Part shown: piece after piece, positions 1-64,000 of the stretch | How positions within the stretch are numbered: position 1 is the stretch's first letter | How the letters are laid out: every line of letters begins with the position of its first letter | From: Betaproteobacteria bacterium HGW-Betaproteobacteria-16 | Lineage (GTDB): Bacteria; Pseudomonadota; Gammaproteobacteria; Burkholderiales; Burkholderiaceae_C | NCBI GenBank assembly: GCA_002840835.1 | Contig: PHCQ01000024.1 | Coordinates: forward strand, 1-64,000 | Length of the DNA: 64,000 bases | Direction of reading: 5' to 3' | The notes under the pieces: model-generated | Databases searched by the model: none | The model's input: the letters and a program-made list of their open reading frames with translations, nothing else | Told to the model about the DNA's origin: nothing | Translations under genes and position numbers: made by a program

Positions 1-1
1 C

Positions 2-913
2 GTGGTGCGCGTGCCACCCGGCAAGGCCATGGTGCACACGGTGGACTTCTTCCGCAGCTTCATCGACGACCCTTACCTGTTCGGCAAGGTGGCGGCCAAC
101 CACGCGCTGGGCGACATCTTCGCCATGGGCGCCGAACCGCAGTCCGCCACCGCCATTGCCACCGTGCCGCCGGGCCTGGAGGCCAAGGTGGAAGACCTGC
201 TGCTGCAGATGATGACGGGTGCGGTCGAGGTGCTCAACGCCGCGGGTTGCAGCCTGGTCGGCGGACACACCGGCGAAGGTCGCGAGCTGGCATTGGGCTT
301 TGCCATCAATGGCCTGATCGACGAACGCATGGAGGGCGTCATGCGCAAGGGCGGCATGCGGCCCGGCGATGTGTTGCTGCTCACCAAACCCATGGGTACA
401 GGCACGCTGTTCGCTGCCCATGCGCAACACGCGGCCAAGGGGCGCTGGATCGACGCGGCGCTCAAATCCATGGTGGTGTCCAACCAGGCCGGTGCGCAGA
501 TCCTGCGTGAACATGGCGCCACCGCCTGCACCGACCTGACCGGCTTTGGCCTGCTGGGCCATCTGGTGGAAATGACCCGCCCCTCGGGCGTGGACGCTGA
601 ACTTCAACTGAGCGCCCTGCCCTTGCTCGATGGCGCAGTGGCCTGTGTGGAGGCCGGTATCGTCAGTTCATTGCAACCGGCCAATGTGCGGCTGCGCCGC
701 GCCCTGCGCAACGCCGAAGACTTCGTGAAAGATCCGCGCTACCCGCTGCTGTTCGACCCGCAGACGGCGGGCGGCCTGCTGGCCAGCGTGCCGGCCGCCC
801 AGGCCACCGATTGCATCCGCGCGCTTAAGACGGCAGGCTACGCGCAGACGGCCGCCATCGGGCGCATCCGTGGTGCTTCCGACGCGCTGGAGCCTGTGGT
901 GCTGACGCGGTGA
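2..913 (+). CDS. selD: selenide, water dikinase SelD (3' part, cut by window edge)
   Basis: Makes selenophosphate from selenide and ATP for selenoprotein and selenouridine synthesis. Only the C-terminal 303 residues are present; the frame is open to the left edge, so the GTG at position 2 is an internal codon. Visible are the ATP/metal-binding segment (TVDFF, ANHALGDIFAMGA, about residues 13-45) and the C-terminal AIR-synthase-like domain (LVGGHTGEG, DLTGFGLLGHL, LFDPQTAGGLL). The catalytic Cys/Sec and Lys lie outside the window. The sequence resembles the Comamonadaceae branch in which SelD is fused behind an FAD-dependent NADH-dehydrogenase-like domain; this is inference because the N-terminus is missing. 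No other selenium-insertion gene is in the window. Confidence 0.93.
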   Translation: MVRVPPGKAMVHTVDFFRSFIDDPYLFGKVAANHALGDIFAMGAEPQSATAIATVPPGLEAKVEDLLLQMMTGAVEVLNAAGCSLVGGHTGEGRELALGFAINGLIDERMEGVMRKGGMRPGDVLLLTKPMGTGTLFAAHAQHAAKGRWIDAALKSMVVSNQAGAQILREHGATACTDLTGFGLLGHLVEMTRPSGVDAELQLSALPLLDGAVACVEAGIVSSLQPANVRLRRALRNAEDFVKDPRYPLLFDPQTAGGLLASVPAAQATDCIRALKTAGYAQTAAIGRIRGASDALEPVVLTR

Positions 914-1002
914 TGGACCGGGTGTGTCGGAAGAACCGCCTTCGACTTTCACTCTCTCCCATGGAAAACTTCACGCAACCCTGACCCGGAGCCTTCCCAT
1001 CC

Positions 1003-1146
1003 ATGCGCTTTTTCCCTCCATTGCCGGCAAACGCCGGTGTTCGCCACATCCTCACCCTGAACCCCGAGGAGGGGCGCGCGCTGGTCGCGTTCTACAGCGC
1101 CGTGCTGCGCAACGCCAGGCCGCTGGAACCCGTAGCGCAGGCATGA
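1003..1146 (+). CDS. small ORF (47 aa) translationally coupled to thioredoxin-like gene
   Basis: A 47-codon frame starts MRFFPPLP and ends EPVAQA. Its TGA overlaps the ATG of the next gene as ATGA, the usual sign of translational coupling. The middle reads like an amphipathic helix (LNPEEGRALVAFYSAVLRN), with no Cys and no signal peptide. I do not recognise a family. No strong ribosome binding site precedes the ATG. The overlap and protein-like composition support it as a real gene, but chance is possible at this GC. It would be expected to be made together with the thioredoxin-like protein. Confidence 0.5.
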   Translation: MRFFPPLPANAGVRHILTLNPEEGRALVAFYSAVLRNARPLEPVAQA

Positions 1147-1493
1147 CGATGCATGTGGTGTGTCTGTGCGCCGCATGGTGTGGCACCTGCCGCGACTACC
1201 TGCCCGTGTTCACCGCACTGGCCGAAGCACAGGCTGGATGGCGCACACACTGGGTCGACGTGGAGGACTTTGAGGCCGCGCTGGACGAGGCAGACATCAC
1301 CACCTTCCCCATGATCCTGATTGCGAACAGTGAAGGCACATTGTGTTTTGCCGGCCCGGTCACGCCACAGCCGGGCATGCTGCAACGCCTGTGCGACGCG
1401 GCGCGTCAGGGCTCGCTGCGGCTGGGCGATGCCGAAGCCGCGACCTGGCAGCCTTTGTTGGAGGCTCTGCAAATTCGAAGATCAGTGGCCTGA
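1143..1493 (+). CDS. thioredoxin-family protein
   Basis: A 116-residue cytoplasmic thioredoxin-fold protein with a CxxC active site, AAWCGTC at residues 10-16, followed by a helix and by DITTFPMILI, which resembles the thioredoxin cis-Pro strand (TFPM). It probably reduces or oxidises protein disulfides; the partner is unknown. The same frame stays open 73 codons upstream of the ATG at 1143, but that part has no family features. I chose 1143 because it overlaps the upstream small ORF as ATGA and places the first beta strand (MHVVCLCAAW) right at the N-terminus. No signal peptide is seen. Length is normal for a minimal thioredoxin domain. Confidence 0.8.
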   Translation: MTMHVVCLCAAWCGTCRDYLPVFTALAEAQAGWRTHWVDVEDFEAALDEADITTFPMILIANSEGTLCFAGPVTPQPGMLQRLCDAARQGSLRLGDAEAATWQPLLEALQIRRSVA

Positions 1494-1789
1494 AGAGACA
1501 GGCGGTTTCGCCTTCCCGCTTGGAGCGGCTCACGAGCAAAGCGCTGATTTCGATGGAGCAACCATCAGCCATCTCCATCCTTGACGCAAGGGCAGAGACA
1601 AGACGGGCGACATGCTGTGGCATGCCTCCAGATCGTTCGCTGGCGAACAGACAGACAGCCTCAAGCCTGCCCCAATAACAAACCCGTGATTGGATAAGCG
1701 CCCTCTTGATGCACCTTCTGGAGACTCAGGTCATCGGACGCGAATTGATTGCAGTCAACGGTCCTGCCCACCAACCGAAGGGAAACACC

Positions 1790-1981
1790 ATGACTAAAGA
1801 GAAAACGGCCCACATCGAGCCCTCCAAGCACTCAACCGACGAAGTGGATGAGTTTCTGAATCTGGTGGAGGACAACGTCGATGACGCATCAGGCGCGGGC
1901 TCGCCGAGCATCAAGCCGAACACGAACCTGGATGACGACGGCAAGGCCTCCACGGACACACCGAAGAACCCAAAAATCTGA
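1790..1981 (+). CDS. small acidic hypothetical protein (63 aa)
   Basis: A 63-residue protein starting MTKEKTAHIE, rich in Asp, Glu, Ser, Asn and Pro (DEVDEFLNLVEDNVDD), probably largely disordered with one acidic amphipathic segment. The ATG at 1790 is preceded by GAAGGGAAACACC, a plausible ribosome binding site, so I prefer it to the in-frame ATG at 1706. I do not recognise a family. It stands alone between the thioredoxin-like gene and the convergent reductase gene. The 296 bases before it show no supported gene. Confidence 0.6.
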   Translation: MTKEKTAHIEPSKHSTDEVDEFLNLVEDNVDDASGAGSPSIKPNTNLDDDGKASTDTPKNPKI

Positions 1982-2095
1982 CCGGTCCGCATCTTGTTCG
2001 GCGTGATGCGTTCCTTTTAAGGCGAGCGCTGTTCACCAGAACAAATTGCCCTGACGCTGGCCAGCAGCTTTCACAAAGTCCCTGGGCAACCTGCG

Positions 2096-3496
2096 TCACG
2101 CAGCGGCAAGCGGCTTGCGGGCATCGATGATCGTGGGCAGGAACTCGGTCACGGTGGGGTGCACCGGCAGCGCCTCTCGCACATGGCGCCAGGTGCCCTG
2201 GCTGGCCATGACCAGGCCGATGGCCTGGATCACCTCGTCGGCCGCCAGGCCGAGCATGGTGGCACCGAGGAAATGCCCGCTGTCCTCGTCGATCAACAGC
2301 TTGATGAGGCCAGTGGTTTCGCTTTCTTCCTTGGCGCGGCTCACATCCTTCATGGCGTGCACGGCCTGGCTGATGCGCCGGCCTTCGGCCACCAGGCGCT
2401 TGGCGTCGGCCTCAAACAGCCCCACATGGGCCAGTGGCGGGTCGGTGAACATGGCGTAGATTGGGTTGCGCGCGTCGGCACTGCGCTGCCCGCCTGCCAG
2501 GTTCTCGGCCACGATGTCGTGGTCGTGGTAGCTGGTGTGGGTGAAGGCGCCGCGCTGGTTGATGTCGCCCAGCGCCCAGATGCCCGGCACATCCGTCTCC
2601 AGCCGGTCGTTGGTCAGCAAGTAGCCGCGCTCGTTGGTCTTCAGGCCCACGCTCTGCAAACCCAGGTCGTCGGTGTTGGGCGTGCGCCCCACGGCCACCA
2701 GCAAGTGGCTGCCCTCAATGGTGCGGCCGTCGGCCATTTCCACACGGGCACCGGCTCCGGCTCCGGCGGGCAGCACCCGCTTGATCTCCACCCCCAGGTT
2801 CAACTCGATGCCTTCGGCCCGCAGCATGTCGGCGATGGCCGCAGACACATCCTCGTCTTCCCGCGAAGTCAGACGTGGCCCGATCTCGATGATGCTCACC
2901 TCGCTGCCCAGGCGCCGGAATATCTGCCCCATCTCCAGGCTGATGTAGCCGCCGCCAATGATCACCAGTTTGCGCGGCAGCTCACGCAGCTTCAGCAGGC
3001 TGTCGTTGTCGAGGTAAGGTGTGTCTTTCAGGCCGGGGATGGGTGGGATGAACGCACGCGTGCCGGTGTTCAGCACCAGCCTGGGTGCCTGCAGCGTGCG
3101 CGTGCCGGCTTCCACGATGAGGTCTTTACCAGCGCGCCCGGTGAGCCTGCCATGTTCCTTGACGACGGTCAGCCCCTCCAGGCCCCCCAGCCACGATTCG
3201 AGACCCGCCCGCGATTCGTCCACGCGCTTGTGCATGCGCTGCATGGCCGCTTCGAAGTTGACCTGAACCGGCCCCACCTCCACGCCAAACTCGGCCGCAC
3301 GCCGTGCGAGGTGCGCCACCCGCGCCGACTTGCGCAAGGTCTTGGTGGGTGTGCAGCCCCGGTTGACGCAGGTGCCGCCCAGCTCGTGCGCCTCCACCAG
3401 CACCACCTTGCTGCCCTTGGCGACCAACTTGGCGGCCAGCGAGGGACCGGCCTGCCCGGCGCCGATGACGATCGCGTCAAAGGTTTCGTTGGCCAT
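2096..3496 (-). CDS. FAD-dependent pyridine nucleotide-disulfide oxidoreductase (mercuric reductase/lipoamide dehydrogenase-like)
   Basis: A 466-residue class I flavin disulfide reductase. Visible in order: N-terminal FAD dinucleotide fold (IVIGAGQAGPSLA, residues 8-20), redox-active disulfide in GGTCVNRGCTPTK, NAD(P)-binding fold (LVIIGGGYISLEMG), second FAD motif (GIWALGDI) and C-terminal dimerisation domain ending in a His-Pro-Thr motif (ALPVHPTVTEFL) that supplies the active-site base. MerA-specific N-terminal HMA domain and C-terminal vicinal Cys pair are absent, so mercury reduction is unlikely. The ATG at 3496 has a strong ribosome site (GGAGGTGGCG) and shares its A with the TGA of the upstream small ORF. 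Substrate unknown; the family tends to reduce dithiols or quinones. Confidence 0.88.
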   Translation of the reverse strand: MANETFDAIVIGAGQAGPSLAAKLVAKGSKVVLVEAHELGGTCVNRGCTPTKTLRKSARVAHLARRAAEFGVEVGPVQVNFEAAMQRMHKRVDESRAGLESWLGGLEGLTVVKEHGRLTGRAGKDLIVEAGTRTLQAPRLVLNTGTRAFIPPIPGLKDTPYLDNDSLLKLRELPRKLVIIGGGYISLEMGQIFRRLGSEVSIIEIGPRLTSREDEDVSAAIADMLRAEGIELNLGVEIKRVLPAGAGAGARVEMADGRTIEGSHLLVAVGRTPNTDDLGLQSVGLKTNERGYLLTNDRLETDVPGIWALGDINQRGAFTHTSYHDHDIVAENLAGGQRSADARNPIYAMFTDPPLAHVGLFEADAKRLVAEGRRISQAVHAMKDVSRAKEESETTGLIKLLIDEDSGHFLGATMLGLAADEVIQAIGLVMASQGTWRHVREALPVHPTVTEFLPTIIDARKPLAAA

Positions 3497-3624
3497 CACG
3501 CCACCTCCTGTTCGTTGCGCTTGAAGGCCACCCGGTCCCGTCGGCCGGAGTTTTGCCCGGCCGATGGTCCATGCACGGCATTGCTGGTCGTGATTGAGAA
3601 AAAGTCCATCCAGAGGGTTTTCAT
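3496..3624 (-). CDS. small ORF (42 aa) coupled to the disulfide reductase
   Basis: A 42-codon frame beginning MKTLWMDFFS with an AGGAG ribosome site 6 nt before the ATG. Its TGA overlaps the start of the reductase as TGATG, so the two are probably co-translated. The N-terminus is hydrophobic/aromatic, the rest hydrophilic and basic; no known family. It could be a leader peptide controlling the reductase rather than a functional protein. A 20-nt perfect inverted repeat lies 41 nt upstream. Confidence 0.45.
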   Translation of the reverse strand: MKTLWMDFFSITTSNAVHGPSAGQNSGRRDRVAFKRNEQEVA

Positions 3625-3664
3625 CAACATCTCCTGGTTGTGGTGCGAACACCATGACGGAGTG

Positions 3665-3684
3665 CCATCGAACGTGTTCGATGG
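3665..3684. promoter_or_regulatory. inverted repeat upstream of reductase transcription unit (operator candidate)
   Basis: CCATCGAACGTGTTCGATGG: two 9-nt arms are perfect reverse complements around a 2-nt centre. It lies about 40 nt upstream of the small ORF that leads the reductase gene, where an operator would be expected. It could also be a 5'-leader hairpin. No regulator gene is adjacent. Confidence 0.45.
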
Positions 3685-4050
3685 CTGCGTGCGTACATGA
3701 TGAACCCTCGGGCAATCACAAACTGCACCTGGCCCTTGAACCGAAGGGAGCTCCTTTATCGCAGTGATGGCTGCTCCGGTGCCGGCGCGGGCGTTCCCTG
3801 CAATTTCTCCAGGTAGTGGCGAGCGTGCAGAAAGTGAATCCGCACCTGAGGGTGGCGCACAGCGATGCGGATGGCGCAATCTCGGCGGCACTTGAACCTG
3901 GGGAAAGGTTGCGTGAGGCTGGGCACGTCGAGGCCCGTGCGCGCCCGTGGAGTTGCTTGAAAGCTCTACGGGGCCAGGGAAGAGGCTGCGGGCATTCGAG
4001 CTTGCGCTTCTGAAATACCCAGCTGCGCCAACAATGTCTCCCGCTTGAAA
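3685..4050. other. intergenic stretch with no supported gene
   Basis: Lies between the reductase unit and the 3' end of the adenylation/acyltransferase gene, both on the minus strand. Short frames exist on both strands but none has a ribosome site or protein-like composition. No repeat or terminator was found. Confidence 0.5.
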
Positions 4051-6543
4051 CTAAACAGGGCCGAACTCGGACCTCTTATTGACCGTTGACCGTGCAAATC
4101 CTTTCAACAACCGGTCAGTTGTCATTTCCCAGATCCGCCAAAGCAGAATTCCGCCAGCTACGCCGACGAACACGTCGATCAATGGGTGCTGAAAGAACCC
4201 GAATCGATGCCACCAGCCTCGAAGTGTGTAATGCGCGATGTAGATGAACATCGACGCGCCAGCCACCAGCGCGGCGATCCTGTTCAATGGATAAAAGAGC
4301 CGAACCCGCGACACGAGCAGCAATGAAATACCTCCCACGGCAACCCAGATGACGCCGTGTCCCAGCCAAAAACGATTCAACACATGGCTCCATATCAAGG
4401 GCGGCAGCATCAGCACAAGCGCCCCGGCAAGAATGCGCTGTTCCGTGGATTTGGCAGATGCAACAACCCAGCCCAGGGCAAACAGCCACATGAGCATATG
4501 CGGCACACGGTTGTAAAGGTGCTCGGCATTCCAGAAAAACGGCACCCCTATGGACAACGCGACGCAAGTCGCCAACACAGCGAGCGCGAATCGAAAGTCA
4601 TGCGCGGCGGCAAACTCGCGCGCCCTGCTCCAGCTCATCAGAAGAGCAGCAAGCATCAGCACCTGGACAATCAGCTCCAGGAACCAGAAGCCTAGCTTTT
4701 CATTGCGGGCATCGGTCCAGTTGTCCAGAAGGAACAATGCAATCGGCTCGAAATCCCTCGTCTTGAACTCAATGAGTGCGAGCGCAAGGAATGTCGGGAC
4801 GGCAACTCGCAGGGCGGTGTCCACCACGGGGCGCACCGAGCCACTTGACAGCACAAGGGGCAACTGAAAGCGCGCAAAGTTGAATCCAGCGATAGCGAGC
4901 AGAAGAAACGTCGAACCACCCACGTTCAGCACGTCAAAGTGACCCATCACGATCGCCAGCATGCCCACAAAGCGAAAAAACACCGTGGTGTCGACCACAT
5001 GCGTCAATGCCCGTTGTCGCGGCAATGCCTCGAGATCTTTGACACTGAGCGTCTGCCAATTCTCTGGCAGGTGGCCGAGATAGTCTTCGAGCTCCACCGA
5101 CAGCTCGACGAAACTCAAGGAGTCACCACCCAGGGATACAAACGACGCATCTCTGGTCACTTCCGCTCGAGAAAAGGCCTTTTGATACAAGCCAAGAACG
5201 CCACGAGGCTTGCCAACGCCTGTCAGCTTTGACCAACCGTTGCACTCCTCCACCTGTGCAGATGTGTCTGACTGGCAAGCACCAAGCTGCGCAGAAAACT
5301 TGCGTGAGACTTCGGCCCTGCGCGGCTTCCCGGAGGCCGTATGCGGCAGCTCCGACCAGCGCACAACAGAAATCGCGCCAGCCCCATTCACTCCGCGCTC
5401 TCTGAGGGCGCACTCTGCTGCTTCACGCAGCTGCAGATCGGACCGCTCAAGCCCGTCAATGATGGCAACGAGCAAGCCATCGCCCCGCAGTTCATCTGGA
5501 ACACGTGCCACGCAAAAACCGGCGGTTATTTGCAATAGCTCCGCCATCCGCTCCTCAATCGCATGAGGGGGCACCTTTATGCCGCTGATATTCAGGATGT
5601 CGTCCGCGCGACCCAGGAAGAACAGCTGTCCTTCGCGCATATCGCCAAGGTCGTTGGTCGTCATCCAGCCTGCTTGATCAGCCACTCTGACCTTGCGGCC
5701 TTCGACCAGCATTTCTTGGGCAACGTTGCTGCCACGGATCTGGATTTTTCCGTCCGCAGCAATCTGTATTTCTACGTCTCCGGTGGGGCGGCCGACGGAT
5801 TCAAGCTCTGAAGATGTCGCCTCTGACAAGGTCAGGAACGTGGAGCGCGAAGCCTCCGTCAGACCGTAATGCTGAACGATACAGGCGCTGGAGAAAAATT
5901 CACGAAGCTGCAGTTTTTCGACTACCGACATTGGCTGGCTGCCAATCTCGATCCATTTCACCCTTGACGCGTGTCGCTCGAACAAATGCCGGTTCTTCAG
6001 CACCAGGCGCCAAAGACTGGGCACGGCAGAGATGGCATTGATCGCGCCACTTTCCAGCATCGCACTGAGTTCGCGCAGATCAAAACCATTGGGAGGCACG
6101 TAAACGCCCCCTCCAGCAGCAAGCACTGCGCGCGCCCTGCCCAGGCCAAAGGAGTGAAATACCGGCACGCCAATGTACTCACGCACTTCGTTGGTGAGAT
6201 TCATGACATTCTGAATGCGGCGCGCGGTACTGGTCAGGTTCCGATGCGAAAGCAGGACGCCTTTTGGCTCGCCCTCGGTCCCGGATGTGTAAGCGACCTG
6301 GGCGAGGTCTTCAGTGTCTGATAGCGCAATCTGGCGCGCCAGCCAACCACCCTCCCGCGCTGGTTCCTGCACCTCTGTCGCTTTGCACGCTTCCATCCGA
6401 CTGGCATCGCTGGGGCTGCGCAGCACAACAATGGCACGTCCTGAACCGGACAAATCAAAATAGCGATTCAGGAAGTCAACCGAATTCGTGGCCACCAGGC
6501 CAACGCATTCGTAAGTAACCTCGCTCTTGACTGAATTAGACAA
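4051..6543 (-). CDS. adenylation domain - carrier (PCP) domain - membrane acyltransferase fusion protein
   Basis: A single 830-residue protein with three parts. Residues about 1-415: AMP-binding domain with YTSGTEGEPKG (85-95), YGLTEASR (about 226), a GWMTTNDLG segment (about 292) and the catalytic Lys in HTASGKPRR (406). Residues about 435-510: carrier domain with phosphopantetheine serine in SLGGDSLS (Ser475). Residues about 518-830: about 10 membrane helices resembling acyltransferase-3 proteins, including FFRFVGMLAIVMGHFDVL with a His in the usual place. Inferred job: activate a carboxylic acid, hold it as a thioester, and pass it to an acceptor at or across the inner membrane, like DltA-DltC-DltB in one chain. 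The start is TTG at 6543 with GGGAGA 6 nt upstream; a GTG at 6624 lacks such a site. Only 84 residues precede the core motif, so the A-domain N-terminus is unusually short. Codon use is AT-richer than neighbours, suggesting transfer. Confidence 0.85.
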   Translation of the reverse strand: MSNSVKSEVTYECVGLVATNSVDFLNRYFDLSGSGRAIVVLRSPSDASRMEACKATEVQEPAREGGWLARQIALSDTEDLAQVAYTSGTEGEPKGVLLSHRNLTSTARRIQNVMNLTNEVREYIGVPVFHSFGLGRARAVLAAGGGVYVPPNGFDLRELSAMLESGAINAISAVPSLWRLVLKNRHLFERHASRVKWIEIGSQPMSVVEKLQLREFFSSACIVQHYGLTEASRSTFLTLSEATSSELESVGRPTGDVEIQIAADGKIQIRGSNVAQEMLVEGRKVRVADQAGWMTTNDLGDMREGQLFFLGRADDILNISGIKVPPHAIEERMAELLQITAGFCVARVPDELRGDGLLVAIIDGLERSDLQLREAAECALRERGVNGAGAISVVRWSELPHTASGKPRRAEVSRKFSAQLGACQSDTSAQVEECNGWSKLTGVGKPRGVLGLYQKAFSRAEVTRDASFVSLGGDSLSFVELSVELEDYLGHLPENWQTLSVKDLEALPRQRALTHVVDTTVFFRFVGMLAIVMGHFDVLNVGGSTFLLLAIAGFNFARFQLPLVLSSGSVRPVVDTALRVAVPTFLALALIEFKTRDFEPIALFLLDNWTDARNEKLGFWFLELIVQVLMLAALLMSWSRAREFAAAHDFRFALAVLATCVALSIGVPFFWNAEHLYNRVPHMLMWLFALGWVVASAKSTEQRILAGALVLMLPPLIWSHVLNRFWLGHGVIWVAVGGISLLLVSRVRLFYPLNRIAALVAGASMFIYIAHYTLRGWWHRFGFFQHPLIDVFVGVAGGILLWRIWEMTTDRLLKGFARSTVNKRSEFGPV

Positions 6544-6828
6544 TCGGCGTCTCCCGTTAAGGGCTCGGAAACTTGCAAATGGGTGATTCGGGCTTGAGTG
6601 CGCAAGTCTCGCAGAAAACACCACTTTCGGCGCACTACCTCAAAAAAATTGGGGCCCTGAGTATTCAAAAACACACACTGCCGCACGAAAAAGTGAAAGG
6701 GCCAATAGCGGTCACATCCGCCGGTTCTTCGCTCGGCCAATGGGATCGCTGTCGCAAACACCTGGGCGCTGACGAGCGCCACCATGCTGCGGGGCCGCAG
6801 ACGGTTGCCGTTGCCGTTTTGTCCCGGC

Positions 6829-7425
6829 TCAAGCGCCTCTGAGTTCGGTCTTGCGCTCGATGATCCGCGACACCAGACCGTACTCGACGGCCTCCTCTGC
6901 CGACATCCACCGGTCGCGTTCAATGTCGGCCAACACCTCGTCCAGCGACTTGCCGGTCTCCCTGGCGATGGTGCGTGCGATGCGCTCGCGCGCTTTGACG
7001 ATCTCGCGCGCCTGGATGGCGATGTCGCTGGCCGGCCCGCCGGAGCCGCCGCTGGGCTGGTGAATGAGAAAACGGGTGTTCGGCAAACAATAGCGCCGCT
7101 CGCGCGGTACCGACAGGTACAGATGGGTGGCGGCGCTGCCCACCCAGCCAGTGCCGATCATGTTCACCGGCGCGGCAATGAAGCGCACGATGTCGTGGAT
7201 CGCGTCGCCCGACTCCAGGTGACCGCCCGGCGAACTCACCAGCACGTCGATGGCATCGGCACTGTCGGCGTCCAGTGCAATGAGCCTGCGCGTCACGTCT
7301 GCCGCCACCGCGTCGGTGATGGTGCCGAAGATCTGCACGGTGCGTGCCTTGAATGCCTTTTCCTCCAGGTAGGCCGTGCGCGGTTCCGGGGCGCTGGATG
7401 GTGCGGGGGAGTCTGGTGTGTCCAT
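6829..7425 (-). CDS. ClpP-family serine protease (paralogue)
   Basis: A 198-residue ClpP-like peptidase. The catalytic triad is visible as Ser97 (WVGSAAT), His122 (LIHQP) and Asp171 (ERDRWMS), with SSPGGHLESG as the oligomer/handle region, so it should be active. It normally works as a tetradecamer with a Clp ATPase, but no clpX or clpA is nearby; solitary ClpP paralogues are common in this bacterial group. The ATG at 7425 follows an AAGGA site. It is transcribed away from the sigma factor at 7533; the 107-nt gap must hold both promoters. The N-terminal 18 residues are Pro/Ser/Ala-rich and probably flexible. Confidence 0.88.
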   Translation of the reverse strand: MDTPDSPAPSSAPEPRTAYLEEKAFKARTVQIFGTITDAVAADVTRRLIALDADSADAIDVLVSSPGGHLESGDAIHDIVRFIAAPVNMIGTGWVGSAATHLYLSVPRERRYCLPNTRFLIHQPSGGSGGPASDIAIQAREIVKARERIARTIARETGKSLDEVLADIERDRWMSAEEAVEYGLVSRIIERKTELRGA

Positions 7426-7532
7426 GGTTGATTCAAATCCTTGTGAATGGAACTGCCTTGACGAACGAGCCGGCAATTTCGTGACACCCAACCTGCAATC
7501 TGCCTCTCCCCTGCCTGTGGCAACATTTGCCC

Positions 7533-8327
7533 ATGAACGAGACACGCGAGCTGACACTCATCGACGCCGACCACCGCCAGCTGGTGCGCGCAGCCACCCG
7601 CCTGCTGGGCCCGGCCGACGCCGAAGATGCCGTACAAGACGCCTACGTCCGCGCCCTGGAAGCCAAAGCTCTCCAGCTCACCACCGCCCAGGCCTGGCTG
7701 CTGACGGTGGTGCGCAACCTGGCCATCGACCGCCTGAGACGGCGCCAGTGGATGCAGCAATGGTTGGCCGATGTGCATGCCAGCGAGCCGCTGACCGCAT
7801 TCCCCTCGGCCGAGATGCAAGCGGCGCTGGCCGAAGAGACCATCCACGCACTGCGCCTGCTGGCGGCGCATCTGAGCCCCGCAGACGGTGCCGCCGTCTT
7901 GCTGCACGAGGTGTTTGAAGCAAGCCATACCGAAATCGCCCAGGCCAGCGGCAAAGCCGAAGCCGCCAGTCGGCAACAACTGCGGCGGGCGCTGCTGCGG
8001 CTGAGGCAGGCACGCGACGCATGCAGGCCAAACCCAAATCAAGAACTCGATCCAGGAGAAGAAACCACTTTCCGCCTCTACCTGCAATCACTTCATCTGC
8101 GCGACCCGCAAGCCCTGTGGGCCATGCTGCGCCATCCGCCCATCAGCGCCGTGGCAGAGGCGCTTCCTACTGCCGCAAGCAAAGCCGCGGCTCCGCCTGC
8201 AACCATCTGCGGCGTTGTGCAAGTGGGTGGGCAATTGCAATTGGTGCTCACGCTGGATGGTGTCGCGCTGTGCGTCTTGCCGCTGGGTGGGCAAGCCGAG
8301 CGCGAACGGGAGACCTCGGTTTTGTGA
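7533..8327 (+). CDS. ECF-type RNA polymerase sigma factor with C-terminal extension
   Basis: A 264-residue sigma-70-family protein. Region 2 lies at about residues 10-75 (LLGPADAEDAVQDAYVRALE, then AWLLTVVRNLAIDRLRRR) and region 4 at about 105-165 (EVFEASHTEIAQASGKAEAA, RRALLRLRQ). After region 4 about 95 further residues follow, ending in a beta-rich segment (GVVQVGGQLQLVLTLDGVAL), which typical ECF factors lack but SigJ-like (ECF41) factors resemble by having a C-terminal SnoaL domain; this tail is shorter and not clearly that fold. No anti-sigma gene is adjacent, consistent with self-regulation through the tail (inference). ATG at 7533; a possible -10 (AACATT) sits 5 nt before it. Divergent from the ClpP paralogue. 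Confidence 0.85.
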   Translation: MNETRELTLIDADHRQLVRAATRLLGPADAEDAVQDAYVRALEAKALQLTTAQAWLLTVVRNLAIDRLRRRQWMQQWLADVHASEPLTAFPSAEMQAALAEETIHALRLLAAHLSPADGAAVLLHEVFEASHTEIAQASGKAEAASRQQLRRALLRLRQARDACRPNPNQELDPGEETTFRLYLQSLHLRDPQALWAMLRHPPISAVAEALPTAASKAAAPPATICGVVQVGGQLQLVLTLDGVALCVLPLGGQAERERETSVL

Positions 8328-8419
8328 GTCCTGTACCGCTTGACAGGCAACGCTGCCGGCAACATCACATCGCCATGGAACCTGAGCCCTCGATACGGTT
8401 ACAGAGGCCATGCCGCCCG

Positions 8420-9295
8420 CTAGTAGTTTTCGATCTCGCTGTGCAGGTTGCAGTACCGGGAGGCGCCCGTTAGATCGGGAAACAGCGACAGAGGGTTGAT
8501 GTTCATTCGGTTCAGCAGCTGTAGGCACCGTGAGCGATCTATGTCGGGCACAAGACACTTGAGGAGTGTGAGGCCGTTGTCATCTTTGGGTTGGCGCTTC
8601 ATTACCCATTCCTCAATCGACAAATTCGTCCGACTTCGCGTGAACAGGCCGCCCTGAGCGACTAGACGGTGGTTGTCGTCAGATTGCGGTCGCACGAAAA
8701 CAACCTCAGATTCCGCCTTTGCACTAATCGTGGCCCACTCCAAAAGGCCCGTGGACTTGCCTTCGGCCTTGAGTTGCTCTCTGCGAGTCTTTCTGCGTTC
8801 ATCTTCTTCGAGCCGAGCCAGCTTTGCCATTCCTTCGACCCCTGGTTGATGAAGTGCAAAGACAGCGCGATTGGGAGTTTGATCCGCTGCGAGCTCTGCA
8901 AAGGCGAAGAATGCAGCGACGAACGGCGAAGATGTCCAATCAAGCAGTGGCGTTGCCAGTCCATGGTGCTGCCCGAGAGCCCACCACTCGTTCTCGTCGG
9001 TTGGCGCCGGAGTTTGGCTGTTGCGCCTACCGCGCGTCGCGCGTTTGAAGGTATCCAGATGCTGAATCCGGAAATCCCAGGATTGGGCATGAGAGGTGTC
9101 TGCGTCGCGGATAAGGCGGTCGATGGTCGGATCAAGCCTCCAACTGTCGCATCGCTGGCCGCGCCAGACGTAAGTGCCGAAGTCCAGCAGATCGCCATAG
9201 AGATAGTCGACGAACTGCTTCAAGCTAGCAAACTGGACTTGGCAGTAGCCGGGACCAAGTTCAGTCCAGATAGGATCGCCAGTGATTGAACTCAT
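8420..9295 (-). CDS. FRG-domain protein
   Basis: A 291-residue protein with an FRG domain spanning most of its length: YVWRGQ...WRLDPTIDR near residues 43-60, WALGQHHGLATPLLDWTSSP near 105-125, and SEVVFVRPQ...RLVAQGGLFT near 195-220. The domain takes its name from the F-R-G signature; its biochemical role is not established, and it appears often in accessory and defence islands. The ATG at 9295 gives a natural N-terminus. Base composition is lower in GC than the flanks. The next two minus-strand genes (SMI1/KNR4 and zinc ribbon) lie upstream of it with gaps of 273 and 64 nt and may be transcribed in the same direction as one loose cluster. Confidence 0.88.
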   Translation of the reverse strand: MSSITGDPIWTELGPGYCQVQFASLKQFVDYLYGDLLDFGTYVWRGQRCDSWRLDPTIDRLIRDADTSHAQSWDFRIQHLDTFKRATRGRRNSQTPAPTDENEWWALGQHHGLATPLLDWTSSPFVAAFFAFAELAADQTPNRAVFALHQPGVEGMAKLARLEEDERRKTRREQLKAEGKSTGLLEWATISAKAESEVVFVRPQSDDNHRLVAQGGLFTRSRTNLSIEEWVMKRQPKDDNGLTLLKCLVPDIDRSRCLQLLNRMNINPLSLFPDLTGASRYCNLHSEIENY

Positions 9296-9568
9296 ACGTG
9301 AATCGTGCGGTCTAGCAAATTGAATTCACCCAAGAACGAAAGTAGGCGAAGCCCGCTGTACGCCGTCGGGTGCAACGAAGGTTAAGAGATAAACCAATCC
9401 AGCGCTTCGGCCGGTCCCTCAGCTTCGCACTGCTCGTATGTGGTGGTGAAGTCAGAGAAGGTAGCGGAAACTGTGAACAGCATAGTCACTTCCTACCGTG
9501 TGACATGAGCGGGAGCGACCGGCTTGCGGGTCGATCTCCGCTCGATGAAAGGGTTGGCATCGGACGGT

Positions 9569-9955
9569 TCAGAACCTGTTCTTGCGCAACCATTCGGTGA
9601 ACGACCCAGTATCTCGAACGTATTCCGAACTCTCGTGGTCGGCGAAGAAAACCGGCGGCTCCGCTTCAGTGGACTTCCTCCAGCAGTACAAGTCACCGCA
9701 CCCGTTGTCGGCGAACGGAAGGTACAGGCATTGGTCAACGTGTTGCAGAGCTTCCCGAATTTCAGACGGACTCAGTACACGGTGATTGATACGAAGCTCG
9801 CGTAGACCCCCCAATGCGACGAACTCGCGATAACTTGCAGGGAGCTGGAATGGCAAAGAAGTCTCCACAGCAAGTAATTCGGCTTCGCTGATCGGCGTGA
9901 CCAGCTCATCAAGCGCCGACTTGCCAAGACGGAGAAGCTCTTCGATTTCTGTCAC
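9569..9955 (-). CDS. SMI1/KNR4 (SUKH) family protein
   Basis: A 128-residue SUKH-fold protein. The family signature is visible: PISEAELLAVETSLPFQLPASYREFVALGG (given here as the span of residues about 21-50; key elements are the Glu, LP, LPxxYREF and GG). The C-terminal half has the aromatic-rich strands (YLPFADNGCGDLYCW, FFADHES). Single-domain SUKH proteins in bacteria are often immunity proteins against polymorphic toxins, but many are orphan. Start is GTG at 9955; ribosome site is weak. Its neighbours, an FRG-domain gene and a zinc-ribbon gene, share the lower GC. Confidence 0.85.
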   Translation of the reverse strand: MTEIEELLRLGKSALDELVTPISEAELLAVETSLPFQLPASYREFVALGGLRELRINHRVLSPSEIREALQHVDQCLYLPFADNGCGDLYCWRKSTEAEPPVFFADHESSEYVRDTGSFTEWLRKNRF

Positions 9956-10019
9956 GGGTGTATTCCGACGTCAGCGCCCAAGGCAAGCCGCGCCGCAGGC
10001 GTCCGTCTTGGGCGTAATG

Positions 10020-10385
10020 TCAAGTAGCATTTCCAGCCGCCTGCGCCTGAAATTCAACGACAAATTTCCTGGCTTCCTCAAGAGTTGAGGGATAGGGCAC
10101 TCTCTGTTGACCGCCCGACTCTGATGGCTCGAACACAGACTGAAACAGGAAACCGTGCTCCACCAGGAAATGGACTTTTTCCCACTGCGCCTTGTCACTC
10201 GAAGCGGGGGCGCTAAATTTTCGACTGAGCTTGGCCAACGGATTCGAGCATTGGGGACAGAGCCTTGGTTCATCGCTCGCGGGCTTCTTGAAAGACTTTC
10301 TACAGTCGAAGCAGACATGCGGAAACAGAAAGCGCTGAGCATCTTTCTCCTTCGGAAAATATTTGTGATGCTTGAACGCTGCCAT
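10020..10385 (-). CDS. zinc-ribbon hypothetical protein
   Basis: A 121-residue protein with a rubredoxin/zinc-ribbon motif: CFDC at about residues 24-27 and CPQC at about 42-45, expected to bind one zinc. The rest is charged, with a C-terminal amphipathic helix (STLEEARKFVVEFQAQA). The start is the ATG at 10385 (MAAFKHHKYF); the frame stays open to 10682 but I recognise nothing in that extension. Role unknown; the position next to the SMI1/KNR4 gene suggests the same accessory cluster. Confidence 0.6.
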   Translation of the reverse strand: MAAFKHHKYFPKEKDAQRFLFPHVCFDCRKSFKKPASDEPRLCPQCSNPLAKLSRKFSAPASSDKAQWEKVHFLVEHGFLFQSVFEPSESGGQQRVPYPSTLEEARKFVVEFQAQAAGNAT

Positions 10386-10697
10386 GACTGCTACAGAACT
10401 TTGATTTAAACGGCAATTCGCCGGATACCCACAATCGCGGTCGTTAAACAAAGCGGCATCATCGCTCTGCAAATTTTGTGAATCCAACCTGTCGCGCATC
10501 TTGCGGGACACGTGAACAGGTCCAAGGGTTTCGACAAACCCGGCAAGGTGCCTCCTCGGACCGTCAAGTTGCCGGATCTGGTACGCGAACCGATTCACCC
10601 GTTGCACTATAGCTTCTGGGTGGAAAAGGCCCAAATGCACTGGGTCCTTCTTTTCAGCTTTGCCGCGAGACCACCACGCCACCGCGCGTCAAACACA
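10386..10697. other. intergenic stretch; open frame of unknown meaning
   Basis: The minus frame of the zinc-ribbon gene stays open here up to 10682 and reads as a basic, protein-like sequence (NRFAYQIRQL, GPVHVSRKMRDRLDSQ) without a recognised domain. It could be a longer N-terminus or a decayed gene fragment. No repeat ends or terminator were seen. Confidence 0.35.
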
Positions 10698-12083
10698 TCA
10701 ATGCCGCACCCGCAACGAACTGCTCACCCCCGCCAGCAGCGCACACCCCGCCGCCAGACAAAGCGCAATCGTCTCGCCCTGGCCATCGTGCAGGTTCCAC
10801 ACGCCGTAAATCGCAGCCAGCATCACCGCACCGATCGTCTGCCCGGTGAGCCGTGCGGTGCCCAGCATGCCGCTGGCTGCGCCGCTGCGGTGCAGGGGGG
10901 CGGTGGTCACGATGGTGTGGTTGTTGGGTGACTGGAACAGCGCAAAGCCGGCGCCGCACAGCGCCAGGCGCCAGGCCATGTCCACGCTTGTGGCGTCTTC
11001 GGGCCGCAGGCCCACCAGCAGCAGGCCGGTGGCAAACACCAGCATGCCCACGCCGCCCAGCGCGCCGTCAGGGTAACGGCCGATCAGGCGGCCGGCGATG
11101 GGTGCGGTGAGCGCGGTGGCCATGGGCCAGGCCATCATGATCAGGCCGGCTGCCATGTGCGTGCGGCCCTGCACCTCCAGCAGCAGGAACGGCATGCTGA
11201 GCAGGGCCAGCATCTGCGCGCAGAAGGCGCCGAGCGATGCGCCCATGGAGAGGGCGAACACGGGAATGCGCAGCAGGTCCAGCGGGAACATGGGTGCGGC
11301 CAGGTGCCACTGGCGCCGCAGGTACACCGCCCCCACCAGCAGGCCGGCGGCCAGCAGGCTCCAGCCCAGCACCGGCGTGGCCTGGGCCGCATCACCGCCG
11401 CGCACGCCCAGCTGGTCTGCGCCCACAAAAACAAGCGTGAACATGAGCACGTTGAGCAGCACGTCCACCAACGAAAACCGCGGCGCAGCACCTTCGCGGG
11501 GCAGGTTGAACGGCAGGGCGCGACGCCCCATCCACAGGGTGAGCAGGCCGAGCGGCAAGTTGAGTGCAAACAGCCAGGGCCACGATGCCACAGACAGAAT
11601 GCTGGCCGCCACCGCCGGGCCGGCCATCGACGAGGTGGCCACCACCATGGAGTTGATGGCGATACCGCGCCCCAGACTGGCGCTGGGGTAGATCAGGCGC
11701 ACCAGCGCGGCGTTCACGCTCATGATGCCGGCGGCCCCCAGGCCTTGCAGCGCACGCGCGGCTGTGAGCATGGTCAATGAACTGGCCAGCATGGCGGCGG
11801 CCGATGCCAGCACAAACAGTGCCATGCCCACCAGGTAGACGCGCCGGTAGCCCAGGCGGTCGCCCAGCGCTGCCAGCGGCAGCAGCATCACCAGCGAGGC
11901 GATCTGGTAGGCGTTGACCACCCAGATGGCCTGCGATGCGCCGGCGTTCAGCTCGCGTGCAATGCCGGGCAGCGCCAGGTTGACGATGCTGCCGTCCATC
12001 ACCGCCATCGCGATGCCCAGCACGATCACCAGCACGGCACGCCCCCGTTCGGGGGAAGGCAGACCGTCGGGAGGCGCCGTCAA
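10698..12083 (-). CDS. MFS transporter, DHA2-type (14 TMS) drug exporter
   Basis: A 461-residue major facilitator with about 14 membrane helices, the DHA2/EmrB-like arrangement. Signature motifs: MAVMDGSIVNLALPGIAREL in the first helix (motif D1-like), GDRLGYRR as motif A, and GLGAAGIMSVNAALV as motif C region. Likely proton-driven export of drugs or organic cations. The TTG start at 12083 overlaps the TGA of the upstream transporter as TTGA with GAGG just ahead, implying coupled translation. An ATG further in (before DGSIVN) would remove part of helix 1. The N-terminal codons coincide with a CCCCCGTTCGGGGG palindrome. Confidence 0.85.
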   Translation of the reverse strand: MTAPPDGLPSPERGRAVLVIVLGIAMAVMDGSIVNLALPGIARELNAGASQAIWVVNAYQIASLVMLLPLAALGDRLGYRRVYLVGMALFVLASAAAMLASSLTMLTAARALQGLGAAGIMSVNAALVRLIYPSASLGRGIAINSMVVATSSMAGPAVAASILSVASWPWLFALNLPLGLLTLWMGRRALPFNLPREGAAPRFSLVDVLLNVLMFTLVFVGADQLGVRGGDAAQATPVLGWSLLAAGLLVGAVYLRRQWHLAAPMFPLDLLRIPVFALSMGASLGAFCAQMLALLSMPFLLLEVQGRTHMAAGLIMMAWPMATALTAPIAGRLIGRYPDGALGGVGMLVFATGLLLVGLRPEDATSVDMAWRLALCGAGFALFQSPNNHTIVTTAPLHRSGAASGMLGTARLTGQTIGAVMLAAIYGVWNLHDGQGETIALCLAAGCALLAGVSSSLRVRH

Positions 12084-13291
12084 TGTGCCTCGGCCGCGCT
12101 CGGGGAGTGCGAGTAGCCGCCCAGAGTGGCCCAGGTGAGCAGCACACCCACCAGCGCGCCACTGGCCATGCCCACCACCATGGGCAGCGGTTCGCCGTTG
12201 GCGAACAGGCTCACGATGGCCATGGCCAGGGCGCCGCCCAGCATCTGCAGTGTGCCCATCAATGCTGAAGCGGTGCCCGCGATGGCGCCATGCTTTTCCA
12301 GCGCCAGCACGGAAGTGGTGGGGATGACCAGGCCCATGAAACCGCTGGCCACAAAGTACAGACTGATCAGCACCCACAGCTGGTCACCGCCCGCCAGGTA
12401 GTAGGCCAGCAGCAGGCACATGACCACGCCCGATGCACTGGCCGCAGCCTTGACCACGTTCACCAGCCCGAAGCGGCGGCCCAGCAGCGCGGTGCACTGC
12501 GCGGCGCCAAAAAAGGCAGCCGCGTTGACCGAAAACGCCAGGCTGTACTGCGTGGGCGTGAGGCCGTAGTGGTTGATCATCACGAACGGCGAGCCGGCAA
12601 GGTACACAAAGAAGCCAGCCAGGGCCGTGCTGGCAATGCCCACCAGGCCCAGAAAGTGCCAGTCGCGCAGCAGCACGCCGTAGGAACGCAAGGCGCTGCC
12701 CAGGCTGCTTTCCAGGCGCTGGGTCGGTGGGCGGGTTTCTTTCAGCACGCCATACACCAGCGCCAGGCCAGCCACCGACGCCAGGGCCACGGCCCAGAAC
12801 ACGCCGCGCCAGCCACTGAGCGCAATCACGCCGCTGCCCACCAGGGGCGCCAGTATGGGCGAGACGCTGAACACCAGCATCAGCAGCGACATGATGCGGG
12901 CGGCCTCGTTGCCGGTGTGCAGGTCGCGCACCACGGCGCGCGGAATGGCCATGCCCGCAGCCGCGCCCAAACCTTGCAGGAAGCGAAGGATGATCAGCGT
13001 CTGCACGTCGGTGGCCAGCGCACAGCCCACACTGGCCACGGCGAACAGGCCCATGCCGAAGTACAGCGGTGGCTTGCGCCCCACCATGTCTGAAATGGGT
13101 CCGTACAGCAACTGGCCAGCACCCAGCGAAAGAAAGAAGGCGGTGAGCGTCCATTGCACGGCGCCCACGTCTGCCACCAGGCTGCTGCCAATGGCAGGCA
13201 GCGCGGGCAGGTACATGTCGATGGCGAAGGGGCCGATGGCCGAAAGCAGGCCCAGGATGAGCGCGAGTTTGAAGAAGGAAGACGAATGCAT
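12080..13291 (-). CDS. multidrug effflux MFS transporter, Bcr/CflA family
   Basis: A 403-residue 12-helix major facilitator of the Bcr/CflA drug-exporter group: GPFAIDMYLPALP in helix 1, GPISDMVGRKPPLYFG as motif A (about residues 66-81), FLQGLGAAAGMAIPRAVVRDL, then SVSPILAPLVGSGV as motif C. Expected to expel antimicrobials such as bicyclomycin-type or phenicol compounds; substrate not inferable. ATG at 13291 is preceded not by a ribosome site but by GACAAT 8 nt upstream, suggesting a leaderless transcript. Followed with a 4-nt overlap by a second exporter, so the two are one operon. Confidence 0.88.
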   Translation of the reverse strand: MHSSSFFKLALILGLLSAIGPFAIDMYLPALPAIGSSLVADVGAVQWTLTAFFLSLGAGQLLYGPISDMVGRKPPLYFGMGLFAVASVGCALATDVQTLIILRFLQGLGAAAGMAIPRAVVRDLHTGNEAARIMSLLMLVFSVSPILAPLVGSGVIALSGWRGVFWAVALASVAGLALVYGVLKETRPPTQRLESSLGSALRSYGVLLRDWHFLGLVGIASTALAGFFVYLAGSPFVMINHYGLTPTQYSLAFSVNAAAFFGAAQCTALLGRRFGLVNVVKAAASASGVVMCLLLAYYLAGGDQLWVLISLYFVASGFMGLVIPTTSVLALEKHGAIAGTASALMGTLQMLGGALAMAIVSLFANGEPLPMVVGMASGALVGVLLTWATLGGYSHSPSAAEAH

Positions 13292-13299
13292 AGCCCGCC

Positions 13300-13305
13300 A
13301 TTGTC
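13300..13305 (-). promoter_or_regulatory. -10 box of bcr-type MFS operon (predicted leaderless)
   Basis: On the minus strand GACAAT lies 8 nt before the ATG at 13291, so transcription should start at or next to the ATG. A TTTACA sits 15 nt upstream as a possible -35. No Shine-Dalgarno sequence is present. Confidence 0.45.
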
Positions 13306-13424
13306 GCCGCATCAGCTAGGTGTAAACCCGGGTGCGGTGGATGGGCTCAATCCGGATCGGGGCACCCAGCCTGTTACGCACGAAAGAGCAGCACTCGTGT
13401 GCAAGGCCGAGGCCGCATGGCAGG

Positions 13425-13961
13425 TCAGTCAAACAGGCCGCGATCCAGTGCACCTTCGATCATCAGCATGCGCAGCTTGGTGCGCGCGCCGCCGCTGGCT
13501 GAAAACCCACCCGGCTTGTTGCCCGCGGCCAGCACCCGGTGGCAGGGCACCACCGGCGCAAACGGGTTGTGGCCCATGGCCTGCCCCACCGCACGGGCCA
13601 GGCCCGGGTCGCCCAGCGCCAGGGCCACTTCACCGTAGGTGCGTGTCTGCCCCGGCGGTACGGCGCGAACGAAGGCGTACACCTCGCGTTGAAACGGCGT
13701 GAGGCGGGTCATGTCGAGCGCGATCTCGCGCAAGTCGCTGCGCGAGCGCCCCTCCAGCACCGCCTGCACGCCTTCGATGGCGGCTTGCACGGGCGCCGGT
13801 GGCTCACGTTCAGGCAAGGGTGGCAGGCCCTTGAGCAGGCGTTCGCGGGTGCGCTGCGGATCGGCCTCCGGCAGTTGCACGGCCAGCAAGCCATTCGGTC
13901 CCCAGGCAAGGCCGCACACACCGATGGCGGTGTTGAACAGCGCGTGGCCGCCCTCGTCCAT
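13425..13961 (-). CDS. ogt: methylated-DNA-[protein]-cysteine S-methyltransferase
   Basis: Suicide repair enzyme that takes methyl groups from O6-methylguanine. The 178-residue protein carries the acceptor cysteine in PVVPCHRVL (Cys140), the helix-turn-helix region RTYGEVALALGDPGLARAVGQAMGHNP (span about 108-133) and a short N-terminal domain typical of Ogt. The ATG at 13961 lies 17 nt behind the stop of the SDR gene, so it closes that operon. Upstream in the same run sits an AidB-like gene, another alkylation-response function. Length is normal for Ogt. Confidence 0.92.
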   Translation of the reverse strand: MDEGGHALFNTAIGVCGLAWGPNGLLAVQLPEADPQRTRERLLKGLPPLPEREPPAPVQAAIEGVQAVLEGRSRSDLREIALDMTRLTPFQREVYAFVRAVPPGQTRTYGEVALALGDPGLARAVGQAMGHNPFAPVVPCHRVLAAGNKPGGFSASGGARTKLRMLMIEGALDRGLFD

Positions 13962-13978
13962 GGCCTGCAACCGGGGTT

Positions 13979-14884
13979 TCAGCTGCCGCGCAGTTGGGCG
14001 CGCAGCGCCACGCCGATTTCGGGCCGTTCCAGGAAAGGATCGGCCGGGTTTTCCTGGTTGACGATGTTTTCCATGCGGGCGCGCACATTGCCCAAAGCCC
14101 TGGGGTGGCTGTAGATGTAGAAGCGGTCGGCGGTGATGGCATCGAACACCAGCTGCGCCACTTGAGCGGCCGTGACCTTGCCCGAACTCACGGCTTTGTC
14201 GCTCATGGCCTGGCCGATCAACTGGCTCTGCGTGGCCTTCTCGTCGGCCAGCTCCGCCGGCTTGTTGCGGTGGCTCTGGCTGATGCCGGTGGGCACGAAG
14301 TACGGGCACAGCACACTGGCGCTGACCTGGTCGCTCACCAGCTTCAGGTCCTGGTACAGGGTTTCGGTGAGGCTCACCACCGCGTGCTTGCTCACGTTGT
14401 AGATGCCCATGTTCGGCGGCGTGAGCAGGCCGGCCATGCTGGCGGTGTTGACGATGTGGCCCCGGTAGGCCGGGTCTGCCTTGGCGGCGGCCAGCATCAT
14501 GGGGGTGAACAGGCGCACACCGTGGATCACCCCCCAGACGTTCACACCCAGCACCCACTCCCAGTCCTTGACGGAGTTCTCCCAGATCAGCCCACCGGAA
14601 CCGACGCCGGCGTTGTTGAACACAAAGTGGGGTGCACCAAAGGTCGTCTGCACGTCGGCGGCCAAGGCCTCCATCTGCGCCTGGCTGGACACGTCCACCC
14701 GCCGCGCGAGCACCTTCGCGCCCGTGGCCTTCATCTCGGCCTCTGCCGCGTCCAGCGCATCCTGCTGCACATCCACCAGCACGAGGTTCATGCCCAGCGA
14801 TGCGCCGATGCGCGCGCATTCGAGCCCGAAGCCGGAGCCTGCACCGGTGAGCACGGCCGTCTTGCCTTTGAAGTCTTGAATCAT
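13979..14884 (-). CDS. SDR family NAD(P)-dependent oxidoreductase
   Basis: A 301-residue classical short-chain dehydrogenase. Cofactor motif TGAGSGFG (residues 13-20), NNAGV at about 90, catalytic Ser in NTASMAG (about 146) and YNVSK (Tyr about 159, Lys 163). Asp-37 after the second strand (VLVDVQ) suggests NAD rather than NADP. It has a C-terminal extension of about 50 residues beyond the core (FYIYSHPRALGNVRARMENI) seen in the group often annotated as SDR acting on lipids or steroids. Substrate unknown. It lies between the GNAT and ogt genes in a same-strand run. Confidence 0.88.
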   Translation of the reverse strand: MIQDFKGKTAVLTGAGSGFGLECARIGASLGMNLVLVDVQQDALDAAEAEMKATGAKVLARRVDVSSQAQMEALAADVQTTFGAPHFVFNNAGVGSGGLIWENSVKDWEWVLGVNVWGVIHGVRLFTPMMLAAAKADPAYRGHIVNTASMAGLLTPPNMGIYNVSKHAVVSLTETLYQDLKLVSDQVSASVLCPYFVPTGISQSHRNKPAELADEKATQSQLIGQAMSDKAVSSGKVTAAQVAQLVFDAITADRFYIYSHPRALGNVRARMENIVNQENPADPFLERPEIGVALRAQLRGS

Positions 14885-14930
14885 GGTTGTCTCCTGTGAT
14901 TGATGGTGTTGATTTGTATGCAGGGAGGCT

Positions 14931-15422
14931 TCAGGGCCTGATCATTTCGATGTGGTCGATGCCGTCTTCGACGTAGATCGGGCCGTCGGGCTCGAAGCCG
15001 TGTTGCCGGTAGAAAGGCTGGAGGTGCGCCTGGGCGCCAATGCGGATGGGCTGCGCGCCCCACAAGCCATGCAGGGCCCGCACCGCCTCGCGCATCAGCA
15101 CATGGCCGATGCCGGTGCCGCGCGCTGCAGCGGAGCTGACCACACGGCCTATGCTGGCTTCCGGGTATTTCAGGCCTGCAGGGGCCAGCCGCGCGTACGC
15201 CAGCAGGTCTGGCGATCGCCCGGGCATGGTTTGTTCGCCCAGAAGGTGCATGCACTGCGCGTCGGCCCCGTCCATGTCCTGGAACAGGCATTGCTGTTCC
15301 ATCACGAACACCTCGGTGCGCAGCTGAAGCAGGCGGTAGAGCGTGCGGGCATGCAAGGCATCAAACGGGAGGCAGCGCCAGCTGACGGAAATGTCTGAAG
15401 TCGAGGGAACGGTGGGGCTCAA
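14931..15422 (-). CDS. GNAT family N-acetyltransferase (ElaA-like)
   Basis: A 163-residue acetyltransferase resembling ElaA: LYRLLQLRTEVFVMEQQC near residues 29-46, the LLAYARL strand, then the acetyl-CoA loop GRVVSSAAARGTGIGHVLM (about 91-109) and a C-terminal FYRQHGFEP strand. Acceptor unknown. The TTG start at 15422 overlaps the TGA of the GST gene as TTGA and is preceded by AGGGAAG, so it is coupled to it. Later in-frame starts would lose the first helix. Confidence 0.85.
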   Translation of the reverse strand: MSPTVPSTSDISVSWRCLPFDALHARTLYRLLQLRTEVFVMEQQCLFQDMDGADAQCMHLLGEQTMPGRSPDLLAYARLAPAGLKYPEASIGRVVSSAAARGTGIGHVLMREAVRALHGLWGAQPIRIGAQAHLQPFYRQHGFEPDGPIYVEDGIDHIEMIRP

Positions 15423-16354
15423 GCGCGCACTTCCCTCAGGACGAAGCCGATGCGTGGAAAGTGGACGTGCAGCTTGCCCGCGCGTTCGTCGGTGCGTTCC
15501 AGTGTGTAGCGGGTGCGGGTGGCCGCCAGCAGAATGCCTTCCGTGGGTTCCTGCCCGAAGGTTTCGGCGGCCACCGTGACGCGGCTGCCCAGGGCAATGC
15601 CGTGGTCGTTCTGGAAGGTGTCTTCCGGCAAGGGCGCGGGCTCGATGGCTGCGGCGATTTCAATGGCCTCCGTGGCGCTGAGCTTGCCCATCTCGCCGTA
15701 CCCGATCGCGGCCATGCGGTCCATCCACTCGATGACCGCTGGCGTGGCGTTGAGGATGTCGGCCATGGCCGGGTTCACGACGCGGCTGAACCACAGCGGG
15801 TGGTAGGCCGCAAAGTCGGCCACGCAGGGCATTTCGCCGAGCAGAAAGGGCTGGTCTTCCACCATGGTGGACAGGCGGCGCAGGTAGCTGCGGTAGGCGG
15901 CCGTCGCATCGCCTGGGCGCAGGGTGACCATGCCGGTGCGCATGGCGCTGCGGTCAGCGGCAAAGGCTTGCGCGCTGGCCAGCGGCTGGTCGGCAAACAG
16001 GGCGGCGGCACCCTTGGGGCTGAGGTTGTAGCCCATGGCGGCCCAGAACAGCGTGCTGTCTGCCCACTGGGCCAAGGCGCGCGCCATGCCCTTGAGCCGC
16101 TCCGGGTACAGGCTGGGTTCAGGCTGGTGGTGTTCGAGCACGTCGCAGATGAGCGCGGTGTCGCAAAAGATGTCTGCGCCCACCTGCAGAAAGGGCGTGC
16201 GCCGGTAGCCGCCCGTGAGGGCCAGCACGTCGGGCTTGGGCATGATGCGCGGGATGATCACGCTCTTCCAGGCCAGTTGCTTGTGGCCCATGATGAGGCG
16301 CACCTTTTCGGAGAACGGCGAGGTGGGGTAGTGGTGCAGGATGAGGTCGGACAT
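15419..16354 (-). CDS. glutathione S-transferase family protein
   Basis: A 311-residue GST-like protein. The N-terminal thioredoxin-like domain starts LILHHYPTSPFSEKVRL, with Ser at the position of the catalytic residue, GGYRRTPFLQVGADIFCDTALI as the glutathione-binding region (about 48-69), followed by a helical domain and an extra C-terminal beta-rich segment of about 80 residues (EGILLAATRTRYTLER). That makes it longer than ordinary GSTs (about 210). Probably cytosolic detoxification. ATG at 16354. Overlaps the GNAT gene by 4 nt. Confidence 0.83.
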   Translation of the reverse strand: MSDLILHHYPTSPFSEKVRLIMGHKQLAWKSVIIPRIMPKPDVLALTGGYRRTPFLQVGADIFCDTALICDVLEHHQPEPSLYPERLKGMARALAQWADSTLFWAAMGYNLSPKGAAALFADQPLASAQAFAADRSAMRTGMVTLRPGDATAAYRSYLRRLSTMVEDQPFLLGEMPCVADFAAYHPLWFSRVVNPAMADILNATPAVIEWMDRMAAIGYGEMGKLSATEAIEIAAAIEPAPLPEDTFQNDHGIALGSRVTVAAETFGQEPTEGILLAATRTRYTLERTDERAGKLHVHFPRIGFVLREVRA

Positions 16355-16446
16355 GCGTGCCTTTGGATAGGGGTTCGGTCTGCGCTCGCCAGAAGGCTTT
16401 CAAGCTGGAGCTTTCGGCTGACTCAGTCTGAGTGGTGGATGGCGGC

Positions 16447-18096
16447 TCAGGTGGGTTGGGCGCGTTGAAGGATGGCGTCGAAATCAACCCCGCCCCCCAG
16501 GGAACCGAAGCTGTGGCCCCATTGTCCGTCGATGCGCGAATCGCAGAAGGCGCCAAACACCGCACCCGGCGCCGTCTGCGCCAGCAACGCGGCCTGCACG
16601 GCCAGGGCCACGTCTTGCGCCAGGCGGCGCGCTTCCATCTCGGTGGCCATTTCTTCCACGCGGATGGGGAGTTGCGCGGCCAGCCGGTCCAGTGCGGGGT
16701 GCATGCCTTTGGCGGGTGCCAGCTCATGGGCCAAGGCAGCCGCCGCATCGGATTTGCGCAGGGCGCGAAGCAGGTCGATGGCCATGATGTTGCCCGCGCC
16801 TTCCCAGATGGAGTTCAGCGGCATCTCGCGGTAGATGCGCGCCATGACGCCTTCGCCGCCCTCCTCCACGTACCCGTTGCCACCCAGGCACTCCATGGCT
16901 TCCTGGGCGAAGTGGCTGCCACGCTTGCAGATCCAGAACTTGGCCACTGGTGTGAGCAGCCGGGCCATGACCTGCTCAAAGGCATCGTTCGGGTGGTCAA
17001 AACAGCGTGCCAGTCGCAGCGCGAGCGCAGTGGAGGCTTCAGACTCCAGCGCCAGATCGGCCAGCACGTTTTTCATCAACGGCTGGTCGATGAGGAACTT
17101 GCCAAACGCCTTGCGCTGCGCGGTGTGGTTCAGCGCAATGGACAGCGCCTGGCGCATCAGACCGCTGGTGCCCAGAGCGCAGTCCAGGCGCGTCATGGTG
17201 CCCATGGCCAGAATCTGCGGCACGCCCCGGCCTTCTTCGCCCACCAGCCAGGCGGTGGCGCTGTGGAACTCCACTTCTGAACTGGCGTTGGCCTTGTTGC
17301 CCAGCTTGTCTTTCAGGCGCTGGATGTGGATGGCGTTGACCGATCCATCCGGCAGCACACGCGGCAGGAACAGGCAGCTCAGGCCACTGGCCGTTTGCGC
17401 CAGGATCAGGAAAGCGTCGCACATGGGTGCGGAGAAAAACCACTTGTGGCCGGTAACCTGGAAGCGCTGGCCCCAGGCGTCGCTACCATCGGGCACAGCT
17501 TGGGTGGTGTTGGCGCGCACATCGGAGCCGCCCTGCTTTTCCGTCATGCCCATGCCCATGGTCAGGCCGGGCTTGTCGCTCCAGCGCTTGAGCGCAGGGT
17601 CGTAGATGCGGCTGGTAAGGCCGGGGGACCAGTCCTGGTGGATGGCAGGGTTGCCTTTGAGCGCGGGTGCGACCGCGTAGCTCATGGAGATGGGGCAGAG
17701 GATGGAGGGTTCGAGCTCGGTGAAAAGCATGAAGCCAGCGGCGCGCAGAAGGTGACCATGCCCCGTGGACTGTTGATCCGGCGCCCACGCCGTGCCATGC
17801 AGGCCAGCCCCCACTGCCGCGCCCATGAGCGCGTGGTAACTCGGATGAAACTCCACCTGATCGATGCGATGACCGAAGCGGCTGTGCGTCTTGAGCTGCG
17901 GCGTGAACACATTGGCCAGGCGCGCATGGGTCTGCATCTCGGCACTGCCCACCAGACCGCCCAGCGCATGCAGCGGCGCCGTGTCCAGCGCGGGCGCGTT
18001 GAACTTCAGCGCAGCCTGCATGGCCTGGTTGCCGGCGAACAGGTTGACGTCCACCAGCGGCTCCACCTGATTGAACACCTCATGCGTGGCACTCAT
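16447..18096 (-). CDS. aidB: AidB-like acyl-CoA dehydrogenase family protein
   Basis: A 549-residue FAD protein of the AidB branch. The opening THEVFNQVEPL is the family hallmark, followed by the acyl-CoA dehydrogenase middle domain (GMGMTEKQGGSDVRANTT, about residues 183-200; GHKWFFSAP) and C-terminal helical domain (MECLGGNGYVEEGG, IWEGAGNIMAIDLLRAL). AidB in E. coli belongs to the Ada alkylation response and binds DNA; the enzymatic substrate is unclear. Length matches AidB (about 540). It sits at the head of a run with GST, GNAT, SDR and ogt, which fits an alkylation or xenobiotic theme. An isovaleryl-CoA dehydrogenase-like role cannot be excluded. Confidence 0.85.
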   Translation of the reverse strand: MSATHEVFNQVEPLVDVNLFAGNQAMQAALKFNAPALDTAPLHALGGLVGSAEMQTHARLANVFTPQLKTHSRFGHRIDQVEFHPSYHALMGAAVGAGLHGTAWAPDQQSTGHGHLLRAAGFMLFTELEPSILCPISMSYAVAPALKGNPAIHQDWSPGLTSRIYDPALKRWSDKPGLTMGMGMTEKQGGSDVRANTTQAVPDGSDAWGQRFQVTGHKWFFSAPMCDAFLILAQTASGLSCLFLPRVLPDGSVNAIHIQRLKDKLGNKANASSEVEFHSATAWLVGEEGRGVPQILAMGTMTRLDCALGTSGLMRQALSIALNHTAQRKAFGKFLIDQPLMKNVLADLALESEASTALALRLARCFDHPNDAFEQVMARLLTPVAKFWICKRGSHFAQEAMECLGGNGYVEEGGEGVMARIYREMPLNSIWEGAGNIMAIDLLRALRKSDAAAALAHELAPAKGMHPALDRLAAQLPIRVEEMATEMEARRLAQDVALAVQAALLAQTAPGAVFGAFCDSRIDGQWGHSFGSLGGGVDFDAILQRAQPT

Positions 18097-18130
18097 GACA
18101 ACTCCTTTTCAGGCGCAATGCCTTGTTCCA

Positions 18131-18205
18131 GAGCCACCGCGGAACCGGCTCCGCCGGGCCGCCAGTGGCCCCGCTGGGGGGAAAGACGCGCAGCGGCGCA
18201 GGGGG
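18131..18205 (-). repeat. 3'-end structured element, copy 1
   Basis: Begins directly after the TGA of the MDR reductase gene. On the minus strand it runs C-rich block, small GC hairpin, CCCCC/GGGG block, then CCGGC-loop-GCCGG flanked by the covarying arms GCCAC/GTGGC. Same orientation relative to the ending gene as the ten other copies. Confidence 0.8.
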
Positions 18206-19222
18206 TCAGATCAACTTGACGAGCTGCTTGCCGAAGTTCTTGCCCTTGAGCAGCCCCATGAATGCTACGGGCGCGGCAGCCAGGCCTTCAGCCACGGTCT
18301 CGCGCGGACGCAGCTTGCCTTGTGCCACCAACGTGCCCAGCTCGGTCAGGGCTTCCGGCCATATTTCCATGTGCTCGCTGACGATAAAGCCTTCGATCTT
18401 CAGGCGGTTCACCAGGATGAGCGCGGGGTTGGTCAGAGGCAGCGGCTGGCCGTCGTATCCGGCGATCATGCCGCACACCGCAATGCGGCCGAATGCGTTC
18501 ATGCGCAGCAGCACGGCGTCGAGCACCATGCCGCCCACGTTTTCAAAATAGCCGTCGATGCCCTTGGGGCAGACTTCCTTGAGGGCCTTGGCCAGGCTGT
18601 ACATGTCCTTGTGCAGTTTGTAGTCGATGCAGGCGTCGAAGCCCAGTTCTTCCACCGCGTATTTGCACTTCTCAGGCCCGCCGGCAATGCCCACGGTGTG
18701 GCAGCCGCGTGCCTTGGCCAGTGCGGCAAAGGCACTGCCCACCGCGCCGGTGGCCGCGCTCACCACCACGGTGTCGCCGGGCTTGGGGTTGATGATCTTC
18801 ACCAGGCCGTACCAGGCGGTCACGCCCGGCATGCCCACGGCGCCCAGGTAGTACGACAGCGGCACGTGAGTCGTGTCGACCTTGCGCAGTGCGCCGGGCT
18901 GCGCGGCATCGACCACGCTGTATTGCTGCCAGCCGCCCATGCCCACGACCTTGTCGCCAGCCTGGAACTTGGGGTGCTTGGACTCCACCACCTCGCCCAC
19001 CGTGCCGCCGATCATCACTTCGCCCAGCGGCTGCGAGGCCGCGTAGCTCTTGCTGTCGTTCATGCGGCCGCGCATGTACGGGTCCAGGCTGAGGAAGTGG
19101 TGGCGCACCAGCACCTGGTTCTCGGAGAGCGCCGGGGTTTCAGTGGTGACGAGCTTGAAGTTGTCGACCGTGGCTTCGCCCTGGGGGCGGTTGTCGAGCA
19201 GGACTTGTTGGTTGGTGGGCAT
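18206..19222 (-). CDS. NADP-dependent oxidoreductase, zinc-free MDR (CurA/leukotriene B4 dehydrogenase-like)
   Basis: A 338-residue medium-chain reductase. Visible: HHFLSLDPYMRGRMND near residues 42-57, GGTVGEVVES, GMPGVTAWYGL (about 125), the nucleotide-binding loop AATGAVGSAF (about 155-164), and GYFENVGG. No structural or catalytic zinc cysteines. Such enzymes reduce C=C bonds of enones, quinones or curcumin-type substrates with NADPH. ATG at 19222 follows GGAGACC. It belongs to the lipid-metabolism run on the minus strand; gap to the upstream SDR gene is 212 nt, so it may have its own promoter. Confidence 0.88.
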   Translation of the reverse strand: MPTNQQVLLDNRPQGEATVDNFKLVTTETPALSENQVLVRHHFLSLDPYMRGRMNDSKSYAASQPLGEVMIGGTVGEVVESKHPKFQAGDKVVGMGGWQQYSVVDAAQPGALRKVDTTHVPLSYYLGAVGMPGVTAWYGLVKIINPKPGDTVVVSAATGAVGSAFAALAKARGCHTVGIAGGPEKCKYAVEELGFDACIDYKLHKDMYSLAKALKEVCPKGIDGYFENVGGMVLDAVLLRMNAFGRIAVCGMIAGYDGQPLPLTNPALILVNRLKIEGFIVSEHMEIWPEALTELGTLVAQGKLRPRETVAEGLAAAPVAFMGLLKGKNFGKQLVKLI

Positions 19223-19434
19223 GGGTGGGTCTCCTGGTGGTGTTAGGGGAAGAGAGAAATTCAAACGGATGGGGTGCGTCACAGAGGCTGGGCGTTTTTC
19301 GGTCGTGTCCGAGCAACGCGCCAAAACGTGCCCAATCAAGGCGCAAAGCACAGCCATAGCTCGGGCTATGGCACGCATTTGCAACGCCGAGTGGGTGCGT
19401 TTGGGCGTGGTGAGCGGTCATGAACGAAAGACTC

Positions 19435-20220
19435 TCAGCCTCTTAGTGTCGGCAGGCCCACGCCGGCGGCGTCGAAGCCGCCGTCAACCGCCAGCACCTG
19501 GCCGTTGATGTAGCTGGCCTGCGAGCTGCAGAGAAAGCCAATCGCGTTGGCAATCTCTTCTTCGCTGCCGTAGCGGGCAAGTGGAATGGTGTCGTGGTAA
19601 TCAGCCCGGATGGCGGGTGTGTGCACCGCCTTGGCCATGGCGGTTTCCACCGGCCCGGGCGCGATGGCGTTCACGCGGATACCGGCGTTGCCGTATTCCA
19701 CCGCCTGTTGTTTGGTGAGGTGAATGAGCGCCGCCTTGGATGTGCCGTAGGCCACGCGCAAGGTGCTGGCACGCAGGCCGGAAATGGATGCGATGTTCAC
19801 CACCGCGCCGCCCCCCTGCTCCAGCATCACGGGCACCACGGCCTGGGTCATGAGGAAGGCACCGTCGAGGTTGGTCGCCATCACCGTGCGCCATTCGTGA
19901 AAGCTGGTCTCACCAATCGGCTTGAACACTGCCACACCGGCGTTGTTCACCAGCGCGTCGATGCGCCCAAAATGATCCACCGTGCGCTGCACGGCGGCGT
20001 CCACCTGCTGGGGGTGCGACACGTCGGCCGGCACGGCGATGGCGAGTTCAGCGCTCACGCCTTCATGCCGCAAGGCCTCCTCAGCTGCCGCCAGCGTGGC
20101 CTCATCATTGTCCAGCAGCACCACCCGGTAGCCGTTCGCCAGAAACCAGCGCGCCGTGGCCAAGCCGATGCCGCGTGCGGCACCGGTAACCAGAGCGACG
20201 GGAAGGTCCGGGTTTGCCAT
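19435..20220 (-). CDS. SDR family oxidoreductase
   Basis: A 261-residue classical short-chain dehydrogenase: TGAARGIG (12-19), Asp37 after the second strand (NAD preference), NNAGV (92-96), Ser in NIASISG (about 146), YGTSKAA (Tyr158, Lys162) and a C-terminal GQVLAVDGGFD. It resembles 3-hydroxyacyl or 3-oxoacyl reductases. The ATG at 20220 shares its A with the TGA of the thioesterase gene upstream (TGATG), so the two are coupled. Substrate probably an acyl-CoA or alcohol given the neighbours. Confidence 0.88.
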   Translation of the reverse strand: MANPDLPVALVTGAARGIGLATARWFLANGYRVVLLDNDEATLAAAEEALRHEGVSAELAIAVPADVSHPQQVDAAVQRTVDHFGRIDALVNNAGVAVFKPIGETSFHEWRTVMATNLDGAFLMTQAVVPVMLEQGGGAVVNIASISGLRASTLRVAYGTSKAALIHLTKQQAVEYGNAGIRVNAIAPGPVETAMAKAVHTPAIRADYHDTIPLARYGSEEEIANAIGFLCSSQASYINGQVLAVDGGFDAAGVGLPTLRG

Positions 20221-20645
20221 CAATCCGTTCTCAGCGTGTTGAGTGCGTGGGTGCCTTTGCCCACCGGCAGGCGCGGCACGAACTTGAAGGTGCCGGTCGC
20301 ATGGCAGCACAGCTTGCCTGCGGCGTCGAAGATGCTGCCTTCGGTGAACGCCATGGTGGCCGTGCGGTGCAGCAGCTTGCCGCGAGCCGTCAGCGGCCCC
20401 TTGGCTGCACTCATGAAGCTGGTCTTCATCTCGATGGTCACGCAACCCATCTCGGGCTGTACCGAGCGCGCCGCGTGCGCCATGACCACGTCCAGCAAGG
20501 TCATGCTGGCGCCGCCGTGCACCACGTCAAACGAATTGAGGTGGTCCTCAGCCGGCGCAAACGTGATCTCTGCCTCGCCGCCTTCCATTCGATGCAACTC
20601 AAAACCCAGCAGTTCGACAAAAGGGATGCGGACAGAAAATTTCAT
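20220..20645 (-). CDS. PaaI family thioesterase
   Basis: A 141-residue hotdog-fold thioesterase with the catalytic signature NSFDVVHGGASMTLLDVVMAHAA (span about 37-59; HGG core at 43-45), a central beta segment IEMKTSFMSA and CHATGTFKFV. Hydrolyses acyl-CoA or phenylacetyl-CoA-type thioesters. ATG at 20645. Coupled to the following SDR gene by a TGATG overlap. A second PaaI-type thioesterase (23900-24337) lies in the same run, only distantly similar. Confidence 0.87.
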   Translation of the reverse strand: MKFSVRIPFVELLGFELHRMEGGEAEITFAPAEDHLNSFDVVHGGASMTLLDVVMAHAARSVQPEMGCVTIEMKTSFMSAAKGPLTARGKLLHRTATMAFTEGSIFDAAGKLCCHATGTFKFVPRLPVGKGTHALNTLRTD

Positions 20646-20687
20646 GAGTGGGTCAAAAAAACGGAGGCGTGCAAGGTCTTCAATCCA

Positions 20688-20773
20688 GTGGCGCCGCGGA
20701 ACCGGCTTCGCCGGGCCGCCAGCGCCGCCCCCTTGAGGGGGTGACGCCGCAGGCGGCGAGAGGATGGGCTCAC
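20688..20773 (-). repeat. 3'-end structured element, copy 2
   Basis: Follows the TAG of the SDR gene at 20774 and precedes the thioesterase gene, so it is inside a same-strand gene run. Hairpins: CGCC-loop-GGCG, CCCCC-loop-GGGGG, and CCGGC-TTC-GCCGG (plus-strand reading) enclosed by GGCGC/GCGCC and GCGG/CCGC arms. Confidence 0.8.
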
Positions 20774-21565
20774 CTAGCCGCCAGTGATCACGGAGACGCC
20801 ACCATCCACCGCCAGCCACTGACCGGTGATGTGCTTGCCGGCATCCGACGCGTACAACACGGTCAGGCCCTTGAGGTCTTCGTCGTCGCCCAGGCGGCCC
20901 AGCGGCGCGTGCGCGGCCAGCTTTTCTTCGCCCATGGCCTTGAGCGTGCCCACCGTCATCTTGCTGGGGAAAAAGCCCGGGCAGATGGCGTTGACCGTGA
21001 TGCCGTACTTGCCCCACTCTGCCGCCAGCGCACGGGTGAAGTTGATCACCGCGCCCTTGGAGGTGTTGTAAGCAATGGTGTTCATGCCGGAGGGGTTGCC
21101 GCCCAGCCCGGCGATGGAGGCGGTGTTGATGATGCGGCCGTGCTTGCGGGCGATCATGCTGCGCTTGGCCAGCACCTGGCTCAGGATGAAGTAGCTGCGC
21201 ACGTTGAGGTTCATCACCTTGTCCCAGGCTTCCACCGGGTGGTCTTCGGCCGGTGCGCCCCAGGCGGCGCCGGCGTTGTTCACCAGGATGTCGATGTCAC
21301 CCAGGCGCTGCAGGCTCTCGTCGGCCAGGCGGTGGATGTCTTCCTCCTTCGAACAGTCGGCGGCGACCCAGCGCGCGTCGATGCCGGCGGCCTGCAACTC
21401 GGCCGTGGCGGCCTCCAGGTCTTCGGCCTTGCGCGAACTCACCAGCACGCGGGCACCGGCTTCGCCCAGCGCATGAGCCATCTGCAGGCCCAGCCCGCGC
21501 GAGCCACCGGTGATCAGGGCGGTCTTGCCCTTGAGGTCAAAAAGTTGGGAAACGGTACGGGTCAT
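20774..21565 (-). CDS. SDR family oxidoreductase (RhlG/FabG-like)
   Basis: A 263-residue classical short-chain dehydrogenase: TGGSRGLG (residues 19-26), SSRK after the second strand (basic residues suggest NADPH), NNAGAAWG (about 96), NTASIAG (Ser about 146), YNTSKGA (Tyr about 163) and GQWLAVDGG. Resembles RhlG and gluconate/3-oxoacyl reductases acting on acyl chains. ATG at 21565. It follows the Dabb gene in the beta-oxidation run with a 193-nt gap that contains an ACACCC/GGTGTG hairpin and element copy 3. Confidence 0.87.
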   Translation of the reverse strand: MTRTVSQLFDLKGKTALITGGSRGLGLQMAHALGEAGARVLVSSRKAEDLEAATAELQAAGIDARWVAADCSKEEDIHRLADESLQRLGDIDILVNNAGAAWGAPAEDHPVEAWDKVMNLNVRSYFILSQVLAKRSMIARKHGRIINTASIAGLGGNPSGMNTIAYNTSKGAVINFTRALAAEWGKYGITVNAICPGFFPSKMTVGTLKAMGEEKLAAHAPLGRLGDDEDLKGLTVLYASDAGKHITGQWLAVDGGVSVITGG

Positions 21566-21690
21566 GTTGTCTTCCTCGATGTGATTGGGGGTGTCGGGAT
21601 GATTGTCATTGTGGGCGATTCACACCCTTCGGTGTGTCACCGGCGCGGCCTGCGCCTTTCGGAGCGAGGTGCCCCATCAAGCAACACCCA

Positions 21691-21758
21691 GGATCCGGCT
21701 TTGCCGGTCCAACGGTGTGCCCCCTTGAGGGGGTCGCGCGCAGCGCGGCGGGGGTGGG
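21691..21758 (-). repeat. 3'-end structured element, copy 3
   Basis: Abuts the TGA of the Dabb gene. Contains CGCG-type hairpin, CCCCC-loop-GGGGG hairpin and CCGGC-loop-GCCGG with outer ACACC/GGTGT arms. Lies between Dabb and the next SDR gene on the same strand. Confidence 0.78.
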
Positions 21759-22061
21759 TCAAGCTTCGTAGTCGAAGCATTGCCTGGACTCGACGACGGC
21801 CTTCATGAACGGCTTGATGGCCACGTGGTCCGGGTGGTTCAGGTAGGCGTCCAGCGCGGTGCGGTCGGCAAACGCGCTGCACAGCAACAGGTCGCAGGTC
21901 GCTTCAAACCCTGGCTGGGCGGTACCCACTTCAAAGCGCAGGATGCCAGGGGTGATGTCGGCGCAGGCCTTGAGCATCTCGGCGGCCTTGGCGAGGTTGG
22001 CGGCCTTCTTTTCGCCTTCAGCCTCGTCCTTCAAGGTCCACATCACGATGTGGTGCAGCAT
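21759..22061 (-). CDS. Dabb family (stress-responsive alpha/beta barrel) protein
   Basis: A 100-residue dimeric alpha/beta-barrel domain. It starts MLHHIVMWTLKDEAEG, typical of the Dabb family, with the second half LCSAFADRTALDAYLNHPDH also characteristic. Members include polyketide cyclases and small stress proteins; function here is not known. ATG at 22061 overlaps the TGA of the acyl-CoA dehydrogenase gene as TGATG, so it is likely co-expressed with beta-oxidation. Confidence 0.88.
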   Translation of the reverse strand: MLHHIVMWTLKDEAEGEKKAANLAKAAEMLKACADITPGILRFEVGTAQPGFEATCDLLLCSAFADRTALDAYLNHPDHVAIKPFMKAVVESRQCFDYEA

Positions 22062-23884
22062 CAGAAAGCCTCCTCAGGCAAGGCGGCGCAGGTCTGGTCG
22101 CGGTTGCTCACCACTTGCAGCCAGGCGCCGATTTTGGGCAATTCGTAGTGGAAGAAAAAGCGCATGGCGGCCAGGCGGCCGGTGCGGGCGGCGCTCTCGG
22201 CCGCGGCGTGCGCGGCCAGCGCCACGTCCAGCCAGATCCAGGCCAGCACCGTGTGGCCGAAGGCTTGCATGTAGGGCACGGCGTTGGCCAGTGCGTCGGT
22301 CGGTTCGCCAGTGGCCCAGGCGGCCTTGGTGGCTGCACCCACTTGTGCCAGCGCCTGGCCCAGGGCGTTGGCGTGTGCCGCCAGCTCCGGCACCTGCATG
22401 CCGCGCTCGATCGTGGCGTTGATGCGCCCGGCCAGCAGTTGCAGGCCCTTGCCGTTTTCCATCAACACCTTGCGACCCAGCAGGTCGGTGGCCTGTATGC
22501 CGTGCGTGCCTTCGTGGATCATGTTCAGGCGGTTGTCTCGCCAGTACTGCTCCACCGGGAAGTCGCGCGTGTAGCCGTAGCCGCCATGGATCTGGATCGC
22601 CAGCGAATTGGCCTCCAGGCACCATTCGCTGGGCCAGCTCTTGGCAATGGGGGTGAGCACTTCCAGCAGCAGGCGGGCATCGTCGGCCGCCTCAGGCGTG
22701 CCGGTGTGCTGCTCGTCCACGAGGCGCGCGCAGTACAGCTCCAGCGCCAGCGCACCTTCGCCATAGCTCTTCTGCGCCAGCAGCATGCGCTTCACGTCGG
22801 CATGTTCGATGATGCGCACGGGTGGTTGAGTTGCGTCCTTTCCGGCCGGTCCCATGGGCCGGCCCTGGGGGCGGTTCTTTGCATAGTCCAGCGAGGCGTA
22901 GTAACCCGCCAGGCCCAGCATCACGGCGGCCGTTCCCACACCGATGCGTGCCTCGTTCATCATGTGGAACATGCAGCGCAGACCTTCGTGCGGCCGGCCC
23001 ACGAGGTAGCCCACGGCACCGGCCTCGCCGTTGACCGGAAACTTGCCTTCGCCAAAATTCAGCAGCGTGTTGGTGGTGCCGCGCCAGCCCAGTTTGTGGT
23101 TCAGGCCCGCCAGTGCCACGTCGTTGCGCACGCCGGTCAGCTGGCCTTGGGCATCCACCATCTTTTTGGGCACGATGAACAGCGAAATGCCGCGCGTGCC
23201 AGGGATCAGCTTACCGTCTGGCCCGGGGATCTTGGCCAGCACCAGGTGCACGATGTTCTCGGTCAGTTCGTGCTCACCGGCCGAAATCCACATCTTGTTG
23301 CCCTTGAGCCGATAACGCGCACCCAGCGGGTCGGCCTCGAAGTCGGCACCGTCGGGCACGGCTCGGGTGGTGATGTCGCTCAGCGAAGAACCGGCCTGCG
23401 GCTCGCTCAGGCACATGGTGCCGGAGAAGCGGCCGTTGAACTCGTTGCGTGCAAACACCGCCTTCTGCGTCTCTGTGCCATGCACCAGCAGCAGGTTGGC
23501 GTTTCCCTTGGTCAGCAGGCTGGAGCCGATGCTCACCGAAGCCAGACCAAAGAAGCCATTGGCCGCCGCTTCGATGGTGTACGGCAGCTGCATGCCACCC
23601 TCTTCATAGTCCTGCGCGGCGCTCAGCATGCCGGACTCGGCATAGGCGCGGTTCGCATCAAACGTGCACTGCGGCAGGATCACCTTTTCACCGTCGAAAT
23701 GCGGCTCCTGCGTGTCCACCAGCCGGTTGAACGGCGCGTACTTTTCGCGTGCAATGCGCTCGCAGGTGTCAAGCACCGCATCAAAGGTCTCGCGGCTGTG
23801 ATCGGAAAAACGCTCGCGTTCGCTGAGTGAGACCGCGTTGAGCCAGTCGTACAGCAGGAAGTCGACGGTAGGGCGAAGGCTCAT
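22061..23884 (-). CDS. acyl-CoA dehydrogenase with C-terminal extension
   Basis: A 607-residue FAD-dependent acyl-CoA dehydrogenase of the long form with an added C-terminal helical domain. Motifs: MCLSEPQAGSSLSDI (about 156-170) for the FAD/substrate region, GNKMWISAGEH (about 196), IQIHGGYGYTRDFPVEQYWRDNR (span about 447-469) and the catalytic Glu region MIHEGTHGIQATDLLGRKV. It oxidises acyl-CoA to enoyl-CoA and passes electrons to ETF. Located directly behind the thiolase, thioesterase and FadB genes. ATG at 23884. Chain length not inferable. Confidence 0.93.
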   Translation of the reverse strand: MSLRPTVDFLLYDWLNAVSLSERERFSDHSRETFDAVLDTCERIAREKYAPFNRLVDTQEPHFDGEKVILPQCTFDANRAYAESGMLSAAQDYEEGGMQLPYTIEAAANGFFGLASVSIGSSLLTKGNANLLLVHGTETQKAVFARNEFNGRFSGTMCLSEPQAGSSLSDITTRAVPDGADFEADPLGARYRLKGNKMWISAGEHELTENIVHLVLAKIPGPDGKLIPGTRGISLFIVPKKMVDAQGQLTGVRNDVALAGLNHKLGWRGTTNTLLNFGEGKFPVNGEAGAVGYLVGRPHEGLRCMFHMMNEARIGVGTAAVMLGLAGYYASLDYAKNRPQGRPMGPAGKDATQPPVRIIEHADVKRMLLAQKSYGEGALALELYCARLVDEQHTGTPEAADDARLLLEVLTPIAKSWPSEWCLEANSLAIQIHGGYGYTRDFPVEQYWRDNRLNMIHEGTHGIQATDLLGRKVLMENGKGLQLLAGRINATIERGMQVPELAAHANALGQALAQVGAATKAAWATGEPTDALANAVPYMQAFGHTVLAWIWLDVALAAHAAAESAARTGRLAAMRFFFHYELPKIGAWLQVVSNRDQTCAALPEEAF

Positions 23885-23899
23885 GATGATCTCTTCTGT

Positions 23900-24337
23900 T
23901 CAGGACTTGGGCGGCAATGCAGCGATGGTGCCCTGCGCCACGGCGCAGAGTTTTTCCTCGCCGTCTTTCAGCACGAACACATCGCAGCGGCAGACCGATT
24001 GGGTTTTGCCGGTGTGCACGGCCTCGGCACGCGCAATCAAGCGATCTCCGATGGCCGGCCGCAGGTAGTTGATCTTGAACTCGGCCGTCACCACCAGCAT
24101 GCCCAGCGCACTGCCTCCCGCGTAGGTGAGCGCGTTGTCGGCGGCGTAGCTCACCACGCCGCCGTGCACGAAGCCGTGCTGCTGTTTCACCGAGTCGCTG
24201 ACCGGCACGTGCAACTCGCAACGCCCTTTCGAGAACGTGGCGAGCTCGGCACCGATCAGCTGCGAAAACGGCTGCGCGGCCAGCACCTCGCGCCCCATGG
24301 CGAGAAAAGCCTCGGGGCTGACGCTGGCCTCGACCAT
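23900..24337 (-). CDS. PaaI family thioesterase (second copy)
   Basis: A 145-residue hotdog-fold thioesterase with QQHGFVHGGVVSYAADNAL (about 52-70; HGG 58-60) and EFKINYLRPA in the central strand. Likely releases acids from stalled acyl-CoA intermediates. The ATG at 24337 lies 11 nt behind the thiolase stop, and the stop lies 15 nt before the acyl-CoA dehydrogenase start, so it is in the middle of the operon. Confidence 0.88.
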   Translation of the reverse strand: MVEASVSPEAFLAMGREVLAAQPFSQLIGAELATFSKGRCELHVPVSDSVKQQHGFVHGGVVSYAADNALTYAGGSALGMLVVTAEFKINYLRPAIGDRLIARAEAVHTGKTQSVCRCDVFVLKDGEEKLCAVAQGTIAALPPKS

Positions 24338-24348
24338 GGCGCGCGCCC

Positions 24349-25524
<1,176 letters not shown>

Positions 25525-25558
25525 GATGTTGTCCTCTTGTTCAGTGTTCGTGCGGTCA

Positions 25559-27667
25559 TCAGAATGTTTTGCCTTCAGCGGCAAGGCGCGCGAGAAGCGG
25601 CGCAGGTTCCCAGAACTTCGCGTCGTCCAGCGGGTTCTTCTGGAAGCGCTTCATGGCCTGCACCACGTTGAACAGGCCCACTTCGTTGGCGTAGTTCAGC
25701 GGGCCGCCGCGGTACACCGGGAAGCCGTAGCCGAAGATGTAGACCACGTCGATGTCGCTGGCCTTGTTGGCAATGCCCTCTTCCAGGATGTGCGCGGCTT
25801 CGTTGACCAGGCTGAACACCAGGCGCTGCACGATTTCTTCGTCAGAAATCTTGCGCGGCGTGATGCCCAGCGCTTTGCGGTGGTCGGCGATCATCTGCTC
25901 GACTTCGGCATTCGGGATCGCGTCGCGCTTGCCTGGCACGTAGTCGTACCAGCCGGCGCCGGTCTTCTGGCCAAAGCGGCCTTTCTCGCACAGAAGATCA
26001 GCGGTCTTGCTGTACTTCATGTCCGGCTTTTCTTCGTAGCGGCGCTTGCGGATCGCCCAGCCGATGTCGTTGCCGGCCAGGTCGCCCATGCGGAACGGGC
26101 CCATGGCCATGCCGAACTTCTCCATCGCCTTGTCGACCTGCTGCGGTGTGCAGCCTTCGTCCAGCAGGAAGCCGCCCTGGCGACCGTACTGCTCGATCAT
26201 GCGGTTGCCGATGAAGCCGTCGCACACGCCGGACACCACAGCCGTCTTCTTGATCTTCTTGGACACGGCCATCACCGTGGCCAGCACGTCCTTGGCGGTG
26301 GCGTCGCCGCGCACCACTTCCAGCAGCTTCATCACGTTGGCCGGGCTGAAGAAGTGCATGCCCACCACGTCTTGAGGGCGCTTGGTGAAGTTGGCGATTT
26401 TGTTGACGTCGAGCGTGGAGGTATTGGACGCAAGGATGGCACCGGGCTTCATCACGCGGTCGAGTTCCTTGAACACCGCTTCCTTCACACCGATCTCTTC
26501 GAACACGGCTTCAATCACCAGGTCGGCCGAGCCGATCTCGTCGTAGCTCAGCGTGGTGCTCAAGAGGCTCATGCGCTGCTCGTACTTGTCCTGCTTGAGC
26601 TTGCCCTTTTTCACCTGGGCTTCGTAGTTCTTGCGGATGACGCCGATGCCGCGGTCCAGCGCCTCCTGCTTCATTTCCAGGATCTTCACCGGGATGCCGG
26701 CGTTGAGAAAGTTCATGGAAATGCCGCCGCCCATAGTGCCGGCGCCGATCACGGCCACCGATTCGATGGTGCGCTTGGGCGTGTCTTCCGGCACGTCAGG
26801 GATCTTGCTGGCGGCGCGCTCGGCGGTGAACAGGTGTCGCAGCGACTTGCACTCGGGCGTCCACATCAGGTTGATGAAGATCTCGCGCTCGAAGGCCATG
26901 CCGTCGGCAAATTTCTTCTTGGTGGCGGCCTCCACCGCGTCCACACATTTGGCAGGCGCTGGGAAATTCTTCGCCATGCCCTTGACCATGTTGCGCGCGA
27001 ACTGAAAGTAGGCGTCGCCGTCCTTGTGCTTGCAGGGCAGGTTGCGAACCAGCGGGAAGGCCGAACCATCCGCGTGCTTGGCAGCCATCTCGCGGGCAAA
27101 GGCGGCGGCTTCTTCGGCCAGCGATTCAGCGGATGCCGACAGCTTGTCGAACAGCTTCTGACCGGGCAACTGGGCCAGCATTTCGCTCTTCACCGGTTCG
27201 CCGCTGACGATCATGTTCAACGCGGCTTCCACACCCAGCACGCGCGGCAGGCGCTGCGTGCCACCGGCACCCGGAATCAGGCCCAGCTTCACTTCCGGCA
27301 GGGCCACCGAGCAACCCGGTGCGGCGATGCGGTAATGGGCACCCAGCGCCAGCTCCAGCCCGCCACCCATGCACACGCTGTGCACGGCCGCGATCACCGG
27401 CTTGGTGGTGTTCTCCACCCGGGTGATCACGCTCAAGAGGTTGGGCTCCTGGATCGCCTTGGGCGAGCCGAACTCACGAATGTCGGCGCCGCCAGAAAAG
27501 GCCTTGCCCGCACCGGTCAGCACAATGGCCTTGACCGCGGGGTCGTTCTCGGCCTTCTCCAGACCTTCCACGATGGCCTGACGGGTAGACAAGCCCAGAC
27601 CGTTGACCGGTGGGTTGTTCAGTGCAATGACGGCCACATCGCCGTGGACCTGGTACTCAGCGGTCAT
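25559..27667 (-). CDS. 3-hydroxyacyl-CoA dehydrogenase / enoyl-CoA hydratase fusion (FadB/FadJ-like)
   Basis: A 702-residue bifunctional beta-oxidation enzyme. N-terminal crotonase domain (about 1-185): [17 protein letters not shown] and a [16 protein letters not shown] segment with the catalytic Glu. NAD-binding domain from about 300 ([15 protein letters not shown]), [16 protein letters not shown] carrying the catalytic His, then two C-terminal 3HCDH domains ([30 protein letters not shown]). It converts enoyl-CoA to 3-ketoacyl-CoA. ATG at 27667 preceded by GAGGAGATTCC. First gene of the beta-oxidation run; a palindromic operator candidate lies 46-60 nt upstream. Confidence 0.95.
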
Positions 27668-27713
27668 GGAATCTCCTCTGGTTGGATCGGGTGGGAAATC
27701 GCGTTCAAAAAAA

Positions 27714-27727
27714 CGAACGATCGTGCG
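27714..27727. promoter_or_regulatory. palindromic operator candidate upstream of fadB-like operon
   Basis: CGAACGATCGTGCG is a palindrome apart from one mismatched pair (CGnACGATCGTnCG), 46-60 nt upstream of the ATG at 27667. Many TetR-family repressors of fatty-acid degradation bind such GAACG-type dyads; that link is family knowledge plus inference, since no regulator gene is adjacent. Confidence 0.5.
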
Positions 27728-27890
27728 ATTTTAGGGAATTGTTGCAACGCGGCAAGTGCGAGATGTCGCGAGAGAGTCATTGAAACAAAGAACAGGCGCT
27801 GCGGCTACCGAACCGCTTTCGAACATGCAACCGAAAGAAATTCCAGAGCAACAGAGTTAGCGCGTCCGGCGCGAAATGTCTGATCCAGAG

Positions 27891-27967
27891 CCAGCGCGGA
27901 ACCGGCTTTGCCGGGCCGCTGCTGGCGCCCCCCTGGGGGGGTGACGCGAAGCGGCGCGGGGGGGTGC
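27891..27967 (-). repeat. 3'-end structured element, copy 4
   Basis: Abuts the TAG of livF. Contains CGC-loop-GCG, CCCCCC-loop-GGGGGG and CCGGC-loop-GCCGG enclosed by GCCAGC/GCTGGC and GCGG/CCGC arms. On the minus strand it is followed by CATTTCGCGCCGG (27866-27878), a tail shared with copies 6 and 7. Confidence 0.8.
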
Positions 27968-28663
27968 CTAAACCTCCAGCCACTCCTTCCGCGTATAAGG
28001 ATCCGCCCGCAAACTCTCCGGCGTGCCCTGAAACACGATGCTGCCATGGCCCATCACCAGCGCCCGGTCGGAAATGCTCATGGCGATGGTGAGCTTCTGT
28101 TCGATCAGCAGCACCGATATGCCGCGACTTTTCAGCTTCTGCAGGTATTCGGCCACCAGCTCCACGATCTTGGGTGCCAGGCCCTCGGTCGGCTCGTCGA
28201 TGATGATCAGGTCCGGGTCGCCCATGAGCGTGCGACACAGGGTGAGCATCTGCTGCTCGCCCCCTGAAAGCACGCCAGCTTCCGTGTGCTGGCGCTCCTT
28301 CAGCCGCGGGAACATGGCGTACATGTCGTCAAAGCCCCAGCGCGATCCCTTGCCATTCCCCTTCTGCCCGAGCATCAGGTTCTGGTGCACCGTGATCTTG
28401 GGGAAAATGTCGCGGTTCTCAGGCACGTGACCAATGCCCAGGTGGGCAATTTCGAACGATTTTTTGCCCCGGATGTTCTGCCCCTTCCAGTTCACCTCGC
28501 CCGTGCTTTCGACCAGCCCCATGATGGCCTTGGCCGTGGTGGAGCGGCCCGAGCCATTGCGGCCCAGCAGCGCGACGATCTCGCCGGGCTGCACCTGAAA
28601 CGAAACGCCGTGCAGCACATGGCTCTTGCCGTAGTAGGCATGCAGGTTGTCGATCTTCAACAT
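27968..28663 (-). CDS. livF: HAAT ABC transporter ATP-binding protein LivF-like
   Basis: A 231-residue ATPase of the branched-chain amino acid (HAAT) family. Walker A reads GRNGSGRST: the invariant Lys is Arg here (codon CGC). Other motifs are intact: signature LSGGEQQM, Walker B LIIIDEPTEG, switch His region LLIEQK. ATG at 28663 follows the preceding gene after 128 nt that hold element copy 5. It should pair with LivG. Given the adjacent CoA ligase, the substrate may be an organic acid rather than an amino acid (inference). Confidence 0.9.
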   Translation of the reverse strand: MLKIDNLHAYYGKSHVLHGVSFQVQPGEIVALLGRNGSGRSTTAKAIMGLVESTGEVNWKGQNIRGKKSFEIAHLGIGHVPENRDIFPKITVHQNLMLGQKGNGKGSRWGFDDMYAMFPRLKERQHTEAGVLSGGEQQMLTLCRTLMGDPDLIIIDEPTEGLAPKIVELVAEYLQKLKSRGISVLLIEQKLTIAMSISDRALVMGHGSIVFQGTPESLRADPYTRKEWLEV

Positions 28664-28689
28664 GACTTGACTTTCAATGGAAGCTGCTT

Positions 28690-28791
28690 CTTTCCAGAAA
28701 CGCCGCAGAACCGGCTCTGCCGGGCTGCTGGCGTTGCCCCCTTGAGGGGGGATGCGGCTACGCGCAGCGAGCAAGCGACGGGGGTGTTCAT
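28690..28791 (-). repeat. 3'-end structured element, copy 5 (between livG and livF)
   Basis: Starts a few nt after the livG stop and lies inside the liv operon. Hairpins include CCCCC-loop-GGGGG and CCGGC-loop-GCCGG with arms AACGCC/GGCGTT and GCAG/CTGC, a sequence combination not seen in the other copies but still complementary. Confidence 0.8.
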
Positions 28792-29619
28792 CTAATGCCC
28801 GGCAGCCTGCTGTTCGGCTTCGGTGCCCAGATAGGCCTCCTGCACGCGGGGGTTGGCGCGCACCGCCTCAGGCGTGTCGAAGGCGATCACCTCGCCATAC
28901 ACCACCACCGCAATGCGGTCGGCCAGGCCGAACACCACACCCATGTCGTGCTCGACCGTCAGCAGGGTCTTGCCCACCGTCACTTCGCGGATCAGTTCGA
29001 TGAAGCGGCTGGTCTCGCTTTTGCTCATGCCGGCAGTGGGTTCATCGAGCAGCACCACGTGGGCCCCACCGCCGATGGTGATGCCGATCTCCAGCGCACG
29101 CTGTTCGGCGTAGGTCAGGTTCATGGCCAGCACATCGCGCTTGCGGTCCAGGTGGATCTTGCGCATGAGTTCCTCGGCGCGTTCGTTGGCATCGTCCAGA
29201 TCGGCCAGGAAGCGGAACAGCGTGTACTTGTAGCCCAGGCTCCACAGCACACCGCAGCGCAGGTTCTCGAACACGCTGAGCTTGGGAAAGATGTTGGTGA
29301 TCTGGAAGCTGCGGGAGAGCCCCATGCGGTTGATCTCGTAGGGCTTCTTGCCGTTGATGCGCTGCCCCGCGAGCAGCACGTCGCCGCTGGTGGGCTCGAA
29401 GCGCCCCGAAATCAGGTTGAACAGGGTGGACTTGCCCGCGCCGTTGGGGCCGATGATGGCCACCCGTTCGCCGGGCTGGACCGCCAGATTGGCTCCCCGG
29501 ATGATCTCCGTTCTGCCAAAGCTTTTGCGCAGGTCGCGCAGTTCCAGCGCCGGTGTGGTGGCGTTCATCGGGGTTCCTCCGCTTGCAGCGCCGGGATGGA
29601 CCATGGTCGATGCACTCAT
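28792..29619 (-). CDS. livG: HAAT ABC transporter ATP-binding protein LivG-like
   Basis: A 275-residue ATPase: Walker A GPNGAGKST (about 57-65), LSRSFQITNIFPKLSVFENL (Q-loop region), signature region NLTYAEQRALEIG in place of LSGGQ-type, Walker B VVLLDEPTAG and switch His in TVEHDMGVVFGLADR. The ATG at 29619 overlaps the livM stop as ATGA and has GGGAG upstream, so I prefer it to the ATG 17 codons later. Partner of LivF at the cytoplasmic face of LivHM. Confidence 0.92.
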   Translation of the reverse strand: MSASTMVHPGAASGGTPMNATTPALELRDLRKSFGRTEIIRGANLAVQPGERVAIIGPNGAGKSTLFNLISGRFEPTSGDVLLAGQRINGKKPYEINRMGLSRSFQITNIFPKLSVFENLRCGVLWSLGYKYTLFRFLADLDDANERAEELMRKIHLDRKRDVLAMNLTYAEQRALEIGITIGGGAHVVLLDEPTAGMSKSETSRFIELIREVTVGKTLLTVEHDMGVVFGLADRIAVVVYGEVIAFDTPEAVRANPRVQEAYLGTEAEQQAAGH

Positions 29620-30917
29620 GCGGTCTCCCTCCGTTTGATTTCCTTTTCAATGTCGGTCTGGATTTCATTCCATTCGCGCAGGAAATGGCGCCGCGCGACC
29701 TCGAACAGGCCCAGCCCTGTCAGCATGACGAAGATCGAGCCGACCCAGCTGTTGGGGCTGCGCGCATTGAGCGTGGCACCCAGGAAGGTCAGTTCGTCGC
29801 CCAGCGCGGCATTGAGCTGCAGGTGGTAGACCATTTCGATCATCGCGCCCGCCCCTGCCAGCACCACCAGCGCCAGCAGCCCCAGCGCCAGATAACTCGT
29901 CCAGACCCGGCGCAGCATGCCGAAGGCGGCCACGCGCACATTCATCATGATCAGGCTGGCCACGCCGCCAGGCGCGTACATCACCATGAACAGGAAGATC
30001 AGGCCCAGGTAGAGCAGCCAGGCCTTGGTGAACTCCGAGAGCAGCACGAAGGCCAGCACCATGAGGATGGCGCCGATGATGGGCCCGAAGAAGAAGGTGG
30101 CCCCACCCAGGAAGGTGAACAGCAGGTAGGCCCCCGAACGCGCACCGCCCACCACCTCGGCGGTGACGATCTCGAAGTTCAGCGCCGCCAGACCGCCCGA
30201 GATGCCGGCAAAGAAAGCCGCGATCACGAACGCCAGGTAGCGCACCATCTGGGTGTTGTAGCCCACGAACTCCACACGTTCGGGGTTGTCGCGCACGGCG
30301 TTGAGCATGCGCCCCAGTGGCGTGCGGGTGAAGGCGAACATCAGCGCGGTGCACACAAAGGTGTAGATCGCGATCAGGTAGTAGAGCTGGATCTGCGGCC
30401 CGAACGTGATGCCCAGCGGTTCGGACCCGGCGACGCGGTTGCCCGAGACGCCGCCCTCGCCACCGAAGAACTCCGGGAACATCAGCGACATGGCGTACAC
30501 GAGTTCGCCGATGCCCAGGGTGATCATCGCGAACGGCGTGGCCGCCTTCTTGGTCGTCACCCAGCCAAAAACCAGTGCGAAGGCCACGCCCGCAAACCCA
30601 CCGACGATGGGCACCAGGCTGACCGGCAGCGGCAACTGCCCGTCGCTCACGAGGTTGAGCGTGTGAATGGCCAGGAAAGACCCCAGCCCCGAGTACACCG
30701 CATGGCCGAAGCTGAGCATGCCGCCCTGCCCCAGCAACATGTTGTAGGACAGGCAGACGATGATGGCGATGCCCATCTGGCTCAACATGGTCTGGCTCAG
30801 GCTGCTGGTGAACACCAGCGGTGCTGCCAGCAGCACCAGGGCGAACAGACTCCAGATGATCCAGCGACCGACGTTGAAGGGCTTGAATTGGTAGTGTGTT
30901 TGGCTCGACATGTTCAT
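29616..30917 (-). CDS. livM: HAAT ABC transporter permease LivM-like, with C-terminal extension
   Basis: A 433-residue inner-membrane permease. The usual LivM core is visible (NMLLGQGGMLSFGHAVYSGLG, about 59-79; TPLGRMLNAVRDNPERVEFVGYN, span about 224-246, the cytoplasmic coupling loop; FLGGATFFFGPIIGA). After the normal end (YAPGGVASL, about residue 324) a further 110 residues follow with two more membrane segments and a charged tail (REWNEIQTDIEKEIKRRE). That tail is longer than in many LivM proteins. Overlaps livH and livG by 4 nt each. Confidence 0.92.
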   Translation of the reverse strand: MNMSSQTHYQFKPFNVGRWIIWSLFALVLLAAPLVFTSSLSQTMLSQMGIAIIVCLSYNMLLGQGGMLSFGHAVYSGLGSFLAIHTLNLVSDGQLPLPVSLVPIVGGFAGVAFALVFGWVTTKKAATPFAMITLGIGELVYAMSLMFPEFFGGEGGVSGNRVAGSEPLGITFGPQIQLYYLIAIYTFVCTALMFAFTRTPLGRMLNAVRDNPERVEFVGYNTQMVRYLAFVIAAFFAGISGGLAALNFEIVTAEVVGGARSGAYLLFTFLGGATFFFGPIIGAILMVLAFVLLSEFTKAWLLYLGLIFLFMVMYAPGGVASLIMMNVRVAAFGMLRRVWTSYLALGLLALVVLAGAGAMIEMVYHLQLNAALGDELTFLGATLNARSPNSWVGSIFVMLTGLGLFEVARRHFLREWNEIQTDIEKEIKRRETA

Positions 30918-31861
30918 CCCTCCCTCGTGCCCAGCAAACCCTTGGGCCGGAAGATGAGGATCAGCACCAGGAAAACATAAGGCAGGATGGGCGCGATCTG
31001 GCTGATCTTGAGCTTCCAGAGTGCCCAGCCGAAGGTTTCGGGGGTGAGCGAGAGACCGACCACACCAGCCAGGTCGACCAGCGCCTTGTCGATACCCACG
31101 GCAAAGGTCTGGATGATGCCGATCAGCAGCGAGGCGACGAAGGCACCCGAGAGCGAGCCCATGCCGCCCACCACCACCACCACGAAGATGACCGATCCCA
31201 CGGTGGCGGCCATGCCAGGCTCGGTGACAAAGGCATTGCCCCCGATCACACCCGCCAGGCCCGCGAGCGCGGCGCCCCCGCCAAAGACCAGCATGAACAC
31301 ACGCGGCACGTTGTGGCCCAGGGTTTCCACCGTTTCCGGGTGGGTGAGCGCGGCCTGGATCACCAGACCGATGCGCGTGCGCGTGAGCAGCAGCCAGATG
31401 GCGATCAGCATGAGCACGGCCACCAGCATCATGAAGCCCCGGTACATCGGGAACTGTGTGCCGTAAATGGTGAACAGCGGCCCGGACAGGAGCTCGGGCA
31501 CGCGGTAGTCCACCGAGCTCGTGCCCCAGATCAGCTGCACCATCTCCAGGATGATGAAGCTCAGGCCAAAGGTGATGAGCAGTTCGGGCACGTGGCCGAA
31601 CTTGTGCACCCGACGCAGGCAGTACTTCTCGAACGCGGCACCCAACAACCCCACCAGCAGCGGCGAGAGGATCAGTGCTGGCCAGAAGCCGACCAATGCG
31701 GTCGTGCTGTAGGCGAAGTACGCGCCCAGCATGTAGAAACTGGCGTGCGCGAAATTGAGCACGCCCATCATGCTGAAAATCAGCGTGAGTCCCGAGCTCA
31801 ACATGAACAGCAGGAGCCCGTAGCTCAGGCCGTTGAGCAGGAAGATGGTGAAGAATTCCAT
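30914..31861 (-). CDS. livH: HAAT ABC transporter permease LivH-like
   Basis: A 315-residue inner-membrane permease with about 8 helices: GLSYGLLLFMLSSGLTLIFSMMGVLNFAHASFYMLGAY (span 10-47) is the LivH hallmark; the coupling loop is LLTRTRIGLVIQAALTHPETVETLGHN (span about 168-194). It forms the translocation pore with LivM. ATG at 31861 with a weak ribosome site. Separated from the binding-protein gene by 128 nt carrying a long hairpin repeat. Confidence 0.92.
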   Translation of the reverse strand: MEFFTIFLLNGLSYGLLLFMLSSGLTLIFSMMGVLNFAHASFYMLGAYFAYSTTALVGFWPALILSPLLVGLLGAAFEKYCLRRVHKFGHVPELLITFGLSFIILEMVQLIWGTSSVDYRVPELLSGPLFTIYGTQFPMYRGFMMLVAVLMLIAIWLLLTRTRIGLVIQAALTHPETVETLGHNVPRVFMLVFGGGAALAGLAGVIGGNAFVTEPGMAATVGSVIFVVVVVGGMGSLSGAFVASLLIGIIQTFAVGIDKALVDLAGVVGLSLTPETFGWALWKLKISQIAPILPYVFLVLILIFRPKGLLGTREG

Positions 31862-31890
31862 GTTGAACTCAGGCAGAAGAAACAGAAAAG

Positions 31891-31974
31891 CCCGTTCACC
31901 CTGAGCGAGTCGAAGGGGGAACGGGCTTCGACAGGGCCTGACCCAGGCCCGTCGAAGGACTCAGCCCGAACGGG
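31891..31974. repeat. long interrupted inverted repeat between binding-protein gene and livH
   Basis: Arms CCCGTTCACCCTGAG and CTCAGCCCGAACGGG pair around inner TCGAAG/TTCGAC units. This GTTCGGGCTGAG-type sequence resembles a dispersed intergenic palindrome seen in many proteobacteria (recognised from memory). It lies just after the binding-protein stop and before livH, where it could protect the upstream mRNA and lower permease expression. Confidence 0.65.
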
Positions 31975-31989
31975 GCACAGCCCCTGGCT

Positions 31990-33225
31990 TCAGGAAGGTC
32001 GCTTCATGTTGCAGCTGGTCGGCGTGCTGGCGATGTAGGGCTCCATCTGCTTGACTGGCGCAAAGGTGAAGCCCGTGTTTTCCACACTGTAGGGGTTCTT
32101 GGCGTCGGCCTTCTGCCACTTGGTCACAAACAGCGACTGCTGCAGTTGGTGGTCGGTCTTGCGCATGGTCACTTCGCCAGCAAAGCTCTTGAACGACAGC
32201 CCCTCCATGGCCGCTGCCACCTTGACCGGATCGGTGCTCTTGGCCTTGACGAACGCGTTGCTGAGCAGGTTGATGCCGTTGTAAGTGGCGTAGGTGTAGT
32301 AGTCGTCGTTGAACTTCTTCTTGAACTCGGCGGACATCTTCCCGATTTCACCGGTGTGGTTGGCGTGGCCGTAGGCGATCACATAGACCTCGCCCTCGCC
32401 ACCGGCGGCCAGCGCCGTCGGTGTGCCGGTGACGCCGGAGTAGTAGGTGTACAGCGGCAGCTTGAGGCCGGCGTCGTTGAGAGCCTTCACGAACAGCGTC
32501 AGGTCGGCACCCCAGTTACCGGTCACCACCGTATCCGCACCGGCCTGCTTGATCTTGGCCACGTAGGGCGCGAAGTCCTTGACCTGGCCGATCGGGTGCA
32601 GGTCTTCACCCACGATCTTCACGTCGGGCCGCTTGCGCTGGATGCCTTCCTTGAAGTACTTAGCCACCTGCTGGCCGTGCGAGTAGTTCTGGTTGAGCAG
32701 GTACACGTTCTTGACCGAGGGCTGGTCCTTCATGAAGGTGGTCAGCGCTTCCATCTTCATGGTGGTGTCGGCGTCCAGGCGGAAGTGCCAGTAGTCGCAC
32801 TTCTCGTTGGTGAGTGCCGGGTCCACCGCCGCGTAGTTCAAGTAGATCACTTCCTTGCCGGGGTTGCGCGAGTTGTGCTTGCTCACCGCGTCCAGGATGG
32901 CGGCTGCGGCGCCCGAGCCGTTGCCCTGCGTGACGTAGCGGAAGCCCTGGTCGATTGCGGCCTTGAGCGTGTTCAGGCTCTCTTGTGGGGAGCCCTTGTT
33001 GTCGAAGCCCACCACCTCGAACTTCACACCGGCCGGATTGTTCTTTCCACCGAGCGACTCGGCTGCAAACTGCCAGCTCTTGAGCTGATTCTGGCCCACG
33101 TTGGCGAAGGGGCCGGACAACGGATCCATGAAGGCGATGCGGACGGTCTCGCCACTCTGGGCATGGACGGCGTATGCGCAGGTCAACAGGGCGGCGCCAG
33201 TGAGGGCTTTCAACGCAAATTTCAT
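31990..33225 (-). CDS. HAAT ABC transporter substrate-binding protein (first of tandem pair)
   Basis: A 411-residue periplasmic binding protein. Signal peptide MKFALKALTGAALLTCAYAVHA, then VRIAFMDPLSGPFANVG, the type I periplasmic fold. Middle elements: YLNYAAVDPALTNEKCDYWHFR and YLLNQNYSHGQQVAKYF. Cys residues (NEKCDYW; TSCNMKRPS at the end) may form a disulfide. ATG at 33225 with CAGGAGACAACTG upstream. Its paralogue lies directly upstream in the operon (33416-34720). Confidence 0.93.
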   Translation of the reverse strand: MKFALKALTGAALLTCAYAVHAQSGETVRIAFMDPLSGPFANVGQNQLKSWQFAAESLGGKNNPAGVKFEVVGFDNKGSPQESLNTLKAAIDQGFRYVTQGNGSGAAAAILDAVSKHNSRNPGKEVIYLNYAAVDPALTNEKCDYWHFRLDADTTMKMEALTTFMKDQPSVKNVYLLNQNYSHGQQVAKYFKEGIQRKRPDVKIVGEDLHPIGQVKDFAPYVAKIKQAGADTVVTGNWGADLTLFVKALNDAGLKLPLYTYYSGVTGTPTALAAGGEGEVYVIAYGHANHTGEIGKMSAEFKKKFNDDYYTYATYNGINLLSNAFVKAKSTDPVKVAAAMEGLSFKSFAGEVTMRKTDHQLQQSLFVTKWQKADAKNPYSVENTGFTFAPVKQMEPYIASTPTSCNMKRPS

Positions 33226-33415
33226 CAGTTGTCTCCTGTGGTTGGGGTGGTTGACGTCTAGCTTACAAGCGTGATGCACTGCAGCACTCAGGGATTGCCC
33301 CTAGCGCCTATCGCACAGGCGACTGCGTTTGATGCCTGACCCGACAAAAGGCGGGACTGGCCGAAGCAAAGGGTCACTCAACGCGGTCGCAGGCGGTGGT
33401 GTCATGCGTCGGTCC

Positions 33416-34720
33416 TCAGGGTCGCTGCATGTGGCAGCTGGTGCTGCCGGTGATCTCGGATCCGGGCAGGAACTGCACGGGCACGAAGGTGTGATCGGTC
33501 CCCTCGGCCCCTTTCGGAAACGCGGCGTCGACCTTCTGCCAGCGCGAGATGTACACACCCTTCTGCAACTGGTGATCGTCGGCCCGCATCTGCACGGGGC
33601 CATTGAAGCCCTGGAAGATCATGCCGCTGAGGCGCGCCGCCACGCGGGCGGCGTCGGTGCTGCCGACGCGATGCATGGCCTGGCCCAGCATCTCCAGACC
33701 GTCGTAGCTCGCCAGCACCACCAAGTCTTCGCCATACCGCTTTTGAAAGGCGCTGGCGAGCGCATCCACAGGCGCTTCCTGGTTGGTGTGGTTGTAGGCG
33801 ATCTGGTAGACCGGCATGCTGGTGTGGGCCCGCGCCAGCAACGTCGGCGTGCCCTTGAGTCCGGGGTAGTAGGCGAACAGGGGCAGGTTCAGGTCCTCTT
33901 CCTGCATGGCCTGGACGAGGCGGCGCATGTCCACACCCCAGTTGCCGGTGATGATCGCCTGCGCGCCGGATTCCTTGATGCGCTGCACGTACGGCCTGAA
34001 GTCGTCGACCTGAAACGGCGCATGCAACACGTCGCCCACCACCGTCACGTCGGCCTTCTGGCGCGCAAGCTCCTGGCGGAAGTACAGCGCGAACTGCTGG
34101 CCGTGGGCATAGTTCTGGTTCAGCAGGTACACCTTCTTCAGATCAGGCTGCTGGATCAGGAACCGGGTGAGCGCCCGCATCTTCATCGAGGTGTCGGCAT
34201 CGATGCGGAAATGCCAGAAGCTGCATTTCTCGTTGGTCAGCGCCGGATCCATGGCCGCATAGTTGAGGAACACGACCGCCTTGTCTGGCTGATGCGCGTT
34301 GTGGCGGGCCACCGCATCGCTGAGCGCCGCTGCCACGCCCGAACTGTTGCCTTGAACGATGTAGCGAAAGCCCTGGTCGATCACCACCTTGAGCACGTTG
34401 AGGCTTTCCTGTGGCGAGGCCTTGTTGTCAAAACCGGCCACCAGAAACCGCACCCCCGCCGGGTTGCCAGCGCCACTCTTTTGCTCTGCCATGAACTCCC
34501 AGCTGCGCAGGCCATTGCGCCCCACGTCGGCCACCGGCCCCGAGAGCGGATCAATGAAGGCGATGCGCACCGTTTTCCCAGCCAGCGGACCCTCGGCCAT
34601 CACCGGCGCTGCGCCCCCCAGCAGGGCCAGCCCGATGCACAGGGCCTTCAGCCCATGGCGTCTGCCCGCCATCCACCGGCGGCACAGGCGCACGGTCATT
34701 TCCGGGGTCCGTAGACTCAT
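33416..34720 (-). CDS. HAAT ABC transporter substrate-binding protein (second of tandem pair)
   Basis: A 434-residue periplasmic binding protein paralogous to its neighbour: same blocks VRIAFIDPLSGPVADVG, YLNYA/FLNYAAMDPALTNEKC, YLLNQNYAHGQQFALYF and C-terminal TSCHMQRP. The signal sequence is longer, with a basic stretch (RLCRRWMAGRRHG) before the hydrophobic core ending APVMA. The ATG at 34720 overlaps the CoA-ligase stop as ATGA, so ligase and binding protein are translationally coupled. The overlap is the reason for choosing this start. Differences between the two proteins suggest different ligands. Confidence 0.9.
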   Translation of the reverse strand: MSLRTPEMTVRLCRRWMAGRRHGLKALCIGLALLGGAAPVMAEGPLAGKTVRIAFIDPLSGPVADVGRNGLRSWEFMAEQKSGAGNPAGVRFLVAGFDNKASPQESLNVLKVVIDQGFRYIVQGNSSGVAAALSDAVARHNAHQPDKAVVFLNYAAMDPALTNEKCSFWHFRIDADTSMKMRALTRFLIQQPDLKKVYLLNQNYAHGQQFALYFRQELARQKADVTVVGDVLHAPFQVDDFRPYVQRIKESGAQAIITGNWGVDMRRLVQAMQEEDLNLPLFAYYPGLKGTPTLLARAHTSMPVYQIAYNHTNQEAPVDALASAFQKRYGEDLVVLASYDGLEMLGQAMHRVGSTDAARVAARLSGMIFQGFNGPVQMRADDHQLQKGVYISRWQKVDAAFPKGAEGTDHTFVPVQFLPGSEITGSTSCHMQRP

Positions 34721-36360
34721 GCTGTCGGCAGCACGTAGTCCTTGAGCTGCTGGCGCAAGTGCATCTTCTGCATCTTGCCGGTGGCGCCCAGGGGTATCGC
34801 GTCGACGAACACCACGTCGTCCGGGATCTGCCACTTGGCGATTTTTCCTTCATAGAACGCCAGCAGTTCTTCGCGCGTGACTTCTGCGCCCGGCTTCTTC
34901 ACCACCACCACGATGGGGCGCTCGTCCCATTTGGGGTGCTTCATGCCCACACAGGCGGCCATGGCCACCGCCGGATGGGCCATGGCGATGTTCTCCACGT
35001 CAATGGAGCTGATCCATTCGCCACCGGACTTGATCACGTCCTTGCTGCGGTCCGTGATCTGCATGAAGCCGTCGGCGTCTATGGTGGCCACGTCGCCAGT
35101 GGGGAACCAGCCCTTGCCCTGCGCGTCGTAACGCAGCGGGTCGCCGCCCTCGCCCTTGAAGTAACTGGCAATGATCCAGGGACCACGCACCAGCAGGTCG
35201 CCATAGCTCTTGCCATCCCAGGGCAGTTCCTTGCCTGACTCGTCGACGATCTTCATGTCAACGCCGTACACCGCACGGCCCTGCTTGAGCAACACCTTGG
35301 TCTGCTCTTCGGGCGACAGGGCCAGTTGCGGGTTCTTCAAGGTGCACACGGTGCCCAGGGGTGACATCTCGGTCATGCCCCAGGCGTGCAGCACGGTCAC
35401 GCCGTAGGTCTCGTTGAATGCGTGGATCATGGCCGGCGGGCAGGCCGAGCCCCCGATCACCGTGCGCTTGAGCGTGCTGAACTTGAGGTTGTTCTGTTGC
35501 AGGTGGCCCAGCAGCATCTGCCAGACGGTGGGCACGCCCGCCGCCATCGTCACCTTCTCGCTCTCCAGCAGCTCGTAGATCGACTTGCCGTCCATCGCCG
35601 GGCCAGGAAACACCAGCTTGCAGCCGGTGGCCGCCGCCGAATAGGGAATGCCCCAGGCGTTGACGTGGAACATGGGCACCACTGGCAGCACGCTGTCGCG
35701 CGCGCTGAGGTTGAGCGAGTCAGGCAATGCGCCGCTGTAGGCGTGCAGGATGGTGGAACGGTGCGAATACAGCGCGGCCTTGGGGTTGCCAGTGGTGCCA
35801 CTCGTGTAGCACATGCTGGAGGCGCTGTTCTCGTCGAACTCGGGCCACTGGTAGTCGGTGGAGCAGTTGCCCATCCAGGCCTCGTAGCTCTGCAAGCCGG
35901 CGATGCCGCTGTCTGCCGGCAGCTTGTCGGCGTCGCACAGGGCTATCCAGTGCTTCACGGTCGGGCATTTGGCGGCGACCGCCTGCACCAGGGGCAGAAA
36001 GGTCATGTCAAAGCAAACCGCGCTGTCTTCGGCATGGTTCACGATCCAGGCCAGCTGTTCGGGGTGCAGGCGCGGGTTGAGCGTGTGCAGCACGCGGCCG
36101 GTGCCGCTCACGCCAAAGTACAGCTCCAGATGCCGGTAGCCGTTCCAGGCCAGCGTGGCCACCCGGTCGCCAAACGCCAGCCCCAGCCCGTCCAGCGCAT
36201 GGGCGACCTGGCGCGAGCGCAGGGCAATCTGCCCCCAGGTGGTGCGGTGGATGTCGCCCTCCACGCGTCGGGACACGATCTCGCCACTGGCGTGGTGCCG
36301 CTCGGCGTGCACGATCAGCGAAGAAATGAGAAGGGGTTGGCTCTGCATCTGGCCCAGCAT
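34717..36360 (-). CDS. fatty-acid (or aryl) CoA ligase, AMP-binding
   Basis: A 547-residue acyl-CoA synthetase: P-loop motif [19 protein letters not shown] (about 184-202), [13 protein letters not shown], the [17 protein letters not shown] motif, [16 protein letters not shown] linker motif and catalytic Lys in GATGKMQKM near the C-terminus. It resembles the medium/long-chain group (AlkK-like). It activates an acid with ATP and CoA. ATG at 36360 follows AGGAGACTTCC. Coupling with a binding-protein gene suggests the transported molecule is an acid that is activated on entry (inference). Confidence 0.93.
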
Positions 36361-36505
36361 GGGAAGTCTCCTGTCTTTGAAAAGGGTGGGAATCGGCTTC
36401 ATCGTAGCGCTTTGCCAAGCGCGGCGAACGAGGGGTTCCACGGGATCGGGCCCCTCGCTGTCGATTCCGGGACATGGTTGTCACGCCCCTTACCTTTCAC
36501 CCCCC

Positions 36506-38236
36506 TCACGGCACGGTCGAGATCCGGGCCTCGGTGAGCGTGGCATCGAATCGCAGCTGGGCGGGCCATGGCTCCCACGTGGCGCCCAGCGCTGCGTGGT
36601 TGGGGTTGCCGGTGCGCGCAAAAGCGCCCAGGGTTTTCATCATGTGCCCGGAGAGCGCCAGCCGCCCCGGCCGGTTGGCCTTGCTGTTGCTTGCATTGGC
36701 GAACACCGAGGGGCCGAAGTTGCCAAAGAGGAACGGCAGGTCGAAGGCGTGAGCGGCGCCGTAGACTGTGTTCCACGGCGCGGGCTGCTGCGCCCAGTCG
36801 AACTGGTAGTACCACACCTCGGGCTGCTGCGCCCTGAGGGTGTCGAGCACATTGTTGCGGCTGGGCGCCATGAAGGCGGAGGCCAGCAGCCCGGCGCGGG
36901 CGGTCCAGCCGGTTCCGGGTGTGTTCGACGGCACGTAGGCGGCGTCGAGGATGTCGCCTTCGGTCAGCAACGTGGGCGCATCGGGGTTGAAACCGGCCAT
37001 CAGGTGGAAACGGTCGAAGTCGTTGATCTTGAAGCCCGGCGGGCCGCCCAGCAGGGTGAGGAAGGGCGCAAAGAGCTTGCCCTCCTCAGCCGTGTTGCCG
37101 GCGAGCACCGGCACCTTGTTGTACTGGCCGGCGGCCATCGCGGCGATCGGATCGGTGGGCAGCACGGTGCCATCCGGAATCGGCCCCGAACCGGTGAGGC
37201 CGTTGGCGAGCACGGTGGTAAGGATGGCGTCACCGCTCTTGCCGCGCAGGTAGTCGGCGATCTGGGGGGCAGATTGCGTGGCGATCCAGGCCTGCGCACT
37301 GACAGGGTCGGCCGCCAGGCCGTCGGCAATCACCAAGCGCACCAGCAGGCCATTGCCCTGCGCCAGGTAGGTGCTGGCCGGGTTCAGCGTGGGGATGGTG
37401 CCCGGCGACAGGTTGCTTGCCAGCGAAATGCCGCCAGAGAGTGGCACGATCTTGTGGAACAGGCCAGCGCTCGTGGGCGAAGCCATCAGCGCCCAGGCGT
37501 TGATGGCACCGGCGGACTGACCCATCAGCGTGACGTTGCCCGCATGACCACCAAAGGCGGCGATGTTCTGCTGCACAAATTTCAACGCCTGCACGATGTC
37601 CAGCAGTGCGAAGTTGCCCGAGTCTTCGGCGCTGTCAGTGCCGGTTTTGAGCTGTGGCAGGTTCAAGAATCCCAGCACATCCAGGCGGTAGTTCAGCGTC
37701 ACCACCACGGCTTTGGCGTTGCGCGCCAGCGCCGCGCCGTCGTACACCGGGTCGGCCGTGTAGCCCGAGATGTTGCTGCCGCCATGAACAAACACGATCA
37801 CCGGCAGGTCCTTGGTGGCGCTGGCCGGGCGCCACACGTTGAGCGTGAGGCAGTCTTCGCTGCCCACGGGCGTGTTGAGCGTGGTGGCAATGGTGTCGTC
37901 GTAGGTGTTGTTCGCCCCTGGCCCGTAGATGCGGCCGTTCTGCAGGCAGGCATGGCCGAAGGCCGTGGCCTTCCGCACGCCTTTCCAGGCGGCAGGCGGC
38001 TCGGGCGCCTTCCAGCGCAGGGCACCGATCGGTGGCTGGGCATAGGGAATGCCTTTCCAGGCATAGGTGCCGGTGGTTTTCGCGTCGTTGCTGCCTTTGA
38101 CGGTTCCCTGGGCGATCTGACGCACCTCTGGCAAGGGCGGGTTGGGAGCCGCATCCGAGCCACCCCCACAGGCTGCCAGCAGCAAGCCGGCAGCGGCCGC
38201 ACTCCAGCCCACCCACACAGGTGTCCTTTTGTTCAT
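36506..38236 (-). CDS. type B carboxylesterase lipoprotein
   Basis: A 576-residue alpha/beta-hydrolase of the carboxylesterase/cholinesterase family. Lipobox LLLAAC with Cys23 predicts an outer- or inner-membrane lipoprotein. Visible: GIPYAQPPIGALRWKAPE, oxyanion loop VFVHGGS(N), nucleophile elbow LMGQSAGA, and Cys pair typical of the family (GHACLQ, SEDCLTLNVW). Hydrolyses esters, probably outside the cytoplasm. ATG at 38236 with GAGGAGACAAG upstream. Together with the CoA ligase and transporter downstream it could supply an imported acid. Divergent from an AraC-type regulator. Confidence 0.9.
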   Translation of the reverse strand: MNKRTPVWVGWSAAAAGLLLAACGGGSDAAPNPPLPEVRQIAQGTVKGSNDAKTTGTYAWKGIPYAQPPIGALRWKAPEPPAAWKGVRKATAFGHACLQNGRIYGPGANNTYDDTIATTLNTPVGSEDCLTLNVWRPASATKDLPVIVFVHGGSNISGYTADPVYDGAALARNAKAVVVTLNYRLDVLGFLNLPQLKTGTDSAEDSGNFALLDIVQALKFVQQNIAAFGGHAGNVTLMGQSAGAINAWALMASPTSAGLFHKIVPLSGGISLASNLSPGTIPTLNPASTYLAQGNGLLVRLVIADGLAADPVSAQAWIATQSAPQIADYLRGKSGDAILTTVLANGLTGSGPIPDGTVLPTDPIAAMAAGQYNKVPVLAGNTAEEGKLFAPFLTLLGGPPGFKINDFDRFHLMAGFNPDAPTLLTEGDILDAAYVPSNTPGTGWTARAGLLASAFMAPSRNNVLDTLRAQQPEVWYYQFDWAQQPAPWNTVYGAAHAFDLPFLFGNFGPSVFANASNSKANRPGRLALSGHMMKTLGAFARTGNPNHAALGATWEPWPAQLRFDATLTEARISTVP

Positions 38237-38404
38237 GTCTTGTCTCCTCGTTTCGGGTAAACAACAGCTTGCGCAGCACTGCAAATTCCCGTTGAATCCG
38301 GGGCTCGCCGGCTGCAGAAACTGCTCGGGAAATTCTAGGAATGCAGGTCTCGAACGCCGCTATCGCAACATGACCAATCCACTGACTTCACGACCCGCCG
38401 CCGC

Positions 38405-39436
38405 ATGAAAAGAACCAGCTCGGCCACCTGGGTCAAAGGCATTGCCGACATGTTCGCGTCACAAGGCCTGGACCTGCCGCGGCTGTTCTCTGCGGCCGGG
38501 GTCGACATCGCGCAGCTACACCTGCCGGACACGCGCTTCGACGCCGAGGAGATCAGCCGCCTGTGGGAACTCGCGGTGGCATGGTCAGGCAATCCCGCGC
38601 TGGGCATGGACCGCGAACTGACCAGCCGGCATGTGAACTTTGACCTGGTGGTGTACGTGATGCTGGCCAGCCCGACGCTCAAGGCGGGCCTGAAGAGCTT
38701 CGCGCGCTACCTCGCGGTGATATCCGACGCCGCCACCTTCGAGCTGGCGCCGCAAGACCCGCAGCACTGCTGGCTGGTGCTGGGCCACATCGGCAACATC
38801 CGGCCGGTGCCGCGCCAGCGGCAGGAATACGGCCTGCTCGCGCTGGCTTCGCTGTGCTGCTGGATCACGCGACGCGACGTGCAGCCGCGCGCAGCCGAGT
38901 TCATTTTTCCCGAGCCGGTGGACACCGCTCCCTACCTGCGGGCCTTCGGCTGCCCGGTGCGCTTCAACCAGAGCGCCACACGCCTGCTGCTGGACAACGC
39001 CGACCTGGACACACCGCTGCCTTCGAGCGACCCGGTGCTGTTCGACATGCACCAGCGAGTGATCGAAGCGCGGCTGGTGCGGCTGGGTCACGCCAGTACC
39101 GGCCACCGCGTGAGCGAGGCGATCGTGCGCCTGCTGCACTTGGGCGAACCCCGTCGCGAAGCCATTGCGAGCAGCCTGGCCATGGCCGACCGCACGCTGC
39201 AGCGCAGGCTGCAGGAAGAAGGCACCAGTTTTCAGCAACTGCTGGACGACGCGCGGCGCGACCTGGCGCAGAAATACCTGGCCGAAGCCCGCTACACGCT
39301 GACCCAGGTCGCCGACCTGCTGGGCTTCGCCGACCAGAGCAATTTCTTTCGGGCCCACAAGCGCTGGTTCGGCATGTCGCCTGGGCAGTACCGGGCACGG
39401 CTGCAGTCCGGCGAACCCGTCACCGCCTTCGATTGA
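38405..39436 (+). CDS. AraC family transcriptional regulator
   Basis: A 343-residue regulator with an N-terminal ligand domain of the OruR/arabinose-binding-like type (about 15-200; e.g. [17 protein letters not shown]) and a C-terminal double helix-turn-helix (about 235-335: [32 protein letters not shown] span, then [29 protein letters not shown] span). Divergently transcribed from the carboxylesterase gene with a 168-nt gap, so the esterase-ligase-transporter unit is its most likely target (inference). ATG at 38405; no strong ribosome site. Confidence 0.88.
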
Positions 39437-39467
39437 CCCTGCGCCCCATCATGTCGCGGCGGAAGGG

Positions 39468-39473
39468 GACAAT
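39468..39473 (+). promoter_or_regulatory. -10 box of selO (predicted leaderless)
   Basis: GACAAT ends 7 nt before the ATG at 39481; no Shine-Dalgarno sequence is present. Transcription is predicted to start at the ATG. No convincing -35. Confidence 0.4.
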
Positions 39474-39480
39474 ACCGGCC

Positions 39481-40968
39481 ATGAACCGACCCGTCGAAAT
39501 GGCCGCAGGCCTGGACCTTGGCCTTGCCTGGCGCAACCGTTTTGCCGATCTGGGCGAAACTTTTTTCACCCCGTTGGCGCCCACGCCGCTGCCCGAACCG
39601 CACTGGGTGGGCACGAGCCCGGCGGTGGCCGATCTGTTGGGCCTGGAACGCGCCTGGCTTGATTCGCCTGAAGCCCTCAATGCCCTCACCGGTAATGCAC
39701 CGATCGCCGGCACGCAACCGCTGGCCAGCGTGTACAGCGGCCACCAGTTTGGCCACTGGGCCGGCCAACTGGGCGACGGCCGCGCCATTTTGCTGGGCGA
39801 GGTGGACACCGCCTCCGGCCCACAGGAAGTGCAGCTCAAAGGCGCCGGGCTCACACCCTATTCCCGCATGGGCGATGGCCGGGCCGTGCTGCGCAGTTCC
39901 ATCCGCGAATTCCTGTGCAGCGAGGCCATGCATGGCCTGGGCATTCCCACCAGCCGCGCACTGTGCGTGACGGGTTCGCCCGCCCCGGTGTACCGCGAAA
40001 CGGTTGAGACCGCCGCGGTGGTCACGCGCGTGGCGCCGAGCTTCATCCGCTTCGGCCACTTTGAACATTTTTCGCATGGCGACCAGCATGGCGCGCTGCG
40101 CCAGCTCGCCGACTTCGTGATCGACCGTTTCTACCCGGCCTGTCGCGACGCCCCGGGCAGTCCCTACGCCGCGCTGCTCGAAGCGGTCAGTGCGCGCACG
40201 GCTGCCATGGTGGCTCAGTGGCAGGCCGTGGGCTTCTGCCATGGCGTGATGAACACCGACAACATGAGCATCCTGGGGCTGACCATCGACTACGGGCCGT
40301 TCCAGTTCCTCGACGCCTTCAACCCTGCCCACATCTGCAACCACAGCGACACCGGCGGGCGCTACGCCTACATTCGCCAGCCCAACATCGCCTACTGGAA
40401 CCTGTTCGCGCTGGGTCAGGCACTGCTACCCCTGATGGACGACCAGCAGCAGGCCATCGACGCGCTGGAGCCCTACAAGGCCCTGTTCCCGGCCGAACAG
40501 CAACGGCGCATGGGGGCCAAGCTGGGCCTGGCTACGGTGCAGGCCGGCGACACCGAACTGCTGGAGTCGCTGATGCAACTGATGGCCAAGGACGCCGTGG
40601 ATTTCACGATCTTTTTCCGCCGCCTGTGCAGCGCCGTGAACGGCCCGCTGGAGCCCGTGCGCGACCTCTTCCTGCAGCGCGAGGCCTTTGACGCCTGGGC
40701 GGTGCGCTGGCGCGAACGCCTGCACGCACAGCCAGGGTTCGATGCCGAGCCCACAGCCGCAGCCATGCGCAGGGTCAACCCACGCATCGTGCTGCGCAAC
40801 CATCTGGGTCAGGTGGCCATCGAACGTGCGCAGAATGGCGACTTCAGCGAGGTAGACCGGCTGGTGAAAGCTTTGGCCGCACCGTTCGACGAACGGGAAG
40901 GCGAAGACGACCTGGCTGCTTTTCCGCCCGACTGGGCCAGACAAATAGAGATCAGTTGTTCATCTTGA
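39481..40968 (+). CDS. selO: protein adenylyltransferase SelO (YdiU family)
   Basis: A 495-residue pseudokinase-fold enzyme that AMPylates Ser/Thr/Tyr of redox proteins. Motifs: [19 protein letters not shown] (about 80-98, nucleotide loop), [23 protein letters not shown] (span 118-140), [28 protein letters not shown] (span about 252-279) with the metal-binding Asn and Asp. The C-terminus ends CSS; the Cys matches the conserved C-terminal cysteine/Sec region of the family. The frame is open upstream into the AraC gene, but ATG 39481 is the family start. Followed by element copy 6 and msrB, a fitting oxidative-stress partner. Confidence 0.93.
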
Positions 40969-40974
40969 GAAACA

Positions 40975-41059
40975 CCCCCGCCGCGCTCCGCGCGACCCCC
41001 TCAAGGGGGCGATACCAGTCGTCCGGCGAAGCCGGCCCGACGGTATCTCTGGAACGAGG
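40975..41059 (+). repeat. 3'-end structured element, copy 6
   Basis: Begins 6 nt after the selO stop. On the plus strand: CGCG-loop-CGCG hairpin, CCCCCTCAAGGGGG hairpin, then GATACC-A-GTCG, CCGGC-GAA-GCCGG, CGAC-GGTATC. The inner arm GTCG/CGAC replaces GTGG/CCAC of copy 8, a compensatory change. A tail GCATTTCGCGCCGG follows. Confidence 0.82.
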
Positions 41060-41111
41060 CATTTCGCGCCGGCTGGATGGGTGGTGGCAGTTTCTTTTTT
41101 AAAGGATTGGT

Positions 41112-41513
41112 ATGGACTTCCCCATCAAGAAAACCGATGCCGAATGGCGTGAGATCCTGGCTGCCAAGGGGGCCGAGCCTGGGGCCTTCGAGGTGACGCG
41201 CCATGCCCACACTGAGCGTCCATTCACCGGCAAGTACGAAGCCATCTGGGCCGATGGCAGTTACCACTGCGTCTGTTGTGGCAACCACCTGTTCGATGCC
41301 GGCACCAAGTTCGACGCCGGCTGCGGCTGGCCGAGTTTCTGGAAGGCGATTCCCGGGGCCGTCACCGAGATCACCGACCGCAGCCACGGCATGGTGCGGG
41401 TGGAAACGGTGTGCAGCCAGTGCGGCGCGCACCTCGGCCATGTGTTTGAAGACGGCCCGGCACCCAGCGGTTTGCGTTACTGCATGAACTCAGCATCTTT
41501 GGAGAAAAGGTAA
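41112..41513 (+). CDS. msrB: peptide-methionine (R)-S-oxide reductase
   Basis: Repairs methionine-R-sulfoxide in proteins. The 133-residue protein has zinc ligands Cys53/56 (CVCC) and Cys101/104 (CSQC), the GCGWPSFW segment and catalytic Cys124 in RYCMNSASL. The resolving cysteine of thioredoxin-dependent forms is expected earlier in the chain; Cys71 in DAGCGWPSF is the candidate. ATG at 41112 follows AAAGGATTGGT. Cytoplasmic (no signal). It lies after selO in the same direction. Confidence 0.95.
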
Positions 41514-41640
41514 CTCCCCCCTGCGCCGCTGACGCGGCTTCCCCCCTCTCTGGCGCGCCTTCGGCGCTGGGAGGGGGGACGCACCCTGTGGCCCGGCGAA
41601 GCCGGTTCCACGGGTGCACTGGATGTGGGAGCATTTCGCG
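41514..41640 (+). repeat. 3'-end structured element, copy 7 (long variant)
   Basis: Starts at the msrB stop. It nests GGCGC-GCCTTC-GGCGC inside CCCCCC/GGGGGG arms and ends with GCACCC-T-GTGG, CCGGC-GAA-GCCGG, CCAC-GGGTGC. About 110 nt of it are nearly identical to copy 10 after cydB. Tail GCATTTCGCGCCGG present. Confidence 0.83.
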
Positions 41641-41690
41641 CCGGAAGCTTTTTGTCTCTCCCCCTGCGCCGCTGGCGTGCGGGAATACCT

Positions 41691-42242
41691 TTAGGTCGTC
41701 CAGGCCACGAACGCACCGATGCCGGTGCCCAGCGCCAGGCCGGCGATCACGTCGGAGGGGAAATGCGCACCGGCGTACACACGTGCCCAGCCGGTGGCCA
41801 GGGTGATCCCGAACACGCCGAACAGCACCCACGGCGGTGCCCCCAGATACAGCAGAAACCCGAACACACAGCCCATCACTGTGGCGTGTGTGCTGGGAAA
41901 CCCGGCTCGCAAGCTGTGGTCGAGGTGGTTGGGACTCAGGCCCACCGCAAAGGGTCGTGCCGATTGCCAGCGTGCCGATGTTTTTTTGCTCAGCACCTGC
42001 ACCGCACCCCCGGTCAGAATGGCATGAAAGGCCACGCTGAGCGCGTCCATGCCTTGCAAGGCCCAGAGCGCCAGCACCGCCGTCAGCGGCACCCAGCTCC
42101 AGTGGGAAATGGCCTTGGCCACGGCCAGCCAGCCAGGCGAAACCGCGTGTCCGGCGCCCATCCAGGCGAAAACCCGGGCGTCGTGTCGCCGCCATGCAGG
42201 GAGGCTTTCCGGAGCCCTGGCGTGAGAAGTATCGGTTGACAT
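41691..42242 (-). CDS. PAP2 family phosphatase
   Basis: A 183-residue membrane phosphatase with about 5 helices. The three catalytic motifs are visible: KKTSARWQSARPF (K-x6-RP), GFPSTHA (PSGH-like with Thr) and RVYAGAHFPSDVIAG (SR-x5-H-x3-D like). Substrates could be undecaprenyl diphosphate or lipid phosphates. ATG at 42242; the sequence before it lacks a strong ribosome site. Convergent with msrB, sharing the gap that holds element copy 7. Confidence 0.88.
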   Translation of the reverse strand: MSTDTSHARAPESLPAWRRHDARVFAWMGAGHAVSPGWLAVAKAISHWSWVPLTAVLALWALQGMDALSVAFHAILTGGAVQVLSKKTSARWQSARPFAVGLSPNHLDHSLRAGFPSTHATVMGCVFGFLLYLGAPPWVLFGVFGITLATGWARVYAGAHFPSDVIAGLALGTGIGAFVAWTT

Positions 42243-42308
42243 GGCTGGGTGGAAATCGGTGTGGGGAAGCGCGCGCCAAAAGTGCCGCCGCATGGTACAC
42301 GAGCACCC

Positions 42309-43172
42309 TCAGATGTCAGGCCCGGGCGCATCGGGTATGGCGGTTGGGGCACGCAAGGGAGGTTGCGCAAGTGCGTCGTCCCGCTGCACCGGTGAAGCCT
42401 GTGCCAACGACACCCACACGTGCAGCGGCAACCGGGGCATGGCCCGGCGTGGTGCCTCGCGCAGCACGTCCAGCCTGCCCTCCCTGGCCACCATCACGCC
42501 GCATTCCGGCGGTACGTCATCAGGCCCGCCAACAGGTCGCCCTTTCCCGTCCAGCCCCAGCACGTACCAGCACGCCCCGGCCATGCCAAGGTAGGCGGCA
42601 CGTTTGGCCGGTTTTTTCAGATCGCCCAGCAGGTCGGCGCGGCTGACCTTGATCTCGTGCACCACCGGCTCCAGATAGGCCTCGACCGAACTGCGCCGGA
42701 TCGAGAACACGTCGGGGCAAGCCATGCACCAAGCATGGTCGGGCAGGGCCTGGAGGGCTTCGGTTTCGTCGTCGAACGCGCTCATCTGCATGGGCGCGAA
42801 GCCGGGCTCCCGTGGAATGGCGGTGTCTGCCGGTGCACCCTGCAACAGCGACCGGGGCAGCGGCACACGCAGCACAAGCCCGCGCCAGGCCAGGCGCCCG
42901 GCCCGCGTCATGGCCACCGCCACCTGTTCCACCAGCGCTTCGTGCGGGCTGCGCGCCGCCTGGTTGCGGGCGAATGCCTGCGCCAGCGTCTGTATGCCCG
43001 CGTCGGTCAGGCGCAAGGTTTCATGACCGTCAGCAGAGCGCAACCGCTCCAGCTGCCCCGCGGCGATCAGCTCCACCTCCAGCGTGTCCTGGCAGGGCCA
43101 GCCCGCAGAGCGGTAGATCTCGCGCAAGCGCTGGTGGTGGCGCCGGTTCAGGGTGGGCTCGATCGGGTCCAT
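42309..43172 (-). CDS. predicted PD-(D/E)XK-like nuclease-fold protein divergent from RecB-Rad3 helicase
   Basis: A 287-residue protein I do not recognise by name. The N-terminal about 90 residues look like a winged helix (RHHQRLREIYRSAGWP, LRLTDAGIQTLAQAF). The C-terminal half has a PD-(D/E)XK-like core: ACPDVFSIRR, then VVHEIKVSRADLLGDLKKPAKRAAYL, where Glu-x-Lys plus the following helix resembles MmcB-type and other small nucleases. Start ATG 43172; a TATAGT box 6 nt upstream predicts a leaderless transcript. Start codons of this gene and the divergent helicase are 35 nt apart, suggesting a DNA-repair or defence pair. Confidence 0.65.
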   Translation of the reverse strand: MDPIEPTLNRRHHQRLREIYRSAGWPCQDTLEVELIAAGQLERLRSADGHETLRLTDAGIQTLAQAFARNQAARSPHEALVEQVAVAMTRAGRLAWRGLVLRVPLPRSLLQGAPADTAIPREPGFAPMQMSAFDDETEALQALPDHAWCMACPDVFSIRRSSVEAYLEPVVHEIKVSRADLLGDLKKPAKRAAYLGMAGACWYVLGLDGKGRPVGGPDDVPPECGVMVAREGRLDVLREAPRRAMPRLPLHVWVSLAQASPVQRDDALAQPPLRAPTAIPDAPGPDI

Positions 43173-43178
43173 GAGCTG

Positions 43179-43184
43179 ACTATA
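43179..43184 (-). promoter_or_regulatory. -10 box of nuclease-like gene (predicted leaderless)
   Basis: TATAGT on the minus strand, 6 nt before the ATG at 43172, in the 35-nt divergent gap. No Shine-Dalgarno sequence. The overlapping plus-strand TATATA may serve the helicase. Confidence 0.4.
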
Positions 43185-43207
43185 TATCCAGTACCATCCA
43201 CAGCACC

Positions 43208-45565
43208 ATGCCTGTGGAACCGATCGACGAACTGCTGCCCATGCCCGAGGGTGCTGATGCGCCCCTGGGCGAAGTGGCGGTGCGCACCCTGTGCGAATTC
43301 GCCGCGCGCGCCGGTGATCTGGACCTGCGCTTTTCAGCGTCGCCCAGCGGCCAGGAAGGCGTGGCCGGCCACGGCACGGTGGCTGCCCGGCGCGGCCCAG
43401 CCTACCAGCGTGAACTGCCCTTGTCGGCAACCTGGATGGGCTTGCGCGTGAAGGGCCGTGCCGACGGCTTCGACAGCGAGGCCGGGCGGCTCGAAGAGAT
43501 CAAGACCCACCGCGGTGACCCGGCGCGCATCAAGCCCTCGCAACAGGCACTGCACTGGGCACAGGCCCGCGTGTACGGCTGGATGCTCTGCCACCAGCTT
43601 GGCCTGTCCGAACTCGACATCGCACTGGTCTATTTCCACATCGACACCGGCGTGGAGACGCCCATGCTGCAGCGCCACCGGTTCGATGACTTGCGCGCTC
43701 ACTTCGAAGGGCTGTGTGAACGCTACATCGCCTGGGCGCGCAGCGAGGCGCTGCACCGCACCCGGCGCAACGCCGCCCTGCACGCCCTGGCCTTCCCTTT
43801 CCCATCATTCAGAAAGGGCCAGCGTCCGCTGGCGGCGGCGGTGTACCGCCACCACGGTGCGGCGCGCACGCTGCTGGCACAGGCGCCCACCGGCATCGGC
43901 AAAACCGTGGCCACGCTGTATGGCGCGCTCAAGGCAGCCCCCGACGCGCACACCGACCAACTGCTGTACCTCACCGCCAAAACCACTGGCCGAGGCCTGG
44001 CACTGGACAGCCTGCGCCGGCTGGGCCTGGCAACACCCGGCTCAACAGTGCGCGTGCTTGAACGCGTGGCGCGAGACAAGGCCTGCGAGCACCCCGACAA
44101 GGCCTGCCATGGCGAGTCCTGCCCGCTCGCTCGTGGCTACCACGACCGCCTGCCCGCCGCTCGGCAAGAAGCGGCGCGCACCGGCTGGCTCGACCAGGCC
44201 AGCTTGCGCGATGTAGCCCTGCGGCACCAGGTGTGCCCCTATTACCTGGGCCAGGAAATGCTGCGCTGGAGCGACGTGGTGGTGGGCGACTACAACCACT
44301 TCTTCGACCTCCATGCCCACGCCTGGGCGCTGGCGGTGGACGAAAACCGCCGGGTCGGGCTGTTGGTGGACGAAGCGCACAACCTGATTGAGCGCGCACG
44401 TCAGATGTATTCGGCTGAACTGCATCCGGCCTCGCTGGCCGCCCTGCGCCAAAGCCCACCGCCCGGGCTGGGTGCGTCCCTGGACCGGCTGCACCGTGCC
44501 TGGGGCAATGTGGCCATCCCTTCTGACGCGGAGCACGCCCTGCTCGATGAACTGCCCGACGGCTGGGTCACCGCCCTGCAACAGCACAGCGCAGACCTCA
44601 CCGAGCACCTGGCCCAGGCCGACGAAGCCGCGCACCCGGTGGACCCGCGGGTGCAGGCCTGGCTGTTCGAGGTGCTGGGATTTCTGCGCGTGGCCGAACT
44701 GTTTGCCGATCACTCGCTGGTGGAACTCACACGCACGCCGCCCACCGGTCGGGCACGCAAGCCCCGAGCCGTGATCGGCATACGCAACCTCGTGCCCGGC
44801 CCGCTGCTGGCCGCACGCTGGGGTGCCGCACAAGGGGTCACCCTGTTCTCGGCCACGCTCACGCCCATGGACTACGTGGTGGACTTGCTCGGCCTGTCAG
44901 CAGAAACCACCCGGCTGGACGTGCCCTCGCCTTTTTCCACCGAGCAGCTCGCGGTGCGCGTGACCCCACACATTTCCACCCGCTGGCGCGACCGCGCAGA
45001 CTCGCTCGACGATCTGGTGGCGGCCATCGCCACCCAGTACCAGCAGGCGCCCGGCAACTACCTCGCCTTCTTCAGCAGCTTCGACTACCTGCAACAGGTA
45101 CTGGCCCGACTGCAGTCGCTCTTCCCGTCACTGCCGGTCTGGGTGCAGTCGCGCGCCATGGGCGAGACCGAGCGGGATGCCTTCATTGCGCGCTTCACCG
45201 AAGCCGGGCAAGGCATCGGCTTTGCGGTGCTGGGTGGCGCTTTCGGCGAAGGCATCGACCTGCCCGGTCGGCGGCTGGTGGGCGCCTTCATCGCCACACT
45301 GGGTCTGCCACAGGTGAACCCGTTCAACGAACATTTGCGCCAACGCCTGCAGCACCGGTTCGGACGTGGCTACGACTACGCCTACCAGTTTCCCGGGCTG
45401 CAAAAAGTGGTGCAGGCCGCCGGCCGCGTGATCCGCAGCGAAGAAGATCGTGGTGTGGTGTGGTTGCTGGACGACCGCTTTGCGCGGTCGGAGGTGCGCC
45501 GATTGCTGCCACCGTGGTGGCACGTGGAAACGATGGCGGGTTGCGCAGCACCTGAATCGGCGTAG
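43208..45565 (+). CDS. RecB-type nuclease - Rad3/DinG-type helicase fusion
   Basis: A 785-residue DNA helicase with an N-terminal nuclease. Residues about 75-125: RecB/Cas4-like core with Asp86 (RADG), Glu97-x-Lys99 (EEIK) and QxxxY at 119-123. Residues 225-234: Walker A APTGIGKT. Cys293, 300, 305 and 343 fit the 4Fe-4S cluster of XPD/DinG helicases. DEAH box at 388-391. C-terminal helicase motifs include FSATLTP, GAFGEGIDLPG and QAAGRVIRS. Expected activity: 5'-3' unwinding coupled to nucleolytic trimming, Dna2-like in logic. ATG at 43208. The divergent neighbour also looks like a nuclease. Convergent with cbbX. Confidence 0.9.
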   Translation: MPVEPIDELLPMPEGADAPLGEVAVRTLCEFAARAGDLDLRFSASPSGQEGVAGHGTVAARRGPAYQRELPLSATWMGLRVKGRADGFDSEAGRLEEIKTHRGDPARIKPSQQALHWAQARVYGWMLCHQLGLSELDIALVYFHIDTGVETPMLQRHRFDDLRAHFEGLCERYIAWARSEALHRTRRNAALHALAFPFPSFRKGQRPLAAAVYRHHGAARTLLAQAPTGIGKTVATLYGALKAAPDAHTDQLLYLTAKTTGRGLALDSLRRLGLATPGSTVRVLERVARDKACEHPDKACHGESCPLARGYHDRLPAARQEAARTGWLDQASLRDVALRHQVCPYYLGQEMLRWSDVVVGDYNHFFDLHAHAWALAVDENRRVGLLVDEAHNLIERARQMYSAELHPASLAALRQSPPPGLGASLDRLHRAWGNVAIPSDAEHALLDELPDGWVTALQQHSADLTEHLAQADEAAHPVDPRVQAWLFEVLGFLRVAELFADHSLVELTRTPPTGRARKPRAVIGIRNLVPGPLLAARWGAAQGVTLFSATLTPMDYVVDLLGLSAETTRLDVPSPFSTEQLAVRVTPHISTRWRDRADSLDDLVAAIATQYQQAPGNYLAFFSSFDYLQQVLARLQSLFPSLPVWVQSRAMGETERDAFIARFTEAGQGIGFAVLGGAFGEGIDLPGRRLVGAFIATLGLPQVNPFNEHLRQRLQHRFGRGYDYAYQFPGLQKVVQAAGRVIRSEEDRGVVWLLDDRFARSEVRRLLPPWWHVETMAGCAAPESA

Positions 45566-45591
45566 GCAATCACCGCTACAACGCCTGGGTG

Positions 45592-46542
45592 TCAGGCGGG
45601 ACTGTCTGCAAACAACCGGCTTGCCAGGATGTCTGCAGGCATGAGGGTGGTGAGGTCTTCGCGAGTGAATTCGCGGTCGCGGTCAATGAACAATCGGCTG
45701 GCCTGGCGCAGGCGGGCGCGATCAAGCGCATTGCGCACGCTGCGCGCATTCGCAAAGTGCGGCAGCGGAATGCGGCGCTGCAGGTAGCGCTCGAACGCCT
45801 CGCGCGCGCCTTCGCCGAAACGGTAGTTCATCGTGCCCAGCATGCGATCGGCAATCGCCAGCAACTCGCCTTCGCTGTAATCGGGAAAGTCGAGGTGGTG
45901 CGCGATGCGTGATGACAGACCGGGATTGGACTTGAAGAAGGTGTCCATGCGGTCCTTGTAGCCTGCCACGATGACCACCAGATCGTCGCGCTGGTTCTCC
46001 ATCACCTGAAGCAGGATCTCGATCGCTTCCTGACCGTAGTCCCGCTCGTTTTCTGGCCGGTACAGGTAGTAGGCCTCGTCGATGAAGAGCACACCGCCCA
46101 TGGCCTTTTTGAGCACCTCTTTCGTCTTGGGCGCCGTGTGGCCGATGTACTGGCCCACCAGATCGTCGCGGGTGACGCTGACCACATGGCCCTTTCGCAC
46201 ATAGCCCAGCCGATGCAGGATCTCCGCCATGCGCATGGCCACCGTGGTCTTGCCAGTGCCGGGGTTGCCGGTGAAGCCCATGTGCAACGACGGCGTCTGG
46301 GCCTGCAGGCCCAGATTGAGTCGCAACTTGTCGACCACCAGCAGCGCCGCGATGTCGCGAATGCGCGCCTTCACCGGCGCCAGACCAATGAGGTCCCGAT
46401 CCAGCTCATCCATGACCGCCTCGACCTGGCTCTGCGACAACACCTCGTTGATGGTGCGTGCGGCGGTGTCGGCCGTCGCAGGCGGCACTGGCGCGACTGT
46501 TGGTGCCGCCGCACCCGGGATGTTGTAGGTCGGCGCGTTCAT
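45592..46542 (-). CDS. cbbX: red-type RuBisCO activase CbbX
   Basis: A 316-residue AAA+ protein that remodels inhibited red-type RuBisCO. Walker [10 protein letters not shown], Walker [12 protein letters not shown], sensor/arginine-finger region [11 protein letters not shown] and the pore loop region [13 protein letters not shown]. The N-terminal about 45 residues are Pro/Ala/Thr-rich. ATG at 46542. Third gene of cbbL-cbbS-cbbX; the 118-nt gap to cbbS holds element copy 8. Its presence fits the form IC RuBisCO. Confidence 0.95.
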
Positions 46543-46572
46543 CAAGCGTCTCCGGAGTGAAATGCCTCCAAC

Positions 46573-46660
46573 CAGAGATACCGTGGAACCGGCTTCGCCG
46601 GGCCACTGGTATCGCCCCCTTTGAGGGGGTGACGTGCCGACGGCACGGCGCGGGGGTGGG
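46573..46660 (-). repeat. 3'-end structured element, copy 8 (between cbbS and cbbX)
   Basis: Abuts the cbbS TGA inside the operon. Hairpins CGTGCC-loop-GGCACG, CCCCCT-loop-GGGGG, and GATACC-GTGG / CCAC-T-GGTATC around CCGGC-TTC-GCCGG. Could separate high cbbLS from lower cbbX expression. Confidence 0.82.
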
Positions 46661-47098
46661 TCATGAATACCTTTCGCTTTCAGGGGTGTCGGTGGCATAG
46701 CTGTGCACCGTGTAGCGCATCGTGCGTCCACCAGACTCCTGGCGCGACAGGGCGAAGCCCGGCTCCCTGGCGGGCCGGTTGACGATGAAGCTCATCGCGA
46801 TCGACTCGGTGTTGCGCGTCGAGTCGAAGGCCATCATGCGGATGTAGTGGTTGGGAAACGTCTTGCGGCAGGCACTCAGTTCGAGCATCACGCCAGCGGC
46901 GTCCTTCAGGTCGAACATGGGATGGCCGAACATCTCCCAGTAGGTGTTGCGCGGGTGCGGGTCGTCGGTGTATTCGACGCTCCAGGCATAGCCCTTTTTC
47001 ATGCCGTATTCGATCTGCAGCGCGATCTCGGCATCGGTGAGGTCGGGCAAAAAACTGAACTGACCCTGCGTCAGCCGGCCGGTGGGGTTGGTCATCAT
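46661..47098 (-). CDS. cbbS: ribulose bisphosphate carboxylase small subunit (red type)
   Basis: A 145-residue small subunit: [47 protein letters not shown] (span about 12-58) with the C-terminal extension after residue 115 ([19 protein letters not shown]) that makes the beta-hairpin of red-type enzymes. Start ATG 47098; a second ATG follows immediately and is equally possible. It is 12 nt behind cbbL. Confidence 0.96.
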
Positions 47099-47110
47099 GG
47101 TGCTGTCTCC

Positions 47111-48646
<1,536 letters not shown>

Positions 48647-48664
48647 ATTCAAACTTGATGTCGG

Positions 48665-48684
48665 TTCAGTTAAGAAAATCTGAA
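48665..48684. promoter_or_regulatory. LysR-type (CbbR) operator candidate
   Basis: TTCAGTTAAGAAAATCTGAA: TTCAG and CTGAA form a 5-nt dyad around 10 nt, the spacing and T...A pattern of LysR-type sites. A further TTCAG lies at 48633-48637 next to the -35. Position just upstream of the -35 fits activation of cbbL by CbbR encoded elsewhere (inference). Confidence 0.55.
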
Positions 48685-48885
48685 TTGGAAGAGCGTAGCC
48701 AACGCTCGCGCGCACCCTGGCTGCGTGCACTGGGCAAGTCTGACGGGTTGGATGCAGGCGAATCCTGCAGGGTGTGGAACTGGCGCTGATGCTCCGCCAA
48801 CGGCCATCCCCGTCTGGCCGCCAGAACGGCGAACCCTTCGCGGCCACTACCCCTGTGGGCGGTGGGCGTCTATGCCGGCGTCGCC

Positions 48886-50196
48886 TCAGGCGGCGTCGTC
48901 TTCGGGCACGGCTTCCTGCAGATTCGGCTCGATCAACACCTGATCGATGCGGCGCCCGTCGAGCACCAGTACGGTGAAGCGCCAGTCGGCGCAGTCCACA
49001 TGCTGGTTCTGGTCCAGCAGATCGCCGGCCACGGTCTGCATCAACCCGGCCACGGTGTTGTACCGGCCTTTGTCTTCATCAGGCAGGTCATCGATGCCCA
49101 GCCGCGACTTGAGTTCGGTCACGGGCATGGCGCCGTCCACCAGCCAGGCTCCGCCTTCGCGCTGGGTGGCCCAGGCGTCCACTGCGGCGTGTGGAGAAAG
49201 CTCGCCGGTGATGGCCTCCAGCATGTCCAGTGGCGTGAGCAAGCCCTGCACCACACCGTACTCGTCCACCACGAACACCATGCGCGTGGCACGTTCGCGG
49301 AACTGCTCCAGAAGCTCCATGCCGCTGAGCGTCTCTGGCACGAACACAGCCGGCTGGGCGTGCTGGCGGATCGGCTCGTTCACACCGTCGGCCTGCAGGG
49401 CCAACAACTGTGGCAGGTGGATCACACCCACCACATCGTCCAATCCATCGCGGCACACCGGGTACCAGGAATGGCCGGTGGTCCACGCCTTCTGCACCGC
49501 CACGTCGATCGGGTCCTGCGCGTCCAGCCACTCGATCTCGGACCGGTGGATCATGATGGAGGTGAGTTGCCTGTCGTCGAGCAGGAACACGTTGCGCACC
49601 ATCTGGTGCTCGTGTTCTTCAATGATGCCGGCGTCCACACCCTGCTCCAGGTGCGCCTGCAATTCGGCCTCGGTCACATCCTTGGGGGTCTCTGAAGGTA
49701 TGCGCAGCAAACGCAACACCAGGTTGGTCGACAGGGCCAAGAGGGCCACAAAGGGCTTGGCAGACATGGCCAGAAACAGCACTGGTCGCGCCATCCATCG
49801 GGCAATCTGCTCAGGTGCGCTCTGACCGATGCGTTTGGAGACCAGTTCTCCGAACACGATGGTGATGTAGGTCACGCCGATCACCACCACCGCCGTGCCC
49901 AATGCACTGGCAACCCCTGCAGGCATGCCCCAGCGTTCAAAGGTGAGGCTCAGGCCGGAGCCAAACGCACCTTCACCGACGATGCCGTTGAGCAGGGCAA
50001 TCGTGGTGTTACCCATCTGGATGGTGGAGAAGAACTGCGTGGGGTTGTCCTGCAGTCGCATCACGGCCACCGCTCCCTTGTCTCCGCTGGCGGCCAATGT
50101 CTCGATCCGGACGCGGCGGCTGGACACCACGGCGATCTCCGTCATGGAAAACACGCCGCTGAGAAAGGTCAGAAAGGCAATCAGCAGGATGTCCAT
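48886..50196 (-). CDS. CorC/HlyC family membrane protein (DUF21-CBS-CorC_HlyC)
   Basis: A 436-residue inner-membrane protein. N-terminal DUF21 domain with about 4 helices (MDILLIAFLTFLSGVFSMTEIAVVSSRR span; GVTYITIVFGELVSKRIG), CBS pair at about 205-325 (RMVFVVDEYGVVQGLLTPLDMLEAITGEL span) and a C-terminal CorC_HlyC domain (YNTVAGLMQTVAGDL). Such proteins are linked to Mg2+/Co2+ export or resistance. ATG at 50196; the start of the divergent apaH lies only 8 nt away, and I see no Shine-Dalgarno sequence for this gene. Confidence 0.88.
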   Translation of the reverse strand: MDILLIAFLTFLSGVFSMTEIAVVSSRRVRIETLAASGDKGAVAVMRLQDNPTQFFSTIQMGNTTIALLNGIVGEGAFGSGLSLTFERWGMPAGVASALGTAVVVIGVTYITIVFGELVSKRIGQSAPEQIARWMARPVLFLAMSAKPFVALLALSTNLVLRLLRIPSETPKDVTEAELQAHLEQGVDAGIIEEHEHQMVRNVFLLDDRQLTSIMIHRSEIEWLDAQDPIDVAVQKAWTTGHSWYPVCRDGLDDVVGVIHLPQLLALQADGVNEPIRQHAQPAVFVPETLSGMELLEQFRERATRMVFVVDEYGVVQGLLTPLDMLEAITGELSPHAAVDAWATQREGGAWLVDGAMPVTELKSRLGIDDLPDEDKGRYNTVAGLMQTVAGDLLDQNQHVDCADWRFTVLVLDGRRIDQVLIEPNLQEAVPEDDAA

Positions 50197-50204
50197 AATT
50201 GTGG

Positions 50205-51077
50205 ATGGCACTTTACATGATCGGCGACGTGCAGGGCTGCAACGACGCCCTGGGGCAACTGTTGGAAAAGATCGGGTTCTCGCGCAGCAGGGACACGCTG
50301 TACCTGCTGGGTGATCTGGTCAACCGGGGACCACAATCACTGGCTGTGCTGCGCCGGTTGATGGCACTGGAGGGTTCGGCGCACTGTCTGCTGGGCAACC
50401 ACGACCTGCACCTGCTCGCCACGGCCATGGGCGTGCGCAAGCCGCACCGCAGTGACACCGTGGGCGACATCCTCGCCGCACCCGACCGCCTCGCACTGCT
50501 TGACTGGCTGCGAGCTCGGCCCATGGCGCTGTACGAGCACGGCTGGCTGATGGTGCATGCCGGCGTTCTGCCGCAATGGGACGTGGCGCAGACCTTGCAG
50601 CTGGCGGGCGAGCTGGAAGCCGTGCTGCGCCAACCGGACTGGGCTGACTTTCTGCACCACATGTACGGCAATGAGCCCGCGCAATGGCAGGACGGGCTGG
50701 CCGGAACCGATCGACTTCGAGTGGTGGTCAACGCCCTGACGCGCCTGCGCTTCTGCTCGGCAGAGGGCGTGATGGAGTTTGAAACCAAGGACAGCGCAGG
50801 CTCCGCGCCGCCGGGATTCATGCCCTGGTTCGATGTGCCAGGACGCCGCACCGAAGCGGTGTCGGTGGCCTTCGGCCACTGGTCCACGCTGCAGGGTGCA
50901 GGGCCCGAAGGGGTGCTGCCGTTGGACACTGGCTGTGTGTGGGGAGGTTGCCTGACAGCAGCGCGCATCTCGGCGCCTGGCCTGGTCAGCGAACGCATTG
51001 CCGTTCCCTGTGCACAGGCACGCAAGCCTGGAAAAAAGCAGGGCACCTCAGAACAGGCTCACGAGCGCCCTGATTGA
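50205..51077 (+). CDS. apaH: symmetrical bis(5'-nucleosyl)-tetraphosphatase ApaH
   Basis: Hydrolyses Ap4A to two ADP and can decap Np4-capped RNA. 290 residues of the metallophosphatase fold: MIGDVQGCNDALG (His of the usual GDVHGC is Gln here: GDVQGC), LLGDLVNRGPQSLAVL, LGNHDLHLLA and VHAGVLPQW, VAFGHWS. The GDxHG His is a metal ligand in the family, so the Gln may alter metal binding, although GDIQGC is also common in ApaH. ATG at 50205; CATAAT at 50194-50199 could be a -10 for a leaderless mRNA. Stops 1 nt before the convergent RNA helicase stop. Confidence 0.92.
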   Translation: MALYMIGDVQGCNDALGQLLEKIGFSRSRDTLYLLGDLVNRGPQSLAVLRRLMALEGSAHCLLGNHDLHLLATAMGVRKPHRSDTVGDILAAPDRLALLDWLRARPMALYEHGWLMVHAGVLPQWDVAQTLQLAGELEAVLRQPDWADFLHHMYGNEPAQWQDGLAGTDRLRVVVNALTRLRFCSAEGVMEFETKDSAGSAPPGFMPWFDVPGRRTEAVSVAFGHWSTLQGAGPEGVLPLDTGCVWGGCLTAARISAPGLVSERIAVPCAQARKPGKKQGTSEQAHERPD

Positions 51078-51078
51078 T

Positions 51079-52590
51079 TCAGCGCTCGTTCTGTTCGAGG
51101 GCGGGTTGCTGCGGCTCCTCTGAGGGCTCGGGTGCCGGTGGCGCAGCTTGCACCTCTGCGCGCTTGAACAGGGCAGGAACCTTCTTGCGGCTCTTGATGT
51201 TGGGCGAGGTGCTGCGAGCCGCAGGCCGCTGAGATTGTTCCCAGGAAGGAGGCGGTGCGTCAGATGCAAGGGCCGGCTCGTAGGGCTTGTCGAACAGGGG
51301 ATCTGCGGGCGGACGCGGCGCCCGCGGTGCGCGTGGCGGTGGCGCTTCGCTGCGCGGGGCCCGCGCTTCGCGAGCCGGCCGCTCGCTGCCGTCGCCCTGC
51401 TGCCATGCGCGTTGGCCATCGTTGAAGTGGCCGGCCGGGCGGCGGTCGGCTTCGAGCTCCAGGGCCTCGAGCTCCAGCTTTTTGCCCAGCAGTTTTTCCA
51501 GGTCGCCCATGAGCCGCGCGTCGCGCCCGCTCACGAAGGACACCGCCAGACCGGAAGCGCCAGCGCGGCCGGTGCGGCCGATGCGGTGCACGTAGTCTTC
51601 AGCGTTGAACGGAATGTCGAAATTGAACACCGCCGGCACGTCCTTGATGTCCAGACCGCGTGCGGCCACGTCGGTGCACACCAGCAGGTCGACCGCGCCG
51701 GTCTTGAAGGCGTCGAGCGCCTTCAGCCGTTCGTCCTGGCTCTTGTCGCCGTGCAGCGCGGTGGTAATGAGCCCCTCGCGCTCCAGCGAACGCGCCAGCC
51801 GCGCACAACCGAGCTTGCTGTTGACGAACACGAAGGCCTGCTTGATCCCGCGCTCGCGCAGAATCTGCTTGAGCGTGCCCCGCTTGTCGTCGTCGTCCAC
51901 CCGGTAGAAGTGCTGCTCCACGGTGGAGGCCGTGGCGTTGGAACGGGCGACCTCGATGGTCACCGGGTCTTGCAGGTAGCTGTTGGCCAGCCGCTTGATT
52001 TCGGGCGAGAAGGTCGCAGAAAACAGCAGCGTGGTGCGCTGCTTGGGCAGGAAGGAAAGGATGCGCTGCAGGTCGGGCAGAAAACCGATGTCGAGCATGC
52101 GGTCGGCTTCATCGAGCACCACATACTCGACCTGGTTGAGCACGCAGTTCTTCGCCTCGATGTGGTCCAGCAGGCGCCCTGGCGTGGCCACCAGCACCTC
52201 CACACCCTTTTTCAGTTCGGCGGTCTGCGGCTTCATGTCCATGCCACCGAACACCACCATGCTGCGCAGGTTCGTGTACTTGGCATAGAGCTTGACCTGC
52301 TCGGCCACCTGGTCGGCGAGCTCGCGCGTGGGCAGCAGCACCAAGGCACGCACAGGGTGGCGGGCGGGTGAGGTGGACGTGTTGTCGTGCTTCATCATCC
52401 GCTGCAGCAGCGGCAGCGTGAAAGCGGCCGTCTTGCCGGTACCGGTCTGGGCAGCGCCCATCACGTCACGGCCTTGCAGCACCACGGGAATCGCTTGCGC
52501 CTGGATCGGCGTCATGCTCTCGTAGCCCATTTCGGCCACGGCCTTCTCAAGCGACGGAGAGAGGGAAAGTTCAGAGAAAGATTGGGTCAT
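51079..52590 (-). CDS. rhlE: DEAD-box RNA helicase RhlE-like
   Basis: A 503-residue ATP-dependent RNA helicase: Q motif (FSELSLSPSLEKAVAEMGYESMTPIQAQAIP span), Walker A AAQTGTGKTAAF, DEAD box VLDEADRML, FSATFSPEI, and HRIGRTGRAG. The C-terminal 120 residues are a low-complexity Pro/Arg/Ala tail ending in KSRKKVPALFKRAE, typical of RhlE proteins and probably for RNA binding. ATG at 52590 (an in-frame TTG lies 3 codons earlier). Roles in ribosome assembly and cold adaptation are known for the family. Confidence 0.93.
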   Translation of the reverse strand: MTQSFSELSLSPSLEKAVAEMGYESMTPIQAQAIPVVLQGRDVMGAAQTGTGKTAAFTLPLLQRMMKHDNTSTSPARHPVRALVLLPTRELADQVAEQVKLYAKYTNLRSMVVFGGMDMKPQTAELKKGVEVLVATPGRLLDHIEAKNCVLNQVEYVVLDEADRMLDIGFLPDLQRILSFLPKQRTTLLFSATFSPEIKRLANSYLQDPVTIEVARSNATASTVEQHFYRVDDDDKRGTLKQILRERGIKQAFVFVNSKLGCARLARSLEREGLITTALHGDKSQDERLKALDAFKTGAVDLLVCTDVAARGLDIKDVPAVFNFDIPFNAEDYVHRIGRTGRAGASGLAVSFVSGRDARLMGDLEKLLGKKLELEALELEADRRPAGHFNDGQRAWQQGDGSERPAREARAPRSEAPPPRAPRAPRPPADPLFDKPYEPALASDAPPPSWEQSQRPAARSTSPNIKSRKKVPALFKRAEVQAAPPAPEPSEEPQQPALEQNER

Positions 52591-52668
52591 TGGCTTCAAA
52601 GTTAGCCAAGTATTGTCTCACTTTGATGATTTTTCGAAGAAAAACTCCGATAGCACTTGCCCTACCCC

Positions 52669-52771
52669 GTCCAGGGCACCGCGGAACCGGCTCCGCCGGG
52701 CCGCCAGTGCCGCCCCCTGGGGGGTGACGCCGAAGGCGGCGCGGGGGGTGTCGTCATTGCGGCGCGGGGGG
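52669..52771 (-). repeat. 3'-end structured element, copy 9
   Basis: Abuts the stop of the ypfJ-type peptidase. Arms GGCAC/GTGCC and GCGG/CCGC enclose CCGGC-loop-GCCGG. The GCGGCGCGGGGGGT block is duplicated next to the stop. It lies in the convergent-free gap upstream of the rhlE-type gene. Confidence 0.8.
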
Positions 52772-53671
52772 TCACAACTCCCTGGCTTTGAACGTGTCAC
52801 ACGCGGTCACACTGCCGGTCTGCAGACCGGCATCGAACCAGCGCTGGCGTTGCGCGCTCGTGCCGTGCGTGAAGCTGTCGGGCACGACCTGCCCCTGGCT
52901 CTTGCGTTGCAGGGCGTCATCGCCAATGGCCGCCGCTGCATTGAGCGCCTCTTCCACGTCGCCCGGCTCCAGAATCGCCTGCGACTTGTGGTTGTGGTGT
53001 GCCCAGATGCCGGCAAAACAGTCGGCCTGCAGTTCCAGGCGCACGCTCAGTGCGTTGTATTCGCGCTGGCTCACGCGGCCACGCATCTGGTCCATCTTGT
53101 CGGTGATGCCCATGAGGTTCTGCACGTGATGGCCCACTTCGTGCGCAATCACGTACGCCTGCGCAAAATCGCCGGGCGCACCCAGCTGGCTGCGCAAGGT
53201 GTCGTAGAAGCCCAGGTCGATGTAGACCTTTTCGTCGCCAGGACAGTAAAACGGCCCCATCGCAGACTGACCGGTGCCGCAGGCCGTGGGCGTGGCGCCG
53301 CGAAACAGTACCATGCGTGGCTTTCGGTACTGGGCGCCACCGTCCTTGAACACCTGGCCCCACACGTCTTCGGTGCCGCCCAGCACGGCCGCCACGAAAC
53401 GGCCCATGTCATCGGTGGGTGCCTGGGCGGGTCCGGGAGCGGTCTGGGTCTGTGTCGGCGCCATCAGGTCACCGCCACCACTGAGCGCCCCCAGAATGGT
53501 GATGGGGTTGATGCCGAAAATCCAGCCGGCCACCAGGGCCACCACGATGGTGCCCAGGCCGATATTGCGACCGCCCGTGCGGCGTCCTCCGCCCCCGCCG
53601 AACATGCCGCCACCCGGTTGGGAACGGCGATCTTCCACCTGATCGGACTGGCGGTTCTTTTCCCACTTCAT
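52772..53671 (-). CDS. neutral zinc metallopeptidase (YpfJ family)
   Basis: A 299-residue membrane-anchored protein. N-terminal cytoplasmic part is Gly/Arg-rich (GGGMFGGGGGRRTGG), one membrane helix at about 37-60 (IGLGTIVVALVAGWIFGINP), then the peptidase domain with zinc motif HEVGHH (177-182) and downstream ELQADCFAGIWAHH, whose Glu should be the third ligand. Substrate unknown. ATG at 53671 after GAGGAACCAGACC. Confidence 0.92.
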   Translation of the reverse strand: MKWEKNRQSDQVEDRRSQPGGGMFGGGGGRRTGGRNIGLGTIVVALVAGWIFGINPITILGALSGGGDLMAPTQTQTAPGPAQAPTDDMGRFVAAVLGGTEDVWGQVFKDGGAQYRKPRMVLFRGATPTACGTGQSAMGPFYCPGDEKVYIDLGFYDTLRSQLGAPGDFAQAYVIAHEVGHHVQNLMGITDKMDQMRGRVSQREYNALSVRLELQADCFAGIWAHHNHKSQAILEPGDVEEALNAAAAIGDDALQRKSQGQVVPDSFTHGTSAQRQRWFDAGLQTGSVTACDTFKAREL

Positions 53672-53767
53672 GGTCTGGTTCCTCGGGTTGAGGCGATGAC
53701 GCCGGACGCAGTCATACCACGCCACTCATGGGAACACCAGCCCCCGGACCAGTGAGTGCTCAGCTTC

Positions 53768-54334
53768 TCAGGCCTTGGGCAGCGTGACGCCGACCTGGCC
53801 CTGATACTTGCCACCCCGGTCGCGGTAGCTGGTCTCGCAGACCTCGTCGCTTTCAAAGAACAGCACCTGGGCGCAGCCCTCACCCGCGTAGATCTTGGCC
53901 GGCAGCGGGGTGGTGTTGCTGAACTCCAGTGTCACGTAGCCTTCCCATTCGGGCTCGAACGGGGTCACGTTGACGATGATGCCGCAGCGGGCGTAGGTGC
54001 TTTTGCCCAGGCAGATGGTCAGCACATTGCGCGGGATGCGGAAGTACTCCACCGTGCGCGCCAGCGCGAAACTGTTGGGCGGGATGATGCAGTAGTCGCC
54101 GTGCATGTCGACGAAGCTCTTTTCGTCGAAGTTCTTCGGGTCGACCACCGTGCTGTGGATGTTGGTGAACACCTTGAATTCGGGGGCGCACCGGATGTCG
54201 TAGCCGTAGCTGCTGGTGCCATAGCTGATGACGCGCTTGCCGTCCACTTCGCGCACCTGGCCGGGCTCGAAGGGTTCGATCAGACCGTGCTGCTCGGCCA
54301 TGCGCCGAATCCATTTGTCGCTTTTGATGCTCAT
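53768..54334 (-). CDS. dcd: dCTP deaminase
   Basis: Converts dCTP to dUTP for dTMP synthesis. 188 residues, the normal length. Motifs: [20 protein letters not shown] (span about 36-55), [13 protein letters not shown] with the active-site Ser-x4-Arg, [30 protein letters not shown] (Glu138-type catalytic residue) and ending [15 protein letters not shown] at 54334 has a TACAAT box 8 nt upstream and no ribosome site. Confidence 0.96.
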
Positions 54335-54342
54335 GGGGCGCC

Positions 54343-54348
54343 ATTGTA
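54343..54348 (-). promoter_or_regulatory. -10 box of dcd (predicted leaderless)
   Basis: TACAAT on the minus strand 8 nt before the dcd ATG; no Shine-Dalgarno sequence. -35 not obvious. Confidence 0.45.
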
Positions 54349-54453
54349 GGGAGGTCCGCTGTGGCCATGCGGATTTCGCCCGCCACCGGAAGCCCCGGGC
54401 CGCTGACGGGCCGCGCAGCAACACAAGGCAAATGACCTCACAGCCGTTCATGT

Positions 54454-54496
54454 ATTTTCAGTAATTCCTGAAAATTCAATCTGAACTCGCTACATT
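54454..54496 (+). promoter_or_regulatory. gbsR-type regulator promoter with overlapping palindromic operator
   Basis: Perfect inverted repeat ATTTTCAG-N6-CTGAAAAT at 54454-54475. Its right arm contains CTGAAA (54468-54473), which with TACATT (54491-54496) forms a -35/-10 pair of 17-nt spacing. The ATG follows 6 nt later, so the mRNA may be leaderless. The site fits autoregulation by the MarR-like product. Confidence 0.6.
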
Positions 54497-54502
54497 GCCC
54501 CC

Positions 54503-55108
54503 ATGTCGCTGCAAGACCACCTCCCTCCCCTGAACCGAGAATTCGTGGCCCATTTCGGCGAAATGGGCAGCCGCTGGGGCATCAACCGAACCGTCGGCCA
54601 GATCTACGCCCTGCTCTTCATTTCGTCGAAAGCACTCAACGCCGACGAGATCGCCGAGACCCTGGAGTTTTCACGTTCCAATGTGAGCATGGGCCTGAAG
54701 GAGCTGCAGGCCTGGCGCCTGGTGCGCCTGCGCCACCAGCCGGGCGACCGGCGCGAGTACTTCGAGGCCCCGGCCGATGTGTGGGAAATCTTCCGGGTGC
54801 TGGCCGAGGAGCGTCGACGGCGTGAGGTGGAGCCCACGCTGTCGATGCTGCGCACCGCCTTGCTGGAGCAACCCACCACCGACGCCGAACGCCATGCCCA
54901 GGCCCGCATGCGCGAAATGCACGATTTGATCGACCGCCTCATGACCTGGTTCGACGATGTGCAGAAACTCGCACCCGAAACCGCCATGCAGCTCATGGGC
55001 ATGGGCACCAAGGTCACGCGCGTGCTGGAACTGAAAGACCGCCTCACAGGCAAATCGCCCAAACGCACCACACCGCCACCAGACGCCTCTCAGGACGCAG
55101 CAGCCTGA
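54503..55108 (+). CDS. GbsR/MarR family transcriptional regulator
   Basis: A 201-residue winged-helix regulator: GINRTVGQIYALLFISSKALNADEIAETLEFSRSNVSMGLKELQAW (span about 32-77) carries the recognition helix, and GDRREYFEAPADVWEIFRVLAEERRRREVEP the wing and linker. GbsR proteins sense choline/betaine in some bacteria, but here the gene stands 38 nt before cydAB in the same direction, so it likely controls the bd oxidase (inference). ATG at 54503. Confidence 0.87.
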   Translation: MSLQDHLPPLNREFVAHFGEMGSRWGINRTVGQIYALLFISSKALNADEIAETLEFSRSNVSMGLKELQAWRLVRLRHQPGDRREYFEAPADVWEIFRVLAEERRRREVEPTLSMLRTALLEQPTTDAERHAQARMREMHDLIDRLMTWFDDVQKLAPETAMQLMGMGTKVTRVLELKDRLTGKSPKRTTPPPDASQDAAA

Positions 55109-55146
55109 CCCCCAGCTTGCATTGACCCGCCCACCGGAAAAACACC

Positions 55147-56514
55147 ATGGACGCCTTGATCCTGTCGCGAATCCAGTTCGCCGCCAACATCAGCTTTCAC
55201 ATCCTGTTCCCTACCATCACCATCGCATTGGGCTGGTTCCTGCTGTATTTCCGGATCCGCCACAGCCAGACGCGCGACCCGGCCTGGGAAGAGGCCTATT
55301 ACTTCTGGACCAAGGTGTTTGCGCTGTCTTTTGCGCTCGGCGTGGTGTCGGGTGTGGTCATGAGCTTCCAGTTCGGCACGAACTGGCCCGGCTTCATGGA
55401 AAAGACCGGCGACATCTCTGGCCCCTTGCTGGGGTACGAGGTGCTCACCGCGTTCTTTCTGGAGGCCAGCTTCCTCGGCATCATGCTGTTTGGCCGAGGG
55501 CGTGTGAGTGAGCGCGTGCACCTGGTCGCCACGTTTCTGGTGGCATTCGGCACCACCTTGTCGGCGTTCTGGATCCTGAGCCTGAACTCGTGGATGCAGA
55601 CGCCTGCGGGCTTCGAGATCGTTGATGGCAAGTTCCTGCCGGTGGACTGGTTCGCGGTGGTGTTCAATCCCTCCTTCCCCTATCGCCTCGCGCACAAGCT
55701 GCTGGCCTCCACGCTCACCGCCTCGTTCCTGATCGCTGGTCTGTGTGCCTGGCAGCTCATCAAAGGCAGTGCCACGGGTGGCACGCACAAGGCCTTGCGT
55801 GCGGCGGTGATCGCGGCCTCGGTTGCCATGCCCCTGCAGTTCCTGGCTGGCGATCTGCATGGCCTGAACACCCTGGAACACCAGCCGGCCAAGATCGCCG
55901 CGCTGGAGGGCCTCTGGCACACAGAGAAAAGCGCACCACTGACGCTCTTCGGCATTCCGGACGAAGCGGCCGGCACCACGCACTACGCAATCAAGATCCC
56001 CAAACTGGCCAGCCTGATCCTTGCCCACGACATGGACGCCGAACTGAAGGGCCTCAACGAATTTCCCGGTGCGCACCCGCCCGTGGCACCGATCTTCTGG
56101 GCTTTCCGCGTGATGGTGGGCGTGGGCACGCTGATGCTGGTGGTGGCATGGGGCGCAGCCTGGCTGATGTGGCGCAAGCGACGTGAAACCGCAGCAGACA
56201 AAATCTCGCTGCCGCGGCCTGCGCTCTACGTACTCGCCGCCATGACCTTCTCTGGGTGGCTGGCCACACTCGCCGGGTGGTACGTCACCGAGATCGGTCG
56301 CCAGCCCTTTGTGGTCTACGGCCACCTGCGCACCGCCGATGTGGCCACCAGCCTGCCTTCACCCTTGATCGCGACCACCCTGGCCGCTTACCTCATCGTG
56401 TACGGGCTGCTGCTCGTCACCTACGTGGGCGTGCTCAAGTACATGGCCGAACACCCGGTCAAACACGCCCCCGAAGCGCCACACGGCGCCGAACTCGGCA
56501 AGGCCGGCGTGTGA
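55147..56514 (+). CDS. cydA: cytochrome bd-type (CIO-like) ubiquinol oxidase subunit I
   Basis: A 455-residue membrane subunit with heme ligands: SRIQFAANISFHILFPTITI holds the N-terminal His (heme b595/d site), further ligands in LGVVSGVVMSFQFGTNW (Met) and the GWYVTEIGRQPFVVYG motif (GRQP) is intact. The Q loop is short (E. coli CydA is about 522 residues), which places it with cyanide-insensitive CioA types. Reduces O2 to water with quinol at high affinity, no proton pumping. ATG at 55147. Confidence 0.93.
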   Translation: MDALILSRIQFAANISFHILFPTITIALGWFLLYFRIRHSQTRDPAWEEAYYFWTKVFALSFALGVVSGVVMSFQFGTNWPGFMEKTGDISGPLLGYEVLTAFFLEASFLGIMLFGRGRVSERVHLVATFLVAFGTTLSAFWILSLNSWMQTPAGFEIVDGKFLPVDWFAVVFNPSFPYRLAHKLLASTLTASFLIAGLCAWQLIKGSATGGTHKALRAAVIAASVAMPLQFLAGDLHGLNTLEHQPAKIAALEGLWHTEKSAPLTLFGIPDEAAGTTHYAIKIPKLASLILAHDMDAELKGLNEFPGAHPPVAPIFWAFRVMVGVGTLMLVVAWGAAWLMWRKRRETAADKISLPRPALYVLAAMTFSGWLATLAGWYVTEIGRQPFVVYGHLRTADVATSLPSPLIATTLAAYLIVYGLLLVTYVGVLKYMAEHPVKHAPEAPHGAELGKAGV

Positions 56515-56551
56515 GCCGGAACACGGCAGCTGACTGCAAAGAGAACACACC

Positions 56552-57559
56552 ATGAACATGACCTGGGCCGAAGTGCTCCCTCTCATCTTTCTCGCCGTGA
56601 TGGGCCTGTCCTTGTTGGCCTATGTGGTGCTCGATGGCTACGACCTGGGCGTCGGGCTGCTGCTGCCGCTGGCCAGCAGCAAGGAGCAGAAGGACACCAT
56701 GATCTCCAGCATCGGCCCGTTCTGGGACGCCAACGAAACCTGGCTGGTGCTGGGTGTGGGCGTGCTGCTGGTGGCGTTTCCGATGGCGCACGGCCTGGTG
56801 TTGCAGGCGCTGTACCTGCCAGTGGCTGTGATGCTGATCGGCCTGATCCTGCGCGGCGTGGCGTTCGACTTCCGCGTCAAGGCACCCACACGCTACGTGC
56901 CCTTCTGGAACCGCGCGTTCTTTGGCGGCTCGTTGCTGGCCAGCGCCTCTCAGGGCTGGATGCTGGGCAGCTACATCACGGGCTTTGACAGCGGCTGGCT
57001 GGGCCTGGCGTTCAGCCTGGGCATCGCGCTCACCTTGCCGGCAGGCTACGTGTTGCTCGGTGCGGGCTGGCTGATCATGAAGACCGAAGGCGAACTGCAG
57101 GAACACGCCGTGCGCTGGGCGCGACGCGTGATCTGGCCCATGGGCGTTGCGCTGGTGGCCATCTCGGCCGCCACCCCGCTGGTGAACCAGGATGTGGTGG
57201 ACAAATGGTTCAGCGTGCCTGAGGTGTTCGCCCTGATGCCGATCCCGCTGAGCTGCGCCATTGCATTCTTCGCGGTGCGCTGGGTGGTGACCCACCCGAA
57301 CGTGGTGAAGGCAGGCTACGGCTGGGTGGTCTTCGCGTCCACCGTGCTGATCTTCGTGCTGGCCTTCCTTGGTCTGGCCTACAGCATCTTTCCGGACATC
57401 GTGATCGGCCGCATGACGGTCTGGGAAGCCGCCATCTCCACCGGTTCGCTCACGGTCATTTTCGTGGGTGTGGCGATCACGCTACCGATGATCATCGTCT
57501 ACACGATTTATATGTACCGGGTCTTCTGGGGGAAAGCGCGGGCATTGACATACAACTGA
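56552..57559 (+). CDS. cydB: cytochrome bd-type (CIO-like) ubiquinol oxidase subunit II
   Basis: A 335-residue membrane subunit with about 8 helices: VLDGYDLGVGLLLP, SIGPFWDANETWLVLGVGVLLVAFP (span about 51-75) and GGSLLASASQGWMLGSYITGF are family hallmarks. Length matches CioB (about 335) rather than E. coli CydB (379). ATG at 56552, 37 nt behind cydA. No cydX-like small ORF follows; element copy 10 begins right at the stop. Confidence 0.94.
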   Translation: MNMTWAEVLPLIFLAVMGLSLLAYVVLDGYDLGVGLLLPLASSKEQKDTMISSIGPFWDANETWLVLGVGVLLVAFPMAHGLVLQALYLPVAVMLIGLILRGVAFDFRVKAPTRYVPFWNRAFFGGSLLASASQGWMLGSYITGFDSGWLGLAFSLGIALTLPAGYVLLGAGWLIMKTEGELQEHAVRWARRVIWPMGVALVAISAATPLVNQDVVDKWFSVPEVFALMPIPLSCAIAFFAVRWVVTHPNVVKAGYGWVVFASTVLIFVLAFLGLAYSIFPDIVIGRMTVWEAAISTGSLTVIFVGVAITLPMIIVYTIYMYRVFWGKARALTYN

Positions 57560-57668
57560 CTCCCCCCTGCGCCGCTTACGCGGCTTCCCCCCTCTCTGGC
57601 GCGCCTTCGGCGCTTGGAGGGGGGACGCACCCTGTGGCCCGGCAAAGCCGGTTCCACGGGTGCCCTGG
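57560..57668 (+). repeat. 3'-end structured element, copy 10 (long variant)
   Basis: Begins at the cydB stop. Nearly identical over about 110 nt to copy 7 after msrB, 16 kb away, differing at only a handful of bases. Arms GCACCC-T-GTGG / CCAC-GGGTGC around CCGGC-AAA-GCCGG. Confidence 0.85.
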
Positions 57669-57942
57669 ATTGGGACAGCTCGCTCCGGAGTTGTGTTCGG
57701 CACTCCCCTCGCTGGTGAGCCTGTACCTTGCCAGGGTGGGCGGGTTGGGTGCGCGGGCGCAGGGACGATTCGCGGTTGCCACAGAGGTCGCACACCAGCC
57801 ACGGTGTTGACGCGATCACAGTGGCGCACACGGGAAGGCGCCCGCGAGCTGGACCGGAGAACGCGTACCCGGCCCGCCCGCCCCGCCACAAAAGGAACAA
57901 ACGAAACGGGCCCACCTCCCGTGCACCAGAGCAACGAAAAGA
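57669..57942. other. convergent gap after cydB with no supported gene
   Basis: Between element copy 10 and the guaD stop. Arg/Pro-rich frames occur on both strands but lack start signals and family features. No classical terminator was found. Confidence 0.5.
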
Positions 57943-59283
57943 TCAGCCGCCAGCCACCACGCTACGAACCACCACCCGGTCATCCCCCAGCACGATCAGG
58001 GCAAACAACAACTCGTCCAGACTGTTCGCCTGCGAAGTCTTGCGCGCCAGCAAGGGTGTGGCGTTCGGGTCAAGCACCACAAAGTCAGCCTCACAGCCGG
58101 GCTGCAGGTTGCCCACCACGCCTTCAAGACCCAGGGCTTTGGCCGCGCCTGCGGTGTGCTGCCACCACAGTTGACCGGGTGTGAGGCTCAGGCCCGTCTT
58201 GGTCTGGCTCTCGCGGCCCACGTAGTAGGCGGCCAGCATGGTGTGAAAGGGCGAGAAGCTGGTGCCGCCGCCCACGTCGCTGGCCAGGCCGTAGCGCATG
58301 CCGACGGCATCGGCAGCCAGGTAGTCGAAGAAGCCGCTGCCCAGAAACAGGTTGCTGGTGGGACTCACGGCGGCCACGGCGCCGGTGCGGGCCATCTGGG
58401 TTCGGTCTTCTTCGTTCAGGTGAATGCAGTGGGCGTACACCGCGCGCTGGCGCAGCAGACCGTAATCGCCATATACCGCCAGGTAGCTGCGCGACTGTGG
58501 AAACAGCTCGGCTGCCCAGCGGACTTCGTCCAGGTTTTCGGCCACGTGCGACTGGATCCACACCTCTGGGTACTTGGCGGCCAGCGCACCCGCACCGCGC
58601 AACTGTTCGGGTGTGCTGGTCGGCGCGAATCGGGGAGTGATTGCATAGCCTAGCCGATCCACCCCGTGCCAGCGCTGGATCAGACTTTCGGTGTCGATCA
58701 GGCTTTGTTCGGTGTCGTCGCGCACGCCGTCCGGGCTGTGGCGGTCCTGCAGCACCTTGCCGGTGATGAAGCGCAGACCACGCGACTTCGCCACCTCGAA
58801 TGCGGCGTTCACTGACGCCACATGCGACGTGGCGAACGTGAGGGCAGTGGTCACCCCCTGGCGCAGCAGTTCATCAAAAAAGAACGCGGCCACCTCGCTG
58901 GCGTGGTCCGGATCGTGAAAGCGCGATTCGTGAGGAAAGGTGTAGTCCCTCAGCCAGGGCAGCAGGCCTGCGGCAGGGGCACCGATCACGTCGGTCTGCG
59001 GGTAATGCACATGCATGTCCACGAAACCCGGCGCAATGATGTGGCCTCGCAGATCCTCTACCGCAAGCCCAGGGAACTGCGCCACCAGTGCGGCGTGATC
59101 GCCCACTGCGTGCACCAAGCTGGGGCCTTCGCCTGACGGACCCACCACCAGCAGACCATCCGCTTCAAAAACCGGGCTGGCGTCGTCGGTGAATCGCAGG
59201 ATGGAAGCGCGGTAGCCTTGCATGGAGGGCGAAAGGGGGCTGATGAATGGGGCAACGCACGTGTGAAGCCGCGCGCCAGGCAT
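57943..59283 (-). CDS. guaD: guanine deaminase
   Basis: Converts guanine to xanthine. 446 residues of the amidohydrolase fold: metal ligands in PGFVDMHVHYPQTDVIG (about 85-101; HVH), QSHVAENLDEVRWA (His, Glu), YAHCIHLNEED (His) and GLASDVGGGTSFSPF (Asp). GuaD-specific HYPQTD is present. ATG at 59283; 77 nt behind a BMP binding-protein gene, consistent with purine uptake and breakdown. Confidence 0.93.
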   Translation of the reverse strand: MPGARLHTCVAPFISPLSPSMQGYRASILRFTDDASPVFEADGLLVVGPSGEGPSLVHAVGDHAALVAQFPGLAVEDLRGHIIAPGFVDMHVHYPQTDVIGAPAAGLLPWLRDYTFPHESRFHDPDHASEVAAFFFDELLRQGVTTALTFATSHVASVNAAFEVAKSRGLRFITGKVLQDRHSPDGVRDDTEQSLIDTESLIQRWHGVDRLGYAITPRFAPTSTPEQLRGAGALAAKYPEVWIQSHVAENLDEVRWAAELFPQSRSYLAVYGDYGLLRQRAVYAHCIHLNEEDRTQMARTGAVAAVSPTSNLFLGSGFFDYLAADAVGMRYGLASDVGGGTSFSPFHTMLAAYYVGRESQTKTGLSLTPGQLWWQHTAGAAKALGLEGVVGNLQPGCEADFVVLDPNATPLLARKTSQANSLDELLFALIVLGDDRVVVRSVVAGG

Positions 59284-59360
59284 CGAGCTTAACCGCCCAC
59301 GCGCGGCCCGCCATACGGGATCTCACATACGCCACATGACCCGTGCCCCCCCGTTTCCCT

Positions 59361-60464
59361 TCAGCGTGCCAGCTTGCCCACCACCCCTTCAACCAGCCAG
59401 TCCATGTTCAGGATCTCGTCGTCGCTGAGCATGGTGTTCTCGGCAACGGCAATGCGGCCTTCGTTGTCCTTGATCGCGGCCTTCGCCGCAAATGGGCGCA
59501 GCCGCCCGGCGGCCATGTCGGCCTGGCGGGCCAGCACCTCGTTCTGCACCGCCTTGGGCACCTTGCTGCCAAAGCTGTCGACGCGGATCATGCCTTCGCG
59601 CACGCCACCCCATACGCTGCCGCTTTCCCACGAATCGTCCAGCACGGCCTTGACGCGAGCGGTGTAGTAATCGGACCAGACGTGGGTGACGGCCGCGATC
59701 TGGGCATCGGGGGCCACCTTGCGCATGTCGGAGTGGTAGGCCACGGCCAGCTTGCCGCGTTCCTGCGCGGCGGCCATCACCGCCGTTGAGCCGGTGTGGA
59801 AGGCCAGCACCTCGGCGCCCTGGTTCATCAGCGACATGGCCGCATCGCGTTCGCGAGGCGGGTTGAACCATTCGCCCAGGAACACCACGCGTGTCTGCGC
59901 CTTGGGGTTCACCGAACGCATGCCCAGCGTGAAAGCGTTGATGCCCTGGATCACTTCCGGAATGGGGAAGCCGGCCACGTAACCAGCCTGTGTGGCCATG
60001 CGGCCCGCCGCCACGCCGGCCAGGTAGCGGCCTTCGTAGTAGCGTGCGTTGGCAGTGGCCACGTTGCGCGCGGTCTTGTAGCCGGTGATCGACTCGAACT
60101 TCACGTCCGGAAAGTCGCGCGCCACCTTCAGCGTGGGTTCCATGTAGCCAAAGCTGGGCGTGAAGATGATGCGATGCCCCTGCCGTGCCAGGTCGCGAAT
60201 CACGCGCTCGGCGTCGGCGCCCTCGGGCACGTTCTCCACATAGTGGGTCTGCACCTGGTTGCCCAGCGCAGCCTGCACCGCCAGTCGGCCTTGTTCGTGC
60301 TGGCGTACCCAACCGGCGTCGGTCAGCGGTGCCACATAGACGAACGCGGCCTTGAGCGGTTCGCCTGCGGGCCTGGATGCCTGTGCCTGAGCAAATGAAA
60401 GGGGGAAGAAAAAACTGGCGGCCACCAGCGCGCAGATGCGCCGGGCCACGAGGTTTTTGTACAT
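59361..60464 (-). CDS. BMP family ABC transporter substrate-binding protein (secreted form)
   Basis: A 367-residue periplasmic binding protein for nucleosides or purines. Signal peptide MYKNLVARRICALVAASFFF...FAQA, then LKAAFVYVAPLTDAGWVRQHE, FTPSFGYMEPTLKVARDFPDVKFESITGYKT (span about 102-132), YLAGVAAGRMA and IPEVIQGINAFTLGMRS. No lipobox. ATG at 60464 with AGAGGAACACC. Paralogous to the lipoprotein BMP at 62775. Permease and ATPase genes are not in the window. Confidence 0.92.
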   Translation of the reverse strand: MYKNLVARRICALVAASFFFPLSFAQAQASRPAGEPLKAAFVYVAPLTDAGWVRQHEQGRLAVQAALGNQVQTHYVENVPEGADAERVIRDLARQGHRIIFTPSFGYMEPTLKVARDFPDVKFESITGYKTARNVATANARYYEGRYLAGVAAGRMATQAGYVAGFPIPEVIQGINAFTLGMRSVNPKAQTRVVFLGEWFNPPRERDAAMSLMNQGAEVLAFHTGSTAVMAAAQERGKLAVAYHSDMRKVAPDAQIAAVTHVWSDYYTARVKAVLDDSWESGSVWGGVREGMIRVDSFGSKVPKAVQNEVLARQADMAAGRLRPFAAKAAIKDNEGRIAVAENTMLSDDEILNMDWLVEGVVGKLAR

Positions 60465-60493
60465 GGTGTTCCTCTACATGGCTTCCGTGAATG

Positions 60494-60523
60494 AAAAAGC
60501 GAGCCGGGGAAGCACCGGCTCGC
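60494..60523 (-). terminator. intrinsic terminator after adenine deaminase gene
   Basis: On the minus strand GCGAGCCGG and CCGGCTCGC form a perfect 9-bp stem with a 7-nt loop followed by TTTTT. It lies 21 nt after the deaminase stop and 30 nt before the next BMP gene, so it ends the Rieske-deaminase transcript. Confidence 0.88.
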
Positions 60524-60543
60524 GTGGGCATGATTTTAGACGC

Positions 60544-61560
60544 TCAGGCGGTAGCCACCGCGTGATCCAGCGCGGCCATGAGTTCGGCGCGACGCGCCTC
60601 ACTCACAAAGCTGGCCTCGAAGCTGTTGCGCGCCAGGGTGATCACGTGCTCGCGGGACAGATCCAGCGCCTGCACGGTCTGGGTGAAATTGGCGTTCATG
60701 TAGCCACCAAAGTAGGCCGGATCGTCCGAGTTCACGGTGGCGCACAGGCCGGCGTCGAGCAGGCGCTTCATGGGGTGATCGCGCAAGTCATTCACCACGC
60801 AGAGCTTGAGGTTGGAGAGCGGGCACACCGTGAGCGGTGTGCGGCGTTTCGCCAGTTCGGCCACGAGCGCTGGGTCTTCGAGCGAGCGAACGCCGTGGTC
60901 GATGCGCTCGGTCTTCAGATCGTTCAGCGCTTCCCAGATGTAAGCCGGCGGCCCCTCTTCGCCCGCATGCGCGACGATGTGCAGGCCGAGTTCGCGGCAG
61001 CGGGCGAACACGCGCGAGAACTTGCTTGGCGGGTGGCCCACCTCGCTTGAATCCAGCCCCACACCGATGAAATGCTTGCGGTACGGCAGCGCGGCTTCCA
61101 GTGTGGCGAAGGCGTCTTCTTCGCTCAGGTGACGCAGGAAACACAAGATGAGTTCGGCGCTGATGCCCAGTTCGGCCTTTGCCCGCGCACAGGCACTCGC
61201 CAGGCCCTGGATCACCGTGGCCATGGGCACGCCGCGTGCGGTGTGGGTTTGTGGGTCGAAGAAGAGTTCGGCATGCACCACGTTGTCGGCCTTGGCGCGC
61301 AGAAAGTAGGCCCAGGCCATGTCGTGGAAGTCGGCCTCATGCAACAGCACGCTGGCGCCCGCGTAATAAATGTCCAGAAAGCTCTGCAGGTTGGTGAAGG
61401 CATAGGCCTCGCGCAGCGCGGCTTCGCTGGCATACGGCAGGCTCAATCCGTTGCGCTGCGCGAGCGCAAAGATCAGTTCGGGTTCGAGCGAGCCTTCGAT
61501 GTGAATGTGGAGTTCGGCCTTGGGGATGGCGGCGGCGAGTTCAGTGGGGGTCATGGTCAT
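60544..61560 (-). CDS. adenine deaminase (adenosine deaminase superfamily)
   Basis: A 338-residue deaminase. Metal/catalytic motifs: KAELHIHIEGSLEPEL (His-x-His), IVAHAGEEGPP (His, Glu), RIDHGVRSLED (His) and TVNSDDPAYFGGY (Asp pair). The IEGSLEPE, PLSNLKLCV and DDPAYFGGY forms match the adenine deaminase subgroup (Aah1-like) rather than true adenosine deaminases (which have LDG and SSN), so adenine to hypoxanthine is the likely reaction. ATG at 61560 (another ATG two codons later). Lies 16 nt behind the Rieske gene. Confidence 0.9.
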   Translation of the reverse strand: MTMTPTELAAAIPKAELHIHIEGSLEPELIFALAQRNGLSLPYASEAALREAYAFTNLQSFLDIYYAGASVLLHEADFHDMAWAYFLRAKADNVVHAELFFDPQTHTARGVPMATVIQGLASACARAKAELGISAELILCFLRHLSEEDAFATLEAALPYRKHFIGVGLDSSEVGHPPSKFSRVFARCRELGLHIVAHAGEEGPPAYIWEALNDLKTERIDHGVRSLEDPALVAELAKRRTPLTVCPLSNLKLCVVNDLRDHPMKRLLDAGLCATVNSDDPAYFGGYMNANFTQTVQALDLSREHVITLARNSFEASFVSEARRAELMAALDHAVATA

Positions 61561-61576
61561 GTTTCTGTGAATGCGC

Positions 61577-62602
61577 TCAACAAGTGCCCAGGGAGATGGC
61601 AAGCCGTTTCAGGTACCGGCGGTAGGCGCTCGACACCCGGTCGGCGGGCCCGTGCACCTCGGTCACGGCCGTGGTGCGGCCGATGGGCAGCGTGCGCGGT
61701 GTCTGCGATTCCACCACGGGGCGGTCCTGGGCAAACACGGTGTTCTGGAATTCAACCAGCTCCTGATCGCTCGACGTGTCGCCCTGCGTGGCCATCACGA
61801 ACCACGCTGTGCAACTGGCATCGCCGTCGGGGCGAATGAAGAGCGCCATCGCGTTGCTCACCGGGTCGCCCTCGCTCGCGTCCTTGCGCAGAATGGCGGC
61901 AAACGGGTGCGGCACGTCGTAGCGGTAGTGGATCCAGGCGCCCTCGTCGGCACCCGCGTAGGCGCGGGGTTGCCAGGCGCGCGCGTTGAGCACAGCCAGT
62001 CCATTGGCGCCTTCCTCCACCTGTCCCGTGTCCACCTTCGCGTGGCTGCGCTCACCCAGCCAGCCTTCGTGCACGAAGCCGAAGTGGCTGAGGTCGAGGA
62101 AGTTTTCCACCAGACGCGGCGCGCTGGTGTCGAGCTCATAAGGGCCGCAGACCACTCGGCGCCAAGCATCGTCTTCTCCGACAGCAAACAAGGGCGGTTC
62201 GTCGAGCACACCCAGCGTCTCTGCCGGCGCCTGCAGTCGCACCCACACCAGCCCTAAGCGTTCACGGGCCTCGAACACCGTGGTCACGTGGCCTGCGGGC
62301 GGCGTGAAATCGGGTGCGGCGGGAATGTGCTGGCAATGGCCGGTGTGACCGAACTGCCACCCGTGGTAAGGGCATTCCAGCCGGGCGCCGTGCACACCGA
62401 TCAGCACCCGGCCCAGCGAGAGCTGTGCCCCCCGGTGCGGACACTGGTCGGCCCAGGCGTGCACCCGTTCAACGTGGTGCCCATGCTCCCGCTGAGGTTC
62501 GCGCCAGAGCACCAGCGACTGCCCGAGCAGCGCGCAGGCCACAGGTGCCTCACGCACCTGGTGCGAGGCGATCACGGGGTGCCAGAGTTGCTTTTCGATC
62601 AC
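61577..62602 (-). CDS. Rieske non-heme iron oxygenase alpha subunit, candidate purine hydroxylase
   Basis: A 341-residue ring-hydroxylating oxygenase. Rieske 2Fe-2S ligands in CPHRGAQLSLG and CPYHGWQFG; mononuclear iron ligands in NFLDLSHFGFVH (N-x2-D-x2-H-x4-H). It resembles vanillate demethylase-type single-component oxygenases; no reductase gene is in the window. Context of guanine and adenine deaminases and BMP proteins suggests a purine substrate, as in the HpxD or NdmA/B type enzymes (inference). GTG start at 62602 with AGGATGATGACAAG upstream; no in-frame ATG is closer. Confidence 0.9.
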   Translation of the reverse strand: MIEKQLWHPVIASHQVREAPVACALLGQSLVLWREPQREHGHHVERVHAWADQCPHRGAQLSLGRVLIGVHGARLECPYHGWQFGHTGHCQHIPAAPDFTPPAGHVTTVFEARERLGLVWVRLQAPAETLGVLDEPPLFAVGEDDAWRRVVCGPYELDTSAPRLVENFLDLSHFGFVHEGWLGERSHAKVDTGQVEEGANGLAVLNARAWQPRAYAGADEGAWIHYRYDVPHPFAAILRKDASEGDPVSNAMALFIRPDGDASCTAWFVMATQGDTSSDQELVEFQNTVFAQDRPVVESQTPRTLPIGRTTAVTEVHGPADRVSSAYRRYLKRLAISLGTC

Positions 62603-62689
62603 CTTGTCATCATCCTGTGATTTCGCTCGGGGCTCTCAGCACTGCATTTTCTTTCGACCCAACAAGAAAGCCGCCCGGAGGCGGCCTTC

Positions 62690-62774
62690 CATTCCAGGGC
62701 ACGGCGGGTCCGGCTTCGCCGGTCCGCACGTGCCGCCCCCTCGAGGGGGTCGCGCAAAGCGCGGCGGGGGTGGG
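62690..62774 (-). repeat. 3'-end structured element, copy 11
   Basis: Abuts the TGA of the lipoprotein BMP gene, before the Rieske gene. Hairpins CGCGC-AAA-GCGCG, CCCCC-TCGA-GGGGG, and GGCACG-GCGG / CCGC-A-CGTGCC around CCGGC-TTC-GCCGG. Confidence 0.82.
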
Positions 62775-63929
62775 TCAATTCGGGACTTTGCCTTCAACGC
62801 CCTTCACATAGAACTTCACACCACCGAGGAAAGCGTCGTCAGCGACCGCGTCGGCGGCCAGCACCTCCTTGCCGCTCTGGTCCATGATCGGGCCCTTCCA
62901 GATGTGGAAGCTGCCGTCTTTCAAACCGGCGCGGATCGTGTCGACCTTGGCCTTGACTTCCGCAGGCACGTCTTCAGCCACGGACACCATGTCGATCGCG
63001 CCTTCTTTCACGCCCCACCACACGCCGCCGGTGGACCAGGTGCCTTCCAGCGCGTCCTTGGTGGCCTTGATGTAATAAGGCGCCCAGTTGATGATGGCCG
63101 ATCCCAGGTGGGCCTTGGGGCCGTAGGCGGTCATGTCGGAGTCCCAGCCGAAGGCACGTTTGCCCAGCTTTTCGGCGGTCTGCAACACGGCCGACGAGTC
63201 GGTGTTCTGGAACAGCACGTCGGCGCCACCGTTGATCAGCGAGGTGGCGGCTTCGGTTTCTTTCGGTGGATCGAACCAGCCGTTGACCCAGACCACGCTG
63301 GTGGTGACATTGGGGTTCACCGATTGCGCGCCCAGGGTGAAACTGTTGATGTTGCGGATCACTTCAGGAATCGGGATCGAGGCCACGACACCGAGCTTGT
63401 TGCTCTTGGTCATGCTGCCGGCGATCACGCCCGCCATGTACGCGCCTTCGTAGGTGCGGCTGTCGTAGGTGCGCAGGTTCTCGGCGGTCTTGTAGCCGGT
63501 GGCGTGCTCGAACTTCACGTCCTTGAAGTCCGGCGCGACCTTGAGCATGGGCTCCATGTAGCCGAAGGTGGTGCCGAAGATCAGCTTGTTGCCCTGGCCG
63601 GCCAGATCGCGGATCACGCGTTCGGCGTCGGCGCTCTCGGGCACGTTCTCCACGAAGCTGGTCACGATCTTGTCGCCGAACTCGGCTTCGAGTGCCTTGC
63701 GGCCATTGTCGTGCGCAAAGGTCCAGCCACCGTCGCCCACCGGGCCGACGTAAGCAAACGCGATCTTCAGCGGCTCGGCCTTGGGCGCTTCAGCCACGGC
63801 GGGTGCCGGAGCCGGAGCCGCCGCGGGCGCGGCTACTTCTTCTTTCTTGCCACAGCCGATCAGCACAGCGCCGCTCAGGGCGGTCAGCGCAGCGACCTTC
63901 ATCAGGGAACGTTTGCTCAAGTCTGTCAT
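62775..63929 (-). CDS. BMP family ABC transporter substrate-binding lipoprotein
   Basis: A 384-residue binding protein for nucleosides or purines. Lipobox LIGC (Cys26), an Ala/Pro/Glu linker (about 30-52), then LKIAFAYVGPVGDGGWTFAHDNG, GTTFGYMEPMLKVAPDFKDVKFEHATGYKT (span), YMAGVIAGSMT and IPEVIRNINSFTLGAQS. ATG at 63929 (MTDLSKRSLM) with a GAGGTTTCACCC region upstream. Clearly a paralogue of the 59361 protein; one is anchored and the other free, so they may serve different ligands with one shared membrane complex. Confidence 0.93.
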   Translation of the reverse strand: MTDLSKRSLMKVAALTALSGAVLIGCGKKEEVAAPAAAPAPAPAVAEAPKAEPLKIAFAYVGPVGDGGWTFAHDNGRKALEAEFGDKIVTSFVENVPESADAERVIRDLAGQGNKLIFGTTFGYMEPMLKVAPDFKDVKFEHATGYKTAENLRTYDSRTYEGAYMAGVIAGSMTKSNKLGVVASIPIPEVIRNINSFTLGAQSVNPNVTTSVVWVNGWFDPPKETEAATSLINGGADVLFQNTDSSAVLQTAEKLGKRAFGWDSDMTAYGPKAHLGSAIINWAPYYIKATKDALEGTWSTGGVWWGVKEGAIDMVSVAEDVPAEVKAKVDTIRAGLKDGSFHIWKGPIMDQSGKEVLAADAVADDAFLGGVKFYVKGVEGKVPN

Positions 63930-64000
63930 GGGTGAAACCTCGGGGTTGAGAGGGTTGGAGAAAGGGAAACGGAACAACGTGGACAGCCCAACCCCGCAGG

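Follow-up and report, generated by a model that had tools for sequence, protein, structure and literature searches.

The window, that is, the whole 64,000-nt stretch of contig PHCQ01000024.1 that was analysed, contained eleven structured elements, each lying behind a gene (Table 1). All eleven positions listed in the earlier note were recovered (11/11). Its claim that the elements lie near stop codons in a uniform orientation was also borne out, since all of them were on the sense strand and their model matches began 1–24 nt past the stop of a gene on the same strand (11/11).

Table 1. Copies of the repeat in the window. Genes are from a home-made gene caller; scores of the repeat model (R1) are in bits.
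Copy	Position	Strand	Context	R1 (bits)	Distance after stop (nt)
1	18123..18204	-	behind gene 18206-19222 (-)	70.6	1
2	20680..20764	-	behind gene 20774-21565 (-)	90.9	9
3	21673..21754	-	behind gene 21759-22061 (-)	80.4	4
4	27880..27962	-	behind ABC transporter ATPase gene 27968-28663 (-)	96.8	5
5	28689..28773	-	between ABC transporter ATPase genes 28792-29568 and 27968-28663 (both -)	80.3	18
6	40975..41057	+	behind SelO/YdiU-family gene 39481-40968 (+)	93.9	6
7 (long hairpin 2)	41518..41627	+	behind gene 41112-41513 (+), next gene convergent	65.9	4
8	46567..46656	-	behind gene 46661-47098 (-)	87.5	4
9	52666..52747	-	partial 5'-arm duplication reaching stop at 52772	67.9	24
10 (long hairpin 2)	57564..57673	+	behind gene 56552-57559 (+), next gene convergent	72.7	4
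11	62688..62770	-	behind gene 62775-63998 (-), intrinsic-terminator-like hairpin directly after	87.4	4

The eleven elements are copies of one dispersed, REP-like palindromic repeat family, which is present in many betaproteobacterial genomes in large copy numbers. In the genome of origin, which belongs to the Hydrogenophaga group, the model search found 38 copies in the 464 kb examined (a 39th match, at E 0.3, was omitted from this count), and the whole genome held at least 150 copies among the matches listed. Within the order, the repeat was present in two or more GTDB families. Polaromonas JS666 gave 98 model matches, and genome G160 carried tandem arrays with a spacing of 86–87 bp (80–120 bp in other arrays). 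Carriage on mobile replicons was rarely seen: an exact-core search returned just one viral-contig stretch, and blastn with one copy matched 2 of 72,556 plasmid records and no phage or E. coli record. The earlier note had described the elements as directional, stop-proximal, hairpin-forming and covarying, which stood; it had missed their identity as a dispersed repeat, their presence or absence at orthologous stops and the tandem copies in relatives.

Copies were roughly 83–110 bp long, and the model unit had 83 positions. A C-run came first, followed by a small, variable hairpin, a C-run/G-run hairpin and finally a long one (hairpin 3), whose tip was CCGGC-loop-GCCGG and whose outer stem varied freely but remained paired. 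Hairpin 3 had a constant flank, AGGGGGC, across 259 copies, and the sequence after it was mostly CTGGA-like. This agreed with the fold predicted from the window (a small GC hairpin, CCCCC-loop-GGGGG, and CCGGC-loop-GCCGG with an outer stem), and all the outer stems quoted with that prediction were present in the alignment: GATACC/GGTATC, GGCACG/CGTGCC, GCACCC/GGGTGC, GGCGC/GCGCC, GGCAC/GTGCC, GCCAC/GTGGC, GCCAGC/GCTGGC, AACGCC/GGCGTT and ACACC/GGTGT. The copies listed at 41514 and 57560 had a longer hairpin 2, and in that at 52669 the 5' arm was partly duplicated.

Covariation was measured in a MAFFT alignment of 21 copies picked solely by the CCGGC core and the C-run/G-run hairpin. The proposed covariation proved to be above chance: 97.3% of cells were paired (86.6% after shuffling), 53 cells were two-sided (11.8 after shuffling), and the score of 0.332 (shuffled 0.117 ± 0.011) was reached in 0/500 shuffles. 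The outer stem also covaried, in a fixed register, among 123 copies with an exact core taken from other genomes, its pairing being preserved despite sequence change. The wobble test, in which the copy filter favoured G·U, gave 66 G·U vs. 25 A·C cells, and 50 of the G·U cells came from one pair position. With that position set aside there was no sense-strand excess (16 G·U vs. 23 A·C), and thus the covariation is no proof of selection on, or function of, the RNA. Given the base composition, the folding energies were unexceptional, with z between +0.54 and −4.55 and 6/11 copies weaker than −2.

Placement relative to stop codons was examined in the genome of origin and in a named-genus set of 115 copies (127 matches minus 12 at locus edges), whose genes were called with a coding table seeded from the genome of origin. 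Three of the 135 sense copies had no C-run and were omitted. Of the remaining 132, 119 had their own first C-run no more than 12 nt from the stop, compared with 35.9 expected under uniform placement in the free space. The anchoring held in all 28 convergent sense copies (11.8 expected), in 41/49 co-directional copies that had 60 nt or more of free space behind the stop (5.6 expected) and in 7/10 copies with at least 150 nt free (0.4 expected). Thirteen of the 132 lay farther than 12 nt from the stop, six of these beyond 60 nt. By a looser measure (the first run of four C, whatever its owner), 128/134 were within 12 nt, and the end of the first C-run lay a median 10 nt past the stop.

A sense orientation behind a gene was found for 33/38 copies of the genome of origin, 102/115 of the named-genus set and 29/34 from another family (38 loci minus 4 without a recognised core), with 5/38, 13/115 and 5/34 exceptions, respectively. 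Orientation was therefore far from random, as the earlier note had held, but not absolute genome-wide. Between co-directional genes, sense exceeded reverse copies by 25 to 5 in the genome of origin and by 82 to 8 in the named-genus set. Among gaps of at least 85 bp in the genome of origin, copies numbered 28 in 140 co-directional, 8 in 27 convergent and 0 in 37 divergent gaps. The stop codons before the elements were 25 TGA, 6 TAG and 2 TAA (background 295, 36 and 24). TGA as a DNA target was rejected since it was not enriched at these stops.

Orthologous stops were filled by the element in some genomes and empty in others, and the filled/empty labels changed 5, 5 and 4 times on the gene trees of three loci, which indicated that copies come and go. 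In this coding, the degraded copies at the 18206 site (L191 and L194) were scored as filled, some rows scored as empty there had another downstream gene, and at the 28792 locus L193 was scored as empty despite having no listed site. The element behind gene 28792-29568 was absent in the 18 relatives examined. No clear target duplication appeared among the filled/empty pairs listed. Mobilisation by a RAYT, with the RAYT gene flanked by two inverted copies, was rejected, as no RAYT locus carried the repeat: the 28 Y1_Tnp loci of the genus (~88 kb) gave 0 model matches at E ≤ 0.1.

The element did not have the form of an intrinsic terminator, a G+C-rich hairpin followed by a T-run. The earlier observation that it lacks a U-tract held for the element proper, but an intrinsic-terminator-like hairpin containing a T-rich stretch directly follows the copy at 62690. 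A separate intrinsic terminator was found behind 1/33 copies in the genome of origin and 4/102 in the named-genus set. Intrinsic terminators were rarer at gene ends with the element than at others in the pooled sets (5/134 vs. 44/377, p = 0.006), and this depletion was not significant in any one set alone. That the family is one of transcription terminators is improbable. Such a role would fit the 3'-end location, the closeness of every convergent copy to its stop and the depletion of ordinary terminators at element-bearing ends. However, it is at odds with the lack of a T-run, with the separate intrinsic terminators behind 5/135 copies and with the 107/135 sense copies that lay upstream of a co-directional gene, at a median 67–72 nt from core to gene. 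One of these sites had a stop-to-next-start distance of at most 13 nt in 15/18 relatives. The frequent position between co-directional genes accorded with the earlier view that simple termination is not enough.

Rfam 15 gave no match at the gathering score within the window, and only sub-threshold matches at E ≤ 5 in 40900-41800. A described counterpart probably exists, however: compared by description only, the BRE (Beta-proteobacterial repeat element) and Bor-1 repeats of Bordetella are probably the same family. A literature search, mostly outside subscription journals, for the element or for stop-anchored repeats returned the BRE/Bor and general REP papers only. According to the consulted sections of PMC3110155, BRE is ~90 bp long (75–91) with a G+C content of 69%, lies mostly between genes, forms tandem copies at some loci and is suspected to be mobile, with hosts in Bordetella and the Comamonadaceae, including Polaromonas JS666, where our repeat also occurs. 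All 13 tabulated BRE loci are co-directional or convergent. The unit sizes are alike (83 model positions here, and 86–87 bp for the tandem units in G160), and the G160 arrays correspond to the BRE tandem units of ~90 bp, a few nt apart, of Alcaligenaceae-type genomes, G160 being placed in the Alcaligenaceae by inference. BRE is credited with 1–29 copies per genome, whereas our repeat reaches at least 150, and those sections mention neither palindromes nor stop anchoring, both features of our repeat. For BRE locus 3 (lexA), no match above 24 bits was found at six lexA loci of the G160 genus or at those of 13 further genomes, loci that carry no species assignment. As far as PMC1590033 and PMC2267715 were consulted, Bor repeats have a 26–30 bp palindromic core near coding regions and were compared to the E. 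coli REP, and Bor-1 is 93–117 bp long, intergenic and structured, with 128–196 copies. They share the palindromic, structured and gene-adjacent character of our repeat; the parts consulted describe no orientation or stop rule for Bor.

REP/BIME systems with a RAYT, as outlined in the consulted parts of PMC2817692, PMC3733652 and PMC12306157, resemble our repeat in being many-copy extragenic palindromes, mainly between co-directional or convergent genes, that are maintained by paired changes, some of them near stops. Our repeat differs in having three hairpins in a fixed order and a single orientation, whereas orientation alternates in REP/BIME. It also lacks the link with RAYT loci and the GTAG/CGTC foot tag: within 7 nt of hairpin 3 in the 259 copies (5' + 3' sides), GT[AG]G occurred 1 + 1, GGAG 2 + 6 and CGTC 0 + 0 times. 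Most of its copies are stop-proximal, whereas for the REPs of E. coli PMC12306157 places 446/4,072 or 260/496 at 15 nt or less from a stop.

At the level of sequence comparison, dispersal in many copies, turnover at orthologous sites and a sense placement that mostly falls in the first ~12 nt past the stop, without TGA preference, were demonstrated. Here, we propose, with a probability of roughly 0.5, that the repeat is a non-autonomous palindrome kept behind stops, where it would serve as a portable hairpin block at the 3' end. Its transcript would form the beginning of the 3'UTR and fold in that position. Its hairpins may act as a portable barrier to 3'-5' exonucleases, as in classic REPs, and may favour Rho-type 3' ends; they might also slow the terminating ribosome, because the first hairpin starts ~10 nt after the stop. 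Copies that are reversed or placed elsewhere would mostly be lost, which would leave the sharp stop anchoring. E. coli REPs reportedly repress translation over a range of stop distances that includes 10 nt (cited in the consulted part of PMC12306157), and the median C-run end falls within this range, which was counted in favour of this proposal. Also counted in its favour were the dispersal, the anchoring and orientation, the distribution over gap types, the absence of TGA enrichment, the turnover at orthologous stops, the preserved stem pairing and the pooled scarcity of intrinsic terminators at element-bearing gene ends. A role in RNA processing, stability or attenuation, as the earlier note put forward, is possible. 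In B. pertussis, bprJ, the only BRE transcript reported in the consulted sections of PMC3110155, is antisense to both neighbours and was judged independently transcribed; if BRE is the same family, bprJ is not a 3'UTR, which counts against the hairpin-block proposal. So do the lack of a G·U excess over A·C cells, which would be expected if the sense RNA alone mattered, the modest folding energies, the failure of the terminator depletion to reach significance in any one set, and the copies that were out of sense or far from the stop.

The same distribution might also arise if a purely selfish palindrome inserted widely and survived just behind stops, where genes, promoters and ribosome-binding sites stay unbroken, and had no function in RNA. 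We consider this doubtful. Copies gained and lost at the same stops, the degraded copies L194 and L191, the arrays in G160 and the absence of a sense-strand wobble excess are all consistent with it; mere tolerance does not predict anchoring in places with 60 or 150 nt to spare, nor the excess of sense over reverse copies between co-directional genes. Insertion itself may instead be aimed at gene ends (the stop codon, or the end of translation or transcription), which would fix position and orientation and make any function secondary. In favour of this, the anchor is tight whichever of the three stop codons is used, and the same stops saw 4–5 label changes without a change in orientation. However, no mobilising enzyme was found, the 28 Y1-transposase loci giving no model matches, the listed pairs lack a clear target duplication, and losses instead of repeated gains could equally yield the tree counts, so this reading appears rather unlikely. 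We give a similarly low weight to a mobile, portable 3'UTR whose spread would be coupled to the ends of translation or transcription, inserting in sense behind any stop, supplying a structured 3' end and hitting a given stop more than once across lineages.

Many-copy palindromes of bacteria are usually regarded as loosely intergenic, whereas this repeat is mostly locked to the stop in one orientation, even where space is ample. This makes an old question testable, namely whether insertion or transcript-level selection determines where REP-like repeats lie. The many natural copies per genome, together with the filled and empty orthologous sites, provide material for a genome-wide readout of their effect. 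Within the genome of origin, the 64-kb window, which was chosen post hoc, held 11 copies vs. 27 in the other 400 kb examined (p = 0.005).

All 11 places at which the earlier note had claimed elements were read directly and aligned in the orientation of the gene ending there. The three hairpins described for them were present in each: a small one preceded by a C-run, the C-run/G-run hairpin, and a long one tipped by CCGGC-loop-GCCGG (hairpin 3). RNAalifold predicted 21 pairs from these copies, and a two-sided change occurred at least once in 11 of them. The claimed stem covariation held in a set of 21 copies from the window plus a further 400 kb of this genome, which were picked by the tip and the C-run/G-run hairpin rather than by the outer stem. 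Two-sided changes were present in 13 of 25 pairs, and five of five measures exceeded all 500 shuffles and all slid versions. When 123 exact-core copies from 120 loci of named species-representative genomes were measured in a fixed register without alignment fitting, outer-stem pairing was 0.85–0.98 at eight positions (shuffled means 0.48–0.94) and stopped sharply at the ninth (0.13). Within three orthologous loci, two-sided departures that stayed paired numbered 23 in the stems, against 5 wobble and 18 broken states; 8 of the broken ones came from one degraded copy. The 5′ hairpin had several differing sequence versions in one layout by our own reading of the alignments. A repeated partial duplication of the 5′ arm was also observed. 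Several window copies carry a tail 3′ of hairpin 3; 5 of 11 fitted a simple pattern for it, and others came close (see table).

Structural variants, neighboring repeats and the transposase gene, with their positions
Feature	Position	Remark
Far longer C-run/G-run hairpin (CCCCCCTCTC...GGGAGGGGGG)	window 41518–41627	folding z-score −4.55
Far longer C-run/G-run hairpin (CCCCCCTCTC...GGGAGGGGGG)	window 57564–57673	folding z-score −4.23
Partial duplication: stop, CCCCC(C)GCGCCGCA, 7–12 nt, complete fresh C-run and hairpin	window 52748–52774; L196 and L199 (relatives), behind the 18206 orthologue	
CATTTCGCGCC / CACCTCGCTCC-like tail	e.g., window 41058–41075, 46545–46566	
C-run/G-run hairpin without hairpin 3	L202 (relative), behind the 28792 orthologue	one of three longer spacers
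C-run hairpin and C-run/G-run structure, hairpin 3 missing	L199, behind the 27968 orthologue	
Different palindromic repeat, GTTCGGGCTGAGC...GTCGAAG type	L186 and L201 (relatives), behind the 20774–21565 orthologues	occupies the stop where other relatives carry the element
Same repeat	L201, behind the 27968 orthologue	interrupts one element copy
Y1-transposase (RAYT-type) gene, the only one of its genome	L183 (G000:C158:48667–48960)	

The covariance-model search proposed earlier was carried out with a model of 83 positions (R1), which gave 38 copies in 464 kb of the source genome, 21 of which had built the model, and at least 150 matches in the whole genome (5.79 Mb). Copies occurred in 29 of 30 genus genomes including the source (4 to at least 150 each) and in one there were none. 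The exact 20-base core was found in at least 120 stretches of species-representative genomes; 17 genera were named among the core matches listed, mostly Burkholderiales, alongside a few MAGs carrying the label of Gammaproteobacteria or of a higher group. At E ≤ 0.001, R1 matched Hydrogenophaga taeniospiralis at least 150 times, Polaromonas JS666 98 times, and Variovorax paradoxus NBRC 15149 and Paracidovorax oryzae 39 times each. Under stricter filters, 4 of 150 genomes in an order-wide sample matched, the source and one congener counted in. In the family of G160, a genome probably of the Alcaligenaceae, 74 of 268 genomes spread over 7 of 43 genera matched, and in G160 itself the units stood head to tail, spaced 86–87 bp in three arrays and 80–120 bp in others. 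The element was nearly absent from the viral contigs, phages and plasmids searched, and Rfam gave zero matches to the window.

With gene coordinates from a home-made caller, a same-strand gene lay upstream of 33 of 38 copies in the source genome, and 31 began within 35 nt of that gene's stop (mean 4.0, maximum 12 in 2000 random gap placements). Gaps of at least 85 bp held a copy in 28/140 co-directional, 8/27 convergent and 0/37 divergent cases; the named-locus figures (89/260, 19/32 and 4/93, the last being four divergent-gap copies) come from core-picked loci and are not prevalences. Among the named genomes, 102 of 115 non-edge copies came after a same-strand gene, and for 95 of these 102 the stop and the core behind it lay 30–81 nt apart; in another sampled family 29 of 34 were sense behind a gene, counting best-scoring loci only. 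The median distance from the stop to the start of the element's own first C-run was 4 nt in the source genome and 6 nt in the named ones. Because many gaps are short, uniform placement in the actually free space was used as the baseline; within 12 nt of the stop there were 119 of 132 sense copies (35.9 expected), 28 of 28 convergent ones (11.8), 41 of 49 co-directional ones followed by 60 nt or more of free space (5.6) and 7 of 10 with at least 150 nt free (0.4), and 6 of 132 lay more than 60 nt away. No shift towards TGA was seen at element-bearing stops, either in the source genome (25 TGA, 6 TAG, 2 TAA) or at named stops (66, 20 and 16), relative to the background (295, 36 and 24). On an Acidovorax plasmid, a match began 9 nt after the independently annotated hypE and stopped 10 nt before the following start.

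Site history was followed at five window stops in syntenic stretches of genus relatives. Behind gene 28792–29568 the element was found in the source genome only (18 relatives read); 15 of the 18 had at most 13 nt between the stop and the following start, and three had longer spacers. The structures without hairpin 3 in L202 and L199 may belong to a shorter, related element. Filled as well as empty sites occurred behind 18206, 20774 and 27968. Paired comparisons such as L199:5077 and L200:3552 with L203, L189 and L192 set a stop holding the unit against the same stop lacking it; no clear target duplication was found in these pairs among the alignments listed. The filled/empty label required 5, 5, 4 and 1 changes on a tree of four upstream proteins, and at the first locus it hardly clustered (5 changes, shuffled mean 6.0).

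By its position, the element would lie in the 3′UTR. The first C-run, measured by a looser proxy, ended at a median distance of 10 nt from the stop. This falls within the 15 nt over which an effect of E. coli REPs on translation is reported (cited in PMC12306157). Intrinsic terminators were rarer at element-bearing gene ends (5/134 vs. 44/377, p = 0.006 on pooling the sets, none of which was significant alone). G.U pairs were not in excess over A.C outside one pair position (16 G.U vs. 23 A.C cells), several stem pairs switched among A-T, G-C and C-G, and folding z-scores were modest, the strongest being those of the two long-hairpin copies. These three properties count against a purely RNA-level constraint, and therefore the covariation may arise at the DNA level, through copying or correction of the palindrome as DNA; ssDNA-hairpin transposition and template switching are candidate mechanisms. 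Here, we give about even odds to a dispersed DNA palindrome whose kept copies serve as portable 3′-end hairpins, a function that we infer; the main rival is a selfish palindrome.

The closest known kinds were compared through their published descriptions. According to PMC3110155, BRE is alike in size, G+C, tandem habit and hosts, and the non-divergent setting of all 13 loci tabulated for it agrees with the element; its sole reported transcript, antiparallel to the neighboring genes, is at odds with a 3′UTR. The surroundings of lexA, a gene beside one of the BRE loci, were examined as well: no match above 24 bits turned up at 6 lexA loci of the G160 genus or at those of 13 further genomes, a result that speaks neither for nor against identity with BRE. 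Bor/Bor-1 is alike in core length, place and structure according to PMC1590033 and PMC2267715. Stop anchoring with fixed orientation was not described in the accessible portions of the literature searched on BRE, Bor and REP repeats. Two defining features of tagged REPs with a RAYT were sought, and the element showed neither a conserved GTAG/CGTC tag nor, at the 28 Y1-transposase loci searched in the genus, a RAYT association. One or two Y1-transposase genes of the RAYT type occurred in 26 of 30 genus genomes, including one without any element copy. The gene right after the one in the source genome presumably resembles a glutamate synthase large subunit.
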